DNA from: Croceicoccus sp. YJ47
GTDB lineage: Bacteria; Pseudomonadota; Alphaproteobacteria; Sphingomonadales; Sphingomonadaceae
Assembly: GCF_016745095.1 (NCBI RefSeq)
Contig: NZ_CP067087.1
Span: 1,972,501-2,036,500 of the forward strand
Reading direction: 5' to 3'
DNA: 64,000 nucleotides
Part shown: positions 1-64,000 of the stretch, piece by piece
How the letters are laid out: each line of letters opens with the position of its first letter
Numbering within the stretch: the stretch's first letter is position 1
Program-made: the position numbers and the translations under genes
Notes under the pieces: model-generated
What the model saw: the letters and a program-made list of their open reading frames with translations, nothing else
Told to the model about the DNA's origin: nothing
Database searches by the model: none

Positions 1-92
1 TCCCAGGCGAAGCGCATTTCGCGCGAATGATTGAAAAGGCGGGACCGGGCGCATGAAAACACCCGGACCGCATGTGAGAGGAGAATGAACCA
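1..92 (+). other. End of an upstream gene and leader of the acyl-CoA ligase
   Basis: Too little is visible to name the upstream gene. Two forward frames stay open from the window edge and stop at 28-30 and 54-56, either of which could be the end of a CDS. A clear Shine-Dalgarno (AGAGGAGA, 77-84) sits 8 bp before the ATG at 93 and fixes that start. Confidence 0.4.
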
Positions 93-1733
93 ATGGCGCT
101 GCGCTATGCCAGCCGGGCGGACGAGGCCTATGATTTTCCGCTGACGATCGGGCATCTGCTCGATGCGGCGCTGGCGACCTCCGCCGAGCAGGAGATCGTC
201 TATCGCGACCGGCTCACCATGACCTATCGCGATCTGCGCGGGCGGATCGGCCGGCTCGCCCGCGTCTTGTCCGACCACGGTGCGGGCGAGGGGACGACCG
301 TCGCCGTCATGGACTGGGACAGCCACCGTTACCTGGAGGCGTATTTCGCGGTGCCGATGATGGGCGCGGTGCTGATGACGGTGAACGTGCGCCTGCCCAC
401 CGCGCAGATTCAGTACACGCTGAACCACGCAAAGACCGAAGTGATCGTGGTTCACCGCGATTTCCTGCCCCTGCTCGACGCGGTGCGCGACACGCTTACC
501 GGCGTGAAGGCGATCATCGTCATCGACGAGGACGAGGACAGCGCAGGCGCGGCCCTGCCCGCATATGCGGTAAGCGAATATGAGGCGCTGCTCGCGCAGG
601 TGGAGGAGCCATTCGCGTTCTGCCCCATCGACGAAAACGCGATCGCCACCACCTTCTACACCACCGGGACCACCGGCGATCCCAAGGGCGTGGAATATTC
701 GCACCGGCAGATCGTCCTGCTCACCCTTGCGTCCAACGCGCCGTTCGGGACGACGCGCCGGCCCGGTTTCGGCATCAACGATGTCTACATGCCGTTGACG
801 CCGATGTTCCACGTGCATGCCTGGTGCCTGCCCTATGTCGCGACGATGATCGGGGTGAAGCAGGTGTATCCGGGGAAATACGAGCCCGACATGATCTGCC
901 GCCTGCGCCGCGAGCATGGCGTCACCTTCAGCCATTGCGTGCCCACCATTCTGCAGATGGTGCTGGGCGCCGCGGCAGAGAGCGAGGTCGATCTCGCCGG
1001 ATGGACCATGATCATCGGCGGAAGCGCACTGACCGAGGCGACGTGGAAGGACGCGACCGCGCGCGGCATGAACGTCAATGTGGGCTACGGCATGTCGGAA
1101 ACCGGCCCGATGCTGACGCAGTCGCGGGCTGCGCAATACAGGGACGAGAGCGAGCCGCTCGACCCGCATGTGATGACCATGGCGGGCGTCACGGTGCCGC
1201 TGGTGTCGGCCCGCGTCGTGGACGAGGACATGAACGACGTCGCCCATGACGGCGTAGCGCGCGGCGAGCTGGTCGTGCGGGCGCCCTGGCTGACGCAGGG
1301 GTATGTCGGCAATGCCGATGCCTCGGCGCAATTGTGGCGGGGCGGGTGGATGCACACACAGGACATCGCCACCATCGATGCGATGGGCCGGGTGCAGATC
1401 CGCGACCGGTTGAAGGACGTGATCAAGAGCGGCGGCGAATGGATCCCCTCGCTCGAGATCGAGGATCTGATCGCGGGGACCAGGGGCGTGGCGGAAGTGG
1501 CCGTGATCGGCGTGCCGGATCCGCACTGGGGCGAAAGGCCGGCGGCGGTGATCGTCGCCAGTGGCGATGCGACCCCCACGCTCGAAACGGTGAACGAACC
1601 GCTGCAACAGGCGATCGCGGACGGCCTACTCAGCCGCTATGCCGCGATCGAGCGGATGGAACTGCGCGATGCGCTACCGCGCACCAGCGTGGGCAAGATC
1701 GACAAGAAACGCATCCGCGCGGACATATCCTGA
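93..1733 (+). CDS. Medium/long-chain acyl-CoA ligase (AMP-binding)
   Basis: An ANL-superfamily ligase that would activate a fatty or other carboxylic acid to its acyl-AMP and then its CoA thioester in the cytoplasm. At 546 residues it is full length for the AlkK/FadD-like group. The AMP-binding P-loop TTGTTGDPKG lies at about residues 190-199. The later core motifs GYGMSETGP, TQDIA (the ADP-forming loop Asp) and IRDRLKDVIKSGGEW follow, and the C-terminal catalytic lysine is in TSVGKIDKK near the end. The start is set by AGAGGAGA 8 bp upstream. It is followed by a long hairpin and appears monocistronic. Substrate chain length cannot be read from the sequence. Confidence 0.9.
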   Translation: MALRYASRADEAYDFPLTIGHLLDAALATSAEQEIVYRDRLTMTYRDLRGRIGRLARVLSDHGAGEGTTVAVMDWDSHRYLEAYFAVPMMGAVLMTVNVRLPTAQIQYTLNHAKTEVIVVHRDFLPLLDAVRDTLTGVKAIIVIDEDEDSAGAALPAYAVSEYEALLAQVEEPFAFCPIDENAIATTFYTTGTTGDPKGVEYSHRQIVLLTLASNAPFGTTRRPGFGINDVYMPLTPMFHVHAWCLPYVATMIGVKQVYPGKYEPDMICRLRREHGVTFSHCVPTILQMVLGAAAESEVDLAGWTMIIGGSALTEATWKDATARGMNVNVGYGMSETGPMLTQSRAAQYRDESEPLDPHVMTMAGVTVPLVSARVVDEDMNDVAHDGVARGELVVRAPWLTQGYVGNADASAQLWRGGWMHTQDIATIDAMGRVQIRDRLKDVIKSGGEWIPSLEIEDLIAGTRGVAEVAVIGVPDPHWGERPAAVIVASGDATPTLETVNEPLQQAIADGLLSRYAAIERMELRDALPRTSVGKIDKKRIRADIS

Positions 1734-1775
1734 GCGAAGCGGGCCGCGCGTCGATGCGCGTGCGGCCCGCTTCGC
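1734..1775 (+). terminator. Strong hairpin after the acyl-CoA ligase
   Basis: A perfect 14-bp inverted repeat (GCGAAGCGGGCCGC, 1734-1747, and its complement, 1762-1775) with a 14-nt loop begins directly after the TGA stop. It has no real U-tract (CTTAT follows), as is common in GC-rich alphaproteobacteria. Confidence 0.7.
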
Positions 1776-2114
1776 CTTATCGTGGAGGGCGATAGCGATT
1801 CCGGCATGGGCGGGTCACGCCGGGCCGTATTCTGTCCGCGCGCGACAGGACCAACTGCGCGATTTTGCCTGCCGCCGGCCCCGCGCTGGCGCGCCTCCGC
1901 AATCGTGCCGGCAACCATCGTTTCGCCATCGAGGCGGCAGGCGGCCCCGGTGACGATGCCCCGCATGGCTTCGCCGGCTTCGTTCGAACCAGAGCAGGAC
2001 GACGCCGGGCCATGATGCGTCCGCGTGCGGGGCGATATGCGCGCGATACGGGGGCGCAACCGGCGCGCTTATCCCGCGCTTGCACGATGCGGCGCACTGC
2101 GCGAAGGGTGGGGC
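1776..2114. other. Intergenic stretch without recognised gene
   Basis: About 340 bp lie between the ligase hairpin and the ABC ATPase. Small open frames exist on both strands but none has coding character, a ribosome site or a recognisable domain. It should hold the promoter of the transporter operon; no clear -35/-10 pair was seen. Confidence 0.4.
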
Positions 2115-2891
2115 ATGACCGAACCTTCTCCCCGGCTGTCCCTGCGCGGTGTCACGGTTACCTATGACGGGCATCGCGCGCTCAGCGATGTCGATGTGTC
2201 GGTGGGGCGGGGCGAATTCCTGGCGCTGGTCGGGCCGTCGGGCTCGGGCAAGACCACGCTGCTCAAGACCGTGAACCGGCTCGTGGAATGCGATGCGGGC
2301 GCGGTGTTCATCGACGGTGCGCCGGTACAGGACCGGTCGGCGGCGGATCTGCGCCGTTCCATCGGCTATGTGTTTCAGGATATCGGCCTGTTTCCGCACA
2401 TGACGGTGGCGCAGAACATATGGCTGGTGCCCGCATTGACGGGGGCGGACCGGGCCGGACGCGATGCGCGGGTGGCGCAATTGCTCGAGATGGTGGCGTT
2501 GCCGCGCGAACTGGCCGGGCGGATGGCGACGCAGCTTTCGGGCGGGCAGGCGCAGCGGGTCGGCTTTGCCCGCGCGCTGGCCGCAGAGCCGCAAATCGTG
2601 TTGATGGACGAACCGTTCGGCGCGCTCGACCCGGTGACGCGCGGCGATCTTGGCCGGGCCTATCGCGCGCTGCACGACACGATGGGGCTGACGACGGTGA
2701 TGGTCACGCATGACATGGGGGAGGCGATGCTGCTGTCCGACCGGATCGCGGTCATGCGGGGCGGGCGGATCGCGGCATGCGGAACGCCGGCACAGCTGCT
2801 GTCCATGCGGGATGACGATACCGTGGGCGGACTGCTCGCCGAACCGTTGCGGCAGGCGGAACGCCTGCTCGCCATGCGGGGCGAGGGGTGA
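2115..2891 (+). CDS. Osmoprotectant-type ABC transporter ATP-binding protein
   Basis: The ATPase subunit of a glycine-betaine/choline/carnitine-class (OpuC/OsmV-like) importer, 258 residues from the ATG at 2115. An in-frame start further upstream only adds an Arg-rich tail without homology character. Walker A GPSGSGKTT is at residues 40-48, the signature is LSGGQAQRV, Walker B is IVLMDEPFGALDP, and the switch His is in VTHDMGEA. There is no CBS tail, unlike many OpuA/ProV subunits. Its stop overlaps the start of the permease gene (TGATG), so the two are translationally coupled. The substrate is inferred from the partner gene. Confidence 0.85.
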   Translation: MTEPSPRLSLRGVTVTYDGHRALSDVDVSVGRGEFLALVGPSGSGKTTLLKTVNRLVECDAGAVFIDGAPVQDRSAADLRRSIGYVFQDIGLFPHMTVAQNIWLVPALTGADRAGRDARVAQLLEMVALPRELAGRMATQLSGGQAQRVGFARALAAEPQIVLMDEPFGALDPVTRGDLGRAYRALHDTMGLTTVMVTHDMGEAMLLSDRIAVMRGGRIAACGTPAQLLSMRDDDTVGGLLAEPLRQAERLLAMRGEG

Positions 2892-4443
2892 TGGCGATGT
2901 CCGCGCCCCTGTCCCGCGCGCTCGCCGACCTGCCCGACCTGTTGCAGGCGCATCTGGTGCTCAGCCTCGCGGCGATCGCGCTGGCGGTGGGGATCGGGTT
3001 GCCGCTCGCCATTGCGGCGTCGCATGCCCCGCGGCTGCGCGCGCCGGTGCTGGCCATTGTCGGGGTGTTTCAGACGATCCCGGGCCTGGCGCTGCTCGCG
3101 CTGTTTTATCCCGCGCTCGTGCTGCTTGGCCGGGCGACGGGGTGGGCGGTTCCGGCGCTGGGGTTCCTGCCCGCGCTTCTCGCGCTGTCGATCTATGCGA
3201 TGCTGCCGATCGTGCGCAATGCGGTGACGGCGATTGCCGGGCTGGACCCGGTCCTGCGCCAGGCCGCGGACGGCATCGGCATGACCGCGCGGCAAAGGCT
3301 GCTGCGCGTGGAATTGCCGCTGGGCGCGCCGGTAATCCTTGCCGGCCTGCGGACCGCGGCGGTGTGGACCATCGGGACCGCGACGCTGGCCACCACGGTG
3401 GGACAGCCAAGCCTCGGCGATCTGATATTCTCCGGGCTGCAGACGGAAAACTGGGTCCGGGTGCTGGTCGGGTGCGGCGCGGCGGCGGTGCTGGCGCTGG
3501 TGACCGATGCGCTGCTCGGCCTGATCGAGCGGGGGATCGCGCGCCGATCGAAGGCCATGGTGCTGAGCGGGATCGGCGCGCTGCTTTTCGCGGTGCTGCT
3601 GGCGTTCGTGCCGCTTTCGGGCGGGAATGGGGATGCGGACCGGCCCGCCTATGTCGTGGGGGCCAAGAATTTCAGCGAGCAATACATCCTCGCCGCGCTG
3701 CTCGAACGGCGGCTGGAGGCGGCGGGGATGCGCGTGGAGCGGCGCGACAATTTGGGCTCCGCGATCGCCTATCGCGCCGTGGCGGCGGGCGATATCGATG
3801 TCTATGTCGACTACACCGGCACGCTGTGGGCCAATGTCCTGAACCGGAATGACAATCCCGACCGCGAGGCGATGATGCGCGCCCTTTCGCGCGGGTTGAT
3901 GGCGCGTGACGGCGTGCGCGTGCTGGGTTCGCTCGGTTTCGAAAATGCCTATGCCTTCGCCATGCCGGCGGCGCGGGCGCGGGCTTTGAACATCGCGGAT
4001 CTGGACGATCTTGCGGCGAAGGCGCCGGAGCTGACGCTGGGCAGCGACCTCGAATTCCTGAGCCGTAGCCCGAATGGCGCGCGGTCGAAGGCGCCTACGG
4101 CATGCGGTTCGGCGGCAGCACGGCCTACAGCCCGACCTTCATGTATCGCGCCGTGGCGAACGGGCGCGCCGACGTGATCTCCGCCTTTTCGTCCGACGGG
4201 CGCATCGCCGCGCTCGATCTCGTGACGCTTGCCGACCCGCGCGGGGCGTTGCCGCGTTATGATGCGGTGATTCTCCTTTCGCCAAGGGCGGCGCAGGATC
4301 CGGAGCTGGTCCGCGCGCTGCGCCCGCTCATCGGGGCCATATCGATCGCGCGCATGCGGGAGGCCAATCTCGCCGTCGACCGCGAGGAGAATGCCATCGA
4401 TCCCGCAGCGGCCGCCGCGGCGCTCGATGCCGATCTTCGGTGA
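2891..4443 (+). pseudogene. Fused ABC permease / substrate-binding protein, frameshifted
   Basis: This gene fuses a membrane permease (residues 1 to about 215, with the OpuCB/OsmW-type EAA loop around IGMTARQRLLRVELPLGAP) to a periplasmic OsmX/OpuCC-type binding domain starting near VVGAKNFSEQYILAALLE. The opened frame ends at 4177 with nonsense residues after LGSDLEFLSR. The expected continuation (PEWRAVEGAYGMRFGGSTAY...) is in the next forward frame and runs to the TGA at 4443. The break is at about 4064-4070, in the bases CGTAGCCCG: two extra bases or one missing. Without the last ~125 residues the binding lobe cannot close, so the transporter is probably dead unless this is a sequencing error. 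GTG 2888 is an alternative start. Confidence 0.8.
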
Positions 4444-4478
4444 AGCTGCGGGCGGTGTCTGACGCTCTCGTGCTCAAT

Positions 4479-4496
4479 ACTTAATCTTGATTAAGT
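4479..4496. promoter_or_regulatory. Perfect dyad in the AT-rich promoter of the Crp/Fnr gene
   Basis: ACTTAATC-TT-GATTAAGT is an 8-bp perfect inverted repeat inside a markedly AT-rich 100-bp gap, 67 bp before the Crp/Fnr-family start. The size and symmetry suit a homodimeric helix-turn-helix regulator, and autoregulation by the downstream gene is the simplest idea. It is not the textbook FNR (TTGAT-N4-ATCAA) site. Confidence 0.5.
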
Positions 4497-4562
4497 AGCG
4501 AAATGGTATTTCAGCGGGGTCTTGCTTTTTTTGTTGTAATTTGTTAATGATGCCAATTGCTT

Positions 4563-5375
4563 ATGAACAACCAAGCGAACGTAGAAACCGCGCCGGACGT
4601 CTCGGCGGATTTTGGCCCTGCCGCGGGCATTGATTCGTTTGCGCGCCGATTGCTGCCGTTCGAGCGTCGTATCCGGCTTGCCGATTTCGACGATCTTGAG
4701 ATGACGCAGCGGGTCATCGGATCTGACCGTCCGATCTGGGCGGAGGAGGACAGCGGCGACAATTTCTATGTCCTGCAAAGCGGTTTTGCCTATAGTTTCA
4801 CGCTTCTGCCCGACGGTCGCCGCTATATCAGCGATATTTTCGGGCCGGGCGCGATCTGCAACTGGACGCGGCCGCGGCAACCCTCGTTTCCCGCCAATAT
4901 CCTGTTCAAGGCACGCAGCGTGCTGGGCGTGCTGCCGACCGATCGCCTCATCGCGAAGTTCGGCGAGGTGCCCGGCATCGAAAGCGCGATCGTGCGGCAC
5001 GAACACATGCGCGCCCTGCGCTCGTCGCAGCGGACCCGAACGCTGGTCGTGGGGCAGTCGGCGGACAGGTTGCTTCATCTGCTGATCGACCTTGCCGACG
5101 AATTGTCGGTGACGGGCGGCGATTGCAAGTCGATTCCCGTCCCTTTGACGCAGCGGGAGATCGCGGACATGCTGGGCATGTCGCCGGTGCATCTCAACCG
5201 CACGATACAAAGCCTGCGGCAGGAACGCCGGATCGTGCGCTATCGCCGCACCTATTCGATCTGCGATCCGCAGCGGGAAAAGGAATTGCTGGGGTATCGC
5301 TCCTTTCGGCGTATCGTCGGGGGGGACGGCACCGGTGCCGCCGTGTCGGCACGTCAAAACGCGAAAGCAGGATAG
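4563..5375 (+). CDS. Crp/Fnr-family transcriptional regulator
   Basis: Cyclic-nucleotide-binding-like beta barrel (roughly residues 35-150, including DSGDNFYVLQSGFAYSFTLL and ISDIFGPGAICN) followed by a winged helix with the recognition region LTQREIADMLGMSPVHLNRTIQSL. It has no N-terminal cysteine cluster, so it is not an Fe-S Fnr. In sphingomonads, genes of this shape often sit beside two-component genes. It lies 63 bp upstream of the hybrid CheB/CheR kinase and reads towards it. ATG 4563 is preferred over the in-frame TTG at 4557. The upstream region is AT-rich with a perfect dyad. Confidence 0.8.
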   Translation: MNNQANVETAPDVSADFGPAAGIDSFARRLLPFERRIRLADFDDLEMTQRVIGSDRPIWAEEDSGDNFYVLQSGFAYSFTLLPDGRRYISDIFGPGAICNWTRPRQPSFPANILFKARSVLGVLPTDRLIAKFGEVPGIESAIVRHEHMRALRSSQRTRTLVVGQSADRLLHLLIDLADELSVTGGDCKSIPVPLTQREIADMLGMSPVHLNRTIQSLRQERRIVRYRRTYSICDPQREKELLGYRSFRRIVGGDGTGAAVSARQNAKAG

Positions 5376-5438
5376 GCTCCGCGACGGAGTGGGCAGGGGG
5401 GGTAGCATGACGAACAGGGACTGGCGGACGCACGTCCG

Positions 5439-8400
5439 ATGAGCCGGAAAAAGGCGCAAGCCGTTCGTCCTGTGGTTGCCGTGGGCGCCTCTGCCGGAGG
5501 GGTGGAGGCGTTGAAGGAATTCGTCTCCTTCCTCCCGGCTAAAATTGGCGCAAGCTTCGTGATTCTGCAGCATGTGGCCCCCGATCAGGACAGCCGCATG
5601 ACCGAAATCCTGGAGCGGGTCAGCCGGCTTCCGGTGGAGCAGGCCCTGCCCGACACCCGCATGATGCCGGGCCATATCTATGTCCTGCAGCCCGACAATT
5701 ACCTCACGATCGAAGACGGCATCCTGCGTGTCGAGACGCCCATGGATGCGCGCGGCCTGCGTCTGCCGATCGACCGTTTCATGGGCTCGCTGGCGCGGGG
5801 CGTGGGGCGTGACGCGGTCGGCATAATCCTGTCCGGAACGGGGAAGGACGGCACCGAAGGGCTTGCCAAGATCAAGGGCGCGGGCGGGCTCACCTTTGCG
5901 CAGACGCCCGATACCGCGCTTTACGGCGGGATGCCCGAATCGGCGATCGCGGCAAGGGTCGTGGACCGGGTGGGCACGCTCGGCGAACTGGCCGAGGCGG
6001 TCGCGGATCTTTCCCGCAGGATGGACGATACGCCGGACGGCAGCCTCTATTCCCGCCGCGACATGGCGGTGCTGGTCGGCTTGCTGAAGGCGCGGCTCGG
6101 CCATGATTTCGGTGCTTACAAGCGAGGTACGATCGAGCGCCGGGTGCGGCGGCGCATGAACCTGCTGCGGTTCGATGCCTTGCCGGATTACATCGAACAT
6201 CTGCGCGGCAATGCGGACGAATTGCTCCGCCTGTTCGATGACATGCTGATCAATGTGACGGGCTTCTTTCGCGATCCCGCGGTGTGGCCCGCGGTCGTGG
6301 ACAAGGCCATCCGCCCGATGATCGAAGGGCACGACCCCGCCAACGGCCCGGTCCGGGTGTGGATTCCGGCCTGCTCCACGGGGGAGGAGGCCTATACCGT
6401 CGCGATATTGATTGACGAGACCTGCCGCGCGCTCGGCAGCACGGCCGACTGGCAGATTTTCGCAAGCGACCTCGACAAGGACGCACTCGCGCACGGGCGG
6501 GAGGCGCTGTACCGCGAAAATGTCGGCGCCGACATCGGGGAGGAACGGCTCGAACGGTATTTCACGCGGGAGTCCGATGGCTGGCGCGTGGACAAGCGCC
6601 TGCGCGAGCGGGTCGTGTTTGCGCAGCAGAACGTGCTCACCGATCCGCCGTTTTCCCGGCTCAACCTCATCAGCTGCCGCAACCTGCTGATCTATCTCGA
6701 CACCAGCCATCAGCAGGAATTGATACAGCGGCTGCATTTCGCGCTGGTCGAGAATGGCGTGCTCGTGCTCGGCACGTCGGAGACGACGAACGGGCGTTCG
6801 CGGCAATTCCGCGCCATCGATACCAAGGCGCATATCTACCGCCGCCTGCCGGGCCGGTCGCAGAATATTCCCGAATCCATGCGCGAAAGGCGGGACAGCT
6901 CGGTCGTGGTGCCGCTCAACGGGCGGGGCCATGCGTTCGATCGCCGGCACGACCTGTCGGAACGGGTGCGGCGGTCGCTGCTCGAACGCTATGCCCCGGC
7001 AACGGTTGCGCTCCACGCCGATGGGCAGATCGCCTATTTCCACGGCCCGGTGCGCCGCTTCATCGACCAGCCCGAAGGCGAGCCGCGTAACAATATCTAC
7101 GACATGATACCCGGCGCGCTGCGCAGCCGCGTTCGCGAGGCGATCGGCGCCGTCGCGAAGGGCGGCGAACCGTCCCATCGCCCGGTGCGGGTCCGCCTGC
7201 CCGACCGCGATGCCGAAGTCTGCGTCGCGTGCGAGATGATGGAGGATGGCCAGGAGAAGCTGTTCCTCGTCAGCTTTATCGAAAGCGATCCGGCCGACGC
7301 CCATGCGGACGAGGAGACGGAGGTCCAGCGCGAAACTTCGGACCGGTTCGAATACGAACTCGCCATCGTGCGCGAGGATCTCCAGACCACGGTGGAGGAG
7401 CTCGAAACCTCGAACGAGGAGCTGAAGGCCAGCAACGAGGAGGCGGTCGCCGCCAACGAGGAGCTGCAATCCACGAATGAGGAGCTGGAAACCAGCCGTG
7501 AGGAGCTGCAATCGCTCAACGAAGAGCTGATCACCGTCAACAATCAGCTCGAAGAGAAGATCGGCGAGGTCGAGAAGACCTCCGACGACATGCGCAATCT
7601 GCTCACCAGCACGCGCCTGCCCGTCTTGTTCCTCGACCCGGAATTCAGGATCAGCGGATTTACGCCCGCGATCCATGAAATCGTGGAGTTGCGCGACAGC
7701 GACATCGGCCGCCCGGTCACCGAAATGGCCTTTCGCGTCACGGACGAGTGCCTCATCCCCGACATTCGCCGCACGCTGCGCGATCTGGCCCCGGTGCATG
7801 CCGAAATCGAAAGCCAGGACAACCGCACGTTTCAACGCCGGATACAACCCTATCGCACGTCGGACGAACGCATTCACGGCGTGGTCGTCACCTTCAACGA
7901 CATCACCGAACAGGCCGAGACGCAGGCCCAGTTGCAGCAGCGCGAACGCCAGCAGCGGATCATCGCCGAGCTGGGGCAGACCGCGCTCGCCGCGCGCGAC
8001 CTTTCGGGCTTTTTCAACGAGATGTGTGCATCGCTGCGGTTTGCGATGGATTGCGACTATGCCAAGGTTCTGCGGCTCAACCGCGATACGGACCGGCTCG
8101 ATCTCGTTGCGGGGGCGGGGTGGAAGGAAGGGCTGGTCGGCAACGCGTCGGTGGATACCGGCGTGGCGAGCCAAGGCGGCTATACGCTCAAGACCGAAAA
8201 CGCCGTGCTGGTCACCGATTTCGCGCGCGAACGCCGGTTCGATCCGCCGCCGCTTCTCGTCTCGCATGGCGTGACATCGGGGATCAGCTGCCTCATCCAG
8301 GTGGGCGGCACGCCGTGGGGCGTGATCGGCCTGCACGACCGCGACGCGGACGTCTTCGACAATGTCGACCTGTCGATCCTGCAGGCCGCGGCCAATGTCG

Positions 8401-9857
8401 CGGGCGCCACCATCATGCAGATCGAGCGCGAAATGAACATGATGCGCGAACGGTTGATGCTGTCGCTCGCGATTCGCAGCGCCGACATGGGCGTGTGGAG
8501 CTACGACCCGCAGGATGGCGAGGCGGTGTGGGACGAAAGCCTGCGCGACATGATCGGCCGCGCCGATCAGAAGGAGCGCCCCACGGCGGATCAGTTCATC
8601 GCGATGATCGTGGAGGAGGACCGCGAGCGGGTGTCCGAAGCGCTGAACCGGACGATCGCGGAGGGCGCCCCCTTTGACGAGGAATTCAAGTTCAGGCGGC
8701 CGGACGGGCGCGTCATCTGGTTGTCGGGTCGGGGCGAACGGCTGATCGAGAACGGGCGCACGACCGTGCTGGGCGTGAATGCCGATATCACCGCGCGCAA
8801 GCAGAACGAGGAACAGAGCCGCTTCATCATGCGCGAGCTCGACCACCGGGTGAAGAATGTGCTCGCGATCATCCTGTCCATTGCGAAGATCACCGGGCGC
8901 GGCGCCGCGGATTTCGACAGCTTCCTGTCCGGCTTTGAAAAGCGGCTCCAGGCGATGGCCCGCACGCATAGCCTCCTGGCCGAGGCGCGTTGGCAGGGGG
9001 CCAATCTCAAATCGCTGATCGAGGATGAGCTTGCCCATTCGGCAAACCGGGAAAACGTGCGCATCGCGGGACCGCGGGTGGCGATTTCCGCGGTCGCGGC
9101 GCAGGCGTTTTCGATGGCACTGCACGAATTGTGCACGAATGCGCTCAAATACGGGTCGCTTTCCGTGCCCAACGGGGCGTTGAGCGTGGAATGGCATATC
9201 GAGGAGAAAGGCGACGATGGCGCGCGGCTGTTCTTCCGCTGGCAGGAAAGCAACGGCCCGCCGGTCAAGGCGCCCGACCATCGCGGTTTCGGCTCGACCG
9301 TGATCGAGCGCATCCTGCGGGCGCAGCTCAGCGCGGAACCGCAGATCCGATACGAGACCGAAGGATTGCGGCTGGAATGCACCATGCCGATGGACCGGCT
9401 CGTCGGGTCTGTTCCCGCGACCGCGGAGGCACGACGGCCTGCGCTGCCCCAGGCCGATCTGAGCCCGCTTCGCGGCAAGCATGTGATGGTGGTCGACGAC
9501 GAATGGCTCGTCGCCGAGCAGCATGGGCAGACGCTCGTCAGCGCCGGTGCCAAGGTGGTCGGCCCGGTTCACAGCATCGCCGAGGCGCGCAAGATCCTCG
9601 CCAGCGGCGCAGAGCTCGATTTCGCGCTGCTCGATTACAATATCGGCGGGACGTCGATCGAACCGGTGCTGCGCGAATTGAAAGAGCGGGGCGTGCCGAC
9701 CATGATCGTTTCGGGCTATGGCTCCGATCTCGAAATCGACCGGCACGATGACGCCATCACCTTTCTGGCAAAGCCTGTTTCGCCCGCGATCATGCTGAAC
9801 CGGATTGCCGGCATCATGAGCGGCGAAGGGACGGCAACGCCCGGCGGGGGCAGGTAA
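5439..9857 (+). CDS. CheB-CheR-PAS-GAF-PAS-HWE histidine kinase-receiver hybrid
   Basis: A 1472-residue signalling protein without membrane segments. The CheB methylesterase domain (1-190) has Ser19 (GASAGG), His45 and Asp137 (SGTGKDGT). The CheR methyltransferase (about 205-470) has NVTGFFRD (272-279) and the SAM loop ACSTGEEAY (311-319). A heptad-rich linker with repeated (S/T)NEEL units spans about 647-715. PAS, GAF (843-1000) and a second PAS (1003-1120) follow. The HWE/HisKA_2 kinase has its phospho-acceptor His1135 in RELDHRVKN and the N-box HELCTNALKYG. A C-terminal receiver (1347 onward, DD motif and LLDYNI Asp near 1397) ends the protein. No chemotaxis receptors are nearby, so the target of the CheB/CheR parts is unknown. 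A second CheB follows 5 bp downstream. Confidence 0.92.
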   Translation: MSRKKAQAVRPVVAVGASAGGVEALKEFVSFLPAKIGASFVILQHVAPDQDSRMTEILERVSRLPVEQALPDTRMMPGHIYVLQPDNYLTIEDGILRVETPMDARGLRLPIDRFMGSLARGVGRDAVGIILSGTGKDGTEGLAKIKGAGGLTFAQTPDTALYGGMPESAIAARVVDRVGTLGELAEAVADLSRRMDDTPDGSLYSRRDMAVLVGLLKARLGHDFGAYKRGTIERRVRRRMNLLRFDALPDYIEHLRGNADELLRLFDDMLINVTGFFRDPAVWPAVVDKAIRPMIEGHDPANGPVRVWIPACSTGEEAYTVAILIDETCRALGSTADWQIFASDLDKDALAHGREALYRENVGADIGEERLERYFTRESDGWRVDKRLRERVVFAQQNVLTDPPFSRLNLISCRNLLIYLDTSHQQELIQRLHFALVENGVLVLGTSETTNGRSRQFRAIDTKAHIYRRLPGRSQNIPESMRERRDSSVVVPLNGRGHAFDRRHDLSERVRRSLLERYAPATVALHADGQIAYFHGPVRRFIDQPEGEPRNNIYDMIPGALRSRVREAIGAVAKGGEPSHRPVRVRLPDRDAEVCVACEMMEDGQEKLFLVSFIESDPADAHADEETEVQRETSDRFEYELAIVREDLQTTVEELETSNEELKASNEEAVAANEELQSTNEELETSREELQSLNEELITVNNQLEEKIGEVEKTSDDMRNLLTSTRLPVLFLDPEFRISGFTPAIHEIVELRDSDIGRPVTEMAFRVTDECLIPDIRRTLRDLAPVHAEIESQDNRTFQRRIQPYRTSDERIHGVVVTFNDITEQAETQAQLQQRERQQRIIAELGQTALAARDLSGFFNEMCASLRFAMDCDYAKVLRLNRDTDRLDLVAGAGWKEGLVGNASVDTGVASQGGYTLKTENAVLVTDFARERRFDPPPLLVSHGVTSGISCLIQVGGTPWGVIGLHDRDADVFDNVDLSILQAAANVAGATIMQIEREMNMMRERLMLSLAIRSADMGVWSYDPQDGEAVWDESLRDMIGRADQKERPTADQFIAMIVEEDRERVSEALNRTIAEGAPFDEEFKFRRPDGRVIWLSGRGERLIENGRTTVLGVNADITARKQNEEQSRFIMRELDHRVKNVLAIILSIAKITGRGAADFDSFLSGFEKRLQAMARTHSLLAEARWQGANLKSLIEDELAHSANRENVRIAGPRVAISAVAAQAFSMALHELCTNALKYGSLSVPNGALSVEWHIEEKGDDGARLFFRWQESNGPPVKAPDHRGFGSTVIERILRAQLSAEPQIRYETEGLRLECTMPMDRLVGSVPATAEARRPALPQADLSPLRGKHVMVVDDEWLVAEQHGQTLVSAGAKVVGPVHSIAEARKILASGAELDFALLDYNIGGTSIEPVLRELKERGVPTMIVSGYGSDLEIDRHDDAITFLAKPVSPAIMLNRIAGIMSGEGTATPGGGR

Positions 9858-9862
9858 CGGGC

Positions 9863-10843
9863 ATGACGGCACGGCGCAATATCATCGGAATCGGGGGCAG
9901 CGCGGGCGGTTTGCCGGCGGTCATCGACCTGTTGAAACATTTCGAACCGGCCCGACCGGCGATCGTGCTGCTGGTCCTGCACCGCGTGAACGAAACCGGG
10001 CATCTGGTCGACATATTGCGCCGTTCCACCAGCCTGCGCGTGTGCGAACCGGACGATGGCGAACCGCTGCGCGACAATTGCCTCTATATCGCGCCGCCCG
10101 ATGAACATCTGCTTCTGGGCGAGGCACATCTCCATTTGCGCCGCGGTCCGCGCGAAAACAATTTCCGCCCTGCGATCGACCCGATGTTCCGATCACTCGC
10201 CGTGTTCGCGGGCGCGCGGGCGACGGGGGTCATCCTGTCGGGCTATCTCGATGACGGGGCGTCGGGCGCGCGCGCGATCGTGGCGGCGGGCGGCCATGTC
10301 ATGGTGCAGGACCCGGCAAGCGCGGCCTCCCCCGACATGCCCCGCGCCGCGATCAGCGCGGTGGGCGAGCCGGAAAACATCGCACCGCCAGCGGCGCTCG
10401 GCCGGGCGCTGTCGCGGGCGGTGGGCGCCCGGGCGGGGCCGGACGGCACGGTCAGCGAAGCGGTGAAACTGGAGCTTATGGTGGCAGGATTGGAGCGTGC
10501 GAGCATGACCACCGAGGATCGCCTGGGCGAATTGTCGCCCTATAACTGCCCGGATTGCAATGGCGTCCTGTGGCAGATCGAGGATGGGCCGCTGGTCCGG
10601 TTCCGCTGCCACACGGGACACGCCTATTCGAGCGCGTCGCTCGATGCGCGGCAGGAGGAAATGCTGGAGCGCAGCCTCTACGATTCGCTGCGGTCGCTGC
10701 GCGAGAAGGCGCGGCTTTTGCGCGACATGGCGGGGCGCGATTCGGCGTCGGCAGGCCGATTGTGCCGGCGCGCGGACGATTACGATCGCGATGGCGACCA
10801 TGTCGAGGCTATGATCCTCGCGCGGCAGAAACGCGCGGCCTGA
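9863..10843 (+). CDS. Stand-alone CheB-type methylesterase with C-terminal zinc motif
   Basis: 326 residues. The catalytic triad of CheB is present (Ser in GGSAGG near residue 13, His in LVLHRV, Asp in SGYLDDGASG) but there is no receiver domain. After about residue 215 the protein adds CPDCNGVLWQ and FRCHTGHAYS, a probable zinc-binding segment found in YrhE/CheB-like proteins outside chemotaxis operons. It lies 5 bp after the hybrid kinase gene and is almost certainly co-transcribed with it. Control would have to come from the kinase protein or another partner, because the phospho-switch is missing. It is convergent with the oxygenase gene. Confidence 0.85.
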   Translation: MTARRNIIGIGGSAGGLPAVIDLLKHFEPARPAIVLLVLHRVNETGHLVDILRRSTSLRVCEPDDGEPLRDNCLYIAPPDEHLLLGEAHLHLRRGPRENNFRPAIDPMFRSLAVFAGARATGVILSGYLDDGASGARAIVAAGGHVMVQDPASAASPDMPRAAISAVGEPENIAPPAALGRALSRAVGARAGPDGTVSEAVKLELMVAGLERASMTTEDRLGELSPYNCPDCNGVLWQIEDGPLVRFRCHTGHAYSSASLDARQEEMLERSLYDSLRSLREKARLLRDMAGRDSASAGRLCRRADDYDRDGDHVEAMILARQKRAA

Positions 10844-10883
10844 CCCGGCTTTCGCCCGACCCCGACCCTGCCGCGGATCGGCC

Positions 10884-11813
10884 TCAGGCCAGGTTGATCT
10901 CGCGCAGCCGCTGCATCAGGAAATCATGCGCGGTGATCGGCTCGTATTTTTCGGGGTGCTGCGCATCCACGCAGTTTTCGAGCGTGCGAATCGTGAAATC
11001 GGGCCTGAAATGCAGGAAGAACGGCATGGAATAGCGCGAACGCGCTGCGGCCTCGCCCACGGGGTTGCGCACCTGGTGAATGGTGGAGCGCAGGCGGTCG
11101 TTGGTGAGGCGCGACAGCATGTCGCCGATATTCACGGCCAGCGCGCCCGGCGGCGGCGACACGGGAATCCATTCATCGTCGCGCGACAAAAGCTCCAGCC
11201 CGGCCTCTTCCGCGCCCAACAACAGCGTGATCGTGTTGATGTCGCCATGCGGCGCGGCGCGCACCGCCCCCTCCGCATCGTCGATGGGCGGATAGTGCAG
11301 CAGGCGCATGACCGAATTGCCATGCTCCACCGTCGCATCGAACCAGTCGGCAGGCAGGCCCAGATGCAGCGCGATCGCGCTCAATATCCGGCGCCCGGCG
11401 ATTTCGAACGCGTCGTAAAGCGTTTCGAAAATATCGCGAAACTCCGCGATTTCCGCCGACCAGACATTGGCGGGCATGAATTCCTCGAGCGGATCGCCAT
11501 CGGGCAATGTGCGCCCCACGTGCCAGAATTCCTTGAGATCGGTAATCGACGCGCCCTTCGCCCGCTCCGTCCGGAACGGGGTGTAGCCGCGCGCACCGCC
11601 GCCGCCCTCGATGAAATAGGCGCGCTTCGTATCCTCCGGCAGGGCGAAGAAGGCGCGGCTCGCCTCCTCGGCGCGGGTGATGAGCGCCTGATCGATGCCA
11701 TGGTCGGTGACGATGGCAAACCCGTATTGGGCGAAACTCTGCCCCAGCTTCTGCGCAAGCTGCTCCGCCGGTTCGTTGAGCGAGGCGGTGGCGATGGTCG
11801 AAAGATCGTTCAT
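10884..11813 (-). CDS. 2-oxoglutarate/Fe(II)-dependent oxygenase (isopenicillin-N-synthase-like)
   Basis: 309 residues from the ATG at 11813. The N-terminal DIOX_N part is seen in FAIVTDHGI and ends near residue 120. The catalytic barrel carries the iron facial triad His189-x-Asp191 (APHGDINT) and His246 (TIHQVRNP), plus the 2-oxoglutarate-binding Arg260-x-Ser262. This is a complete, probably active enzyme. Its start lies 12 bp after the end of the nucleoside transporter gene on the same strand, which suggests an operon and a nucleoside- or base-derived substrate; that link is inference only. The longer open frame reaching 12131 is an extension without homology. Confidence 0.87.
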   Translation of the reverse strand: MNDLSTIATASLNEPAEQLAQKLGQSFAQYGFAIVTDHGIDQALITRAEEASRAFFALPEDTKRAYFIEGGGGARGYTPFRTERAKGASITDLKEFWHVGRTLPDGDPLEEFMPANVWSAEIAEFRDIFETLYDAFEIAGRRILSAIALHLGLPADWFDATVEHGNSVMRLLHYPPIDDAEGAVRAAPHGDINTITLLLGAEEAGLELLSRDDEWIPVSPPPGALAVNIGDMLSRLTNDRLRSTIHQVRNPVGEAAARSRYSMPFFLHFRPDFTIRTLENCVDAQHPEKYEPITAHDFLMQRLREINLA

Positions 11814-11824
11814 GACAAAACCCG

Positions 11825-13159
11825 TCAGTATGGAAGGAGCAGCCCGGCCAGTGCCGCGCTCATCAGATTGGCCAGCGAGCCCGCCGCCAGCGCGCGCAGG
11901 CCGAGCCGCGCGATCACCGGGCGCTGATTCGGGGCGAGCCCGCCCGTCACCGCCATCTGGATCGCGATGGAGGAGAAATTGGCAAAGCCGCACAGCGAGA
12001 AGGTGACGATGGCGCGGCTGCGTTCCGACAGCGCCGCCGGTCCCAGATTGCCGAGGTCGATGAAGGCGACGAATTCGTTCAATACGATCTTCGTCCCGAA
12101 CAGGCCGCCGGCGATGCGCGCCTCGTCCCAAGGAATGCCGAGGAGATACATGAAGGGCGCAAACACATAGCCGATGATGCGCTGAAAACTCAGGCCCTCC
12201 AGCCCGACGAGATCGCCAAGGCTGCTCAATATCCCGTTGGCCAGCGCGACGAGCGCCACGAAGGCAAGCACCATCGCACCGACCGCGACGGCAAGCTTCA
12301 CGCCGGTCTGCGCACCCTGTGCCGCGGCCATGATGACATTGGCGGGCTTTTCCTCGTCATGGGCGGCTTCGGCGATTTCGGCATCGCGCAGGCTGCGATC
12401 CTCCGGCAGGAGCGCGGCGGGGCCTTCGCCGCTGACCCTGTTGGCGGGAAGGTCGGGATAGCCCTCCGCCGCGGCCGATGCGACGCGTTCGTCGGGCATG
12501 ATGATCTTGGCCATGAGGATACCGCCCGGCGCCGACATGAACGCTGCGGCAAGCAGGAAGGGAAGATACTCCTCCCCCAGCAAACCGGCATAGGCGGCCA
12601 GGATCGTGCCCGCGACGCCCGCCATGCCCACGCACATCAGTGTGAAGATCCGGCTCGGCGCCAGAGCGGCGAGATAGGGCCGCACCACCAGCGGGCTTTC
12701 CGATTGCCCGACGAAGATATTGGCCGCAGCGCCGAGCGCCTCGACCCGGCTGACGCCCGTGATCCACGCGATGGCGCCCCCGACCCAGCGGATCACGACC
12801 TGCATGATGCCGAGATAATAGAGGATCGAGACCAGCGAGGCGAAGAAGATGATGACCGTCAGCGCCGCGATGGCAAAGCTGTTGCCGCCGATCGCGGGGT
12901 CGGCGAGCGGGCCGAAGATGAATGCCGTTCCCTCCCCCGCATAGCCGAGCAGTTGCGACACGCCGCGCGACATGCCCGCGATGACCGCCGCGCCCCATGT
13001 CGTGCGCAGGACGAGCACCGCCATCAATGCCTGCAACGCAAAGGCGGCGGCGGTGATGCGAAGGCTGATGCCGCGCCGGTCGGTCGACAGCGCAAAGGCC
13101 AGGAGCAGGATGGCGGCAATGCCGGCAAGATTGATGAGCACGGTGCCTGTCGTTTCCAT
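11825..13159 (-). CDS. Concentrative nucleoside transporter (CNT/NupC family)
   Basis: 444 residues with about ten hydrophobic segments. It has the CNT landmarks FVGQSESPLVVRPYL (the helical-hairpin 1 region), MSAPGGILMAKI, and TKIVLNEFVAF with SLCGFANFSSIAIQ (hairpin 2 and TM8). The protein would import nucleosides with a sodium or proton gradient across the inner membrane. A charged cytoplasmic loop of about 60 residues (near residues 215-275) is longer than in E. coli NupC and resembles other alphaproteobacterial CNTs. It is the first gene of a two-gene minus-strand unit with the 2OG oxygenase and is divergent from the PAP2 gene (143-bp gap). Confidence 0.9.
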   Translation of the reverse strand: METTGTVLINLAGIAAILLLAFALSTDRRGISLRITAAAFALQALMAVLVLRTTWGAAVIAGMSRGVSQLLGYAGEGTAFIFGPLADPAIGGNSFAIAALTVIIFFASLVSILYYLGIMQVVIRWVGGAIAWITGVSRVEALGAAANIFVGQSESPLVVRPYLAALAPSRIFTLMCVGMAGVAGTILAAYAGLLGEEYLPFLLAAAFMSAPGGILMAKIIMPDERVASAAAEGYPDLPANRVSGEGPAALLPEDRSLRDAEIAEAAHDEEKPANVIMAAAQGAQTGVKLAVAVGAMVLAFVALVALANGILSSLGDLVGLEGLSFQRIIGYVFAPFMYLLGIPWDEARIAGGLFGTKIVLNEFVAFIDLGNLGPAALSERSRAIVTFSLCGFANFSSIAIQMAVTGGLAPNQRPVIARLGLRALAAGSLANLMSAALAGLLLPY

Positions 13160-13302
13160 TCAACGCGGGGTGAGGACAACCGGCCTTAGCCGCGTTTCCC
13201 CCCGCCGAAAAGGCCAAGTGCGCGGGCGGCGGCGCATCTTGCATGCGGCAGGCGGAGGGATAGGGCATATCCGTAGGCGCGGCCCGGTGATAAGGCACGG
13301 CG

Positions 13303-13902
13303 ATGACGGACCATCAGGACAATTTCGAAAACGCGGCGCGAGACGGCGACATGGGGGCGATCGCGCGTGCGGATCTTGCGATTGCCGACGCGGCGGAGCC
13401 TTTGGCCGATCTCTGGCCGGTCCGCGCGCTGGCCAAGGCGAGCGAGCTGGCCGATCAACCGCCGCTCGTCGCCGCGTCGCTGGCCGTGATGGTGGCGGGA
13501 ATCGCCGCGCGTGACCCGCGGCTCGCCCGTGCGGGGCTGCGGATGCTGGCGTCCCATGCGCTCGCCACGGGGGTCAAGACCGTGGCGAAGAACAATGTCG
13601 ACCGCACCCGCCCGCGCAAGGTCGACGAGGATGGCGAACATGACGCGAAGCCGGGACACAGCAAGGACGGCGATTACCGCTCGTTCCCGTCCGGCCATAC
13701 GGCGGGGGCGGTGGCGGTGGCGCGCGCCGTGACCCGCGAATATCCGAACGGAGCAGGCGCCGCCTATACCGCGGCGGCGGCTGCCGCGCTCGTGCAGATC
13801 CCGAAAAAGGCCCATTTCGCGAGCGATGTGATCGTCGGCGCGGCGATCGGCCTCCTGTCCGAACGGATGATCGACCGGATCGTCAAACGGCTCCTGCGTT
13901 AG
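13303..13902 (+). CDS. PAP2-family phosphatase
   Basis: 199 residues with the three acid-phosphatase motifs: K-x6-RP in [10 protein letters not shown] (about 95-104), SFPSGHT (about 127-133) and [10 protein letters not shown] (about 169-178). The likely role is dephosphorylation of a lipid phosphate or undecaprenyl-pyrophosphate-like substrate at the inner membrane. Hydrophobicity is moderate, with two or three plausible membrane segments, fewer than classical PgpB. It overlaps the stop of the convergent 5-oxoprolinase gene by 4 bp. Confidence 0.85.
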
Positions 13903-16900
13903 GGCGCGTCGCTCCCGAATCCGCCGCCGCCGGGCGTTTCGATGGTGATCGTGTCGCCAGGCGCAAGATCGACGCGGGCGTGGCCGGGGAGCATTTGCGT
14001 GCTGCCGTCCACACGCCGGACCCATTGCCGCCCGACCGCGCCGTCGCCCCCGCCCTCGAGGCCAAAGGGCGCCACCGTGCGCCGCGACCCGACCAGCGTG
14101 GCGGCCATCGCCTCGCGCGCGCGGATCGCGCGGATCGCGCCGTGCCCGCCGCGCCACTCGCCGGTGCCGCCCGATTCGGGGCGCATGGCAAACCGTTCGA
14201 GGATGACGGGGTAGCGCACCTCCAGGATTTCGGGATCGGTGATGCGCGTGTTGGTCATGTGGGTGTGGACGCAATCGGCGCCGGTAAAGCCCGGCCCCGC
14301 GCCCGCCCCGCCGCAGATCGTTTCGTAATATTGGACCCTGTCATTGCCGAACAGGAAATTGTTCATCGTCCCTTGCGAACACGCCGCCTTGCCCAGCGCA
14401 CCGAGCAGCGCATTGCATGCCGCCTGGCTGACCTCGGTATTGCCGGCGACGACGGCGGCCCCCGGTTCGGGCGACAGGAAGGAGCCGTGCGGGATCACGA
14501 TGTCGAGCGGGCGCAGGCATCCCTCGTTAAGCGGAAGATCGCCGCCGGCAAGACAGCGGAATGCATAGAGCACGACCGCCTGCGTCACCGCGCGCGGGGC
14601 GTTCATATTGCCCGCATGCTGCGCGCCGGTGCCGGTGAAATCCACGCGGGCGCCCCGCGTTTCGGCATCGATCTCGACCGAGACGCACAGCTTCGCGCCA
14701 TCGTCCATCGCGTATTCGAAACGTCCCCCGTCGAGCCCGGCGATCACGCGGCGGATATGCTCCTCCCCATTGGCGATCGCGAAGCCCATATAGGCGGAGA
14801 GCACGTCCCAGCCATAGCGTTCGGCAAGGGCGGCAATCTCTCCGACCCCTGCGTTATTGGCGGCGAGCTGCGCGCGAATGTCGGCGATATTGGTATCGGG
14901 ATCGCGCGTAAGCCACTCCGCCCCGCAGAGCAGGTCGCGGAACGCATCCTCGCGAAATTCATCGCCCCGCACGATCAGGAAATTGTCGATCAGCACGCCT
15001 TCCTCGGCGATGCGGGCGGAATCGGGCGGGGTGGATCCGGGCGTCGTCCCGCCAATATCGGCATGGTGCCCGCGATTGGCGACAAAGCATCGCAGCGTCG
15101 TCCCGTCACCATCGAACACCGGCGTCACCACGGTCACGTCGGGAAGATGGGTGCCGCCATTGAACGGATCGTTGAGCACGATGCTGTCGCCGGGGCAAAG
15201 ATCATCGCCCCGCGCGCGCAGCACGCTCCGCACGCTTTCCCCCATCGCGCCCAGATGCACCGGCACATGCGGCGCATTGGCGATGAGCGCGCCGGTCGCA
15301 TCGAACAGGGCGCAGGAGAAATCGAGCCGCTCCTTGATATTCACGCTGGTCGAGGTGTTGCGCAGGACCGCGCCCATCTGCTCCGGCACGCTGGTGAACA
15401 GGTTGTTGAACAGTTCCAGCATGACCGGATCGGCCCGGTCGGTCCGGGGCCGCGCGCGCTCCACCGGAACGGCGCGTGTCATCAAGATCTCGCCGCCGGG
15501 CAGCACGTCGGCCTGCCAGCCGGGTTCGACCATGGTGGTGGACGTGTTTTCGCGGATCAGCGCCGGCCCCGTCATGCGGTGGCCGGGGGTGAGGTGATCG
15601 CGGTCGTGCACCGATGCACGGTGCATGGCGCCATCGGTAAAAATCTCGACCGCGTCCACCGGTTCGGGCCGGTGCGATCCCGTGCCCGTTTCACTCGGCG
15701 CCTGTGCCGGGCGGGGCAGGTCGGGGCCGGGCACCTTGCCCTCCACCATGAGGTCGGCGGCGACGATCGTGCGTTCGGGCGTGCAGAAACCGAAGCGCGC
15801 ACGGTGCAGCCTTTCGAACTGCGCCTGCATCGCCTCGCGGCCTGCCATCGCCACGGGCAGGCCGGTATCGCTGCCCTCGTAGCGGAGGCGCAGCGTGCGC
15901 GTGACCGTCACCGCATCGTCCTGGCCCAGTTCGTCGCGGATCTCATGCTCCAGCCGGTCGGCGGCGGCGTCGATCTCGCCGCGCGTATCATCCGAGAACG
16001 GGATTTCGAGCGTGGTTTCGCGCGCCGCCGTCCGATCGGCCAGCCCGATGCCATACGCCGACAGGACGCCCGCGAACGGGTGGATCAGGATACGCTCCAT
16101 GCCCAGTGCGTCCGCCACCATGCAGGCGTGCTGCCCGCCCGCGCCGCCAAAGCAGTTCATGGTGAATTCGGTGGCATCGTGCCCGCGTTCGAGCGCGACC
16201 CGCTTGATCGTGGCCGCCATATTGGCCGCCGCGATGCGCAGGAACCCCTCGGCGACCTCGTGCGCGGTGCGGCCATCGGCGATGTCCTCGCGCAAACCCT
16301 CGAACCCCCGCTCCGCAGCGCCGATGTCGAGCGGTTCGTCGCCGTCGGGGCCGAAGATCGCCGGGAAATATTCGGGCCGCAACTTGCCGCACATCGCATT
16401 GGCGTCGGTGATGGTGAGCGGACCGCCCCGGCGATAGCAGGCCGGGCCGGGGTTCGCGCCCGCGCTGTCCGGCCCCACGGTAAAGCGCGCCCCGTCATAG
16501 GCGAGGATGGAGCCGCCGCCCGCCGCGATGGTTTCGATGTCCATCATCGGCACGCGCATCGCGACGCCCGCGATCTCGGTATCGTAGGCGCGCTCGAATT
16601 CGCCGGCGTAGAGTGCAACGTCGGTCGATGTGCCGCCCATGTCGAAACCGATGATGCGGTGCTCGCCAATGGCGGCGGCGGTGCGGGCCGCGCCCACGAC
16701 CCCGCCCGCCGGGCCGGACAGGATCGCATCCTTGCCATGAAAATCCGCCGCGGCCGCCGTGCCCCCGTCCGACCGCATGAAGGCGAGCGGCGTATCGGCA
16801 AGCTCGCTCTCCACCCGGCCGACGTAATCGCGCAGCACGGGCGACAGATACGCATCGACCACGCTGGTCTGTCCCCGCGCGACCAGGCCGATCAGCGCGG

Positions 16901-17486
16901 ATACCGCGTGGCTCGCCGACACCTGCGCAAAGCCTGCTTCCGCGGCAAGGGCGGCGATGCGGCGTTCGGTTTCGGGATATTTCCACGCATGGGCGAGCAC
17001 GATGGCCACCGACTCCAGCCCCTGTGCCCGGTGATGGGCGAGCCTTTGCCGCAAGGCGTCCTCGTCAAGCCGGGAGAGCGCCGCGCCGTCGGCATCGACG
17101 CGGCCTGCCACCTCCTCCACCACTTCGTAAAGCGGGGCTGGTTTTTCGATGGCCAGCGCGAAGAGGTCGGGCCGCGCCTGATGCCCGATGCGCAGGAGAT
17201 CGCCGAACCCTTCATCGAGGATGAGCAGCGTGCGCGCACCCTTGCGTTCGAGCAGCGCATTGGTCGCCACCGTCGTTCCCATGCGCACGGCCGCGATTCG
17301 CTCGACCGGCAATGCGGCATCGAAGGGGAGGCCGAGGATTTTGCGGATGCCGGCGGTGGCCGCGTCGCGATAATGCTCCGGATTTTCGCTCAGCACCTTT
17401 GTCGTGTGCAGCGCGCCATCGGGATCGCGCGCGACGATATCGGTGAAGGTGCCGCCCCGGTCGATCCAGAATTGCCATTGGGCCAT
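13899..17486 (-). CDS. ATP-dependent 5-oxoprolinase (fused HyuA-HyuB)
   Basis: 1195 residues, the length of full OPLAH-type enzymes. The N-terminal half is hydantoinase A-like with an actin-type nucleotide fold: [12 protein letters not shown] at the start, ATNALLER, and [14 protein letters not shown]. The C-terminal half is hydantoinase B-like (from about residue 690) with [18 protein letters not shown] and near its end [18 protein letters not shown]. It would hydrolyse 5-oxo-L-proline to glutamate using ATP, or a hydantoin-like analogue. It starts 66 bp from the end of the fnr-like gene on the same strand. A 1175-residue open frame on the opposite strand is an antisense shadow. Confidence 0.92.
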
Positions 17487-17552
17487 GGTGAAAACCTCGT
17501 GAGTTGAACGGCGTCGTGTCGTTGAAGGGGCGCGGATTGGCGGGATGCGGTC

Positions 17553-18278
17553 CTATCCCGCGCGGATGGCGAGCGCCTCCCGGTCCAGGATCGCGATTTC
17601 GCGCCGGGAGGGAATGGCGATCAAACCCTCGTTCTTCATGCGGGTGAACTGGCGGCTGACCGTCTCGATCGTGAGGCCGAGCACGTCGGCGATCTGTTGC
17701 CGGGAGAGGGGAAGCGCGATGGTGACAGGCCCGGCGCCGGGCGCAGCGTCACCGGCTTCGGGCGCAATCCGCTCTGTCGTCTCGATCAAAAAGCTCGCCA
17801 GCTTCTGCTCCGCGTTCATGCGGCCCAGCAGCATCATCCAGCGGCGCGTGCGGTCAAGCTCGGTCAGCGTGCGTTCGAGCAGCCTGTGCTCCAGCCGGGG
17901 ATGGTCGCGCGCGAAACGGTCGAAATCCGCGCGCTGAAACACGCAGACCTGCACGGGGGTGAGCGCCTCCACGTCATAGGGCGTGTTCTGCCCGAAAGGC
18001 CGGCCCAGAAAATCGGACGCATAGGCAAGGCCGAGGATCTGCTCCTTGCCCTCCGCCGTCTGCGTCGACAGTTTCAGCACGCCGTCGATCACGTTCGCGA
18101 CGAGGACCGCATCGTCGCCTTCCCATAACAGCGCCTCTCCCACAGCGAGCGTGCGCTGCCGCCCGATGGTGTTGAGCAGGCGGATCTCCTCATCGTCGAG
18201 ATCGGCGCAGATCGCCCGGTTGCGCACCGAGCATGCCGCGCAGAAATTGTTCGGGCGACCGGAAATTATCGTGTCCAT
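17553..18278 (-). CDS. fnr: Fnr-type oxygen-sensing regulator
   Basis: 241 residues from the ATG at 18278. The N-terminal Cys13, Cys16 and Cys24 (CAACSVRNRAIC) plus internal Cys112 (QVCVFQ) are the arrangement that binds a [4Fe-4S] cluster in FnrL/FixK-type proteins. The effector barrel is followed by the DNA-binding motif LSRQQIADVLGLTIETVSRQ, with the E-x2-SR recognition residues of Fnr. It should switch anaerobic or microaerobic genes when the cluster is intact. The open frame extends to 18455 but has no homology character before this Met. It lies downstream of the btuD-like gene with a 58-bp gap. Confidence 0.9.
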   Translation of the reverse strand: MDTIISGRPNNFCAACSVRNRAICADLDDEEIRLLNTIGRQRTLAVGEALLWEGDDAVLVANVIDGVLKLSTQTAEGKEQILGLAYASDFLGRPFGQNTPYDVEALTPVQVCVFQRADFDRFARDHPRLEHRLLERTLTELDRTRRWMMLLGRMNAEQKLASFLIETTERIAPEAGDAAPGAGPVTIALPLSRQQIADVLGLTIETVSRQFTRMKNEGLIAIPSRREIAILDREALAIRAG

Positions 18279-18336
18279 GCACGGCGAATAGGGATCGCGG
18301 ACGCCGAGGCCAAGGAAAGATCGCCGCGACGGCGGA

Positions 18337-19113
18337 TCACGATGGCCCCGCGATGTCGAGCCGCAGCGCGCGGTCCCCCGTTTCCACGACCGCGGCGTCG
18401 ATGCGGAAAACCTCGCGCAGGCGGCTGGCCGAAACCGTGGCGTGCGGGCTGCCATCGGCGACGAGGCGTCCCTCGCTCATCCACAGCAGCCGGTCGGCAT
18501 AGCGCAGCGCAAGGTCGAGATCGTGCACCACGGTGAGCACCGCCCGCCCCGCGCGCGCCATGTCGCGGAACAGCTGCATCGTCTGATGCTGATGCCGGGG
18601 GTCGAGCGCGGCGACAGGTTCGTCCGCGACGATGAGCGGGGTTTCCGCCGCGAGCGCACGGGCGAGGTGGGCCCGCGCCAGCTCCCCGCCCGAAAGCGTG
18701 TCGGCGGCGCGCTCCTCGAACCCTTGGAGATGGCAGGCGGCGAGCGCACGCGCCACCGCGGCCCGGTCCTCTTGCGACAACCGCCCCGGCGCCGCGCCAA
18801 AGGCGAACCGGCCCAGTGCCACGATATCGCCCACAGGCTGCGGCCAGACCAGCGGGCGGGCCTGCGGGAGATAGGCGATGCGGCGCGCGCGTGCCATCGG
18901 CGACAGCTTTGCGACCGGCGTGCCGTCGATCGTCGCCTCCCCGCCATCTGGCTTGAGCAGGCCGAGCGCGAGGCGCAGCAGCGTCGATTTTCCCGAACCG
19001 TTCGGCCCGATCAGCACGTTGAGCGTTCCGGGCTCCAGTGCGAAGCTCGCATCCTTCACCAGCGGCCTGTCGCCCGCAAGATAGCGCAGCCCATCTGCCC
19101 GAAGGAGCGTCAT
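18337..19113 (-). CDS. btuD: Cobalamin/siderophore-type ABC importer ATPase (BtuD-like)
   Basis: 258 residues from the ATG at 19113, which overlaps the permease stop (ATGA). Walker A GPNGSGKST, Q-loop in AYLPQARPL, signature LSGGELARA, Walker B LIVADEPVAALDP and the switch His in VVHDLDL are all present. The family (FecE/BtuD) energises uptake of vitamin B12 or metal chelates. The upstream cobalamin riboswitch makes corrinoid the likely substrate. It is the third gene of the minus-strand operon F-C-D. Confidence 0.88.
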   Translation of the reverse strand: MTLLRADGLRYLAGDRPLVKDASFALEPGTLNVLIGPNGSGKSTLLRLALGLLKPDGGEATIDGTPVAKLSPMARARRIAYLPQARPLVWPQPVGDIVALGRFAFGAAPGRLSQEDRAAVARALAACHLQGFEERAADTLSGGELARAHLARALAAETPLIVADEPVAALDPRHQHQTMQLFRDMARAGRAVLTVVHDLDLALRYADRLLWMSEGRLVADGSPHATVSASRLREVFRIDAAVVETGDRALRLDIAGPS

Positions 19114-20087
19114 GCCAGCCGCCTGTGCGCCGCGATCCACACGAACACCGGCGCGCCAAAGAGCGAGGCGACCACGCCCAGCTTCAGCTCCGCATCGGTG
19201 GGAAGCACGCGCACGCCAATATCCGCAATCACCAGCATCACCGCGCCGAGCAGCGCCGACGGCACGAGCAATCGCGCCGGATCATAGCGCAGGAATGGCC
19301 GCACGAGATGCGGCGCGACGATCCCCACGAACCCGATCGCCCCCGCCAGCGCCACCGCCGCCCCGGTGGCCAGCCCCGCGCCCAGAATCACGCATAGCCG
19401 TTGCCGTCCGAGGTCGAGACCGAGCCCCTCTGCCGCCTCGTCGCCCAATGCGAGCGCGGCCAGACCCCGGCGCGACACCATCAATATGGCCGCACCGAGA
19501 GCCATGAACGGCGCGGCAAAGGCAAGGTCGGCAAGGCTGCGGTTGTCGACCGTGCCCAGCATCCAGTTCACCATGTCGGCAAGGCTGAACGGATTGGGCG
19601 CGAGATTCATCAACAATGCCATGACCGCCGCCGAAAAGCTCGACAATCCGACTCCGATGAGGATGAGCGTCACGACCGAACGCGTGACGATTGCCGCCGC
19701 CGCCACGACCATCGTCGCGAGCAGCGCGCCCCCCACCGCCGCGAGCGGCAGCACGAGCGGCCCCGCCGTCGCCAGCCCGAAATACAGCACGAAGGTCGCA
19801 AAAAGCGCCGCCGTCGCCGACACGCCGAGAATGCCCGGCTCGGCCAGCGGATTGCGCAACAACCCCTGCAGCGCGGCGCCGCTCATGCCGAGCGCCGCAC
19901 CGACCATCGCGGCGGCGAGCGCGCGCGGCAGCCGGATCTGCCACACCACCAGCCTGTCGCCCGCCGGACCTTCCCCGGCAAGCGCTGCGAGCACGCGCGA
20001 AAGCGGCAGATCGACCGAGCCCAGCAGCAGCGAAAGCAGCAACGCCCCCGCCAGCATGAGCGCGAGAACGCCGGAAACGCGGCTCAT
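19110..20087 (-). CDS. btuC: Cobalamin ABC importer permease (BtuC-like)
   Basis: 325 residues from the ATG at 20087 (ATGA overlap with btuF). About ten membrane segments, with FecCD/BtuC family landmarks IRLPRALAAAMVGAALGMSGAALQ, RNPLAEPGILGVS and GFVGIVAPHLVRP. It should form the transmembrane dimer of the importer in the inner membrane with the BtuD-like ATPase. Translation is coupled on both sides by 4-bp overlaps. An in-frame extension to 20159 is unlikely. Confidence 0.9.
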   Translation of the reverse strand: MSRVSGVLALMLAGALLLSLLLGSVDLPLSRVLAALAGEGPAGDRLVVWQIRLPRALAAAMVGAALGMSGAALQGLLRNPLAEPGILGVSATAALFATFVLYFGLATAGPLVLPLAAVGGALLATMVVAAAAIVTRSVVTLILIGVGLSSFSAAVMALLMNLAPNPFSLADMVNWMLGTVDNRSLADLAFAAPFMALGAAILMVSRRGLAALALGDEAAEGLGLDLGRQRLCVILGAGLATGAAVALAGAIGFVGIVAPHLVRPFLRYDPARLLVPSALLGAVMLVIADIGVRVLPTDAELKLGVVASLFGAPVFVWIAAHRRLA

Positions 20088-20938
20088 CGCGGTGCCCTTT
20101 CGGCGCGGGCCAGCGCCTCGACCGCGTCGATCAGGAACCATCCGCCGCACGACGTCCATGCCCCGTCGAGCGGGACCACCGGCAATTCGCGCAATTGCGC
20201 CTGCGCAACCGGGTGGCGCGCCGCGCTCCAGCTGTCGACATGGTTCGTGGCGCTTTCGAAAAACGCCGCCGCGATGAGATCGGGCCGGTCATAGGCGAGC
20301 CGTTCGAGCGGGATCGGGTTCCAGCCGGGCCGGTCCTGAAAATTCGAAAGCCCCGCGGCCAGCATCATTTCATGGACCAGCGTGCCTTCGCCCGCGGTCA
20401 CGCCCGCCGGGGTCATGTAAAGCGTGGCGCGGTTCGCTCCGCCCTGTTCCGCCACAGCCGCGAGCCGCCGGTCCATCGCGGCGGCCACGGCGCGCGCGTC
20501 CTGTCCGTTGCCAAGCGCGCCGCCGATCCGCACGACCTCCTCCCGCACATCGGCGAGCGTTTCGGGAAAGCCGATCTGCACCACCGGCACGCCGGCCGTT
20601 TCCATGAAGGCCCCGACCGCCGGTCCGCCGCCATAGGACCGCACGACCAGATCGGGCCGCAGCGCCAGCACGTCCGCCGTGCGCGGCCGCACGGTGGGAA
20701 TGCCCGCGGCTTCTTCTCGCATATAGGAAAACCGTTCCCCGGCATCGGGCGAAAGCGCGAGTATGTCGTCCCGCTCCGCAAAGCGCAGGACATATTGGTC
20801 GGCACAATAATCGAGGCTGACGATCCGACGAGGTGCGTCCGCATGCACCATCGGGGCTTGCGCGTGCTGCTCCGCCGGGGCGCAGGCGAAAAGCGGCAGG
20901 GCGAGCCATGAAGCGCAAATGGCGCGAAACGCGATCAT
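20084..20938 (-). CDS. btuF: Cobalamin-binding periplasmic protein (BtuF-like)
   Basis: 284 residues. A short signal sequence ends in LPLFAC, a possible lipobox. The periplasmic-binding core starts at RRIVSLDYCADQYVL and continues with LRPDLVVRSYGGG, VPVVQIGFPETLADV and NPIPLERLAYDRPDLI, typical for type III (FecB/BtuF) binding proteins. It is the first gene of the btuFCD operon and sits downstream of a cobalamin riboswitch. No TonB receptor gene (BtuB) is adjacent. Confidence 0.85.
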   Translation of the reverse strand: MIAFRAICASWLALPLFACAPAEQHAQAPMVHADAPRRIVSLDYCADQYVLRFAERDDILALSPDAGERFSYMREEAAGIPTVRPRTADVLALRPDLVVRSYGGGPAVGAFMETAGVPVVQIGFPETLADVREEVVRIGGALGNGQDARAVAAAMDRRLAAVAEQGGANRATLYMTPAGVTAGEGTLVHEMMLAAGLSNFQDRPGWNPIPLERLAYDRPDLIAAAFFESATNHVDSWSAARHPVAQAQLRELPVVPLDGAWTSCGGWFLIDAVEALARAERAPR

Positions 20939-21254
20939 CGGCGATACCGCATGTTGGCGCAGGCCGTGCGGCCCGTCACGCGGTCGCGGTGGGTTGCCGC
21001 ACGAGCGTTTACAATAAAGCAGGCGGCGACATGGCGGCGCGACGTACAGATCGGGCGGGTGCGGTACATGGCGAAGCGTTCAAATCCCCGCCATGCGACG
21101 GTTCCGGCACCCGCATGGCCTGACATCGACATATGGCCATGCCGGCGATCCATGGGCGAATCACCGGCACCGAAAAACCGGCCTGGCTGTCGCTTCTGCG
21201 GAAAAAACGCTTTTCCTGTCCCGATGGCTGAACCCGGCCCCGGACGAACGACGC
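20939..21254 (-). other. Leader between cobalamin riboswitch and btuF
   Basis: About 315 bp of leader separate the aptamer from the btuF start. Short open frames exist, but none is convincing. The stretch should contain the expression platform (terminator or ribosome-site sequestering stem); it was not resolved by eye. Confidence 0.4.
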
Positions 21255-21437
21255 GACGGCAGGTTTCCTGGCTTGCCGATCGTCGCCTGGGGGAACCGCC
21301 TTCCCGGCGTTCTGCCCCGAAAGGCAGGCGGCCAGTGACATGTGGTTCCAGGCTCCCGGCATACAGTTGCGGGCACAGCGCCGGCATCGCACCGGCTTCC
21401 CTCTTAGCTGCGCACGCTTTCACGTTTGCAGCACCGT
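21255..21437 (-). ncRNA. Cobalamin riboswitch
   Basis: Read on the minus strand, the aptamer shows the conserved core in order: AGAGGGAAGCCGGTG, then GCCGGCGCTGTGCCCGCAAC with TGTA, then GTCACTGGCC (B12-box region), CGGGAAGGCGG, and finally AAGCCAGGAAACCTGCC at 21258-21274. It precedes the btuFCD operon, so binding of adenosyl- or other cobalamin should reduce expression. The 5' limit is approximate. A TTGACA-like -35 (21470-21475, minus strand) lies upstream, only about 40 bp from the prophage end. Confidence 0.9.
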
Positions 21438-21516
21438 CTTGACGCGGCCATGCGGTGCGCGGGCGGCCATGTCAACGCGATTTGCGGGAATCGAAGAGGG
21501 TAAGGAGACACCGGGA

Positions 21517-21539
21517 AAATGGTGCCCGAGGGCGGGATC
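21517..21539. repeat. attL: duplicated 3' end of tRNA-Phe
   Basis: A 23-bp exact copy of 61185-61207, ending in GTGCCCGAGGGCGGGATC. It contains the tRNA acceptor 3' strand and part of the T-arm but no tRNA body, so this is the chromosomal 3' fragment left behind by integration. Confidence 0.93.
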
Positions 21540-21596
21540 AAAAATTGTCATGAGATGCCCTGTATTTGGTGTATTTGCGGTCGAATTCGAAAGTGA

Positions 21597-21618
21597 GATG
21601 CCCCCAATGCTGCCCCCC
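21597..21618. repeat. Left-end repeat, probable integrase/AlpA arm sites
   Basis: GATGCCCCCAATGCT (21597-21611) is identical to 61032-61046 at the other end and is followed by a second GCCCCCC unit. Its position just inside attL and just past the AlpA-like gene suits an arm-type site for integrase or excisionase. Confidence 0.6.
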
Positions 21619-21637
21619 TGAAGAGCAGCGAATGGGG

Positions 21638-21829
21638 TCAATCTGGGTCGAGAAATTTGGGGCGGCTCTGCTTCCACGCCTCGATTTCCGATTCGCGCCA
21701 GCGGACTGAGTTCGCGCCGACGCGGATAGCCTTCGGAAAAGTCCCAGCATTCATCTGACGATAGATGGTGCTTCGGGACAGGCTCGTTTCTTTCTCGACT
21801 TCGGGGCGGCGAAGGAGTGTTTCGCTCAT
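21638..21829 (-). CDS. AlpA/MerR-like helix-turn-helix, probable excisionase
   Basis: 63 residues. A short winged helix with the AlpA pattern: LLRRPEVEKETSLSRSTIYR, then TFPKAIRVGANSVRWRESEI. Small proteins of this type act as excisionases or as activators of integrase genes. It is the last gene of the leftward early operon and lies 100 bp from attL, where an excision factor would bind. Its start overlaps the stop of the 71-residue upstream gene. Confidence 0.8.
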   Translation of the reverse strand: MSETLLRRPEVEKETSLSRSTIYRQMNAGTFPKAIRVGANSVRWRESEIEAWKQSRPKFLDPD

Positions 21830-22044
21830 TATCCGAACCTCTTGGAATGGTCGCGGCGGCGCTGCTCGGACGCGATGACGTCGCGCGCGGAATGGAGGGA
21901 GATGGCCCAGGCTTTCGCCAGGCGATCGCCGGCAAGCGAGGCGGTCAGCTGTTCGGTCGACCAGCTGGCGACGACCTCGGCTGCGGCGCGCTTCGCGCGG
22001 GCCTGTGTTGCGGGGTCGATCGGGCGTGCTTTGGCCCTGGCCAT
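21829..22044 (-). CDS. Small early phage protein, unknown
   Basis: 71 residues, Ala/Arg-rich, predicted mostly helical. It has no recognised motif. Both ends overlap neighbours (1-bp and 4-bp class overlaps), and base composition matches the operon, which supports translation. Confidence 0.6.
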   Translation of the reverse strand: MARAKARPIDPATQARAKRAAAEVVASWSTEQLTASLAGDRLAKAWAISLHSARDVIASEQRRRDHSKRFG

Positions 22045-22280
22045 CAGTCGAGGCCCAGCGCGGATTTGTAGGTTTCGAGGACCATGTCCATTTCTCGGCG
22101 ATCGTCGGCCTTCATTTTTCGAAGGCGGACGATCTGGCGCATGATCTTCACGTCATAGCCGACCGCCTTGGCCTCGCCGTAAACCTCGCGCAGATCGTCC
22201 GCGATGCCCTTCTTTTCTTCCTCGAGCCGCTCGATCCGTTCGATCAGCAGGCGCAGGCGATCATCGGTGGTTTCGGCCAT
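22044..22280 (-). CDS. DUF2312/GapR-family DNA-binding protein
   Basis: 78 residues from the ATG at 22280, preferred over 22313 because GGAG lies just upstream and the family begins at this point. The sequence LRLLIERIERLEEEKKGIAD followed by DLREVYGEAKAVGYDVKIMR is the DUF2312 pattern. In Caulobacter the family member GapR binds over-twisted DNA ahead of replication and transcription. A phage copy in the early operon could act on phage replication or host chromosome topology; that part is inference. Confidence 0.85.
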   Translation of the reverse strand: MAETTDDRLRLLIERIERLEEEKKGIADDLREVYGEAKAVGYDVKIMRQIVRLRKMKADDRREMDMVLETYKSALGLD

Positions 22281-22515
22281 GTCCGGCTCTCCATTGTTGG
22301 TATGTTTCGGCATGGGCCGCGCACAGGTCTTTTCCGGGCGCAGGCGAGGTGGTGCAGCGCGCGCACAGTGGCGCGTCGCAGGTTCCGGTTCGGGAAGAGG
22401 TCTTCCAATCGCAGAGACGCACGGCAGGGCGGCCGCACGCGCAGCGCTGCCGGTGGCGGGTGCCGCAGACGATAGCGTTCCCGCCGCCGGGCATCGGGCG
22501 CGACTGACAGGCCAT
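22261..22515 (-). CDS. Small cysteine-rich zinc-finger protein
   Basis: 84 residues from the ATG at 22515, which overlaps the preceding stop (TGATG). The cysteine pattern CACGRPAVRLC...CDAPLCARC...CAAH suggests a small treble-clef or ring-like zinc fold. Function unknown. The end overlaps the DUF2312 gene by about 20 bp. Confidence 0.6.
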   Translation of the reverse strand: MACQSRPMPGGGNAIVCGTRHRQRCACGRPAVRLCDWKTSSRTGTCDAPLCARCTTSPAPGKDLCAAHAETYQQWRAGHGRNHR

Positions 22516-22856
22516 CAGCAATACCCATCGGGATCGGCACTTCCGCAGGTGGGACAGTCGAGGATCAATGTGCCGTCCTCGTTTGCGAAAAGGCTGGAGG
22601 CGATCTCGGCGGTATCGCCGCAGTCCGGACATTGGGCGAGGTGGCTCGACAGCTCCGGCGCCCGATAGGCGATGATGGTGTGCCAGGGCACGTGGCGCGC
22701 CGGCTCTTCGATAATGCGGCAATCCGCCGTTATGCAGGCGAGCGGCCAATCGCTCCGCGCGATGGGCGGCACGTCACCGTCGCTGCGCCGAAAGCGATGG
22801 CTGTCGATGAACGTGTCGAGGGGCCAGACATGGCCTTCGGCTTCGATGGTCAGCAT
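22515..22856 (-). CDS. Zinc-ribbon protein, early phage operon
   Basis: 113 residues from the ATG at 22856 (a GTG one codon upstream is possible). The C-terminal zinc ribbon has CPDCGDT and CPTCGSAD about 27 residues apart, with a tail ending in a cysteine. The N-terminal part carries an IDSHRFRRSDGDVPP stretch. No named family was recognised. The start overlaps the upstream stop (TGATG), which fixes the frame. Confidence 0.65.
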   Translation of the reverse strand: MLTIEAEGHVWPLDTFIDSHRFRRSDGDVPPIARSDWPLACITADCRIIEEPARHVPWHTIIAYRAPELSSHLAQCPDCGDTAEIASSLFANEDGTLILDCPTCGSADPDGYC

Positions 22857-23020
22857 CACTTATCCTCGCGCGCCAACGGCCTCGGGCGGCGACCGCATGC
22901 CGAACACCGCAGAATTTCGAGTTCGCGCGGGACTTCGCCTGCATCCTTGCAGACCGGGCAGGGAGGGGGCGGTTCGGAATTGTGCGGGCGGTGTGACGGC
23001 GGGGGCGATTTTGCGGGCAT
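22856..23020 (-). CDS. 54-residue zinc-ribbon microprotein
   Basis: A short gene with an excellent Shine-Dalgarno (AAAGGAGG, 7 bp before the ATG at 23020). The product has a Pro/His-rich N-terminus and a rubredoxin-like knuckle pair, CPVCKDAG and CSACGRRPR. Its TGA overlaps the next ATG. Function unknown; it is one of several tiny zinc proteins in this operon. Confidence 0.7.
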   Translation of the reverse strand: MPAKSPPPSHRPHNSEPPPPCPVCKDAGEVPRELEILRCSACGRRPRPLAREDK

Positions 23021-23047
23021 GGGGAAACCTCCTTTCGAAAGGCGATG

Positions 23048-23602
23048 TCAGGCGGCGGCGTGGGATCGCGCGGCCGTTGCATCTTCAGCGCTGGCGACGA
23101 TGTTCGCGTGTTCGGCGGTGAAGGTGAGCACGGTGACGGATGGGTTATTCCGCCAGGCCGTGATGCCGGACTTCGCGAAGCCGTTGCGCTGTGCGCGGTC
23201 CCAATCCTTTGCGAAGAGCGCGCGGTTGCCGAACCCCTCGCGGCGCGCGCCGGCGTCGTCGATGTCCTGAAGGCGCTGCTCCTCGACCAGGGCGACGCGC
23301 AGGACGAGGCGCGAGAATAGCTTGGGCAGGGTTCGACCCGCGCGCGCCGCCCCGTACCCGGTCGGCCGGTTCGTCCAGTGCGCGACGAAGCGGACATCGA
23401 GACGCGGATCGGCCGAGCTCGCCTGAAGCGGCGCGCGGCCATCGAAGCGTTCCGGCAGGTAGAACGGTTCGCGCACCCATAGCAGCATGCCGGGCACGAT
23501 CGTCTGCATGCGCCCGACATTGATGCGCCGCAGGTTGATCTTGTCACCGGCGGCGATCTTGCGGGCGTCGTCGGCCGAGACGTTGATGGGCTGCGCGTTC
23601 AC
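23048..23602 (-). CDS. ASCH/PUA-like early phage protein
   Basis: 184 residues. The opening, with INVSADDARKIAAGDKINLR and then RRI, resembles ASCH-domain proteins of phages, in which an N-terminal Ile/Met segment is followed by a G-x-K-x2-RR turn. These are thought to bind RNA or modified nucleotides. The middle contains PGMLLWVREPFYLPERF, a second typical ASCH-like strand. The assignment is moderate. Its start overlaps the ParB stop by 4 bp (ATGA). Confidence 0.6.
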   Translation of the reverse strand: MNAQPINVSADDARKIAAGDKINLRRINVGRMQTIVPGMLLWVREPFYLPERFDGRAPLQASSADPRLDVRFVAHWTNRPTGYGAARAGRTLPKLFSRLVLRVALVEEQRLQDIDDAGARREGFGNRALFAKDWDRAQRNGFAKSGITAWRNNPSVTVLTFTAEHANIVASAEDATAARSHAAA

Positions 23603-25041
23603 GCCGCCTGCTCCTCTTGCCGGTCGTTCACGTTCGGATCCTGGTCCGGATCGGCGGGGGCTTCCTCTTCGGGGGGCGTCGGCTCGTCGACCGGGGATGG
23701 GGCAGCCTCTTCGGCCTTGCGTCGCGCTTCGGCCTCGGCCTCTTCCAGATCGATCTGGCGGGCGGCCGTTTCGATCTGCGCTTCGTAATCGGCGCGGTCG
23801 ACGCGCACGATCATGGCGACGTAGTATTCACCGTCGGGGCCGGTGCGGATGGGGTCGATGTAATGCGCGGTCGGCCAGATGGCGCGGCCTTCGAACGCGG
23901 TGCCTTCCGTTTGCGGCGTGGCAAGTCGCGCGGCGCGCAATTTGATGGCTTGCTCCCGAACGATGGCGGCGCGCTCTTCGGGCGTGAGCGGCTTGTGAAT
24001 GGTGGCGGTCGCGTCCTCGATCGCGGGCACGAAATGCGTGTCGAGCGGCTCGATGCCGCTGCCGTCGGCCTTCAGCGCGAAGGCCGCGATCGCGTCGATG
24101 CGATCCTTCAGCAGAACGTCATCGCTACCTGTCCAGACACGGCGAAACCCCTTTGGCGTCGGGGGGCTTTGGTAAATGGGAGCGGTGACCGGGCGTATCA
24201 CCGCGCCCTTCCACCCTTCGCGATCGGCAAGGTGATCGGCCTCGGCCTGCGCTTTTTCCGTCGCGAGCTTTTCGAGCAGCGCGGGATCGATCAGCATTTC
24301 CCGTTCGCCATCGTCGAAGAACAGATCGGCCTCGATCCGCCCCCCTGCCTCGCGATAGGCATCGAGCCCGACATAGCGCGCGAGCCGATCGTCGAGCGAA
24401 TAGACCCGTCCGGCGAGCGCATCGCGGATCCGTTGCGGATCGTGCGGCCGGAAACCCGATTTCGCTTCGCGGGTGAATATCTTCAGCTGCTCGGCATGGT
24501 CGGGATGGCTAGCGTAGGCCTGCGCCGCCGCCAAGGTCATCGCACCGTCACGCAGCGCATCGAGGATGTCCGGCGCGAGCGCGGCGAGGGCGAGACGCTG
24601 GCCAACGATCCGATCCGACACGCCGAAGCGGCGGGCGCAATTGGCGATGCGTTCGGCCTGTGACGCCATGCCGTTCGCCTCGTATCCATCGACGATCGCG
24701 GCGAAGGCCTCGACCTCGTCGGCCGGGTTCATCGCGATCTTTTGCAAGTTCTCGGCAAGGCTGGCCTCGGTCGCGGCATCGCGCGGCACGACATGGACGG
24801 GTACCGGCCAGTTGTGTGGGAGGTGCTTGTCCTTCGCCAGCAGGCGAAGCGCACGCAGGCGGCGGCCTACGGCGTCGACTTCGAACGTGCCGGATTTTGC
24901 GGCCGCGCTGACGACGAGATTTTGCAGCAGGCCTTTCGATCGGATCGAATCGGCAAGGCCGGCGATGTGCTCGTCGACATTCGTCTTGCGCACGTTGCGG
25001 GGCGAAAGGGCGAGCTTGTTCAGGGGTACGGATTGGGTCAT
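23599..25041 (-). CDS. ParB-like partition/nuclease domain protein
   Basis: 480 residues. The N-terminal ParB/Sulfiredoxin-like domain is evident from VPLNKLALSPRNVRKT, AVGRRLRALRLLAKD and SLAENLQKIAMNPADEVEAF. A KorB-like helix-turn-helix follows (ARRFGVSDRIVGQRLALAAL), then a long C-terminal region ending in an acidic Pro/Glu tail. No ParA and no parS-like repeat were seen nearby, so segregation is not obvious; homologues sit in plasmids and integrative elements. It is the largest gene of the early operon. Confidence 0.85.
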   Translation of the reverse strand: MTQSVPLNKLALSPRNVRKTNVDEHIAGLADSIRSKGLLQNLVVSAAAKSGTFEVDAVGRRLRALRLLAKDKHLPHNWPVPVHVVPRDAATEASLAENLQKIAMNPADEVEAFAAIVDGYEANGMASQAERIANCARRFGVSDRIVGQRLALAALAPDILDALRDGAMTLAAAQAYASHPDHAEQLKIFTREAKSGFRPHDPQRIRDALAGRVYSLDDRLARYVGLDAYREAGGRIEADLFFDDGEREMLIDPALLEKLATEKAQAEADHLADREGWKGAVIRPVTAPIYQSPPTPKGFRRVWTGSDDVLLKDRIDAIAAFALKADGSGIEPLDTHFVPAIEDATATIHKPLTPEERAAIVREQAIKLRAARLATPQTEGTAFEGRAIWPTAHYIDPIRTGPDGEYYVAMIVRVDRADYEAQIETAARQIDLEEAEAEARRKAEEAAPSPVDEPTPPEEEAPADPDQDPNVNDRQEEQAA

Positions 25042-25316
25042 GAGAGGGGTTCTCCGTTCTCAGCTTCGATGGGATCGGGGGTGTTCGCGCCGACGTCAGA
25101 CACCGGCGCGGGCGAAGGATGGCGGGGGTGGTGGAGGCCTTCCCCGTCATCCCATGAGGCGGCGAGCCAGAAGGCGCCGCCGATGATGATGCTCCAGAAC
25201 AGCAGCGCGATCGGCGCGCCGATCACGAGACCCGGCGCCATGCAGCCGCGCGAAATGGGCTGCAGCTTGCCGTGCATGCGCTGGCGGGTGGCCTCTGGCT
25301 GCGGCGGGCGGGTCAT
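25038..25316 (-). CDS. Single-span membrane protein, early phage operon
   Basis: 92 residues from the ATG at 25316, which overlaps the preceding stop (TGATG). One membrane segment (GLVIGAPIALLFWSIIIGGAF) begins near residue 29, and an acidic/Pro-rich tail follows. It overlaps the ParB start by 4 bp. Function unknown; superinfection exclusion is possible but there is no direct evidence. Confidence 0.6.
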   Translation of the reverse strand: MTRPPQPEATRQRMHGKLQPISRGCMAPGLVIGAPIALLFWSIIIGGAFWLAASWDDGEGLHHPRHPSPAPVSDVGANTPDPIEAENGEPLS

Positions 25317-25849
25317 CAGTCGAGCGCCGGGGGGCAGGCGGTGCAGCGGTCGTGATGATTGTCGCGCCAACCGCAGAGGCCGTCTTTTGCTGTGCAGGGG
25401 CGATCCCAGGTGCAGCCGCAGCCGGTGCAGATCCGCGGGCAGGGCAGTTCGCTGCCCGGATCCTGCGCGAAGCCGACCAGGGCGAGGTAGATGTCGAAGT
25501 CTAGATCGATCTGATTGGCGATCTGCGCCACGCGGCGGCGGTTCTCGATGATGTGGTCCGCCTCGATCGCGCGAAGCTCTTCCTCGATCGCGGGGCGGTC
25601 GTCCGGCGTCGCGGCAATGATGATAGCGAGTTCGGATCGCTTCCATCCTGCCTTCACCCGCCGCAGACGAACATAGGTGCCCGGCGTCATGCAGCGCCTC
25701 GACCGGGCGGTGTCGGGGCGGCGGGGCGCGTTGGAGAAAGGCGGCAGCTGCGTTTCGGGCGCGAAGGCCGTCGCGGCCAGAAACGCGCGGGCCATCGGGC
25801 CGGCAGGCAAGCGTGGGGGGTGGGTGCGGACATGGGCGTTCATCGGCAT
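25316..25849 (-). CDS. Early phage protein with C-terminal Cys cluster
   Basis: 177 residues from the ATG at 25849. The middle has a helix-turn-helix-like stretch (GTYVRLRRVKAGWKRSELA) followed by a helical segment. The C-terminus has the metal-binding-like CTGCGCTWDRPC and CGWRDNHHDRC pattern, also seen in small phage and plasmid proteins that read CxxCGCxxxxPC. Function unknown. The open frame extends upstream to 25954 but lacks a better start. Confidence 0.6.
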   Translation of the reverse strand: MPMNAHVRTHPPRLPAGPMARAFLAATAFAPETQLPPFSNAPRRPDTARSRRCMTPGTYVRLRRVKAGWKRSELAIIIAATPDDRPAIEEELRAIEADHIIENRRRVAQIANQIDLDFDIYLALVGFAQDPGSELPCPRICTGCGCTWDRPCTAKDGLCGWRDNHHDRCTACPPALD

Positions 25850-25975
25850 GGAGGTGGCTTTCTTCAGACAGCAGAAAGGGGTTCGCGAAAGCGCATGGCT
25901 TCGCGGGCGGCGGTTGGTTCGATTGGGGATCAGGAAGCCAGCGCTTGCCAGCATCCTTTGTTGTGCGGAGGGGTT

Positions 25976-26287
25976 TTAGAACCCGACGGGCACAGCCTCC
26001 GGGTTACGATCATCGTCGTTTGCCGGGGCGGCGACCGGCACCTCCCGGCCGGCGGGATTGTCGTTCACGGCGGGGCGAACGAATGTCGAGGTGCGCAGGT
26101 GAATATCGGGATCGGGTATCGCACTTGGCGAAATGGTGTGTGTGATAGTCATGTCGGCGGCGAAAGTGTGCCCGCATTCAGCGTTCCGACATGCGATGTT
26201 TAGCTGTCGGTAGAGGGGCGTGACAGAGCGGCTTGTCCGAACGGTAGCCCGTGACGAGCAGTGGGGGCAGGCGATCGATACGCTCAT
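25976..26287 (-). CDS. ogr: Ogr/Delta-type late-gene activator
   Basis: 103 residues. The N-terminal zinc finger has Cys7-x2-Cys10 (IACPHCSSRA) and Cys33-x4-Cys38 (CRNAECGHTF), separated by VRTSRSVTP and a Tyr, exactly the Ogr/Delta layout. The downstream ITHTISPS also matches. In P2 this protein binds TGT-N12-ACA dyads near -55 of late promoters and recruits RNA polymerase. Here it lies in the early operon directly behind the CII-like gene (ATGA overlap), not after gene D as in P2. Three matching dyads lie at the late operons (36706, 46581, 54783). Confidence 0.9.
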   Translation of the reverse strand: MSVSIACPHCSSRATVRTSRSVTPLYRQLNIACRNAECGHTFAADMTITHTISPSAIPDPDIHLRTSTFVRPAVNDNPAGREVPVAAPANDDDRNPEAVPVGF

Positions 26288-26775
26288 GAGGCGGTTCCTT
26301 CTTCAACGGACAGGGTTTGTTCGGAGTTGAGCCGCGCCCGAATGGCCGCGAGTGTGTTCGTCTTCGCCTCGATCGCTTCCTCGATCTCCCGAATGGCGTT
26401 GACATAATCGGTGTGGCTGGCGCCGGGGCTGGCGGCGGTGATGGCGGCGGAAATAGCTTCGCCGCCTTCCTTGGCCGCGTTGGCGACTGCCTCGGCAATG
26501 GCCTCTGCCGATCCCATTGAATTGGAAAGTGCGGATTTCAGCCGCGTGGCGTAGCATTCGAGGAAAGGCGCCCCTTTGCCGCCGGCCTCCTGAAAAGCGA
26601 TATCAAGCAGCTCGGCAGCGTCGAGACGGATGCCGGCGGCCGCGTCGGGATCCGACCAGTTGCGGATGGTGCGCTCCGACTGCCCGAGGATGGCGGCGGC
26701 ACCTGCCCATCCGATCGTGCCGGCGATTTTCGTCAGGGCGAGTTCGAAGGTCAGCGGAGCACGCAGCTTTGTCAT
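26284..26775 (-). CDS. CII-like phage regulatory protein
   Basis: 163 residues from the ATG at 26775; the longer open frame to 26856 adds nothing conserved. The N-terminal half (FELALTKIAGTIGWAGAAA, then LGQSERTIRNWSDPD) forms a helix-turn-helix like phage CII/CP76-type regulators, and the C-terminal half is helical and Ala/Glu-rich. It probably influences the lysis-lysogeny choice. It is followed at once by ogr with an ATGA overlap, so the two are made together. Confidence 0.65.
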   Translation of the reverse strand: MTKLRAPLTFELALTKIAGTIGWAGAAAILGQSERTIRNWSDPDAAAGIRLDAAELLDIAFQEAGGKGAPFLECYATRLKSALSNSMGSAEAIAEAVANAAKEGGEAISAAITAASPGASHTDYVNAIREIEEAIEAKTNTLAAIRARLNSEQTLSVEEGTAS

Positions 26776-26876
26776 GCAGGAACCCCATCGCGATCGGGTG
26801 CGCAGCGAGCGGTTCTTGTGCGCCCCGCCCGCTGCGCTATCGTCGCGTTTCCACACACCGACGAAAGGGTATTTGC

Positions 26877-27110
26877 ATGGCCGAAAAGCTTACCGAAGAT
26901 GGAGCCGCCTTGGCCGCGGCGGAGCTCACCAAGGCGTTGATTGCGGCCGATACGGCGCGCGGCGATTACGAAGCGAACCTGGCTTTTAAGGACGTCGAGA
27001 TGATGTTCGGCGAGATGGTGAGCATCGTTCATCGTCGCTTTGCAGAGCAACATGAAGCTGAAAAACCGAGCGGTCGCTCGTCGGTCGACATTTCCGGGCC
27101 GAGCGTCTGA
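26877..27110 (+). CDS. Small plus-strand phage protein, unknown
   Basis: 77 residues, with GAAAGGG upstream of the ATG at 26877. It begins MAEKLTEDGAALAAAEL and is predicted all-helical. It is the only plus-strand gene inside the leftward early region and diverges from the CII-like gene. Function unknown; the 3' end meets the end of the next leftward gene tail to tail. Confidence 0.5.
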   Translation: MAEKLTEDGAALAAAELTKALIAADTARGDYEANLAFKDVEMMFGEMVSIVHRRFAEQHEAEKPSGRSSVDISGPSV

Positions 27111-27111
27111 C

Positions 27112-27375
27112 TTAGTCATTGCCCACCCCTTCCTGTTTAGGCTTCCACTTAAGAGGTGGGGTTTCCCCATAGAGCACAAAGCGGGCATTCCACCGGGCAT
27201 GGAGCAGTAACTCTCCGTATCCCGGACTGGAATGGCCCGCCTGCACGCGCGCCTCGACGAGGCAGCGGAAGCGAATTTCTACATGATCTGGTGATAGGTC
27301 ACCTAGCCGCTCACACCTGTCGATCTCGACCTCGCCTTGCGGCGGAAGGGCGGGGGTGTGCGTATGCCCGTTCAT
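27112..27375 (-). CDS. Small early phage protein, unknown
   Basis: 87 residues from the ATG at 27375 with GGAG upstream. Basic/aromatic composition (EIRFRCLVEARVQAGHS, ARWNARFVLYGE). No family recognised. It follows the cro-like gene on the same strand. Confidence 0.5.
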   Translation of the reverse strand: MNGHTHTPALPPQGEVEIDRCERLGDLSPDHVEIRFRCLVEARVQAGHSSPGYGELLLHARWNARFVLYGETPPLKWKPKQEGVGND

Positions 27376-27466
27376 GAAGCAACTCCGATTGCAAAAGCGG
27401 CTGGGGATCGCACGGGCGTAGCGGCCGTGGCGGTGATAGAACCGGTGCATGGGGCGATCGGGGCGA

Positions 27467-27802
27467 TCATGGGACGGGCGTTCCGAGGGGGGTGGCGACG
27501 CTTTGACGGGAGGATATCAAAGCGTCGCCCTCCGCTGCGCAGGGTGCGGGGGTAGCCACAGCGGAGGAGGCGGGGTCGCGGGGGTAGATATCGGGCCGCA
27601 GATCGTGGCGGGAGACGCCGGTTGCGGCTTCGACTTTCAAAACGAAATGCGCTGGAAGCAACGAACGCCGGTTCAAATGTTGCCATATGTTACCCTGACT
27701 GCACTCGCAAATTCGAGCCATTGCAGTTTGGCCGCCAGCAATCTCCACCGCCTTTGCGAAAGCCGCGTGCGGCGGAATCAAATCGAATGGTTCGCTTTCC
27801 AT
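27467..27802 (-). CDS. YdaS/Cro-like repressor
   Basis: 111 residues from the ATG at 27802 (27820 is an alternative). The YdaS-type helix-turn-helix reads AFAKAVEIAGGQTAMARICE then CSQGNIWQHLNR, and LPAHFVLKVEAATGVSRHDLRPDIYP is the typical C-terminal part of that domain. As the first leftward gene, divergent from the CI-like gene, it is the Cro equivalent of the switch. A disordered tail of about 30 residues follows the domain. Confidence 0.82.
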   Translation of the reverse strand: MESEPFDLIPPHAAFAKAVEIAGGQTAMARICECSQGNIWQHLNRRSLLPAHFVLKVEAATGVSRHDLRPDIYPRDPASSAVATPAPCAAEGDALISSRQSVATPLGTPVP

Positions 27803-27809
27803 ACCTCGA

Positions 27810-27894
27810 GCTAATAGCATTCTAATGAACGAGTCAAGAGAACAATCTTATCGGGCTAATAGTTTCCTAATGTATAAAGTTGGCATGTCATTAG
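27810..27894. promoter_or_regulatory. Operator cluster of the lysis-lysogeny switch
   Basis: Two 18-bp direct repeats (27810-27827 and 27855-27872) share 15 of 18 bases; each begins GCTAATAG and ends CTAATG. An inverted CATTAGG follows at 27888-27894. They flank the gap between the divergent cro-like and CI-like genes and overlap both candidate starts. On the minus strand a TTGACT (-35-like) followed by TATTAG fits a rightward-independent promoter for the early operon. The local sequence is strongly AT-rich. Confidence 0.65.
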
Positions 27895-28271
27895 GGAAGC
27901 GCCTTCAAGAGCTCCTCGATGAGCGAGGTATGTCGCAGTCGGAACTGGCTCGCGCGATCGGCGTCACTCAAGGTTCGATAAATCAGCTGATCTCTGGCAG
28001 ATCCCGTGGCTCCAAGCACCTCCATAAGATCGCCAGGGAACTTCAGACGACTCCGGAGTACCTGAGCGGAGAAGCTGATCGTCCAGAGATGGGCGCGGAA
28101 AATATGCTCTCGCACACCGAACGCGAATGGCTGCGCCTAATAGAGGCGTTAACACCTGCCGTTCGTACTCCGCTCATGCAGATGCTTCGCGAAATGGTCA
28201 GAGTACAGCAGGGCGGCCGCAGCTCGACTCTGCACGACCCCAGCAGCGAATTTCTCGGCTTTAATCGGTGA
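27885..28271 (+). CDS. CI-like repressor (XRE helix-turn-helix, no peptidase domain)
   Basis: 128 residues from the ATG at 27885. ATG 27870 and 27825 are in frame but lie in the operator repeats. The XRE domain is clear: LGKRLQELLDERGMSQSELA, then IGVTQGSINQLISGRSRGSK. The rest is a short dimerisation region. There is no S24 LexA-like peptidase, so RecA-triggered self-cleavage is not expected and induction must work differently. It is the first gene of the plus-strand lysogenic operon. Confidence 0.82.
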   Translation: MSLGKRLQELLDERGMSQSELARAIGVTQGSINQLISGRSRGSKHLHKIARELQTTPEYLSGEADRPEMGAENMLSHTEREWLRLIEALTPAVRTPLMQMLREMVRVQQGGRSSTLHDPSSEFLGFNR

Positions 28272-28302
28272 CGGTGCGAGACAACATTCACAGGGGAATG
28301 AG

Positions 28303-29049
28303 ATGGATTGGTTGAGTAGGCTATCGGAAGAGTTGGGTGGCCGGAAGGTTATTCCGCTCGATCCTCCTGGTCGGAAATCGACCGAACATATTGTGGAGGC
28401 CGACGATGTGACGCTGGCGGGCGAACCGGATGAGGCTTCAGCGTGGTCGGCTTTCATCACCTACACCAGCGCGGAGGGAGAAGAAACTTCGCGCGTGATT
28501 ACGCTGCGTCGCATTTCAGGATCATTCGGGGCACCGGAATTGATCGGAGCGCACTGTCACAAGCGGGATTGCTATCGCACGTTTCGGGTTGATCGGATCA
28601 GTTCGATGGCGTGTGCGGTTACAGGCGAAGAGCTAGACCCGGTCGAGCATTGCATTGCATTGCATCGCAACGGAGCCTTGAAAATCGAGGACAAGGTGCT
28701 CACGCGCGTGATGCGGATTTTGACGTTCATGGCGCGATGCGACGGCGAATTTCATGCGTTGGAGGGCGAGGCGCTCGATGACATTCTCGGCCGATATTTT
28801 CGTTTCTTTGGCGGTGACGATAATGCCTATGAGTGTGCGCTAAAGGAAGCTCCCCGTTTGGCGCCAAGTTCCAGCGACGTAATCAAGTCGCTCAACTACT
28901 TGCGTAAAGCCCCACAGCGAAAAGAGTTGGCGCGTTTCGTTCTTAATAGCGCCGGCACGATCATTGATGCTGATGGGAGGCATGCGCGCGAGGAGCTGGT
29001 TTGGGCGACCGAACTCAGCGCAGCGCTGAAACAGGTAGTGGACGCGTGA
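28303..29049 (+). CDS. WYL-like / TerB-like domain protein
   Basis: 248 residues of accessory character in a locally AT-richer stretch. The middle part (IGAHCHKRDCYRTFRVDRIS, about residues 88-107) resembles the C-terminal core of WYL ligand-sensing domains. The C-terminal ~120 residues look TerB-like: MRILTFMARCDGEFHALEGE and later IIDADGRHAREEL, with acidic metal-binding-type turns. The pair hints at a regulator or sensor rather than an enzyme. It lies 31 bp after the repressor gene and overlaps the next gene (GTGA). Domain calls are by eye and moderate. Confidence 0.6.
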   Translation: MDWLSRLSEELGGRKVIPLDPPGRKSTEHIVEADDVTLAGEPDEASAWSAFITYTSAEGEETSRVITLRRISGSFGAPELIGAHCHKRDCYRTFRVDRISSMACAVTGEELDPVEHCIALHRNGALKIEDKVLTRVMRILTFMARCDGEFHALEGEALDDILGRYFRFFGGDDNAYECALKEAPRLAPSSSDVIKSLNYLRKAPQRKELARFVLNSAGTIIDADGRHAREELVWATELSAALKQVVDA

Positions 29050-29318
29050 CGCAAGAGCCTCCCACTTTCGAAGATCTGGATGCGCAGCTCGATGCCATCC
29101 GACAGCAAGCTGAAAGCAGTCATGAAAAAGCGGTGACAATGCTTATGCATCAGATACGGATTAACGCCGGCCTTTTAGAAGCAGTTCGTGTCGTTGCCGG
29201 GGGCGGGAAGGTGAGCCCCATAGAAGTTGCGCGTATTGGCGAGGCCTTCGCGAAAATGCTAAAGGACGCAGAGGAATATGTCCTGTCGAGTTTGATGAGG
29301 GATAGCGATGTCTCTTGA
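29046..29318 (+). CDS. Small helical protein of the lysogenic operon
   Basis: 90 residues from the GTG at 29046, which overlaps the stop of the WYL/TerB gene. Helical, with FEDLDAQLDAIRQQAESSHE at the N-terminus and a short SPIEVARIGEAFAKML stretch. No family recognised. It overlaps the next gene by 11 bp. Confidence 0.55.
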   Translation: MTQEPPTFEDLDAQLDAIRQQAESSHEKAVTMLMHQIRINAGLLEAVRVVAGGGKVSPIEVARIGEAFAKMLKDAEEYVLSSLMRDSDVS

Positions 29319-29622
29319 TAATCGATTGGCAGAGATCCATTCTACCCAAGCCGAGCTTCAACGGATGCAAGAACAGATTTTGAACGGCGGGAACGGGTCG
29401 AACGGAGGCAGCGGTATGGAAATTCGAGTTGCAAGGCTGGAATCGCAGTTGGATAAGGTTGGCGAACAGATGACGGGGGTGCGGGTCAATCTTGCGACTT
29501 TGACAGAACGCGTGGGCCATTTGCCGTCCAAGGGTTTTATTGTGACAGCCAATCTGACGGCAATTGCTCTAATTGCGGCGCTTTTGACCTTTGGAGATAA
29601 GATTTGCGCGCTCGTTTCTTAG
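29308..29622 (+). CDS. Coiled-coil protein with C-terminal membrane anchor (XhlA-like)
   Basis: 104 residues. Two coiled-coil segments (RLAEIHSTQAELQRMQEQIL, and RVARLESQLDKVGEQM) are separated by a Gly/Asn linker. A C-terminal membrane span (TANLTAIALIAALLTFGDK) follows. The shape resembles haemolysin XhlA-type proteins. It ends the plus-strand operon and meets gene D tail to tail with a 4-bp overlap. A role in lysis or exclusion cannot be decided. Confidence 0.6.
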   Translation: MSLDNRLAEIHSTQAELQRMQEQILNGGNGSNGGSGMEIRVARLESQLDKVGEQMTGVRVNLATLTERVGHLPSKGFIVTANLTAIALIAALLTFGDKICALVS

Positions 29623-30683
29623 GCCTTCGCCTCCAGCTTCGTTTGTGTAGTCAGCCCACCTTCCGCATCGAGCGCATGGGTCAATTTACCAACAAGCCAA
29701 GTCTGCCCGTCGATCTCTGATTTGAAGCCCGAAATTGCCAGCGTGCGATCTGGATATAAATCTGGTCGACCATGCGCGAGCTCGATCTCGAACTCCGCCG
29801 CTGCCCGCTCCATCTTCTCGCTTTCGCTTTCCCCCGCCCGCTGTGCCGCCGCCTCGCTAGCGAACGTCCGTTTCAGCTTCTTGCGCGGGCGATCGGTGGC
29901 CTGACCGGTTGCAACCGTCCTTCGCTCCGCCTCATCCCGATCATGCCATTCGGCCTCGACGCCGCCAAACTGCCCCCGCTCGCCGCGCCGGTAGCTGTAG
30001 CGATCGCCGCTTGCGCGCGTGATGGTGGCGACGGGGATAGGCGTCCCACTGGCCGTTCGCCCGGTGCCGATCGGGGCGAAGATGAGGCGGCCGGCCTTGA
30101 TCGTGGCGGCCGCGTCGTAGCGGCGGCCGAGGCGGCGAAGGAGGGCGGCGTCACTTATGCCGTTCTGCTCGATGGCGTCGATGACGATGTCGGCCAGCTC
30201 GGCCGCGATCTGCGCGGTAAGGTTTTGCCGGGTGGCGATCTCGGAGACGATCTCGCCCAGCGTGCGGCCGATATGGCTGCGGTGTTGGCGTTGATCGAAG
30301 CTGGCGCTGAAATCCGCGGAACGCGCGCGTAGGGTGACGATGTCGGGTGGGCCGCTCCATTCGACCTCGTCGACCTTGAATCGCCCCTTGTCGACCAAGC
30401 CGATCGGCACGTCGGACCCTTCGACCCAGCCCAGCTGCAGCGCGAGCACGGCGCCCGGCTTTGGCAGCTCGAGTGCGCCGTCGTGATCGTGGAGAACGAT
30501 GTCGAGCTGGTCCGCCTCGCCCCCGCGCTTTTCAGTCAGGGTTAGCGAGATCAGCCGGGGGTTGATGGTTTCGGCGAAGCGTTCGCGCAGGATTTCGTCA
30601 AAGACGTTCGGGGCGTCGTGGCGAAGGTCGCGCCCTTCGAGCGTGAGGCGGTAATCGGCGCGGTTCTGGCGATGGGTGGGCAT
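29619..30683 (-). CDS. D: Tail protein D (baseplate hub, late control D)
   Basis: 354 residues, the P2 gpD/VgrG-like hub. It starts with YRLTLEGRDLRHDAPNVFDE and a beta-rich domain (RLISLTLTEKRGGEADQLDI, GAVLALQLGW), and the centre has the gp27-like fold (LGEIVSEIATRQNLTAQIA). The C-terminal QTWLVGKLTHALDAEGGLTT is typical for the family. It is the last gene of the V-to-D tail operon. Confidence 0.9.
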   Translation of the reverse strand: MPTHRQNRADYRLTLEGRDLRHDAPNVFDEILRERFAETINPRLISLTLTEKRGGEADQLDIVLHDHDGALELPKPGAVLALQLGWVEGSDVPIGLVDKGRFKVDEVEWSGPPDIVTLRARSADFSASFDQRQHRSHIGRTLGEIVSEIATRQNLTAQIAAELADIVIDAIEQNGISDAALLRRLGRRYDAAATIKAGRLIFAPIGTGRTASGTPIPVATITRASGDRYSYRRGERGQFGGVEAEWHDRDEAERRTVATGQATDRPRKKLKRTFASEAAAQRAGESESEKMERAAAEFEIELAHGRPDLYPDRTLAISGFKSEIDGQTWLVGKLTHALDAEGGLTTQTKLEAKA

Positions 30684-30686
30684 GGA

Positions 30687-31058
30687 TCAGAGCCGGCGCA
30701 GCTCGAGCGTGAATTCGGCACGGCGGGCTTCGCCGGTGTTCAGGAATTCGGATTGCCGCTCGTCCAGGCTGACGATGACGCAATCGCCGTGCACGGTGCC
30801 GCGTGCGTCGACCAGCGCATGCGCCTCTCCGCTTGCCGCCATGTCGCGCAGGGTTCGGATCGCCGAATGGCGGCCGGACAGGCCGGGCAGGACGATGCCG
30901 GACAGCGAGAAGGTTTCTGCGCCAGGGCCGAGGAACTGACTGGCCGGGCGGGCGCCGAAGCGCGGCGTTTCGGCGTGGCGCCATTCGGTGCGGCGGACAA
31001 GATCCTGAAACGCGGCGGTGCCGATCTCGAACGTGAAAAGGCCGAGGGCCATCAGCAT
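30687..31058 (-). CDS. U: Tail terminator protein U
   Basis: 123 residues from the ATG at 31058, overlapping the stop of T (TGATG); a TTG one codon upstream is an alternative. The gpU pattern is visible in MALGLFTFEIGTAAFQDLVR then RTEWRHAE and in ETFSLSGIVLPGLSG. It closes the tail end in P2-like phages. Position between T and D matches P2. Confidence 0.9.
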   Translation of the reverse strand: MLMALGLFTFEIGTAAFQDLVRRTEWRHAETPRFGARPASQFLGPGAETFSLSGIVLPGLSGRHSAIRTLRDMAASGEAHALVDARGTVHGDCVIVSLDERQSEFLNTGEARRAEFTLELRRL

Positions 31059-33532
31059 CAATCGTCTCCAAAGCTGGAACGGCGGCGGGCGGCGGCCTCA
31101 CGCTCACGCCGGTCGAGCTCGGCCCGCACGGCGCGCGCGATGTCCTCGGCCGATTGGCCCGGTTGCGCGTAGATGTTGAACTCGTAGCGATCGCTGCTCG
31201 CCGAGGCCGATTGTGCGGCGCGGGCGGCCGGGGCAATCGACTGACCCCGTGCGATGGGCGCGATTGCCGCAATCGGTGCGCGCAAGGCAAGGCGTGACGC
31301 CGGCGATGCGTCGCCCGCCGCCGCCGGCATCGCCGCGATCGAGGCAGCGCCGGCCACGCCCAGGGCGAGACGACGCGCGCTGTTCTGCGCTGCGCGGCTC
31401 CGCCGATCGATTCCGAGAGCGGCGCCCTCGGCAATATGGCCGCCCATCGCCATGAACAGGCGCGAGGGTGATTTGATGCCGAGGTATTTCTTGAAGGCGG
31501 TGACGCCGGTTTTTGCCATTCCGACGAGCTTGCTGGCCAGCGCCATCGGATTGATCGCGAGCAGCAGGCCATCCATCATTGCCCGCCCGATCGAGGCCAT
31601 CCAGCTGCCGAAGCCGGAAAGCCGGGTTTTCACCCATTCGATGCCGGTATCGAACGCGCCGGAGATCTGCGTCCATGCCGCGCCGATCATTGCGACGCCG
31701 TTGCTGAAGGCCGCCCGGATCGTGTCCCAGTGCTTGTAGATCATGTAACCGGCGAGGCCCAGCGCGGCGACGATCGCCACGATCGCGAGGACAATCGGGT
31801 TGGCAAGCATCATCGCGCCGGCGCGCATGACGCCTCTCGCCAAGAACAGCGCGGCGCTACGCATGATCGTAAAGCCACGAGCGACCAGCGGGGCCGCCGC
31901 TTGAACGCCGCGGACAAGCATCATGTTTGCCCGATCAAGAAAGCGGAAAGCGGCTCCGGCAATAGACTTGAATTTCGTCAGCACGGATCCGGCTCGGACC
32001 AGGTGCGCCGAGAACCGGCTCACCCCTTCCACCTTCTTGAAGTAGCCGTATGCGGTCGCCATCGGTTTGAGCAGGCCGCCGAACGCGAATTGCAGCCCGC
32101 CCAGCGCGACCTTGCCGAGCGCGAGGGCGGTGACCAGTTTCAGCATCATGCCGGCGGCGGCCGGGTGCTTATTCGCAAAGGCGGTCACCCATTGGGCGCC
32201 GGCGGAAAGCTGGTCGGTCAGCGTGCGCAGGAAGGGCAGCAGCACCGGCGACACCGAGAGCACAAGATTGCTCATCGCCACGGACAGTTCACGCCAGGCG
32301 ATGGTCTGGTCATTGGCGACGCGCTGGTCGAAGGCGCGATCGGTAACGCCGGCGGCGGCCCCGACCTTGTCCTTTGCGGCTGCGAAAGCGTCGTAATTCT
32401 GGATCAGCGTTCGCATGGCGGCGGCCGATTCCTTGTCGGCGAAGGCGTAGCCGATCTTCGACAGATCGCCGCCGGTCGCTTGCCTGGTCAGGGCGATCAT
32501 CGTCTCGAGCGGGGTGATGCCCGCCTCCGCGCCCTTTTTTATCGCGGCGGGCACATCGAGGCCGAAGTTCTTGGCAAAGGCCGAAACCGTCGCGGGCGCG
32601 GTCAGCTTCGTGAGAAGATCGCTCGCCTGCGTCGCGGCCTGTTCCGAACTGCCGGCTCCGCCGCGCACGGTTTCCAGCATCGCGATCAGCTCGGCCGTGG
32701 CGTCGGTTCCGGTTTGACCAAGCGCCTTCATCTGCGCGGTCAGGCTGGGCAGGGCGGCGGCCATGTCCTTCACCTCGAACGCGCCGACATTGCCGCCCTC
32801 GGCCATCATGTCGAGCAGCTTGCCGGTTTGCGCGAGCGGGATGTTCATCGTCTTCAGGCCGGAAAAGATCGCGGCGGCCGCGTCGGTCCCCTCGACCTTG
32901 AAGGCGGTCATGAAGCGGGCCATCGGGGCGGACAGCGTCGCCGCATCCTCGACCGCCATGCCGAGCCCTGCCAGCGTGTCGACGGCGAAGGCCATGTCCG
33001 CCGGCATCTGTTTGCCTGCCTCGGCTGCGGCCGTGATGTTGTTGCGCACGCCGACCATGGCGCGATCGGTCAGCTCGGCCTTTTGCTGAATATCGACGAG
33101 CGTGCTGGAAAACTCGCCGCCAGCGCGAGCAGCGAGCACGATCGGCGCGAGGATGCTGACACCGCCGACGATGTTGTCACGGCCCCGGCTCATCATGCGA
33201 TCGCCGTGAGCACGGATGTCGGCCGCGCGGTTGTCGATCTGCATGAGGTTGCGCTGTCGGCGGAGAGCGTCATTCGCCGTTTCGACATCGCGCGTCAGCT
33301 TGCGCTCTTGCTGCGCCAGTTCCGACAATTGACGCTCACCGTCGGCCATGCCGTCGACGAGCTGCTGACGAACGTCCTTCAGCTCCTTCTCGAGCTTTCG
33401 GCTTTCGCGCGCCATGTCTTTAATCGTATCGCCGCCCCGGCGACCGAGGCCGACGAGGTTGCGCAGGCCGCCCTGAAGCGTATCGAGGCCGGCCTGCGCG
33501 AAATTGACGACGAGATTGAGGCGGTTGTCCAC
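31058..33532 (-). CDS. T: Tail tape measure protein T
   Basis: 824 residues. A long helical N-terminal region (RESRKLEKELKDVRQQLVDG) is followed by the TMP family domain (ADMAFAVDTLAGLGMAVEDA) and by hydrophobic stretches around residues 555-620 (ANPIVLAIVAIVAALGLAGY). A disordered Ala-rich tail ends the protein. The length would set tail length at about 120 nm by the usual 0.15 nm per residue rule, an inference. The start is the GTG at 33532, 4 bp after the end of the E' frame. Confidence 0.92.
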   Translation of the reverse strand: MDNRLNLVVNFAQAGLDTLQGGLRNLVGLGRRGGDTIKDMARESRKLEKELKDVRQQLVDGMADGERQLSELAQQERKLTRDVETANDALRRQRNLMQIDNRAADIRAHGDRMMSRGRDNIVGGVSILAPIVLAARAGGEFSSTLVDIQQKAELTDRAMVGVRNNITAAAEAGKQMPADMAFAVDTLAGLGMAVEDAATLSAPMARFMTAFKVEGTDAAAAIFSGLKTMNIPLAQTGKLLDMMAEGGNVGAFEVKDMAAALPSLTAQMKALGQTGTDATAELIAMLETVRGGAGSSEQAATQASDLLTKLTAPATVSAFAKNFGLDVPAAIKKGAEAGITPLETMIALTRQATGGDLSKIGYAFADKESAAAMRTLIQNYDAFAAAKDKVGAAAGVTDRAFDQRVANDQTIAWRELSVAMSNLVLSVSPVLLPFLRTLTDQLSAGAQWVTAFANKHPAAAGMMLKLVTALALGKVALGGLQFAFGGLLKPMATAYGYFKKVEGVSRFSAHLVRAGSVLTKFKSIAGAAFRFLDRANMMLVRGVQAAAPLVARGFTIMRSAALFLARGVMRAGAMMLANPIVLAIVAIVAALGLAGYMIYKHWDTIRAAFSNGVAMIGAAWTQISGAFDTGIEWVKTRLSGFGSWMASIGRAMMDGLLLAINPMALASKLVGMAKTGVTAFKKYLGIKSPSRLFMAMGGHIAEGAALGIDRRSRAAQNSARRLALGVAGAASIAAMPAAAGDASPASRLALRAPIAAIAPIARGQSIAPAARAAQSASASSDRYEFNIYAQPGQSAEDIARAVRAELDRREREAAARRRSSFGDD

Positions 33533-33536
33533 TGTG

Positions 33537-34015
33537 TCAGCCTTCCTGCCCGTTCATGGCGTTCCAGCGGGCGACGGCCCGTTCCCGCCAGCGTTGCAGA
33601 TCTTCGAAGTCGAGCGCTTCCAGCTCGGACAGCGGCCAGTGGAAGATCGCGGCGATATCGGCGATCAGCTCGTCGACGTCGTGCCGGTCAGCTTTTCGAT
33701 CTGCGCTTTCTGACGCGGCGTCATAAAAAAACCGAACACCGTCCCGCCGATCTCGGCAAAGTCATCGGCCTCCAGGTCGGCGGCTTCCTAGGCCGTGAGT
33801 GCCGGGGTCGAAATACGGGGGATCAGCGTGATGAGCGCCGATACGTCCGCCTGCAGGATGTCCTGCATCGTGAGACCGCGCAGCGCGCCCGCCTTGGGTT
33901 TGCGCAGGGTGATGCGGTCGATCGTCGTATCGCCGCGCGCGATCGGCGTGGCGAGGGGGACGTCGGCAGTCTGCGGAACGGAGGCGGCGGGGGCGGGGGC
34001 GGGCGTGTCGGTCAT
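33537..34015 (-). pseudogene. E: Tail assembly chaperone E / E+E' with in-frame amber codon
   Basis: The E frame opens at the ATG at 34015 and reads TTIDRITLRKPKAGALRGLT and ISTPALTA, then hits TAG at 33790-33788. The same frame continues for 40 codons (EAADLEADDFAEIGGTVFGF and on) to the TGA at 33667-33665. In relatives this is one continuous E protein, so a Glu or Gln codon has probably become amber. Downstream, a T7 slippery run (33725-33731) would shift ribosomes -1 into the E' frame, which ends ADIAAIFHWPLSELEALDFE...RWNAMNGQEG at 33537, as in P2 gpE+E'. As it stands only a 75-residue fragment is made unless the amber is suppressed or the second half restarts. Confidence 0.8.
33725..33731 (-). 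promoter_or_regulatory. -1 ribosomal frameshift slippery heptamer (E to E')
   Basis: On the minus strand the context is GGT TTT TTT ATG; seven T residues fit the T TTT TTT slippery rule. Slipping back one base leads into a 62-codon frame (starting TAT GAC GCC) that carries the conserved E' sequence. This matches the known -1 frameshift in P2 genes E/E+E'. Confidence 0.85.
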
Positions 34016-34050
34016 GGGTCAGGCTTTCGTGTTGGGGAGGGACGCAGCGA

Positions 34051-34557
34051 TCAACCGCCGATGATGGCGCGGATTTCGGCCATGCGGTCATTGCCGCCGA
34101 TCCGGTAGACGCAGTTCAGCACGTCGATCTCGACCTCGACGCGGCCGGCGATCGTCCATTTGAGATAGGTGAGGGTAGAGGCGACCTTCCATTCGGTGTC
34201 GCTGCCCGCCTCGGCCGAACCGGGATCGATCTCGGTATGGCGGCCGCGCACGACCAGTTCGGCCGCGACCGGGCCACCGGCATCGTCGGCCTGATAGGCG
34301 CCGACGAAGCGCAGCATGGCGCCATCGATCCGGGTCAGGCCGAACTGGCGCAGCACGCCGACGACGAGGCCGCCATAGGTCGCCGACATGGTCAGCTTTT
34401 CGAGCCCCATGTCGGCATCGACGGGCGCGAGCATGCCGGCGCCGCGATATTCCTCGCCGGCCATGGCGAGCTTGGGCAGCTCCAGCTGCTTGACGAGGCC
34501 CAGGTAGGACGCACCGTCATTGAAGACGTTGAACTGTTTCAGCTTGGCGGGAAGCAT
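34051..34557 (-). CDS. FII: Major tail tube protein FII
   Basis: 168 residues, the same size as P2 FII (172). MLPAKLKQFNVFNDGASYLG at the start and RFVGAYQADDAGG...RVEVEIDVLNCVYRIGG near the end are family hallmarks. It forms the inner tube of the contractile tail. It lies between the sheath gene and E. Confidence 0.92.
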   Translation of the reverse strand: MLPAKLKQFNVFNDGASYLGLVKQLELPKLAMAGEEYRGAGMLAPVDADMGLEKLTMSATYGGLVVGVLRQFGLTRIDGAMLRFVGAYQADDAGGPVAAELVVRGRHTEIDPGSAEAGSDTEWKVASTLTYLKWTIAGRVEVEIDVLNCVYRIGGNDRMAEIRAIIGG

Positions 34558-34600
34558 GGTCGGAAACTCCTTGAGAGACAGGCGAGCCGCAGGCGGCGGA

Positions 34601-35752
34601 TCAGATGCGGTTCAGCTGGTCGCCGAGGGTGGCGTAGAAGCGATCGGATACGCGGTGCCCCAGCGTCAGCCCTTCGAGCGGGGCGGGCACGGTGAACTCG
34701 TAATCGAGCGCGAGCTGCCCCGCGCCCAGCGAGGCGGCGGTGTTCGCGGCCATGTCGAGCGGCAGCACCTCCGCGCCGATCAGCCGGCCTTCACCTTGAA
34801 GGCGGCGGAACTCGGCATTGATGGTCTCGGAAATATCGCGGACCAAGTGCGGGTTGAGCGGTTTGTCGATCGCCCAGACCAGCCCTTGCGCGATCGTGTC
34901 CTGCAAGGCCTGGCTCGTGCGGACGGTGCTTTCGAAAGCCCATGCCGCATCGTCGGCGCAGGTGCGGTTGCCCCAGAAACGATAGCCATTCATGCGGGCC
35001 ATCGTCGTCACATGGCTGGCGTTGAGAACGCCGGCGGTCGTGCTCGCGTCCTGAAGATCGAAATGCACGTCCTTCGTCAGCCCCGTGACGCCGTTGATCG
35101 CGACGTTCGACAGCGTCTTGTGCCAGCCCGTTTCCTCATCGATGCGCGCGCGCAGGCCCATGGCGCGCGCAACCGCATCGCCGGGGAAGACATCGGTGCC
35201 GGCAAAGTCGGGCCAGATCAGCATCAGTTCGCGTGCGCCGAAATTTCCGCGATAGGTGACGGCGGCGGCGGCATCGGTCCCCTGCGCCGCGGCATAGACG
35301 AAGCCGCGCAGTTTCTGTGCCGCGGTGACCAGCGCGTCGGTGACAGCCTGCGTATCGAGGCCGGGCGCGCCGAGGATGCGGGGGCGCACGCCGAGCGCAG
35401 CTTCGGCGCCGAGCAGCGCCTCGATGCCGGTGAACTGTCCGTCGGTGACGCCGCCGATGACATTCGTTTCGGTGTCGTCGGCATCGATGCCCTCCGCAAC
35501 GCGGACAACGACGATGACCGGGCTGGCCTGGTCGGTGATGGCGGCGAGCGCATGGGACAACGTGCCCGTGGTTCCGGCCTTGGCCAGAGCGGCGCGAATG
35601 TCGGTAACGAGCGCAGGGCGGTCCAGCGGGAATGCGGCGGCCTCCGCATCGTCTACCGTGGCGACGAGACCGATGACGGCGGTGGCGACCGATTGCAGCG
35701 CGCGAACGCCGGCGGCGAGTTCATTGACCTTGATGCCATGGAAAAAGGGCAT
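34601..35752 (-). CDS. FI: Tail sheath protein FI
   Basis: 383 residues. MPFFHGIKVNELAAGVRALQ opens the protein and sheath-family stretches follow: ATAVIGLVATVDDAEAAAFP, YRGNFGARELMLIWPDF and YRFWGNRTCADDAAWAFE. It forms the contractile sheath, typical of myophages. It sits between W and FII; in P2 the fibre genes come between W and FI, which is not the case here. Confidence 0.93.
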   Translation of the reverse strand: MPFFHGIKVNELAAGVRALQSVATAVIGLVATVDDAEAAAFPLDRPALVTDIRAALAKAGTTGTLSHALAAITDQASPVIVVVRVAEGIDADDTETNVIGGVTDGQFTGIEALLGAEAALGVRPRILGAPGLDTQAVTDALVTAAQKLRGFVYAAAQGTDAAAAVTYRGNFGARELMLIWPDFAGTDVFPGDAVARAMGLRARIDEETGWHKTLSNVAINGVTGLTKDVHFDLQDASTTAGVLNASHVTTMARMNGYRFWGNRTCADDAAWAFESTVRTSQALQDTIAQGLVWAIDKPLNPHLVRDISETINAEFRRLQGEGRLIGAEVLPLDMAANTAASLGAGQLALDYEFTVPAPLEGLTLGHRVSDRFYATLGDQLNRI

Positions 35753-35765
35753 GGGAAGGGTTCCT

Positions 35766-36119
35766 TCAGTTGAGGCGCGGGAGCGGCAGGGTCAGCCGGG
35801 TGAAGCTGTTGGGTTGCGGGGCGTCGGCGCGGCGACCCTCGATGACGAGCGCGGCCTTGCCGGCTTCGCCCAGCTCGAGATGGCAGCGCGTGAGGTTGAG
35901 TTGCGGGAGCCAGCGGCGCAGCGCATCGGCCGTTGCGGCGTAGAGATGGAGCGCGGTCGCCTCATTGAGCGGTTGATCGAGCAGCGAGGGAACAGCCGAA
36001 CCGTAATCGCGGCGCATGACGCGCGTGCCGATCGGCGTGAACAGCACGTCGGCGGCGGCCTGCGCCAGCCATTCATCGCCGTCGATCGCGCGGCCGGTTG
36101 CGGCATCGAGGCCGATCAT
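35766..36119 (-). CDS. W: Baseplate protein W (gp25-like)
   Basis: 117 residues. IGLDAATGRAIDGDEWLAQA, then VLFTPIGTRVMRRDYGSAVP, is the classic W/gp25 signature, with RRDYGS the conserved core. It is a wedge component of the baseplate. Its start overlaps the V stop by 4 bp. Confidence 0.93.
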   Translation of the reverse strand: MIGLDAATGRAIDGDEWLAQAAADVLFTPIGTRVMRRDYGSAVPSLLDQPLNEATALHLYAATADALRRWLPQLNLTRCHLELGEAGKAALVIEGRRADAPQPNSFTRLTLPLPRLN

Positions 36120-36661
36120 TGCGGCTTGCCCGAAAGCGCGGCACCCGCCTGCACATCCTTGTGCCGGTGATCGGTCAGGCTGATCGTGTCCGCGACGACA
36201 TCGCCCGTGGCGGTCAACTTGCCGGCAATTTCGACATCGCCGTCGATTGCGACCCCGCCCTTCGCGACGATGCGGAACGCGGCACCGGCGGGAAGTTCGA
36301 AGGCGAGGATATGTGCTTGCGGATCGTAGGAGAGCTGTGCCCCGTCATCGAAGGCGATCAGTTCGCGCAGCGTGGCGCCGGCCAGCGGAAAGGCATTTTG
36401 CGCGATGGCGCCGAGTGCGATCCCTTGCGCGATATCGCCGCCGGGGCAGAGCAGTAGAACCTGCTCGCCGATGCTGGGTGGGGACCAGATCCGTGTCTTG
36501 CCCTGTCGCCCGGTAGAGAAGGGGATCGGCGCGGTGCGAATGTCGCCGATCGCCACTTCGACCAGCCCCGTCCCCACGTCCACGGCCGCAATCGTGCCGA
36601 CGCGCAGGAGCGCGGCGGTGTCGATCGGTTCTTCGTCGCTCGTAGAGAGGTAGGGGGCCAT
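36116..36661 (-). CDS. V: Baseplate spike protein V
   Basis: 181 residues from the ATG at 36661. The OB-fold core GTIAAVDVGTGLVEVAIGDI and SPPSIGEQVLLLCPGGDI is that of gpV, and the C-terminus ends in a beta-helix-like region with DHRHKDV (iron-binding HxH type tip in P2 V). No Shine-Dalgarno precedes this ATG, and an Ogr-type dyad is centred 58 bp upstream, so it may be translated from a leaderless or nearly leaderless message. The open frame extends to 36775 through the dyad and should be disregarded. Confidence 0.88.
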   Translation of the reverse strand: MAPYLSTSDEEPIDTAALLRVGTIAAVDVGTGLVEVAIGDIRTAPIPFSTGRQGKTRIWSPPSIGEQVLLLCPGGDIAQGIALGAIAQNAFPLAGATLRELIAFDDGAQLSYDPQAHILAFELPAGAAFRIVAKGGVAIDGDVEIAGKLTATGDVVADTISLTDHRHKDVQAGAALSGKPQ

Positions 36662-36705
36662 GACGCAGCACGTTGCCGGGACGGCCCGCGAAATGCGCGG
36701 GTCGC

Positions 36706-36732
36706 TTGTTGTATCGGCGGGATTTACAACAA
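36706..36732 (-). promoter_or_regulatory. Ogr-type dyad upstream of the V-to-D tail operon
   Basis: TTGTTGTA-N11-TACAACAA (27 bp, perfect 8-bp arms), centred 58 bp before the V start. The same dyad recurs at 46581 and 54783. It matches the dyad class bound by P2 Ogr in symmetry and position. Confidence 0.75.
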
Positions 36733-36740
36733 TTCGGGCG

Positions 36741-37007
36741 TCAGGCGCCGGCCTGGACCTCCGCCTTGGCTGCACGCCCCGCCGCAGTCAGGCGCCAGCC
36801 CACGATCGCGCCACCCGACGGCGTCGACAATGGCTCGTAGAAATCGGCAGGCAGATCGACAGGCTCACCCGATGGAGGCCGCGATACCGGCGTCACCGCA
36901 GTATCGACGGGCGCGCCGAACGGATAGGGTGAAGCCAGCGGTATGAAATCGCCGTCCAATGCCGCCAATCGTACGCGGCCTTCATCGCCCAATTGCGCTG
37001 TGCTCAT
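36741..37007 (-). CDS. Small protein ending the fibre operon
   Basis: 88 residues from the ATG at 37007 (ATGA overlap with the tailspike stop). It has a Pro-rich centre (VDTAVTPVSRPPSGEPVDLP) and the C-terminus GGAIVGWRLTAAGRAAKAEV. No family recognised; it is probably a fibre-associated or chaperone-like protein by position. It ends 9 bp before the Ogr-type dyad. Confidence 0.6.
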   Translation of the reverse strand: MSTAQLGDEGRVRLAALDGDFIPLASPYPFGAPVDTAVTPVSRPPSGEPVDLPADFYEPLSTPSGGAIVGWRLTAAGRAAKAEVQAGA

Positions 37008-39555
37008 TGTTCCTGTCCCTTCGTCGTTGCCCGGAACGTGAGGTTCGGGCCGGCGGCAGCAGCGGCGGAGATATTGCGCAGCCGGAAACGCACCGCGTCG
37101 TTCACGGCCTGCACCTGGATGATTTCGAACTCGGCCGGCAGGGCGGCGGCGAACACCTCGGCGCGCAGCCGCGCGTTTGCACCCGCGACCGGGATCGTGT
37201 GGACATCGGTGACTGCGCCGGCCGCGATCGTCTGCGCGCCGAGGTCGATTGCCACGCTGCCAGAAAGGGCGGGCGGCGCGGTGTCGACGATCCACCGCAT
37301 GCCCTGAATATCGCGGGCGACAAGCTTCAGCGACTGGCCGGGCGGGATGACGGCCCGAGCCGGGCTGTCGTCGTGCCGGACGTCGACGAGCATGGGATAG
37401 GCATCGGCCTCGAAATTATGGAGCGTGAGCTCCTGCCCTTCCTGCACCCCGGACGCATTGACGACAAATGCGACCGGCCCCGCGATCCTGATTTCCGGAT
37501 CGGCAGGCGCGCGCGAGCGCACGCTCATCGCATCGCCGATGATCGGGAAGAAGCTGTCGGATTGCAGGTTGACGGAGGGCAGCGAAATCGACGCCTGTGT
37601 CGAGCGGAACCGATTGCCGCGAAACAGCGGGTGATAATCGCGCACCGTGCTCGCCGGCGCCAGCGAGACACCGGCAAGCGATTCGCCGCCACCGTGCTCG
37701 ATGATGACGCGTTCGCCTATCGAGCCGCCATATTGCACGCAAGCCGCGAAATATTTGCCCGTTTCGATCGCATAGGCCGTGCGGTAGCAGTTCACGACGA
37801 AGCGCGCGTCATGGATCCCCTTATGCCCGGTGCCGAGTTCGTCGTCGTCATTGCCGAGCAGGGTCAGCGGGATGTTGTCGCTGCTGCGATCGGCCCAGGC
37901 ATTGAGCGTGACGTCGATTGTTTGGGCATCGGCCGGCGCGACGCGCTGGCCATCGATGACCGAGATCGCCGTCGTGTCCACGGTCACCGCGCTGTCGATC
38001 GCGTCGATCTGTCCGCGGACATAGGATTGAACAGCAATGCGGCTGTCGATGAGCTTGATGTCGACGTCCATCATCGGCGGCTCTTCGCCGGGCCGGTAGG
38101 ATGCGGGCCAAAAATTCTTGTTCTGGGTATCGAAATTGAAGCCGCCGCCCTGCAGGTGGCCGCCCTTCGTGTTCCGGATCGTGCACCGCACGCGCGAGCC
38201 TTCGCCGCCTTTCCCTTCGATCGAGAAATAGGCGTTCTCGAGGACGACATTGCCGTCGACGACGAGCCTTTGCACATCGTTCGGATTGATGCATTGCCCG
38301 TTCGTCTCGGCGATGCGGATGTTGCCGATGAACGTTCCGGTGCTGCCCGAAGCGAGATAGACGCATTCACCGCGCCAACCCACGATGCTGGACGTGCCGG
38401 TCATCCGGACCTCGCCCTTGTTGAAGCCGTCGGGCTGCATCTGGATGCACTTGTGGCTCTGATTGTCCCAGCCATCGCCGGTGACAGGATCGGCGGGCCA
38501 GAACCCCTGGCCGGTGTAGTTCGTGCCGCCCATCAGATGCATGTCGTGCAGGTGAAGCGACGCGTATTCCGACGGATCCTCGGGCTCCTCAAGCTTGCGG
38601 ACGAGTTGATGGGCCACGCCGCGCCATATCTTGCCGTTCACGACCTGCCAATCGGTCCGCGGGTCGCCTCCGTTATGGGTGCGATAATCGATCGTCGTGC
38701 CGCCGCACAGCGAAACGATTGAAATGGGACGGGTATGGACGAGATGGATGCCGTCCTCTGCGAACTGATCGGCGGGGTCAGAAATGCGATAAGGCGCCCA
38801 AGATTGGTAATACGGATGCGTCATGCCCATCTGCCCGATACCCGCCGCGTTGGCATAACGGACCAACGCTTTCATGGCAGGTTGGCTATTGCCGGCGGCG
38901 AGGCCGCGGGCAATGCCGCCGATCGCGCCGAACTGTTCCGGCCGGATCATCCCGTTTTCCCCGTCGAGGCGGAATATGCGGCCATTCGCGGTGCGGAACA
39001 CGGCGCGCGGGTGGGCGGCCAGCAGCGCGTCGGTGCACAGATTGTCGCAAACATAGGCGCCGGCGCCGCGCCGACGCTGTCATAGCCTGTCGAGATGATC
39101 CGATCGGTGCCAACCGGAACGTCGAGCAGGGGAATTTCGGTGGCGACGCCGGTGGCGAATGGCTTGCCGACGAGCGCGGCGAGGAAGTCTTCTTCGCTGC
39201 CGGCGTTGCCCTGGTCGAGCCACGCCTGATAGGCCGAGCGACCATCGCCGCCGGCGATCGAGGTTCCGGCCGACCAGATCCCCTCGACCTTCGGCCCGTA
39301 GATGGTCTGCGCCACGCGGTCGAAATAATAATCGCCGTCGCGGCCGAGCTCGACAGGCGGCGCGCCGGTACCCGATCGCCAGCCCGAGCCATCTTCGCCG
39401 TCGCGCGGAGTCGGCACGTCGGCAAGCAACCACTGGCGCAGCGTTCCGATCGGGAGGCGGCGAAGATCCGTGGCGCCGGTGCCGATCGGCAGGCTGTCGA
39501 GCTCGGCAATGTCGGTCAGCTCTTCCAGCTGCTGGACAAGTTTGGTGTCGGCCAT
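37004..39555 (-). pseudogene. Tailspike with beta-helix domain, frameshifted
   Basis: Two frames make one protein of about 850 residues. The first frame (from the ATG at 39555; 202 residues) starts MADTKLVQQLEELTDIAELD and runs to IISTGYDSVGA. Translation then goes out of frame near 39070-39085 in a GC-only run (GGCGCGGCGCCGGCGCC). The second frame resumes with GAYVCDNLCTDALLAAHPRA then VFRTANGRIF and runs to 37004. One base is missing or two are extra. The second part has the phage tailspike head-binding look (RLDGENGMIRPEQFGAIGGI) and a right-handed beta-helix composition with DVDIKLIDSR repeats. A surface-glycan binding or cleaving role is inferred. Either the phage has lost its spike or this is a sequencing error in the GC run. 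Confidence 0.75.
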
Positions 39556-39559
39556 GTCT

Positions 39560-39793
39560 TCAGTCTTTCCGCGAATAGGTGGGTTCGTCGTCGCTTTCGA
39601 AGCTTCGCCGGCAATGGTCCGGCTCCCAGAAGAACAGCGTGTCGATCATGGCGACGGCGACAGCGCCCCAGCGGCGGCCGGCTTGTCGTGCTTCCCAGCT
39701 TCGCGCCGAAAAGGTCTGGTCGCGATTGCCGAACCAGATCGCGTTCCACAATTGCGACCACGCGCCGCAGATCGCCACGATCCAGCGCGTCAT
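39560..39793 (-). CDS. Conserved small phage protein, unknown
   Basis: 77 residues from the ATG at 39793 (ATGA overlap with the upstream gene). It has an N-terminal hydrophobic Trp-rich segment (RWIVAICGAWSQLWNAIWFG) and the end FFWEPDHCRRSFESD, a motif known from many phage hypothetical proteins that sit beside tail genes. Function unknown. Confidence 0.65.
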   Translation of the reverse strand: MTRWIVAICGAWSQLWNAIWFGNRDQTFSARSWEARQAGRRWGAVAVAMIDTLFFWEPDHCRRSFESDDEPTYSRKD

Positions 39794-40410
39794 GCCCAGG
39801 CCTCCGGATCGGCGGGATCGATCGGCGCGTCGGCCGCGAGCAGTTCGAAATAGCGATGCCAGATGGGCTGACGGATCGCGGCGGCCGCTTTCAGAACGTC
39901 GAGCCATTCCGGGCCGGTCACCGCAACGGGGCCGGTGTCCGTGACGATGGCGATGGCGGTGGTGTCGTCGTTGGTGCCGGCAAGCGCCTGCGCATAGGGG
40001 GTGACATCGAGGCTCCACGCCCGCATGTCCGCCTCGCTCGTGCCGATGCGATGCACGCCGCGCACGTCACCGAAATCGTAGTCGAACCCCAGCGCCAGCC
40101 TGCGTTCCCGCTCCGCGATCAGCGCGGCTTCGAAATCGGCGCGGGCCTGTTCGGCAAAGCGCGCGCGTTCGTCCTCGCTGAAGGCGCGCACCGTCCAGGC
40201 CTGCTGCCATCGGCCATCGACGAACTCGGGCATGTCGGCTTCCTCGACGACGTCGCCGGCCGGCATCGGGGAGGGATGCACGATGGCATAGCCGCGCTTT
40301 GCCAGCATGGCCGCGGACGGTTCGCGCGGGAAGCTGTCCGATGGGAATTCGGCGCGAAGATCGGCGAGCGTGCAGGGGAAGCGGCGGTCGCGGGTGCGAA
40401 TGAGCTGCAT
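39790..40410 (-). CDS. DUF4376-type tail fibre assembly protein
   Basis: 206 residues from the ATG at 40410 (TGATG overlap with the Gly-rich gene; a TTG one codon upstream is possible). The C-terminal half resembles DUF4376 of fibre-assembly proteins, with FGDVRGVHRIGTSEADMRAW, then VTPYAQALA and KAAAAIRQPIWHRYFEL. It probably helps fold the fibre encoded next to it. Confidence 0.7.
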   Translation of the reverse strand: MQLIRTRDRRFPCTLADLRAEFPSDSFPREPSAAMLAKRGYAIVHPSPMPAGDVVEEADMPEFVDGRWQQAWTVRAFSEDERARFAEQARADFEAALIAERERRLALGFDYDFGDVRGVHRIGTSEADMRAWSLDVTPYAQALAGTNDDTTAIAIVTDTGPVAVTGPEWLDVLKAAAAIRQPIWHRYFELLAADAPIDPADPEAWA

Positions 40411-41195
40411 CAATAAATCTCCACGGTGTCGCTGGATGCCTGGTCGACTTGGGTCGAGGGAAAGGCGCGCTTCGGCCCCCAGATGATGCGAACCGCGCCG
40501 CGCCCGGCCTTTGCGCCGACGGTGTAGGATCCGCCGCCGCCATAATCGCCGCCGGCCAGGGTGGTGCCCGGCGCGCCACCCGAGCCGCCCTTGCCGCCCT
40601 GGCTGTTGAACGTGCCGGCGGCACCGCTGGCGGCCTGGCCGTAAAGCCCGACACCGCCGCCGCCGTGATAGACGTCGGACCCGCTGGATACATAGGCGCC
40701 GCCGCCGCCGCCGCCTTCGCCCGGCAGGGGCGCGATGTTCGAGGCGCCGCCATTGCCCCCCTTGCCGCTATAGCCGCCAGCCCCGCCGCCGCCGTATGAG
40801 CCCGCGCCGCCGTTGCCGCCGCCATCATGCACGGTCGGCGTGCCGTATTGATCGCCCTCGCCGCCGCCGGAGGCATGGGCGAGATACTGGCCGGCGCGAG
40901 CGATATAGCTGGCTGTCGACGCGCGGGTCGCGGCGTCGAAGGTGACATGCCGCTTGCCGACCCGGATGGTCAGCGTTTCCCCCGGCGTGACCGGGATCCG
41001 GTTCTTCCAGGCAAGGCCGCCGCCGGCGCCGGCGAGGGAGGTCTGGCTCGTCCTCACGCCGCCGGCCCCGATGCAGAGCGCACAGATTTCTCGCACGCCT
41101 CGCGGAACGGTCCACTGCACGGCCACGCCATCCTCGGCGAGGAAGACCGCTTCGCCGGCGGGCGGCGCGGCGCTTGCGAGCATCATCTCGATCAT
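40410..41195 (-). CDS. Glycine-rich tail fibre tip protein
   Basis: 261 residues from the ATG at 41195. A beta-rich N-terminal part (VAVQWTVPRGVREICALCIG then AGG) leads into a long Gly-rich region with many GGGG runs (about residues 115-240), ending in RGAVRIIWGP. This is the pattern of Gly-rich fibre tips (polyglycine-helix sandwiches) that bind receptors. The ATGA overlap with the preceding gene fixes the start. The receptor is unknown. Confidence 0.75.
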   Translation of the reverse strand: MIEMMLASAAPPAGEAVFLAEDGVAVQWTVPRGVREICALCIGAGGVRTSQTSLAGAGGGLAWKNRIPVTPGETLTIRVGKRHVTFDAATRASTASYIARAGQYLAHASGGGEGDQYGTPTVHDGGGNGGAGSYGGGGAGGYSGKGGNGGASNIAPLPGEGGGGGGAYVSSGSDVYHGGGGVGLYGQAASGAAGTFNSQGGKGGSGGAPGTTLAGGDYGGGGSYTVGAKAGRGAVRIIWGPKRAFPSTQVDQASSDTVEIY

Positions 41196-41911
41196 GCCTT
41201 CGGCCCTGTGGTGCCCAGCCATTTGGCGCCGGTCCAGAACAGCACGATGCACATATCGGTCCCTTCGAGCAGCGGGGCGGTGCCGTTCGACCAGGTCACC
41301 GCGGCGGGCCAGCTGATCATGCGGGAGGCGAGGCTCGCGCCCGACAGGTGGACAACGGCGGTGAGCGCGCGATCGGCGGCCGGCGGATTGGCGAAAGTGA
41401 TGGTGATGTCGGTGGCGACATTGATGCGGAACACCTGCGCCTTCGCAAAATCGAGCGCGCTGGTCGCGGGGGCGGAAAGGAGAGAAACCGAACCGAGATG
41501 GGCGCGAAGATCCGCGGCCACGTTCGACAGATCGGCGTTTGCGAAATCCGACGTCGCGGCAAGCGCCGCACTGCCAAGGCCGAGATTGTCGCGCGCCGCC
41601 GCCACGTCGCTGAGGTCGGCCAGATTGGCGTCCTTCACCAGCAGTGGATCGAAGGCGCCTTCCTCGCGCAGCCGATCCTCGAGCGCACGCACCTCGGCCT
41701 CGACCGCCAGCACCTGTGCAAAGATCGGCTGCAGCGCATCGGTCAGCCGTTCGAAGCCGATCGTGCGCAATTCGTTGATGACGGCCGCCAGATCAGGCTG
41801 CAGCGCCTCGAGCGCGCGAAGCCGGGCGAGGAGATAACCCATCGCCCGGTTCATGCGCGCCGGCGTCGCCGCCCGGTCGGCCGCGAAGTCGATCTCAGGC
41901 GGGAGTGACAT
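41192..41911 (-). CDS. Tail fibre-like protein
   Basis: 239 residues. A helical coiled-coil N-terminus (ARLRALEALQPDLAAVINEL, AVEAEVRALEDRLREE) is followed by the fibre phrase ANLADLSDVAAARDNLGLGS, a standard repeat in phage tail fibres, and a beta-rich end. Probably a trimeric shaft segment. The reading frame overlaps the 56-residue gene by 17 bp. Confidence 0.75.
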   Translation of the reverse strand: MSLPPEIDFAADRAATPARMNRAMGYLLARLRALEALQPDLAAVINELRTIGFERLTDALQPIFAQVLAVEAEVRALEDRLREEGAFDPLLVKDANLADLSDVAAARDNLGLGSAALAATSDFANADLSNVAADLRAHLGSVSLLSAPATSALDFAKAQVFRINVATDITITFANPPAADRALTAVVHLSGASLASRMISWPAAVTWSNGTAPLLEGTDMCIVLFWTGAKWLGTTGPKA

Positions 41912-42065
41912 CGGCGACGGCCTCGTCCGCGATCATGGCATCGAGCAGTTCCTGGTCGACCCGGATCGACAGGCCCGGCTTATAGGTGAAGCCGCGTCGT
42001 TCGAAGGGTTTCGCCAGGGCGACCTTGTAAAAGCCTGACGTCGATTTCTGATAAGTGGTGGCCAT
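41895..42065 (-). CDS. 56-residue fibre-operon protein
   Basis: A short gene with a clear Shine-Dalgarno (AAGGAGA upstream of the ATG at 42065). The product is MATTYQKSTSGFYKVALAKP at its start and contains RRGFTYKPGLSIRVDQELLD. It resembles no named family; by position it could be a fibre accessory or chaperone. Confidence 0.65.
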   Translation of the reverse strand: MATTYQKSTSGFYKVALAKPFERRGFTYKPGLSIRVDQELLDAMIADEAVADVTPA

Positions 42066-42077
42066 CGGCCGGTCTCC

Positions 42078-44321
42078 TTAAAGCGCGTAATCCTTGCGGG
42101 TGGCGATGTGGAACAGGTCGAGCGGATTGGCGGCCGTGCCGGTCAGGCGGATGCGGTAGGACGCGACAGCCGTGCCGAGGTCGAAGATCCACGTCCGCTC
42201 GATCGCGCCGTCCTCGGCGATGCGATCGACGAAGGAATTGGCGGTGCGCGTGGTGCCGTAACCGGCGCCGGTCAGCAGGGTGCAGCCCGCGTCGTGTTCG
42301 GCCTCGTCGAAATATTCGAGGCGGGCGATGACGCGGATCGTCGACGATCCCGCGCCGGGAAGGACGCGCGGCTCCGACACGTGGACGAGGCTGGTCTTCG
42401 ACGCCGCGACCTTCACCTGCGAGCCGGTCAGGGTGAGGGCGGGCATGACATCGGGCGTGCCGTTCATCACGACGCGCAGCGGCAGGAGCGGCGAGGTCAC
42501 GCCGCCGGGCGTCAGATCGAGCGAAGGATCCAGCGGATGCCAGGCATTGGCGATCTGCACCTCGTAGGTCAGCTGACAAGCGCCGGGCACGATGCTTTCG
42601 GCGAGGATGTCGATGTCGGAGATCCCGCCGGCCAGCTGCAGCGGTTGCAGATCGATGACGGCCCGTGATGCGCCGAAGTCGGCGGCATGCAGCGAGAACA
42701 TGACATCGCGCGAGGTGTCGCCCTGCTGAAACACGCCGTCGATGACGTAGAAGAACGTGCCTTGCGGATATTCGCTGCCTTGCACGGTCGCCAGCCAGTG
42801 GTCGGCCGAGGTGATGATGACCATCGCATAGCTGCTGCCGCCCGAAAGGAAGACGGGCTGCACCGGGATGACGGTCTCGCCGCCGGCAACGAGATCCTCG
42901 CGCTCGATCGTGGTCTTGGAAATGACCTTGTCGAGCAGGGGCAGGCCGCGGTCGGTCTCGCAAATCGCAAGCGTGACGGATCCTGCGGCGGCGAGGCGCG
43001 TGAAGGTAAGGCCGACCGCGTCGAGCCACATGTCGTTCGCCTGCAACCAGGTCTCCGCGACCTGCGCGCCTTGCGCGACATGCGGAACCTTCACCGTTTC
43101 CCAGTAGGGTTCGGACACGTAATCGCCCCAGAACTGCGCGATGCGGGCGGTTTCGACGCCGTTCTTCAGGTCGTAGGCGTTGTAGACGACGAAGCTCTCG
43201 CCGTCCTTTTCGAACACCGCGGCGCCGTTGTATTTGCCCGACTGCCACCAGACCGAGCTGGTGCTGACCGTGCGCTTCGGCCCGGTGCGCAGGCGCGTGC
43301 GCGTCGATTTCTTCTGCACCAGGTCATAGCTGCCGTAGGAATAGGTCGAGATCTGCACCTCGCCCGATCGCTTCGTCAGGGCAAAGCGCTTCGCCCGCTT
43401 GTAAGCCGGGAAGAGCGTGCCGCCGACGAGCCGGGCGCGGGGATTGAGCGCGTCGAAGATCTGCAGCTCGCCCGTTGCGCTGTTGGCATTGGGGAAGCGC
43501 ACGCCATCCTCGACGATCGCGTCGTGGCCGGTAAAGGCGGTGTCGGTGGCATTGTCATCGAGGAAGAAGTCGGCGGCAGAATCGACGGCCGCAACGGGAA
43601 TGCCGACTTCCTCCTCCAGCGTAGCGAGGCGCAGCAGAGAGCGGCCATAGGAATCGGCGCCGACGAGCCCGCGCTGCCCTTTTGCCAGGGCGGAAATATC
43701 CGAGGCGAGCGAGCCGATCTGCGGTTCGGCGCGGGCGCGGAAATCCTCGATTTTCGCGGTGCGATCGCCCAGCGACTGCACGCTGTCGAGCGCGTTGGCG
43801 GCATTCATCGTGACGCTTTCGACGCCTGCCGGTGTCAGTACGATTTCGCCGATCACGGTGACGTCGGCGCCGACGATCGGCGCGACCGGGTCCGCGTTCT
43901 CTTCGCCGGCGACCGTGTTGATATTGGCGATACGCGCGCGTTCCATTGCGACGACGCGCGGTTCGGATGCGCCGGTTTCCTCGTTGATCAGGAACTCGCG
44001 CGGGCGCTGGTCGGTCTCGACCTCCTGCCCCCACGCCACGAGGCTGACGATCTTGCGCGTGGCGAGCGGCAGCGAGGTAGCGAAGTCCTTCTCGAACGCG
44101 GCGGCGCGGTCGAACACCTTGCCGCCGGAATAGAGCCGACCAGGCTGCACGGTGACGCTGGTGACGCCGGTGGCGGCGGCCTTGAACCCTGCATATTTGC
44201 GCTCGGGCGTGAGGCCGTCGGCGACGAGGTGGTCGAACGAGGTCTGCGCAAAGTCCTGCAGATTGTTGAAGTCGGCGGGATCGTTGTCCATCCCGTCCTG
44301 GAAGATCGTGCGGCGTTCCAT
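42078..44321 (-). CDS. Large tail/baseplate fibre protein (DUF4815-like)
   Basis: 747 residues. It opens with MERRTIFQDGMDNDPADFNN and TSVTVQPGRLYSGGKVFDRA, the start typical of DUF4815-type phage tail proteins, and has long beta-rich regions with repeated sheet-like strands. The centre includes NGAAVFEKDGESFVVYNAYD and a large C-terminal region of sandwich type. Most likely a fibre stem or baseplate-attached fibre. It directly follows the I gene (1 bp gap) and precedes the small fibre genes. Confidence 0.75.
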   Translation of the reverse strand: MERRTIFQDGMDNDPADFNNLQDFAQTSFDHLVADGLTPERKYAGFKAAATGVTSVTVQPGRLYSGGKVFDRAAAFEKDFATSLPLATRKIVSLVAWGQEVETDQRPREFLINEETGASEPRVVAMERARIANINTVAGEENADPVAPIVGADVTVIGEIVLTPAGVESVTMNAANALDSVQSLGDRTAKIEDFRARAEPQIGSLASDISALAKGQRGLVGADSYGRSLLRLATLEEEVGIPVAAVDSAADFFLDDNATDTAFTGHDAIVEDGVRFPNANSATGELQIFDALNPRARLVGGTLFPAYKRAKRFALTKRSGEVQISTYSYGSYDLVQKKSTRTRLRTGPKRTVSTSSVWWQSGKYNGAAVFEKDGESFVVYNAYDLKNGVETARIAQFWGDYVSEPYWETVKVPHVAQGAQVAETWLQANDMWLDAVGLTFTRLAAAGSVTLAICETDRGLPLLDKVISKTTIEREDLVAGGETVIPVQPVFLSGGSSYAMVIITSADHWLATVQGSEYPQGTFFYVIDGVFQQGDTSRDVMFSLHAADFGASRAVIDLQPLQLAGGISDIDILAESIVPGACQLTYEVQIANAWHPLDPSLDLTPGGVTSPLLPLRVVMNGTPDVMPALTLTGSQVKVAASKTSLVHVSEPRVLPGAGSSTIRVIARLEYFDEAEHDAGCTLLTGAGYGTTRTANSFVDRIAEDGAIERTWIFDLGTAVASYRIRLTGTAANPLDLFHIATRKDYAL

Positions 44322-44322
44322 T

Positions 44323-45654
44323 TTAGACCTTTCTGAGCTGGCCGAAGGTGAAGTCGCCGAATTGCAAGTCGCTGGCGAAAGCGGCGCGGCGATGGTTGGT
44401 GGTGTCGAGGCGGATCGTATCCCGGAGCGCCTTGGAGACGCCGACCGCCTCGATCGCCTTGGCGAGCGCGGTCATGTCGGCCGCCTTGCGAAAGCCGGCG
44501 CGATGCCAGCGGCCCGATCGGCGGCGCGGGCGGCGCATGGGCACGGCGAGCTTCAGCTCGGACGAATAGGGATCGATGCCGAACCGGTCGTGTCCGTGCC
44601 AGGACAGGGCGCGGCGCCGCGCGCCCATGCGCTCGGGCACGTGGAGGGCGATGCGGTCATAGAGAAACAAGGGTGCTGCGCTGCGCATGAGGAAGCCGCC
44701 GCGTCCGTGATGCTGACGCCCGAAGAAGGCGCGCGGGGCGGGTGCGATGCGGGGCTGCGCGATGCGTTGCGGTCGCACGTCGACCGGCTGCATCCCGCGC
44801 GTGGCGGCGAGCGCCTGCGCATTATCGTCCGCGCGAATGGTGACGATCCCCAGTTCGGCGCGGCTGCGCGTCAGGAAGCCGGTGCCGAAGCCGCGGCCGT
44901 GCCAGCTGCGCCGTGAGCCGGAATTTGCGAGAAAGACGCGGGTGACCGTGCCGCCCTCGATATGCGCAAAGGCGACGTCCTGTTCCTCGCCGCGATCGTG
45001 GAAGGTGGCGCGCCGGCCGTAGAGCATCGGCCCGCGCGAGCGGCGATGGAATGCGACGGGCGTCGCCGGGGCATCGATCGAGCGCGCCTCGCCCGAAAGG
45101 CCGCCCAGGGCGATGCCGTCGCCAGTGCCGATCGCGAGAGTGACCTCGGCAAAGCTGCCGCCGCCGTGGAATTGCCGCCGCGCACCCGGCCCGGTGTAGA
45201 AACCATGGGCGCGCGGAGCGATGGCGCGATGGGCGAACGGGTAAAGCCGGATCTGCGGCAGATCGTCACGCCAGGCTGCGCGCTGCGCGTCGGTCATGGC
45301 GCCGCGCATGAACCCGCGAGCCGGCGGGCGGATTGCGCGCACCAGCTTCACGTCGACGAGGTCGAGATGGGCGCGGATGCCGGCGAGCGTCGTCTTGCCC
45401 CGGTGCAGGGCGAGCGCATTGCGGCAGACATTGCGCTTCTTCGTCTCGGGCCAGTCATCGTCCCACAGGTCGATCGAATAATGCCAGGCGAGAAAGCCGA
45501 GATAATCCGCCGGGCAGCGATCCGGGTCCATGACGTCGCGGACGAGATGGACGGGCAGCGAGGCGCGCGCGGCGGTCGCATCCTCGAATGCGCGTTCGAA
45601 GGCCGTTGCGTTTGGCGGGAGCAGCGGGCCGCGTATCTGGGCGGTGCCGATCAT
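44323..45654 (-). CDS. I: Tail protein I with long C-terminal extension
   Basis: 443 residues, more than twice the usual length of P2 gpI. Residues 1 to about 115 are gpI: PPNATAFERAFEDATAARAS, DVMDPDRCPADYLGFLAWHY and KRNVCRNALALHRGKTTLAG. The remaining ~300 residues, rich in Arg/His/Gly (RAHGFYTGPGARRQFHGGGS), are a fused extension not seen in P2 and look like a beta-rich fibre-attachment domain. Its start overlaps J by 4 bp. Confidence 0.85.
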   Translation of the reverse strand: MIGTAQIRGPLLPPNATAFERAFEDATAARASLPVHLVRDVMDPDRCPADYLGFLAWHYSIDLWDDDWPETKKRNVCRNALALHRGKTTLAGIRAHLDLVDVKLVRAIRPPARGFMRGAMTDAQRAAWRDDLPQIRLYPFAHRAIAPRAHGFYTGPGARRQFHGGGSFAEVTLAIGTGDGIALGGLSGEARSIDAPATPVAFHRRSRGPMLYGRRATFHDRGEEQDVAFAHIEGGTVTRVFLANSGSRRSWHGRGFGTGFLTRSRAELGIVTIRADDNAQALAATRGMQPVDVRPQRIAQPRIAPAPRAFFGRQHHGRGGFLMRSAAPLFLYDRIALHVPERMGARRRALSWHGHDRFGIDPYSSELKLAVPMRRPRRRSGRWHRAGFRKAADMTALAKAIEAVGVSKALRDTIRLDTTNHRRAAFASDLQFGDFTFGQLRKV

Positions 45655-46535
45655 GGCCGGTCGACCGTGATGATGAGGTCACGCAGCCAGGCCGCGCCGG
45701 CATCGCCGGGGGCGATATCGGCCAGCGTGCAGCTTGCATGCTCGACGCCGCCGACGCTCGCGACCGCGGCGAGCTGCTGCGCGTAAACGACGCGGCCGAT
45801 CGCATGGCGGCGCAAGGCATAGGCGCGCACCGCGCGTTCCGCTTGTTGCCTGACCAGCGCAGGATCGGGTCCGCGCGCGATCGTGAGGCGGACCTCGGCA
45901 TCATAGGGCACGATTGTCGCGCCGCGCACCGATACGACATCGGTGAGCTGCACCGCGTCGTCCTCGGCGAAAGCGGCGGCGACGTCGGCGACAATATCAC
46001 CGGGCACGTCGCCATCGCCGTCGCGGCCGAGCAGGATGATGTCGACGCGACCGCCGCCGCGATTGATCGCGGCAACGTCCTTCAGCGCCGGCGCGATCGC
46101 CAGCGCGCGCGAGCGATAGAAGCCGCCGGTGACGCCGGCATGGGGCAGAGCCTCGGGCGCAAGCTGGATGCGGGCGCGCAATTCGTCGTCGCTTTCCATG
46201 ATCGCCGGTTCGGTGGCGGTCGCGAGGGTAAGCGTGCGCCGCGAAACGCCGAGCAGCGCGCCGATCTGGTCGAGATTGCCGCCGCGGGCGTAGGCCAGCA
46301 TGGTCGAGCGTGCTGCATCGTCGATCGCGTGGCGGGTGAGCAGCTCGCGCCATGCCACGACTTGGAGCAGCTTGACCGCCGGGTCGCTATCGACCGGCGT
46401 GTCGAATTGCGGCCAGCGCGCCTGCAGATCGGCGATCACATCGCCGAGGATTGCCTCGAAATCCTGCGCCGCCAGCGTATCGGGCGCGGGCAGGGCGGAC
46501 AGGTCGAGCGCGTTTGAAGATGGCGAGGCGGGCAT
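45651..46535 (-). CDS. J: Baseplate protein J
   Basis: 294 residues. The gpJ/gp47-like fold is visible in DTLAAQDFEAILGDVIADLQ, DSDPAVKLLQVVAWRELLTR and NRGGGRVDIILLGRDGDGD. It joins the wedge to the fibre proteins. It is the first gene of the J-I-fibre operon, has no Shine-Dalgarno, and lies 59 bp from the centre of an Ogr-type dyad. GATAGCTGGCGGCT runs directly into its ATG. Confidence 0.9.
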   Translation of the reverse strand: MPASPSSNALDLSALPAPDTLAAQDFEAILGDVIADLQARWPQFDTPVDSDPAVKLLQVVAWRELLTRHAIDDAARSTMLAYARGGNLDQIGALLGVSRRTLTLATATEPAIMESDDELRARIQLAPEALPHAGVTGGFYRSRALAIAPALKDVAAINRGGGRVDIILLGRDGDGDVPGDIVADVAAAFAEDDAVQLTDVVSVRGATIVPYDAEVRLTIARGPDPALVRQQAERAVRAYALRRHAIGRVVYAQQLAAVASVGGVEHASCTLADIAPGDAGAAWLRDLIITVDRP

Positions 46536-46580
46536 AGCCGCCAGCTATCGCGCAGGGATGGCAAGGGCGGCGAGCGGGTG

Positions 46581-46607
46581 TTGTTGTAGGGGGGCGGTTT
46601 ACAACAG
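46581..46607 (-). promoter_or_regulatory. Ogr-type dyad upstream of the J-I-fibre operon
   Basis: TTGTTGTA-N11-TACAACAG, one mismatch from perfect, centred at 46594 and 59 bp before the J start. A -10-like GATAGCT (46543-46549, minus strand) sits between, so the transcript would start at or near the ATG. Confidence 0.75.
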
Positions 46608-46628
46608 AGGGATAATCAGAAACGGGGT

Positions 46629-47189
46629 CTACCCTTCGCTCGGAAAAACCTTTTTAGTTGGGCCTTGCTCCAGAGCATCAAATAGTGTGGCTATATGTTC
46701 CGGCTCGGGGAGATCAGATGTCGTTAAGACGTTTAGTCCAGCCTGAGAGGCATGTTTGATAAGATTCAGATCGTCAGAATACAATGTATCTGCTCTCTCA
46801 GCTACAGCTGTCCCAATTATCTGACGGTCGAATTTAACCTTTTGCCATGGTGCGCTTACGCCGGCTCGCTTGTCACCATCTTTGAGGGCGTGACGTGCCA
46901 ACATCGCAGTTTCAATAGCCGCTTGGGTTCCGAATGGACGAATTTTAAATCTCGCGGTGGAAGAGATTTGAGCGATCAATGCTGGACCATCGTCGGGAGC
47001 AATGACCAAAATTTCGGCCAGCGCTGGGGCGGGAACGATTATGGTGTCATCCGCTTTCAGGCAATCTAGGAACTTGTTGATTCGGCCTTCGCAGTTATTA
47101 ATTGGCCCCCCATTGTTACGGTCCTTGGGTGGACTTGCTTGAGGGTTAAGTAAAAGGATTAAAGCTGAGCTGTCGACCACAATAATCAC
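46629..47189 (-). CDS. PIN-domain protein of a two-gene module
   Basis: 186 residues from the GTG at 47189, overlapping the partner stop (GTGA). The PIN nuclease residues are all present: Asp6 (VVDSSAL), Glu59 (ALAEIL), Asp121 (KFDRQI) and Asp139/Asp140 (YSDDLNL). It is longer than VapC toxins, with an insertion after residue 18 and a C-terminal tail. It is presumably a Mg-dependent RNase. The region is AT-richer than its neighbours, which points to separate acquisition. It lies between the S gene and the J promoter, on the late-operon strand. Substrate unknown. Confidence 0.75.
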   Translation of the reverse strand: MIIVVDSSALILLLNPQASPPKDRNNGGPINNCEGRINKFLDCLKADDTIIVPAPALAEILVIAPDDGPALIAQISSTARFKIRPFGTQAAIETAMLARHALKDGDKRAGVSAPWQKVKFDRQIIGTAVAERADTLYSDDLNLIKHASQAGLNVLTTSDLPEPEHIATLFDALEQGPTKKVFPSEG

Positions 47190-47935
47190 TCAGATTCGTC
47201 CTCCTCGTTCCCCCGCAGTGCAAGCAATTGTTTAACTGCATCTGCGCTTCGCAATTGGCTGCCCAAAGTTTTACGAGCCTTGATAATTACGTCAGCTATT
47301 TTGTTCCCATCCAGACGTTCAAAACGGTCTACTTTGAAGTCGCTCATCTTCCAATCGCCATCTGGGAGGCGTTCGAATCGCCCATTTCCGTATAAGCGGA
47401 CAGGCTCACCGTATAAGAGGAGGGCAAGTTCTTTCGCTAGTTCACGCCTCATCGTGATACCCGCGTGTATGGTTTCGCCGTCCTGCAGAATCGCATGTGC
47501 AGAACTGTCCCGGCCTCCAATAGAGACGATCGTTCCGTCGAGGCTTGTATCCTCGCGAAAGGGTGGAAAATTTAAAGGCTTTTTTCGAGTCCTTCCGGCG
47601 AATGGAAGGACCACGATATCATCGCCACCGACAGTTAGCGTTGCGATTGCGTTGTCATTTGCCAGCAAATCCTCAAGCTGATCTTTCGCAGCTAGCGCAT
47701 CTTTAGGGGCGGTACCGATACGAACGCCGTGTAGGCGGGTTTCGACCTTCGGAGCATCAATGGGGTCAACGGCAGCGCGTAGTTTTGCACTTCCTTTTTC
47801 AATGCCAACGAAATGGGTATGCTCTTCGTGACCAAACATTCTAGCCAATGCGCTGAGATATGCCGCCAAACGTTGCATCGGCAGAGTTGCCGGATCGAAC
47901 GCATCAATACGGAAGACATATTGAACCGGATCCAA
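47186..47935 (-). CDS. Partner of the PIN-domain protein, unknown family
   Basis: 249 residues from the TTG at 47935, chosen because AAGGAGG lies 6 bp before it and the protein begins at the conserved-looking DPVQYVFRIDAFDPATLPMQ. Proteins that read like this (MQRLAAYLSALARMFGHEEH then FVGIEKGSAKLRAAV) occur next to PIN-domain genes in other bacteria as far as I recall, but no function is known to me. The centre is beta-rich (DDIVVLPFAG), and a second half has YGEPVRLYGNGRFER. It could be the neutralising or targeting partner. A longer open frame to 48088 has no ribosome site. Confidence 0.65.
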   Translation of the reverse strand: MDPVQYVFRIDAFDPATLPMQRLAAYLSALARMFGHEEHTHFVGIEKGSAKLRAAVDPIDAPKVETRLHGVRIGTAPKDALAAKDQLEDLLANDNAIATLTVGGDDIVVLPFAGRTRKKPLNFPPFREDTSLDGTIVSIGGRDSSAHAILQDGETIHAGITMRRELAKELALLLYGEPVRLYGNGRFERLPDGDWKMSDFKVDRFERLDGNKIADVIIKARKTLGSQLRSADAVKQLLALRGNEEDESE

Positions 47936-48110
47936 GGCTGCCTCCTTCCGTTTCAATGGGCAACGGTCTGCCATGGTGCATGCAGATGCATGATTGAACA
48001 CGCATGGGAATAACCCCCTATAACGAGACTCGTATATCTTAAAAGATATGTTGTGAATTTTTGGTTCCCGAGCTTCCCGTGAGCCCAAGTAGCGTGCGCT
48101 GACCGAATCG
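47936..48110 (-). promoter_or_regulatory. AT-rich leader of the PIN module
   Basis: A 175-bp gap, distinctly AT-rich (TATCTTAAAAGATATG at 48033-48048), precedes the module and follows the end of S. It holds an AAAGATATG-like -10 candidate on the minus strand and may give the module its own promoter, separate from late control. A short inverted repeat ATCTT-AAAGAT is included. Confidence 0.4.
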
Positions 48111-48575
48111 TTATCGATCGAGCCATTCGAGCAGTTCGTCGGTCATGCCGTCGATGTCATCGCGTGCAAACCCGAGCAGCCGTCGCCGGGGATAGCGGGC
48201 GCGAATCGTATCGCCGGCCTTCGTTTTGCCGACATAGCTTTCGCGCCCGAAATGATGGTCGCTGGCGATCCGGTTTGAGCCGGCCCGGAAGCGAAGCTCG
48301 ACGCCTTCGTCGGACGGTTTGATCGTCAGGTGCCGGGCATAGCGCAGCCGCCGGAACATCTTGCGTCGGCGCAGGCGTTTGTCGCCGCGATCCTTGCGCG
48401 GTTCCATGGCACCGCCATCCGGTTCCTCGTTCGCGGCCATGCGGGCAAGGTTCGATCGACGCAGCTGCTGCCCGATCTTACGCGCGACGAGCCGTCGACG
48501 CGCCGGCGAGATGTCGGCCAGCATGTCATCGAAGAAGCGGCCGAGGTCATCCAGGCCGTGGCCGGCGTCGGTCAC
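48111..48575 (-). CDS. S: Tail completion protein S
   Basis: 154 residues, the P2 gpS-type virion morphogenesis protein: LGRFFDDMLADISPARRRLV then ARKIGQQLRRSN and the end ARYPRRRLLGFARDDIDGMT. It is needed for tail assembly in P2. It is the last late gene of the O-to-S operon, ahead of the accessory PIN module. The start overlaps the R stop by 4 bp. Confidence 0.88.
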   Translation of the reverse strand: MTDAGHGLDDLGRFFDDMLADISPARRRLVARKIGQQLRRSNLARMAANEEPDGGAMEPRKDRGDKRLRRRKMFRRLRYARHLTIKPSDEGVELRFRAGSNRIASDHHFGRESYVGKTKAGDTIRARYPRRRLLGFARDDIDGMTDELLEWLDR

Positions 48576-49054
48576 GGCAACAGACCTGCGCCGCCGAGGG
48601 TGATGGCATCGAGCGAGGTTTCGGGCGGCACGCCTTCGAAGGGCGGGTCGATATCGGGTTCATCGCGATAGGACATGGTGCCATCGGCGGCGATGTCGAC
48701 CGCCTCGTCGAGCGCGATCGTGATGGCGATGTCCGCCTTGTCGTCGTCGAGGATATCGACCTCGAAGCTGAAAGCTTCATCGCCGGCGGTGTGGTTCTGC
48801 AGGCGTTCTGGCTGTGCGGCGCGGATCCATTCCAGCACGGTGGCGGCGAGGCGGTTCGGATCGCCGGCGAAGTCGAGCAGCACGACGTTCAAGGTGTAGC
48901 GCCATTCGAAGCCGGTTGCCCGGTTCGTTCCGCCCGGCCCCGCGCGTGCGGCAATGCGGCCCTTATCGATATAGATCGACAGCGCCTGCGGATCGCGGGT
49001 CAGATCGGGAAAGGCGGCGGTGAGGGCCGCGCGCAGGGCGTCGTGCTTGCGCAT
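48572..49054 (-). CDS. R: Tail completion protein R
   Basis: 160 residues. MRKHDALRAALTAAFPDLTR then DPQALSIYIDKGRIAARAG is typical for P2 gpR, and the acidic C-terminus (EAVDIAADGTMSYRDEPD) fits. It completes the tail with S. It is preceded by the nuclease gene, 3 bp away. Confidence 0.88.
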   Translation of the reverse strand: MRKHDALRAALTAAFPDLTRDPQALSIYIDKGRIAARAGPGGTNRATGFEWRYTLNVVLLDFAGDPNRLAATVLEWIRAAQPERLQNHTAGDEAFSFEVDILDDDKADIAITIALDEAVDIAADGTMSYRDEPDIDPPFEGVPPETSLDAITLGGAGLLP

Positions 49055-49057
49055 GGC

Positions 49058-49423
49058 TCAGCGATACTCGCGTGCCAGGCCGATGGAGATGAGATAGGCA
49101 CCGGCGTCCTGACCATTCACCGAAAGATGCGCCAGCGTCCGGCCATAAAAATCACGGCCGTCGCGATGAACCAGAACCGGGCCGGTGCTCAAGAAATCCG
49201 CCAGTGCATCGCGGCTTTCCTGCGCCAGGGCGTCATCGCACCAATCGCGCGGTTTCGGCCGCCGACATCGCGGTGATCCCTTCAATTCCGGTGCCTCGAT
49301 CTCGAGCAGCCGAATCCGCTCGTCGCCGCAGCGAATGGTGTCGCCGTCATGAACGGACATTTGCTGGCAGACCTCACCGGGGGCGGAGGCGAGCAACAGG
49401 AACGGGGCCAAAATCTCAATCAT
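49058..49423 (-). CDS. Thermonuclease-like (SNase) domain protein
   Basis: 121 residues with an N-terminal hydrophobic segment (MIEILAPFLLLASAPG), probably a signal peptide. The SNase core shows HDGDTIRC (Asp26), RIRLLEIEAPEL (Arg38, Glu43 where the staphylococcal enzyme has Asp40, Glu46) and FYGRTLA (Arg95, equivalent to Arg87). So the active site is near-complete with one substitution. It lies inside the lysis block, between Rz and R, an unusual place; it may degrade host DNA at lysis, which is inference. Overlaps Rz by 4 bp. Confidence 0.82.
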   Translation of the reverse strand: MIEILAPFLLLASAPGEVCQQMSVHDGDTIRCGDERIRLLEIEAPELKGSPRCRRPKPRDWCDDALAQESRDALADFLSTGPVLVHRDGRDFYGRTLAHLSVNGQDAGAYLISIGLAREYR

Positions 49424-50010
49424 CGCATGACCTTAGCACTTGATGCCTCGATCGCCAGTGCCCAGTCGTGGGCTGCCTCGGCGCGCAGCGTGTTCGACGT
49501 GCAGATCCGCACGTCGGCCGCGCTTACGACCACCATGTCTCCATCAGATTTGTGATCGGGCGCATCCAGCTCGGCCGGTCGACCGGCTGCTTCAGCGTGT
49601 CCGGCGCCGCGATCGCCGGCGGGGGTAAAGGTTCCGCCGGGTGGACAATCAGCGGTTTTGGCCCGCACGCGGTGAGCAGCAATGTAGCGATCGGCAGCAG
49701 CCATGGCTTCCGGGGTCTGGGCATCGGCATTGTCATCGATCCTTTGGGCGAGTTGTCGATAGGCAGCTTCGGCGCGGGCGTGATCCTTCCGCGCGCGGGC
49801 ATTGGCCGCGTCCTGAGCAGCCGCAACGGCCTTTAGCTCTTGCGCAAGGCGCACCGCCTTCGGCCGCCATCCTTCGACGGCGATCGGGCCGATGCGCATG
49901 CCGCCCAGCTGCACGCTTTGGAACGCGGCGATGAAGATTGCGATGGCCAGCAGCAGGCCGGTCAGGCCGACGCGGGCCACGATACGGGCGAGGAGGGGCG
50001 GCAGCGTCAT
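49420..50010 (-). CDS. Inner-membrane spanin (Rz-like)
   Basis: 196 residues from the ATG at 50010 (ATGA overlap with the endolysin). An N-terminal membrane segment (VGLTGLLLAIAIFIAAFQSV) is followed by a coiled-coil region (LAQELKAVAAAQDAANARAR then KDHARAEAAYRQLAQR). That is the i-spanin layout. The Rz1 gene is embedded within it in another frame. The C-terminal region after about residue 120 is longer than in lambda Rz. Confidence 0.8.
   Translation of the reverse strand: MTLPPLLARIVARVGLTGLLLAIAIFIAAFQSVQLGGMRIGPIAVEGWRPKAVRLAQELKAVAAAQDAANARARKDHARAEAAYRQLAQRIDDNADAQTPEAMAAADRYIAAHRVRAKTADCPPGGTFTPAGDRGAGHAEAAGRPAELDAPDHKSDGDMVVVSAADVRICTSNTLRAEAAHDWALAIEASSAKVMR
49524..49736 (-). CDS. 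Outer-membrane spanin lipoprotein (Rz1-like), embedded in Rz
   Basis: 70 residues from the ATG at 49736, in a different frame inside the Rz-like gene. A basic N-terminus and hydrophobic stretch end in the lipobox LLTAC (KPWLLPIATLLLTACGPKPL). The mature part is Pro-rich (PAEPLPPPAIAAPD), as in Rz1 lipoproteins. An embedded Rz1 is the lambda arrangement; P2 LysB/LysC overlap too. Confidence 0.85.
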   Translation of the reverse strand: MTMPMPRPRKPWLLPIATLLLTACGPKPLIVHPAEPLPPPAIAAPDTLKQPVDRPSWMRPITNLMETWWS

Positions 50011-50459
50011 GCGACCAGCCCCTTCCAATATTTGCGGCGGGTATAGGTCAGCACCGAATGACGGGCGCGATCGGGGCGGTAGCTGCAATGGATCCAGCCC
50101 GAGTTCGGATCGCCGCGCACGTAATTTTCGAGGATGAGCTGATCGAAGCGCAGATTGTCGCGGATCCATGTCGCGACGGCGAGGTTGGAGACGCCGGCGA
50201 TCTCGAAGTCGGCGGCCTGCCCCTTGCAATGTTGCGAGCGGGCCGATGAGCCTACGGCGCGGCTCAGCGCGGGGGTGCGATAGCCGCTGGTAATGCGAAC
50301 GGGGCGGCTGAACTGTTCGCGCACGGGCTCGAGCACGGCGCGGCACAAATGCCCCATCGCCTCGATATGATCGAGGGTCGGGCCGTTGGCGATGCCGAGG
50401 CGGCGCGCGGTGGCGCTGTTGGTGAATTCGGCGAGGCTGAAATGCGGCGACAGTTTCAT
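50007..50459 (-). CDS. Endolysin, peptidase M15A family
   Basis: 150 residues. The zinc site is complete: His77 (SQHCKG), Asp84 (AADFEI) and His124 (GWIHCSY), with the substrate loop TSGYRTPALSRAVGSSA. It should cleave peptidoglycan cross-links (L-Ala-D-Glu or D-Ala bonds). P2 itself uses a different lysozyme (gpK), so this is a replaced module. It overlaps Rz by 4 bp and starts 3 bp after the holin-like gene. Confidence 0.9.
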   Translation of the reverse strand: MKLSPHFSLAEFTNSATARRLGIANGPTLDHIEAMGHLCRAVLEPVREQFSRPVRITSGYRTPALSRAVGSSARSQHCKGQAADFEIAGVSNLAVATWIRDNLRFDQLILENYVRGDPNSGWIHCSYRPDRARHSVLTYTRRKYWKGLVA

Positions 50460-50462
50460 GGG

Positions 50463-50882
50463 TCAGGCCTCCTGTTCCGACGGTTCGGCGGTCTCGGTGA
50501 AGGTGTAGGGCGGCACACCCGCTTCGCGCGCCTCGCGAAGGATGCCGGGGAACTCTTCACCAAGCAGCACCTGGACATGCGCCAGCTCGGGCGCGCCGGG
50601 TTCGTCGCGGGCAATCTTCGACACGAGCAAATGAATGGCGGTGCGCTGTCGGCCGACAGTGTCCATGACCTGTTGCAGCCGGTCGCCCATGCGCGCGACC
50701 TCCGCCTCGAGCACGCGGATCCGGCTGTCGCGCATTTCCTCGAACGCCTTTTCGCGCGCGTCGAGCTCGGCGCCGCGCTTGTCAATGCGGCCCGTCAGCT
50801 GTTTCCAGGCAAAGCGCAGACCGCCGCCGATCAGGCCGAGGACTGAAATGGCGGTGAAGCCGGTGTAGAATTCTTCGGTCAT
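50463..50882 (-). CDS. Holin-like or spanin-associated single-span protein
   Basis: 139 residues with one N-terminal membrane segment (TGFTAISVLGLIGGGLRFAW) and a long coiled-coil region (KRGAELDAREKAFEEMRDSR). Its place directly before the endolysin suggests a holin (P2 gpY position), though with a single span and coiled coil it does not match P2 Y. The role is inferred from position. Confidence 0.55.
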   Translation of the reverse strand: MTEEFYTGFTAISVLGLIGGGLRFAWKQLTGRIDKRGAELDAREKAFEEMRDSRIRVLEAEVARMGDRLQQVMDTVGRQRTAIHLLVSKIARDEPGAPELAHVQVLLGEEFPGILREAREAGVPPYTFTETAEPSEQEA

Positions 50883-50889
50883 CGTTCGG

Positions 50890-51096
50890 TCAATCCCAAA
50901 GCTGGACGAGTTTGATGGTGGGTGCGGTGGCGGGCGGCGTGTCGGGCAGGTCGATCGGCGTGCCCGACGGCAGCACCGGGCCGAGCGCGGCGAGATCGGG
51001 ATTGCGGGCCAGTACGGCGCTCACCGAACGTTCGCTGCCGAGCTCTCGCCAGCAGACGAGGTCGACCGTGTCGCCCTGGATGGAATGGACCCGCAT
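50890..51096 (-). CDS. X: Tail protein X
   Basis: 68 residues, the P2 gpX LysM-like tail protein: RVHSIQGDTVDLVCWRELGS, then VLARNPDLAALGPVLPSGTP. It sits between L and the holin-like gene as in P2. Its single-base overlap with L keeps translation linked. Confidence 0.9.
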   Translation of the reverse strand: MRVHSIQGDTVDLVCWRELGSERSVSAVLARNPDLAALGPVLPSGTPIDLPDTPPATAPTIKLVQLWD

Positions 51097-51581
51097 CAGA
51101 TCAGCTCGACCGCAGTGCGTGTAACGCCGAGGATGTCGCGGATCGCGTGTGTGGCGTTGCGGCGCAGCTCGTCGGCAGCGGTCGCTTCCTCATCGATGCG
51201 GCTGCGGCCGTCTACCGTGGCGCTGACATCGTGATGGGTTTCGGCAAGGTCGGCGGCCGCCATGCAGAACACCGCGCGGCGATAGAGCAGGACCGATGCC
51301 GATTCGCCGTCGATCGTTTCGGCCGGAATTGCGGCAAGCGACGGCGCGCCGGCCAGCACATGCGCGAGCTTCCATACGCGCAATTCGCGGCGGACATGGA
51401 CCATCGCGCCGCGCAGGGCATCGCGCACCCGCTCCTCCGCGATGGAGCTGCGTCCGATTTTCATGGCGTCGCGAAAGCTCGCGATTGACACGCCCGGCCA
51501 GAAGACATCGCCGGCCACGATGTCGGTTTCCGGCGGTGGGGCCGTTTCGGATGGCGGGCGGGCGACGAAGCCGGACATCAT
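51096..51581 (-). CDS. L: Head completion protein L
   Basis: 161 residues. VFWPGVSIASFRDAMKIGRS and AAMVHVRRELRVWKLAHVLA-like stretches with RRAVFCMAAADLAETHHDVS match P2 gpL. AAGGAG precedes two adjacent ATGs (51581, 51578); either may be used. It seals the filled head. Confidence 0.88.
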   Translation of the reverse strand: MMSGFVARPPSETAPPPETDIVAGDVFWPGVSIASFRDAMKIGRSSIAEERVRDALRGAMVHVRRELRVWKLAHVLAGAPSLAAIPAETIDGESASVLLYRRAVFCMAAADLAETHHDVSATVDGRSRIDEEATAADELRRNATHAIRDILGVTRTAVELI

Positions 51582-51720
51582 GCTCCTTTCGAGCGATCAA
51601 AGTTTTCGGGGGTGGGGAAGCGCGAGAGGATGCGGTTTGGCAGGCAAGCCTGCTCCGTCCTTCGTCTTCCGCCCCCGAGCGCCGTGGGGCGAGGTCGTTG
51701 CGGCCGGTCGACCGCGAAAT

Positions 51721-52488
51721 TCAGTCGTTGTTCGCGTCGGCCAGTTTGTTGGCCTCGCGCGTTCGTTGTTCGATCAGTTTCTTCACGCCCGACTTGTCAT
51801 CGAGCGCGAGAGCGCGGTGCGCATGGCGTAGCGCGAATTCGAGTGCGGCTTTCTTGCCGCCGGCGGGGCCATCGCCCGAGCGTTCGCCAGCCTCGGCAAC
51901 GTCGGCGCTACGTAGCGTCGCGATCGCGATTGCCTTGTGCAGCTTGGCGCGGGCCTGGTCGGGCATGTCCTCGTGTTCGGTCAGCTCGGCGATCTCGAGG
52001 AGGGGGCGCGTATCGATATGGTCCGCGCCGCTGCCCATCGCGCGAAGGGCAGTCTCGGCAAATTCCTCGGCGATCATGCAGCCGAGCGTGCGTTCGAAGC
52101 GCGAGGGCAGTTCCATGCCGTGGCGCAGGACACAGCGCGCACGGGGCAGGGCGCGGGCCTCGTCGGCGGTGTCGATCGCCCAGATCATCGTCTGCACCAG
52201 GATCCGATCACTTTGCACCATCTGGCCCTTGTCCTCGGCCTCGCGCGCGGCGGCGAGCACGCCTTCGGCCCAGTCGTCATATTTCGGCAGCAGCTCGGCC
52301 TTGCGGGCGATTTTGGCCTCGATCGATTGCATATCCTTCAGCCCGCGCAGATCTTCGCCCAGCTCGGCAAGCCGGATCTGGTAATCGCTCTCGGCGCGAT
52401 CGGCGCGGCGCGGCGCGGCCTTGGCGGCGGGGGCTGCACGCTTTTGCGCCATGGTCCGGGCGCGGTGTCGCATCGCGAGGCTGGTCAT
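51721..52488 (-). CDS. M: Small terminase subunit M (endonuclease)
   Basis: 255 residues, the P2 gpM family: RRADRAESDYQIRLAELGED, LKDMQSIEAKIARKAELLPK, then LVQTMIWAIDTADEARAL. It recognises and cuts cos in P2-like phages. A 139-bp gap separates it from L with nothing recognised in it. Confidence 0.88.
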   Translation of the reverse strand: MTSLAMRHRARTMAQKRAAPAAKAAPRRADRAESDYQIRLAELGEDLRGLKDMQSIEAKIARKAELLPKYDDWAEGVLAAAREAEDKGQMVQSDRILVQTMIWAIDTADEARALPRARCVLRHGMELPSRFERTLGCMIAEEFAETALRAMGSGADHIDTRPLLEIAELTEHEDMPDQARAKLHKAIAIATLRSADVAEAGERSGDGPAGGKKAALEFALRHAHRALALDDKSGVKKLIEQRTREANKLADANND

Positions 52489-52559
52489 CGAAGGGCGGTC
52501 CTGTTGGAAAGGGTGGCCCGGCCCGGATCAAGGCCGGGCCGGGGTGTCAGCGGTTGGGG

Positions 52560-53678
52560 TTATGCAGGGTCGGGGCGGGCCGGGGCGGCGCCGATGACGA
52601 TATTCTCGACCAGCACGGCGAGCTCGTAATCTTCGACGACGTAATCCTCGTTCACGCTTTCGTAGTTGGCGATGCGATCATATTCGCTCTCGTCCCTCAG
52701 CTGCCGACGGCGCGTGCCTTCCTGGAAGTAGATGGAAAGGTTATCGAGCCGGGTGATGAGGATGCCATCGGCCGGGAAGAACGGCACGCGCACGGCGGGA
52801 AGTCCGCCGATCTGCTTGTTCGACCGGATGATGCGATCGGCGGCCTCGACCTCGGTCGCGGTGGCGCCGGCGTTCTGGACGATGTTGAAATATTTGTCGT
52901 CGACCAGGTCATGGTAAGCGATGACGACGAGATCGGTGTCGCCGCGGTGCCATTCGGGCAGCAGCCGCTTCGCATCGAGAACCAGCGCGTCGAGCGAGGA
53001 ATAATCCGCCGCCGCGTCGACCGCATTGTCGAGGCTGGAATCATAAAGCTCCGCGCCTGCCTTGACGTAGATCGCCTTCGTCGCGTCGTCATCGGTGCCG
53101 TCGCTGTGCACGGAAAGCGAGCCGTCCAACAGGACCATTTCGGGCGCGCGGGTGCGGATCTTGTGGAGCCAGCCCTCGTTGACGTCCTGAAGCATCGGGA
53201 AGGCCGCGCGATCGGTCTCGACGGCGGCATGGGTGCCGTGCCAACCGATCATGATCCGGTCGCGACCCTGCTGTTTCAGGATCGCGTCGCGCAGTTTCGT
53301 TTCGAAGTCGGGGCGGTGGCGCCATGCGTCCATTGCGGCATAGCTGCGCGCCCAGTCGAAATTGGTCTGGCGGCAATGGTAGTTGTTCCGCTCCTCATTG
53401 CCGGTCGGATCGGTGGGGTTGCGGCGATTGCCGCCGGCGGTGTTGGTGCGCCCGGCGATGGTGCGCGTCGCCTCGAGTCCGATGGTCTGGCCCACCTGCT
53501 GGGTGACCGGCACCATGTTGATCGCGCTCAGGAACTCGGACGATTCCTTCATCCGCTCCTCGAGCTTTTGCTCGATCGATGGATCGACGGAGAAGCGGAC
53601 GGTGGCGTCGGGTACCGAGTTCAGCAGCGCGATCTGGCTGACATAGGCGGAAAAGAGGGCACGGGTTTCGTTGCGCAT
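52560..53678 (-). CDS. N: Major capsid protein N
   Basis: 372 residues, close to P2 gpN (357). MRNETRALFSAYVSQIALLN opens it, and IGWHGTHAAVETDRAAFPML, DVNEGWLHKIRTRAPE and ITRLDNLSIYFQEGTRRRQL are family stretches. The mature shell subunit after cleavage by the O protease. The 85-bp gap upstream has a half-match to the Ogr dyad (TTTACA at 53715-53720) without its partner arm. Confidence 0.93.
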   Translation of the reverse strand: MRNETRALFSAYVSQIALLNSVPDATVRFSVDPSIEQKLEERMKESSEFLSAINMVPVTQQVGQTIGLEATRTIAGRTNTAGGNRRNPTDPTGNEERNNYHCRQTNFDWARSYAAMDAWRHRPDFETKLRDAILKQQGRDRIMIGWHGTHAAVETDRAAFPMLQDVNEGWLHKIRTRAPEMVLLDGSLSVHSDGTDDDATKAIYVKAGAELYDSSLDNAVDAAADYSSLDALVLDAKRLLPEWHRGDTDLVVIAYHDLVDDKYFNIVQNAGATATEVEAADRIIRSNKQIGGLPAVRVPFFPADGILITRLDNLSIYFQEGTRRRQLRDESEYDRIANYESVNEDYVVEDYELAVLVENIVIGAAPARPDPA

Positions 53679-53763
53679 GGGGCGGTCCTGTCGGGAGAGA
53701 AAGGCGGGGGGCGGTTTACAGGCGGGGCAGTTCAGTTGACGGGGCGAGTGTTCCGGTTGACGA

Positions 53764-54636
53764 TCAGCAGTCGGTGCGGGCGAAGTTCGCGTTCTGGCCG
53801 CTGGCGAGCGGCCGCTGCGTGCCGCCCTTGTCGGTGTTTTCGACCGACGCCTTCAGCGTGTCATGATCGCTGCGCAGCTGGTTGAAGCTGGCGGTGAGAT
53901 CCTTCCCCTGCTGTTCGACCGCGGCGGCGAGCTTGTTCACGCCATTGGCGAGCGCATTGAACGCGGCGATATTGTCGTTCGCGGGTTCGGGGACTTCCGG
54001 CTCTTCCTTTTCCGTCGGCGCAGGGTGTCCGGCGAAGAACTGTTTCATGGACGCGAACAAGCCCTTTGCCTCGGCGAGCAGCGCCGTCGTTTCGGCAGGG
54101 TCGTTTTTGCCATCGGAGAATTCCAGCCCGGTGACCGCATGGGCGGCGGAGAAGAAATTGCCCTTTTCGACCTTGCGCTCCGCAAAGGGGTTGGTCGACG
54201 CCTTCGCCGCGAACTGCATGACCTCGGTGCCGAGCGAGGCCGGGCTGTCGGTGACGGCGAGACCCTGAAGATAGGCCTTCCCGGTGCCGGCGAAGTTGGG
54301 GTTGAGTTCGACCGAGCTGAAAAGTTTCTGACCCTTGCCATTCAATTCGATCAGCGTGTCGAGCGCGTCGACCTGGGCGAACAGGCCGAGCTTCGTTTCG
54401 GTCTTGCCGCCCAGCTGGATCTCGACATCGCGGGTCTCGAGCGCGACGACGTCACCATAGGCATTGAAGGGCGCGTCGGCGGAAAAGCCGCGGATGTGTT
54501 CCATGTTGATCCGCGCCGTGTAGGTTTTCGGATCGTAGGTCTCGGCCATTTCTTCGAGCGCGCCGCGATCGAGCGTGCGGCCATCGCAGGTGGCGCCTTC
54601 GACGGCGATGCAGAAGAATTTCGAACGCTTGGGCAT
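53764..54636 (-). CDS. O: Capsid scaffold/protease O
   Basis: 290 residues from the ATG at 54636. KRSKFFCIAVEGATCDGRTL at the start, then EMAETYDPKTYTARINMEHI, NPNFAGTGKAYLQGLAVTDS and PASLGTEVMQF follow the P2 gpO pattern; the protein ends ARTDC, like MTNC in P2. The catalytic His/Asp/Ser triad lies in the N-terminal protease part (His in NMEHI). The longer open frame to 54738 adds a region without homology. It is transcribed away from P. Confidence 0.9.
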   Translation of the reverse strand: MPKRSKFFCIAVEGATCDGRTLDRGALEEMAETYDPKTYTARINMEHIRGFSADAPFNAYGDVVALETRDVEIQLGGKTETKLGLFAQVDALDTLIELNGKGQKLFSSVELNPNFAGTGKAYLQGLAVTDSPASLGTEVMQFAAKASTNPFAERKVEKGNFFSAAHAVTGLEFSDGKNDPAETTALLAEAKGLFASMKQFFAGHPAPTEKEEPEVPEPANDNIAAFNALANGVNKLAAAVEQQGKDLTASFNQLRSDHDTLKASVENTDKGGTQRPLASGQNANFARTDC

Positions 54637-54782
54637 GATGGTCGCGGGCTCCATTGTCAGGTGAGCTTCGACGCCCAAGGACGAGAAAGGCGCCGAAGCT
54701 CGGGATCGGCAGGCGGGCACGCGCCTTGCCGAATTCATCGGCCCCGAAAGGGCACCGAAGCGGGCCGCGGTTCAAGCGGCGG

Positions 54783-54809
54783 GTGTTGTAAACCGGGCGG
54801 TTACAACAA
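54783..54809. promoter_or_regulatory. Ogr-type dyad between the divergent O and P operons
   Basis: GTGTTGTA-N11-TACAACAA, one mismatch from the copies at 36706 and 46581, centred at 54796. The ATG of P is 57 bp to the right. To the left, a minus-strand ATG at 54738 is 58 bp away, so a symmetrical site may serve both directions. A -10-like GTTAGCT (54839-54845) precedes P. Confidence 0.75.
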
Positions 54810-54852
54810 GAGGAGCGCGCATGGCGGGCGGCTGTGCGGTTAGCTGGCGCCC

Positions 54853-56685
54853 ATGTTGCTCGCCCCTCTCGATCGACCCGCCTATGCCGACGTGCGCCGT
54901 GAGGCGCGCTCTCTCTATTGGCGCGGGTGGGGCATCACCGACATCGTCGACGAACTCGATCGGCTCGGAGTTCGCGGCGAGGATGGCAAGCCGGTGCCGC
55001 GTCCGACGATCGCGAGCTGGGCCAAGCGCGAGAAGTGGAAGGAAGCGCCGCCGCTCCGCGCTGCCGAGGAATCGGTGCTGGTCCGGTACCAGATGCTGGT
55101 CGCCAAAGACGAGAAGAGCGGGAAGGACTTCAAGGAGATCGACCTGCTCGGCCGCCAGATCGAGCGGTTCGAACGATGCCGCCGCTATCGCGACAGCGGG
55201 AACGAGGCCGATCTCAATCCGAAGGTCGCCAATCGCAATGCCGGGCCGAAGAAGGCGAAGCGGCCGAACCTGATCGATGCCGACATGGCCGCGCAGCTGA
55301 AAGCCGCGTTCGAAGAGGAATGCTTCGGGTACCAGGGCACATGGTGGGCCAATGCCAATCAGCGCACCCGGTTCATCCTGAAGAGCCGCCAGATCGGCGC
55401 GACCTGGTATTTCGCGCGCGAAGCCTTGATCGACGCGCTCGACACCGGGCGCAACCAGATCTTCCTGTCGGCCTCGCGCCGGCAGGCCGAGATCTTCCGC
55501 CGCTATATCATCGAGTTCGTGTTCCGCGTCACCGGCGTCACGCTGAAAGGCGAGCACATGCTCATCGATCGCGGCGATGACGAGGACGGCAAGCCGCTGG
55601 AACGGCCGACGCTGTTCTTCCTCGGCGCGAACTATCGCACCGCGCAGGGCGAGCACGGTAATTTCTATTACGACGAGTGTTTCTGGGCGCAGGATTTCGA
55701 GCGCATCGACGAAGTCGCCAGCGGCATGGCCAGCCAGAAGCGGTATCGTGAGACCTATTTTTCGACGCCCTCGAGCACCGGGCACGGCGCCTATCGCAAA
55801 TGGTCGGGCGAATGGTTCAACGAGGGCAAGCCCAAGAAGGACTGGACGAAGATCGAGGCCTATTCGGCCGACGATCTGCGCGACGGCGTGTTGTGCGCCG
55901 ATGGGATCTGGCGGCAGCGCGTCACGATCGAGGACGCGGCGGCCAGCGGATGTGACCTGTTCGACATTGCAGATCTGCGCCGGCGTAAGTCGCCCGACGT
56001 CTTCGCCAATCTCTATCTGTGCGAATTCGTCGACGATGCGCAATCGGCCTTTCCGATGGCGCTGCTTAACCGTTGCCGCGTCGATGCCGACGACAAGTGG
56101 CGCGATTTCGATCCCTATGGTCTGCGCCCGTTCGGGGATGGCGAGGTGGCGATCGGTTACGACCCGCAGGAAAGCGCGCAGGGCGACGATGCCGCGCTCG
56201 TCGTGATCGCCCTGCCGACGAAAAAGGGCGCGCCGTTCCGCGTTCTCGACAAGCGGCGGCTGCGCGGTGATTTCGAGCTGCAGGCCGCCGCGATCGAGGA
56301 CATGATGGGCCGCTATAACGTGGTCGACATCGGCATCGATACGACCGGCGTCGGCGCCGCGGTGCTTCAGCTGATCCGGCTAAAGTTCCCGGCGGCGCGC
56401 GGCATCCAGTATTCCGCCCAGGTGAAGAACCTCATGGTGCTGAAGGCGAAGAACGTCATCCGAGCCGGCCGCCTCGAGTTCGATGCGGGCGATAAGGACA
56501 TCACCGCCAGCTTCCTGTCGATCCGGCCGCAGCTGACGAAGTCGGGCCAGCAGCTGACCTATGTCGCATCCCGGAGCGAGGACACCGGCCATGCCGATGT
56601 CGCGTGGGCGGTGATGCACGTCCTTTTCAACGAACCGCTCGACGGCGACGCCGCGGGCCAGAAATCCACGATGGAGATTTTTTGA
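54853..56685 (+). CDS. P: Large terminase subunit P (ATPase)
   Basis: 610 residues. DVRREARSLYWRGWGITDIV is the terminase N-terminal helix-turn-helix. FILKSRQIGATWYFAREALI (about residue 174) is the Walker-A-type region, and GNFYYDECFWAQD (Asp near 272) the Walker B. The C-terminal nuclease-like fold has IGYDPQESAQGDDAALVVIA. No Shine-Dalgarno precedes the ATG; GTTAGCTGGCGCCC runs straight into it. It is followed by Q with a one-base overlap. Confidence 0.92.
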   Translation: MLLAPLDRPAYADVRREARSLYWRGWGITDIVDELDRLGVRGEDGKPVPRPTIASWAKREKWKEAPPLRAAEESVLVRYQMLVAKDEKSGKDFKEIDLLGRQIERFERCRRYRDSGNEADLNPKVANRNAGPKKAKRPNLIDADMAAQLKAAFEEECFGYQGTWWANANQRTRFILKSRQIGATWYFAREALIDALDTGRNQIFLSASRRQAEIFRRYIIEFVFRVTGVTLKGEHMLIDRGDDEDGKPLERPTLFFLGANYRTAQGEHGNFYYDECFWAQDFERIDEVASGMASQKRYRETYFSTPSSTGHGAYRKWSGEWFNEGKPKKDWTKIEAYSADDLRDGVLCADGIWRQRVTIEDAAASGCDLFDIADLRRRKSPDVFANLYLCEFVDDAQSAFPMALLNRCRVDADDKWRDFDPYGLRPFGDGEVAIGYDPQESAQGDDAALVVIALPTKKGAPFRVLDKRRLRGDFELQAAAIEDMMGRYNVVDIGIDTTGVGAAVLQLIRLKFPAARGIQYSAQVKNLMVLKAKNVIRAGRLEFDAGDKDITASFLSIRPQLTKSGQQLTYVASRSEDTGHADVAWAVMHVLFNEPLDGDAAGQKSTMEIF

Positions 56686-57746
56686 TGGCGCAGCCTGTCA
56701 CGATTTACGATGCGCAGGGCCAGGCGATGGAGCGGGCGGCCGCGACGGCGACGATCGACCAGGACGGCAAGCGCGGCGTCACCGCCTTCAGCTTTGGCGA
56801 GCCGGAGCCGGTTCTCGATCGATCCAGCATGCTCGGCTATATCGAAAGCGTCACGAATGGCCGGTGGTACGTGCCGCCGGTGTCGCAATGCGGCCTTGCG
56901 CGCGCATTCGACATGCCGGGGCCGCACGCGAGCTGCATCCGGCTGAAGGTGAACCTGCTGGTGAAGCACTTCGTCCCGTCGCGCTGGCTCGACCGCGCGA
57001 ACTTTCGCAAATGGGCGCTCGACTTCCTCAGCCTCGGCAATGGCTATCTCGAGCTCCGCGACAATCTCGCCGGGCGCCCGATGCAGTTGCGCCATGCGCT
57101 GGCACGCTACATGCGGCGCGGCGTCGACGAGGGGCACTTCTTCTTCGTGCCGGGTTGGCGCCAGGAACATGCGTTCGAACCGGGCCACGTTCACCAGCTG
57201 CTGCAGGAACATCCGGCGCAGGAGATCTATGGCGTGCCGGAATTCTTCGGGGCGCTGCAGGCCGGGCTCCTCGGCGAGGCCGCGACCCTGTTCCGGCGCC
57301 GCTATTATCTCAACGGGAGCCACGCGGGCTTCATCTTCTATGCCTCGGGCGCGGGGATGAGCAACGAGGACGCCGACCAGGTGCGTGAGGCGCTTCGGCA
57401 ATCGAAGGGGCCGGGCAATTTCCGCAACCTGTTCCTGCATGCGCCGGCGGGCGGCAAAGACGATGTGAAGATCATACCGATCAGCGAGGTCGCCGCGAAG
57501 GACGAATTCCTGAATGTGAAGCGCGTGAGCCGCGATGAAATGCTGGCGGCCCATCGCACGCCGCCCCAGCTCGTCGCGATCATTCCCGAAAACAATGGCG
57601 GGTTTGGCGATGTGCAGAAGGCGCTCGACGTCTTCATGCTCAATGAGATCGAGCCGCTTATGTCGCGCATGATGGAGGTGAACGACTGGGTCGGGCTGAC
57701 GGCGGTGGATTTCACGCCTTATGCTCCGCCATCGGCCGCTGCCTAG
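56685..57746 (+). CDS. Q: Portal protein Q
   Basis: 353 residues from the ATG at 56685, sharing one base with the P stop. It has portal hallmarks GPHASCIRLKVNLLVKHFVP, GVPEFFGALQAGLLGEAATL and AHRTPPQLVAIIPENNGGFG. It forms the dodecameric ring for DNA entry. It ends 6 bp before a perfect 17-bp stem. Confidence 0.92.
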   Translation: MAQPVTIYDAQGQAMERAAATATIDQDGKRGVTAFSFGEPEPVLDRSSMLGYIESVTNGRWYVPPVSQCGLARAFDMPGPHASCIRLKVNLLVKHFVPSRWLDRANFRKWALDFLSLGNGYLELRDNLAGRPMQLRHALARYMRRGVDEGHFFFVPGWRQEHAFEPGHVHQLLQEHPAQEIYGVPEFFGALQAGLLGEAATLFRRRYYLNGSHAGFIFYASGAGMSNEDADQVREALRQSKGPGNFRNLFLHAPAGGKDDVKIIPISEVAAKDEFLNVKRVSRDEMLAAHRTPPQLVAIIPENNGGFGDVQKALDVFMLNEIEPLMSRMMEVNDWVGLTAVDFTPYAPPSAAA

Positions 57747-57752
57747 CCGATA

Positions 57753-57796
57753 GGGTGGACTAGTTCCGGGCTGTACGCGCCGGAACTAGTCCACCC
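57753..57796. terminator. Perfect 17-bp inverted repeat after the portal gene
   Basis: GGGTGGACTAGTTCCGG (57753-57769), a 10-nt loop, and its exact complement (57780-57796). It follows the P-Q operon, so a terminator is the likely reading. There is no U-tract after either arm, and arms this long and exact could also be a protein or recombinase site. Confidence 0.65.
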
Positions 57797-57876
57797 GGCT
57801 TGCAGATCGAAGGGTTTTGCCCAGCGTTGCGGCGCGACACCTTCCCGGCTTGTTCTCATTTCGTTCTATAGGACGG

Positions 57877-58101
57877 ATGAGCAGCAAGCACTTCCGAACC
57901 ATCCACGATTTTTCCAGGCACGGATACGATGTCGAGCTGCGCTGCAGTTGCGGCCATCGCGCCATGCTGTCAGGCCGCGCGGTCGTCACGCGGTTCCATG
58001 AGATGCGCTGGCCGATCGGCCTGGAGGGCGCGGCAGAACGATTTCGATGCAGCGTGTGTGGGAGCCTACCGCAATCCATCGGGCCGCTCGCGCGAGACTG
58101 A
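57877..58101 (+). CDS. Zinc-ribbon phage protein
   Basis: 74 residues from the ATG at 57877. Its body reads HDFSRHGYDVELRCSCGHRA and ERFRCSVCGSLPQS, so two CxC/CxxC knuckles form a zinc ribbon. It follows the packaging operon after the perfect stem and is transcribed towards the next gene, which runs the opposite way. No function known. Confidence 0.65.
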   Translation: MSSKHFRTIHDFSRHGYDVELRCSCGHRAMLSGRAVVTRFHEMRWPIGLEGAAERFRCSVCGSLPQSIGPLARD

Positions 58102-58231
58102 GCCCGTCAGCACCTCACTGCCACCCGGAGCGCCGGGCTTGCCCCCACGCCTCGCCTGCAGGCTTTTTGCCCCGGTTTTGATGCAAATGGTTGGGCGAGC
58201 TTCGCCGCAGTTTCGCTGGGCAGCTATGCTA

Positions 58232-58627
58232 TCAGGCAGCTGTGGCTCGTGTTGCGATATGATGCACGAAACGGCTAACCGAGCCATGGCGGCCGCCGGA
58301 GGGCTCTGGCGGAGTGGGAGGTTCAAGATCGGCGGCGTTCAAACCGCCCAGATTGAGAGGATCGTTGCCGCCGCGTGTCAGTGTCGAGAGCGGCTCATTC
58401 ATAGATCGCGCGGCCACGAAATATCCCGTTCCTCGGCAGATCGTCAGTCGGCAAGTGCATGTCTGGCCGATCAAAGAAAACTCGCCGCCGCGCACTCGAT
58501 ATAGGGCCAGAAGATCCGCGTCGAAGAAGTGACCGCAATCAATGCAGCCGACGCGCAAGATTATGTTGTTCTCGATCATCTGTTGGAGAGTTCGATAAGC
58601 GACTGGCCAGATACGAATTTGCCCCAT
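58232..58627 (-). CDS. Cysteine-containing phage protein, unknown
   Basis: 131 residues. LRVGCIDCGHFFDADLLALY and QTCTCRLTICRGTGYF carry two metal-ligand pairs, which suggests a small zinc-binding core. The N-terminus has RTLQQMIENNI. It is convergent with the 74-residue zinc-ribbon gene. Homologues may accompany it in related prophages, but none is recognised. The ATG choice is uncertain. Confidence 0.55.
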   Translation of the reverse strand: MGQIRIWPVAYRTLQQMIENNIILRVGCIDCGHFFDADLLALYRVRGGEFSLIGQTCTCRLTICRGTGYFVAARSMNEPLSTLTRGGNDPLNLGGLNAADLEPPTPPEPSGGRHGSVSRFVHHIATRATAA

Positions 58628-58764
58628 GTCCTAACTATAGCGATGCGAACAAATGGTGAAAGTGCTTTGTGGCAGAAGTCTAGGAATGAGGAAGGCGCGC
58701 GATGCGAATTGCGAGACCGTTATGACTGGCACGGCCTTTGCCCCCCTTGGCCCTCGCCAAGCAT

Positions 58765-58893
58765 CGGAGCGGCGCAAGCCGCTCCGTCCGACGGTGCGGC
58801 CGTCGGTGATTTCCAGATTTGTTCGAACGTTTCGGGGCCGGTCAGTAAAGATATTGGGCGCAGCCCGCGCATGAGAAGGCGAAGCCTTCTCAT
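58765..58893. terminator. Two hairpins between replication gene and small zinc genes
   Basis: CGGAGCGGC-gcaa-GCCGCTCCG (58765-58786) and ATGAGAAGGC-gaa-GCCTTCTCAT (58871-58893). The second lies directly beyond the stop of the replication protein (minus strand) and is followed on the plus strand by TCCTTT. They fit terminators or an origin-associated structure. No coding gene is seen in 58628-58898. Confidence 0.55.
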
Positions 58894-58898
58894 TCCTT

Positions 58899-59744
58899 TC
58901 ATGGATCAGAATGATCCCCCGGTTTCTCCGTCACTGAAGGATTCGCGGTCACGGCATCACGGGCGTCGAGCGCGCGGGCAACATTGGCCAGAACGTCGCC
59001 GTTCTTCGTCGCGCCGAACGCTGCTTGCCAGTCCGCGGCGGTCATGCTTGCCGCGATCCGGTCCAGTTCCGCCCTGTCGGCCGCTACACGGTCCTGCGCG
59101 CACGCTGGCGTCGGCGCAGGCCGAAGGAGCCGGCCGAGCCAGTTACGCATTTGTTCGGGCACGAGCAGGGCGTAGGCATTGCTGATCTGCCTGACTTGCG
59201 GGCCGTCGGGTTCGGGGTTCTCGATCGGTTCGCTGCGCCGCATCCAGCGCAGGAAGCCGCATTCGCGAAGCCGGACGAGGGCGCGGTGGGTTGCGGAATA
59301 TGATCGTCCGATTGCGTCGGCGATCGTCGCGATGGCAGGTTCGAGGCGCCCGGTTGCATAGTCGACGATGCCGAACATGTATTCGAGCACCTCGAGGCCG
59401 ACATGGCCGATGACGCCGTTCTCGCTGCCAGGCAGTTTCTCCCGCCGCTTGAGTCGCGAGGCAAATTCGAGTTCGCGCGCACGCTTCAACAGCGCCCGCG
59501 TCCAGCGTGCCCCGCCTCGCTTCGTGCCATCGTGAATCGGTCGCCAGAGGCGGTCCTCCATCTGACCGCGGGAATAGCTGTTGCGCCAGACGGGCTCGCC
59601 GCTGCGCGGGCTGTCGCCCCGGCCGAGCCGTGCGCGCACCTTGCGATCCAGTTTGACGCCGACGATCTGCGCCGCGATCGCGCCGAAGCTCGTGACGTTG
59701 TCACTGCCACCCGAAAGCTTGTCGCCGAAAACCGAGGCCGTCAT
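58899..59744 (-). CDS. Winged-helix replication initiator-like protein
   Basis: 281 residues. The centre (TGRLEPAIATIADAIGRSYS then ATHRALVRLRECGFLRWMRR) is a winged helix as in plasmid/phage replication proteins, where it contacts DNA. The N-terminal ~80 residues (DRLWRPIHDGTKRGGARWTR) and a disordered Ala-rich tail flank it. It takes the place of P2 gene A, whose HUH nicking motif is absent here. A 19-bp gap separates it from the integrase. Confidence 0.65.
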   Translation of the reverse strand: MTASVFGDKLSGGSDNVTSFGAIAAQIVGVKLDRKVRARLGRGDSPRSGEPVWRNSYSRGQMEDRLWRPIHDGTKRGGARWTRALLKRARELEFASRLKRREKLPGSENGVIGHVGLEVLEYMFGIVDYATGRLEPAIATIADAIGRSYSATHRALVRLRECGFLRWMRRSEPIENPEPDGPQVRQISNAYALLVPEQMRNWLGRLLRPAPTPACAQDRVAADRAELDRIAASMTAADWQAAFGATKNGDVLANVARALDARDAVTANPSVTEKPGDHSDP

Positions 59745-59763
59745 GCGCGGCCTCCGATCCGCG

Positions 59764-61029
59764 CTAGTTGCGCGGTCCCATAAGAAGCTTTTCGGGTGCG
59801 GGCATGCCTTCCATCAGCAAATCGGCCCATTCCTGCGCGATGCGCCGGCGCGTCGGCATATACGCCGCGCGGTTGTAGATCGCTTCGACTCCGCGCGGCT
59901 GGTGAGCAAGCATGAGATCGATGATCGCCCGGTCGCCGGGCCGATCGAACTCCGCCGCGCGTTCGTTCATGATCGTCGAGAAGGTCGACCGCCAACCATG
60001 CGGAACGTGCTTGCGTTCGAAGCCGGGGATATGGCGATAGGCGACGTTCAGCGCATTCTCGCTGATCGGCCGATGCGAATGGCGTTGCGAGGGGAAGAGA
60101 TAGCTGCGCCGTCCGGCCAGATCGGCGGCGAGCTTGAACACCTCGACAGCCTGTCTGGACAGCGGAATAATGAAGTCGAAGGCGCTCTGCTCGCTCTCGT
60201 CCTTTTCCAGCTTCATTTTTGCCGCGGGAATGCGCCAGATCGGGTTGGCGCCGCCGATATCCTCGAACTCGGCACGCTCTGCAAATCGGATCATGCCCGG
60301 TCGGGCCGCAGTCAAAGCCAGCAGGCGGGAAGCGAGCTTCGTCGAAGGTTGCCCAGGCCGCGCCTCGACGGCGAGCAGAAATCGCCGCGCAGTCTCGACA
60401 TCCAGCAGGGCGGAATATTTGCGTTTCGGAACTGGCTTCAGCACGGCGGAAAGCGAGCTCGCCGGGTTCAGGTCGATCTGCTCCGACGCAATCGCCAGAT
60501 CGAAGATGGCCGATATTCGCCAAAGAAGGCGATGCGCGCCATCGATCGAGCCGCGATCCTGGACCGCGTCGATCGCCGACCGAATGTGCGAAGGCTTGAG
60601 TTCTCGCAACGGGATCGAGCCGAGCGATGGAAAAGCATCGGCCTCGAGGCTCTGCATGACATGGACCGCGTGCCGGGGTTTCCAGCCTTCGCTCTGCAGC
60701 CGGTGCCACCGTAGCGCCGCCTGCCGAAACGTGAATTCCGTTTCGATGCGCCCGGCCCGCCGATCGCGAATGTTCTTGCGGATCGCATCCGGATCGCGAC
60801 CTTCTCGCAGTTCGTGAAGTGCTTCGTCCCTTTTCGTCCGCGCTTCCTTCAACGATACGTTCGGATAGGGGCCGAAGGTGAGCTGCTTCTCCTTGCCACC
60901 GAATCGATATTTCAGCCGCCAGCTTTTGAAGCCTTTGGACGTGATGTAGAGGTGCAGACCGTTGCCGTCGAAAATCTTGCGGGGCTTTTCCGCTGGCTGC
61001 GCTGTGCGGCAGGCTTTGTCTGTCAGCAC
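59764..61029 (-). CDS. int: Tyrosine site-specific integrase (P4-type)
   Basis: 421 residues from the GTG at 61029. An N-terminal arm-binding DUF4102 domain (KIFDGNGLHLYITSKGFKSW then RLKYRFGGKEKQLTFGPYP) and the core SAM-like domain come first. The catalytic residues are Arg243 (LTAARPGMI), His344-x2-Arg347 (PHGWRST), His376 (LAHQPRG) and Tyr385 (AIYNRAA). It lies 156 bp from attR, with the repeated TGCCCCC boxes in between. It is transcribed away from the tRNA end. Confidence 0.93.
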   Translation of the reverse strand: MLTDKACRTAQPAEKPRKIFDGNGLHLYITSKGFKSWRLKYRFGGKEKQLTFGPYPNVSLKEARTKRDEALHELREGRDPDAIRKNIRDRRAGRIETEFTFRQAALRWHRLQSEGWKPRHAVHVMQSLEADAFPSLGSIPLRELKPSHIRSAIDAVQDRGSIDGAHRLLWRISAIFDLAIASEQIDLNPASSLSAVLKPVPKRKYSALLDVETARRFLLAVEARPGQPSTKLASRLLALTAARPGMIRFAERAEFEDIGGANPIWRIPAAKMKLEKDESEQSAFDFIIPLSRQAVEVFKLAADLAGRRSYLFPSQRHSHRPISENALNVAYRHIPGFERKHVPHGWRSTFSTIMNERAAEFDRPGDRAIIDLMLAHQPRGVEAIYNRAAYMPTRRRIAQEWADLLMEGMPAPEKLLMGPRN

Positions 61030-61031
61030 GC

Positions 61032-61073
61032 GATGCCCCCAATGCTTGGGGGCAGTGCCCCCGGAATGCCCCC
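61032..61073. repeat. Right-end TGCCCCC arm-type repeats
   Basis: TGCCCCC occurs at 61034-61040, 61056-61062 and 61067-61073, and inverted (GGGGGCA) at 61048-61054. GATGCCCCCAATGCT (61032-61046) is identical to the left-end copy at 21597-21611. Its position between int and attR fits integrase arm sites; it also overlaps the int promoter, so int may control itself. Confidence 0.65.
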
Positions 61074-61184
61074 GTAAGAAGTGGGCTTGGGTGGGTTTCG
61101 GCGCATCCGCATGAGAACGCCGATGCCGCTAAACCCAAGCTTTCGCAAGGGTCTCGGGCTTCGTTGACACCATTTGAGAAGAAG

Positions 61185-61207
61185 AAATGGTGCCCGAGGG
61201 CGGGATC
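61185..61207. repeat. attR: 3' end of intact tRNA-Phe
   Basis: The 23-bp core identical to attL (21517-21539) includes the tRNA 3' end with CCA. The 5' part of the tRNA lies on the host side, so the functional gene is rebuilt with the phage copy of the 3' end. Confidence 0.93.
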
Positions 61208-61263
61208 GAACCACCGACACTACGATTTTCAGTCGTATGCTCTACCAACTGAGCTACTCGGGC
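61188..61263 (-). tRNA. tRNA-Phe (anticodon GAA)
   Basis: 76 nt on the minus strand. The acceptor stem GCCCGAG pairs with CTCGGGC, the D-loop reads AGCTCAGTTGGTAGAGC, the anticodon arm has ACT-GAA-AAT, and the T-arm is GGTTCGATCC. CCA is encoded. It is the integration site of the prophage. Confidence 0.97.
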
Positions 61264-61429
61264 ATCGCCGTCGTGACAGCGTCACCGCGTTCGCGACCGG
61301 TCCGAAGAACCGTCCGCGACGGGAGCGCCGCCTATGGCCAAAGCTGGCCTGCCTGTCCAGCCCCAATCGCGTGGTTTTTTTATACGCGCTCTAACCATCC
61401 TCGTCGGGATCGTGCACCGGCACGTCGGC

Positions 61430-61564
61430 CTACGGGCCGGGAATGGCGTAACCATCGCCGAGCCAGTTCGCGAGGTCGCGGTCCCGGCAGCGCGATGAAC
61501 AGAACGGCGCATGGTCCGCATGGCGCGGCTTGGCGCAGATCGGGCATTTGCGGAGAGTCGTCAT
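61430..61564 (-). CDS. yacG: DNA gyrase inhibitor YacG
   Basis: 44 residues from the ATG at 61564, overlapping the stop of the upstream RNase gene (ATGA). CPICAKP and FCSSRCRDRDLANW form the four-cysteine zinc ribbon of YacG, with the usual WLGDGYAIPG end. It binds GyrB. This short gene is in the conserved infA-maf-rng-yacG set. Confidence 0.93.
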   Translation of the reverse strand: MTTLRKCPICAKPRHADHAPFCSSRCRDRDLANWLGDGYAIPGP

Positions 61565-62535
61565 GCCTCCACCGCTTGGGCGAAACCGGCCTCGGGCGCA
61601 AGGGCAGGATCGGTCGTGATCCGCGTCGCGCGCCCCGTCCGGCGGGAAAGCTCGGCGATCCGATCCTCCGACAGATGCGAGGCTAGGGCGGGGTGGGCAG
61701 CGATCAATATGGTGCCCGCCCCCGCGACCCGTTCCGCGCGGCGCAGCAACTGGCGCGCGGCGGCGGCCATGCGGCGATGGGCCACGCGGTGCAGGATCGA
61801 CGGGCCGCCGTTGCGCGAAACGATCTGGACGAAGCCGAAGCCGTTCATCGCCGTGCGTTCGTGGGCGAATCCGGCAAGGGCATGGGTCAGCGCGTCATCG
61901 ACCGCGCGGCGGTCCGCTTTGTCCGGTAGCGTTGGAAAGTCGATGCCGACCGATCCGCCCATGTCGAATCGGCGCAGCGCCGCCGCGATGGCCGGCACGG
62001 CGGAGAGCGATAAAGTGCGCGGCGGCAGGGTGCCGTCAATGTCGATCAAGGTCATGGCGGGCGTCGGGGACAGGACGATCGCGCCGCCGGTGAAATCGAG
62101 GCGGCGCTCGAACGCCTCGGCCATCAACGCGTCCCATTCGCCGCCGGGAAAGCTTCGCACGCGCACCGGATCGTGCCCTTCGTCGCGCAGCATGTCGAAC
62201 AATGTCGGCGCGCTGCGCAAACCGGCGTCGGTCGGGCGGGCCTGCGCGCGTTTCACGCGGCCCGGCTCGCCAATCGCGGCGCGCGTGATTTCGAGTGTGA
62301 TCGCCGCCCCCTCGCTCGCGTCGCGGGGCAGGCGCGATACCAGCACCTCCGTCCCGTCGGCGAGGCGCGCCGTCCCCCGCGCAGCGCCCGTGTGCCGCGC
62401 CACCAGCCGGGCGGCCACCACCGCGCCCGCCGCCAGCTCGCCCGGCCAGCGGATGCGCGCAGCGACAATGGCGTCATTCTCGATACAGACCGCGCGTTCC
62501 TCCGCGATGCCGTCCTCGACGCGCCAGTCAGCCAA
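61561..62535 (-). CDS. rng: Ribonuclease E/G-family protein (Rng-like)
   Basis: 324 residues. The catalytic RNase E/G core is visible: MTLIDIDGTLPPRTLSLSAV contains the metal-binding Asp, GGSVGIDFPTL the second acidic site, and HERTAMNGFGFVQIVSRN the third region. It is shorter than the 450-1000 residue E. coli enzymes and lacks the S1 and zinc-link parts, so it is a compact alphaproteobacterial form. It overlaps maf by 8 bp. Confidence 0.85.
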   Translation of the reverse strand: MADWRVEDGIAEERAVCIENDAIVAARIRWPGELAAGAVVAARLVARHTGAARGTARLADGTEVLVSRLPRDASEGAAITLEITRAAIGEPGRVKRAQARPTDAGLRSAPTLFDMLRDEGHDPVRVRSFPGGEWDALMAEAFERRLDFTGGAIVLSPTPAMTLIDIDGTLPPRTLSLSAVPAIAAALRRFDMGGSVGIDFPTLPDKADRRAVDDALTHALAGFAHERTAMNGFGFVQIVSRNGGPSILHRVAHRRMAAAARQLLRRAERVAGAGTILIAAHPALASHLSEDRIAELSRRTGRATRITTDPALAPEAGFAQAVEA

Positions 62536-63103
62536 TGGCGAAGCCCGCGGATTTCAGCAATGCGCGCGTTTCATAAAGGGGGAGGCCGACCACGCCCGAA
62601 TGGCTGCCCCGTATCCACTGGACCAGCGCCTCGGCCATGCCCTGCAGCGCGTAGCCGCCGGCCTTTCCGTCCCATTCGCCGCTGGCGATATAGGCGGCGA
62701 TTTCCTCGTGGGAGAGCACCTTGAAACGCACGATCGTCTCGCTCAACCGTTCGCGGATCGTGCCGTCGGGCGCGCGCAGGGCAATGGCGGAAAGGACGCT
62801 GTGCCGGCGTCCGGACATGAGCGTGAGACAGGCGCGCGCGGTATCCGCATCCTCCGCCTTGGGCAGGATGCGGCGACCGAGCGCAACGACCGTGTCCCCG
62901 GCCAGCACATGACCGGTATCGTCGCGGACGGCTTCGGCCTTTTCGCGGGCCATGCGGCGGGCATAGGCGCGTGGAAGCTCGCCATCGCAGGGCGTTTCGT
63001 CGATGTCGGCGGGCGCGATGCGGGCCGGCGCGAGGCCCAGGCGCGACAGCAGTTCGGCCCGGCGCGGGCTGGCCGAGGCGAGGATCAGTTCGGGCGCGGA
63101 CAT
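62528..63103 (-). CDS. maf: Maf nucleotide pyrophosphatase
   Basis: 191 residues. ILASASPRRAELLSRLGLAP is the Maf signature, followed by HVLAGDTVVALGRRILPKAE (catalytic Asp) and GKAGGYALQGMAEALVQWIR. It hydrolyses modified or non-standard NTPs. It lies between infA and rng on the same strand. Confidence 0.93.
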   Translation of the reverse strand: MSAPELILASASPRRAELLSRLGLAPARIAPADIDETPCDGELPRAYARRMAREKAEAVRDDTGHVLAGDTVVALGRRILPKAEDADTARACLTLMSGRRHSVLSAIALRAPDGTIRERLSETIVRFKVLSHEEIAAYIASGEWDGKAGGYALQGMAEALVQWIRGSHSGVVGLPLYETRALLKSAGFAIG

Positions 63104-63144
63104 CGGTTCAGGCGCGGAGAGGTTACAGGTGCGCGCGGAGCGGC

Positions 63145-63390
63145 TCAGCTCGGTCCCGGACCGCCGCGACCCGGCATGAAGCGATAGGTGATGCGGCCCT
63201 TGGTCAGGTCATAGGGCGTCAGTTCGACGAGAACCTCGTCACCGACGAGAACGCGAATCCGGTTCTTGCGCATCTTGCCCGCGGTGTGGCCGAGAATCTC
63301 GTGATCGTTCTCAAGCTTCACCCGGAACATTGCATTGGGCAGCAGTTCGACGACCGTGCCACGCATTTCGAGGAGTTCTTCTTTGGCCAT
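63145..63390 (-). CDS. infA: Translation initiation factor IF-1
   Basis: 81 residues from the ATG at 63390; the open frame continues upstream but IF-1 begins [20 protein letters not shown]. The S1/OB fold motif [20 protein letters not shown] is nearly invariant. A short Gly/Pro tail (PGRGGPGPS) makes it about nine residues longer than E. coli IF-1. Confidence 0.95.
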
Positions 63391-63611
63391 GTGCGGGCTT
63401 CGTGCGCCCTTCCTTTCCGCTGCTGTTCGATGAATTCGTTCGTCCGGCCGAAACCGGAACGATGCGCGCCCATAGCGTCGCCGCGCCGAAATGGGAAGCG
63501 CCATGGGCAAATTCAAGCGATTACGCACGTTTGGTCGTGCCGTGCCGCACTGCGACAAATTAATACCACCCGTGACTATCTCACGCAGGGGCGGTCTTCT
63601 ATCGCAGGCCC
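63391..63611. other. Divergent promoter region of infA and the TonB receptor
   Basis: 220 bp between divergent genes with no gene of its own. It should hold the promoters of infA (minus) and of the receptor (plus). The stretch CAAATTAATA near 63557-63566 is the only AT-rich part. Confidence 0.4.
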
Positions 63612-64000
63612 ATGATCATTCGTCCGACCTTCGGCGCGAGCGCGGCCATCGCCGTCATCGCATGCAGCAGCCCCGCCCTGGCACAGAACGGCAGCGATGC
63701 GCAGCCGGGCGGAGACGTCGTTGAGGGCGAGCCCGTCACGCTCGATGAAATCGTCGTCATCGCCCCGCGCCTTCGCGGTTCGGTCGATGCGCCGCAAGCG
63801 CCCGTGGCCGTGCTCGACGAGGAGGAGATCGCCGGTTTCGGCGCCGGCTCCATCGCCGAGCTGGTCGAGCAGCTCGCCCCGCAGGTCGGATCGGGAAGCG
63901 GACGCGGCGGCGGCAGGCCGGTCTTTCTCCTCAACGGACAGCGCGTGTCGAGCTATCGCGAATTGTTCAACTATCCGCCCGAGGCGATCGCGCGGGTCGA
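63612..64000 (+). CDS. TonB-dependent receptor, partial (5' end)
   Basis: Starts at the ATG at 63612 and runs off the window without a stop (129 codons seen). A signal peptide ([13 protein letters not shown]) is followed by the TonB box-like [11 protein letters not shown] and the plug domain ([20 protein letters not shown] then [20 protein letters not shown]). It is an outer-membrane receptor; the ligand cannot be read from this part. Confidence 0.9.

Follow-up and report, generated by a model that had tools for sequence, protein, structure and literature searches.

Among phage activators, P2 Ogr, 186 B and P4 delta are classical examples. The window analysed here (the whole stretch of DNA, 64,000 bases) contains a P2-like prophage with one Ogr gene and three near-identical inverted repeats, and the locus raises two questions: are these dyads the operators of the prophage's own Ogr, and which part of the protein might read them? 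The first-pass annotation had proposed an Ogr regulon with a longer, N13 recognition site, and had suggested it as a model of a co-evolving activator and operator.

Dyads and late operons

Searching the window for TTGTTGTA-N11-TACAACAA with up to three mismatches returned exactly three matches (Table 1), and 100 dinucleotide-preserving shuffles of the window returned none. At the same tolerance, the whole genome (3,353,209 bases) gave these three places, each on both strands, and no further copies, while the pattern read backwards as a control matched once. Both scans thus agree with the first-pass claim of three dyads with no or one mismatch and no others, and the genome holds three places rather than many unrelated copies.

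Pfam matches for V, W, J, O, P and Ogr support the gene context described earlier, in which the dyads stand before V, before J and between the divergent P and O. One candidate operator is found per late operon start, as in P2-type phages, with three dyads serving four starts because one of them stands between P and O. We propose dyad 1 as the Ogr operator of the V-W-FI-FII-...-D operon, dyad 2 as that of the J-I-H operon and dyad 3 as an operator common to P and O. Dyad centres lie 57–59 nt from the start codons, the P2-type position being near −55 from the transcription start; for the first ATG of the O frame, the distance counted from the sequence is 58 nt, and the true O start is uncertain because gpO homology begins near residue 35–39 of that frame.

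The predicted zinc-finger protein belongs to the Ogr family as judged by Pfam score and by its C-x2-C-x22-C-x4-C motif (Cys 7, 10, 33 and 38), which bears out its earlier identification, and a PF04606 search of the genome found this gene as a single copy.

Table 1 Coordinates of the proposed operators and of the prophage genes discussed in the text.
Feature	Position	Strand	Remarks
ogr, 103-aa late-gene activator (predicted)	25976..26287	-	Ogr_Delta PF04606, 53.6 bits against a cut-off of 26.3
Codon of Ogr R20 (residue X)	26228..26230	-	position counted from the ORF
V, baseplate protein, first in a late operon	36116..36661	-	Phage_base_V, 33.5 bits
Dyad 1, TTGTTGTATCGGCGGGATTTACAACAA	36706..36732	.	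0 mismatches; before V; centre 58 nt from V start codon
J, baseplate protein, first in a late operon	45651..46535	-	Baseplate_J, 66.7 bits
Dyad 2	46581..46607	.	1 mismatch; before J; centre 59 nt from J start codon
O, capsid scaffold protease frame	53764..54738	-	putative start; Phage_GPO, 276 bits
Dyad 3	54783..54809	.	1 mismatch; between divergent P and O; 57 nt to P start codon
P, terminase large subunit	54853..56685	+	Terminase_6N, 144.7 bits; Terminase_6C, 109.9 bits; Terminase_5 also matched

The prophage also encodes HTH proteins (27467–27820 and 27825–28271), and palindromes at promoters are typical of repressors, which would suit an alternative in which a different regulator of the phage (a CI-like repressor or Cox) uses the dyads to silence the late genes. 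No dyad lies near the HTH genes, however, only at late operon starts; the P2 and 186 records put activator sites at matching positions; and operator base −2 follows an Ogr residue (see below), a co-variation that was looked at for Ogr alone. We consider this alternative very unlikely.

Occurrence in related genomes

Within the genus, the Ogr gene occurs in 3 of 14 genomes (our own and 13 others), and the dyad (≤2 mismatches) occurs in the same three, with three copies in G000, one in G297 and three in G304; in the other 11, neither the dyad at that tolerance nor an Ogr gene was found. The chance probability of this agreement is 1 in 364, counting G297, which is 6% contaminated. Dyad centres in G304 lie 57, 58, 59 and 58 nt from the starts of P, the O frame, J and V, and the J start of G297 lies 59 nt away. 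In one further locus, L211, the sheath protein is 98% identical, the Ogr finger differs little and the V dyad has the same arms.

The window's exact dyad was also scanned for in 296 genomes of the order, 53 of which match with at most two mismatches. The reversed control pattern matches many listed genomes as well, so most of these matches look like chance and the scan was set aside as uninformative.

A profile search placed PF04606 in 23 of the 296 genomes, our own included. From 19 of the other 22 we obtained 21 stretches, of which 14 carried P, O, J and V, six had ogr without these genes and one gave nothing. With the window added to the 14, one palindrome recurs at P/O, J and V in 11 of 15 prophages; two others have it at P plus one further promoter (V in G024, J in G290), G065 has a weak one at J, P and FI, and G156 gave no clear picture. 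The dyad arms differ from prophage to prophage: CTCTTGTAGAA (G283, with G225 and G125 alike), CTTGTGTAG (G188), CGCTTGTGAG (G273), CTATTGTCAG (G230), CCTTGTA (G167), GCGGTAA (G222), CATTTGGA (G263C3), TATGGACAG (G003), GCGTCGGGGAG (G290) and GGTTAGAAC (G024).

Sheath- and tube-protein queries yielded at least 239 training loci, and sheath queries at least 315 test loci. The dyad caller was blind to Ogr and took the best palindrome common to two late promoters; these promoters were chosen by gene order after a search of V and J only had failed on some phages because J lies inside their V operon. Among the matches listed, a dyad score of at least 29 was reached at 44 of 127 loci and in 16 of 298 cross-phage pairs; each locus could draw on as many as three promoter pairs and was given its best score, whereas the cross-phage control drew on one.

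A natural swap occurs among phages whose Acinetobacter host group we take from the query sequences: L455 has Lys at the Ogr residue X defined below, whereas L460, L512 and L473 have Glu. Their late regions share about 77–89% DNA identity in aligned pieces, and their V and FI promoters have similar flanks with AGTTGT arms in the former and (C/T)TTGTATA arms in the latter.

Dyad spacing

All three dyads read TGT-N13-ACA, not the published P2-type TGT-N12-ACA, and all three fit the TGTTGT-N13-ACAACA type of phages phiRSA1 and phiRSY1. The extra base had been taken for a possible shifted, longer site; it is not new, because the same motif is already printed for these Ralstonia phages, and that report gives TGTTGT-(X)13-ACAACA at four late promoter regions of phiRSY1, matching phiRSA1 (PMC5694545). 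Among the matches listed, 34 dereplicated TGT-core phages divide into 28 with N13, four with N14 and two with N12, and the differences between phages lie mainly in the dyad arms, not in the spacing. The earlier comparison with P2 is a loose one. Activator sites in the P2 record lie near −55; in a scan around the annotated activator sites of P2 and 186, exact TGT-N11..15-ACA occurs only at P2 PV (N11 and N14). Inspection of the K139 P/O region did not find TGT-N11..15-ACA.

Residue X and dyad base −2

We define X as the last residue of R-x-S-X, which is R20 in the window Ogr, and base −2 as the base two before the TGT core. The rule, stated before the test loci were fetched, was that G at −2 accompanies Arg or Lys at X, which was then counted as the tenth residue past the first cysteine pair; after the test output, X was redefined as lying 13 residues before the third cysteine, which is the same R-x-S-X residue in an indel-tolerant form. 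With dyads scoring below 29.5 left out, 55 distinct fingers among the matches listed had a dyad of at least 29.5. Eight of them without a TGT core were dropped (G024C4, L201, G263C3, G290C21, G222C1, G003C1, L254 and G156C22); G290C21 (Lys, G at −2) would fit the rule and G222C1 (Glu, GGT core, G in three of four halves) would not. Dereplication at 80% finger identity left 34 TGT-core fingers among the matches listed.

Of these 34 phages, 10 have Arg or Lys at X and 8 of those carry G in three or more of the four halves, as do none of the 24 with other residues (Fisher p = 2.5e-6, among the matches listed). A looser caller (TGT-N12..14-ACA in two promoters) gave 13 of 17 against 12 of 43 (p = 8e-4) among the matches listed, for 60 representatives of 139 called loci within 363 loci with a finger; it is weaker because chance sites are picked up, for example in the P2-like phage L436. 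A caller anchored to a palindrome 55–59 nt from the V-frame ATG found at least 6/8 in 108 of 209 loci against 25 of 209 at the control distance, with G in both halves in 11 of 16 (Arg or Lys) against 2 of 32 (other residues; p = 1.2e-5), again among the matches listed. The strict, looser and anchored callers draw on one set of loci, not on independent samples.

Exceptions occur in both directions. KS14, FLC5 and L242 combine Arg with TTTGT, often with G one base further out; G230C2 has Arg with A, L356 (Arg) is mixed and Acica (Arg) gave no clear call. Conversely, L637 (Phe) and L282 (Gln) have G, and in the looser set G fills three of the four halves in L214 (Ala) and also in L138 (Val). Ogrs with Gly-Lys and a TGG core (L201, G263C3, L254 and G003C1), which were not counted, suggest a second rule, yet they seem to form a single related group. 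The relation between X and base −2 is a strong tendency, not a law.

Even with the dyads accepted as Ogr operators, this relation could be an artefact, arising from common ancestry and from a rule chosen on the very data used to support it. The rule was first seen in the training loci and has exceptions, and the test set is small: among the matches listed, test fingers alone give 2/2 against 0/5 (p = 0.048), and 1/1 against 1/6 under the literal tenth-residue definition that was adjusted after the test output. Against this, greedily chosen independent contrasts on a sheath-protein tree agree with the rule in 10 of 11 and 7 of 7 cases among the matches listed. X against −2 also ranks first of 108 pairs of finger column and operator position among the matches listed (residues grouped in four classes; z = 6.0, 0/400 shuffles). 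Both P2 and 186 have Arg at X and carry GTTGT in one half of the five annotated activator sites, as predicted, the prediction for P2 having been made ahead of reading its sites; and MAFFT sets X on a residue of NrdR, R17. We therefore judge the artefact unlikely, though it deserves to be kept in mind.

Zinc-ribbon model

AlphaFold modelled the window Ogr from a 51-row alignment with a mean pLDDT of 84.4, and about 98 over residues 11–50. The modelled strands span residues 13–23, 26–33 and 41–47, with R20 on the first. The top four Foldseek matches to the model are NrdR (probability 0.98–1.00, E = 0.051–0.35), and none of the 616 matches reached E = 0.001. A sequence-profile search of the PDB gave weak zinc-finger and RPB9 matches (best E = 0.013) without NrdR among its 19 matches, and a sequence search for a solved Ogr structure found none. 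MAFFT pairs the RTSR of Ogr with the KDSR of NrdR, so that X falls on R17, and an ungapped count from the second cysteine is one residue off. In the Streptomyces NrdR–DNA complex, D15 and R17 are positioned at major-groove bases, and the R17A variant fails to bind (PMC9110341); palindromic NrdR boxes are read by paired ribbons (PMC9110341, PMC12176259).

Distance to start codons

We measured the distance from dyad centre to in-frame ATG in 41 dereplicated phages among the matches listed. It is 55–60 nt for V in 37 of 38, for P in 12 of 13 and for J in 8 of 11, and for FI in 0 of 20, where distances are 79.5–95 nt with one at 128 nt; the other two frames of V, as a control, give 6 of 76 (all among the matches listed). 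In the P2 record, the V transcript starts at the V start codon and the activator site is centred 55.5 nt upstream, whereas P, O and FI have leaders of about 23, 40 and 25 nt. Since V, J and P starts usually lie 55–60 nt from the dyad centre, late mRNAs may be leaderless, and we infer that the V mRNA has little or no leader throughout the family, as do the J and P mRNAs in many members; the reading fails for P in P2, because that transcript has a leader.

The same distances bear on whether the dyads, which are inverted repeats and separate gene blocks, could act in RNA, as hairpins or terminators. One of them lies between divergent operons, and the near-fixed distance to the downstream start codon recurs in G304 and, for V, J and P, elsewhere, which makes this alternative highly improbable.

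Discussion

Position, exclusivity, co-occurrence with ogr and repetition at the prophage's own late promoters lead us to regard it as highly probable that the prophage's own Ogr uses the three dyads as operators at late promoters; they are very probably functional and of the published N13 type. In this model, induction would be followed by binding of Ogr to each dyad, some 55 bp ahead of the transcription start. Ogr would probably bind as a dimer, placing one zinc ribbon on each half-site, and would recruit the host RNA polymerase to the promoters of V, J, P and O. The near-fixed distance between dyad and start codon suggests that transcription may start at or beside the start codons, and the statistical co-variation of X with base −2 points to a first ribbon strand that may read its operator in the manner of NrdR, R20 meeting base −2. 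Points that weigh against Ogr operators are the uncertain O start, the P2 leaders, the K139 P/O region without TGT-N11..15-ACA, the many loci without a confident dyad and the exceptions to the rule.

On balance, we incline towards a wider reading: the Ogr regulons of P2-like phages would be mutually private switches, in which one residue of the first ribbon strand reads a defined operator base (Arg or Lys with G at −2, others mostly with C or T) much as R17 of NrdR does, and in which activator and operators change together, even between siblings. Private dyads and the co-variation of X with base −2 support the earlier suggestion of activator–operator co-evolution as a model. If the wider reading is right, private switches would shield the late genes of a phage from prophages and satellites in the same cell, and cross-activation of late genes among such elements would become predictable. 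With roughly 40 natural activator–operator pairs among the matches listed, specificity can be tested directly on natural proteins, and the 55–60 nt ruler to the V, J or P start codon could aid the annotation of late promoters and probable leaderless mRNAs. Family-wide private operators, a candidate recognition residue and the start-codon ruler look new: a search of open-access literature found no Ogr recognition rule, private operators or ruler, and older activator papers on P2, 186, PSP3 and phiR73 outside that search may hold parts of them.

Among known systems, NrdR offers the best fold matches to the Ogr model and a base-reading R17 aligned with X by MAFFT; it differs as a host repressor with an ATP-cone, and its Foldseek E values are only 0.05–0.35. 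Smp131, a Stenotrophomonas phage, likewise has its late genes split into P, O, J and V operons, with P', O', J' and V' promoters and a motif given as TGT-N12-ACA in its report (PMC3931495), but it has Ala at X and no confident dyad was called. P2 Ogr (NC_001895) and 186 B (NC_001317) are zinc-finger activators whose sites precede late transcription starts by about 55 nt; these sites are poorly symmetric in the present reading, and P2 keeps V-W-J in one operon with FI separate, whereas the window prophage separates J and V. The Ralstonia phages phiRSA1 and phiRSY1 share with the window prophage the N13 late-promoter motif and an encoded Ogr homologue (PMC5694545); they belong to another host class, and the window prophage differs in having three dyads for four starts, with J and V in separate operons.

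Late-gene start codons

The centre of each dyad, the proposed Ogr operator, lies 57–59 nt from the start codon of V (36661), J (46535) or P (54853) in the window, a distance that, judged from sequence, is in keeping with leaderless late mRNAs; for the late gene FI in relatives, this distance is 79.5–95 nt. The start regions of J (46516–46560) and P (54826–54852) share TAGCTGGCG six bases 5' of the ATG, a possible −10 element that, unlike at these two genes, is absent before V.

Late-region ORFs and prophage right end

The two unassigned ORFs of the late region, neither with a Pfam match, are possibly cargo genes. At the other locus tabulated, the tRNA-Phe gene is adjoined by an integrase-like ORF, and the pair likely marks the attachment site at the prophage right end.

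Features of the late region and right end
Feature	Position	Remark
ORF	46629-47189	between S gene and J dyad
ORF	47186-48088	between S gene and J dyad
Integrase-like ORF	59764-61029	integrase assignment by eye
tRNA-Phe gene	61188-61263	

Ogr genes in other settings

Six stretches (G213C68, G201C1, G241C6, G241C7, G186C29 and G263C5) carry an Ogr-like gene without nearby P2 late genes, and may be satellites, remnants or contig ends. On a contig of a congener (G297:C39, locus L700), a dyad precedes a J-like ORF and ogr lies ~2.9 kb from that dyad; this may be a partial or rearranged prophage. Where Ogr has Gly-Lys at X (the zinc-ribbon residue co-varying with operator base −2) and X+1, in what is probably one related group (L201, G263C3, L254 and G003C1), the usual TGT operator core is replaced by TGG (4/4).
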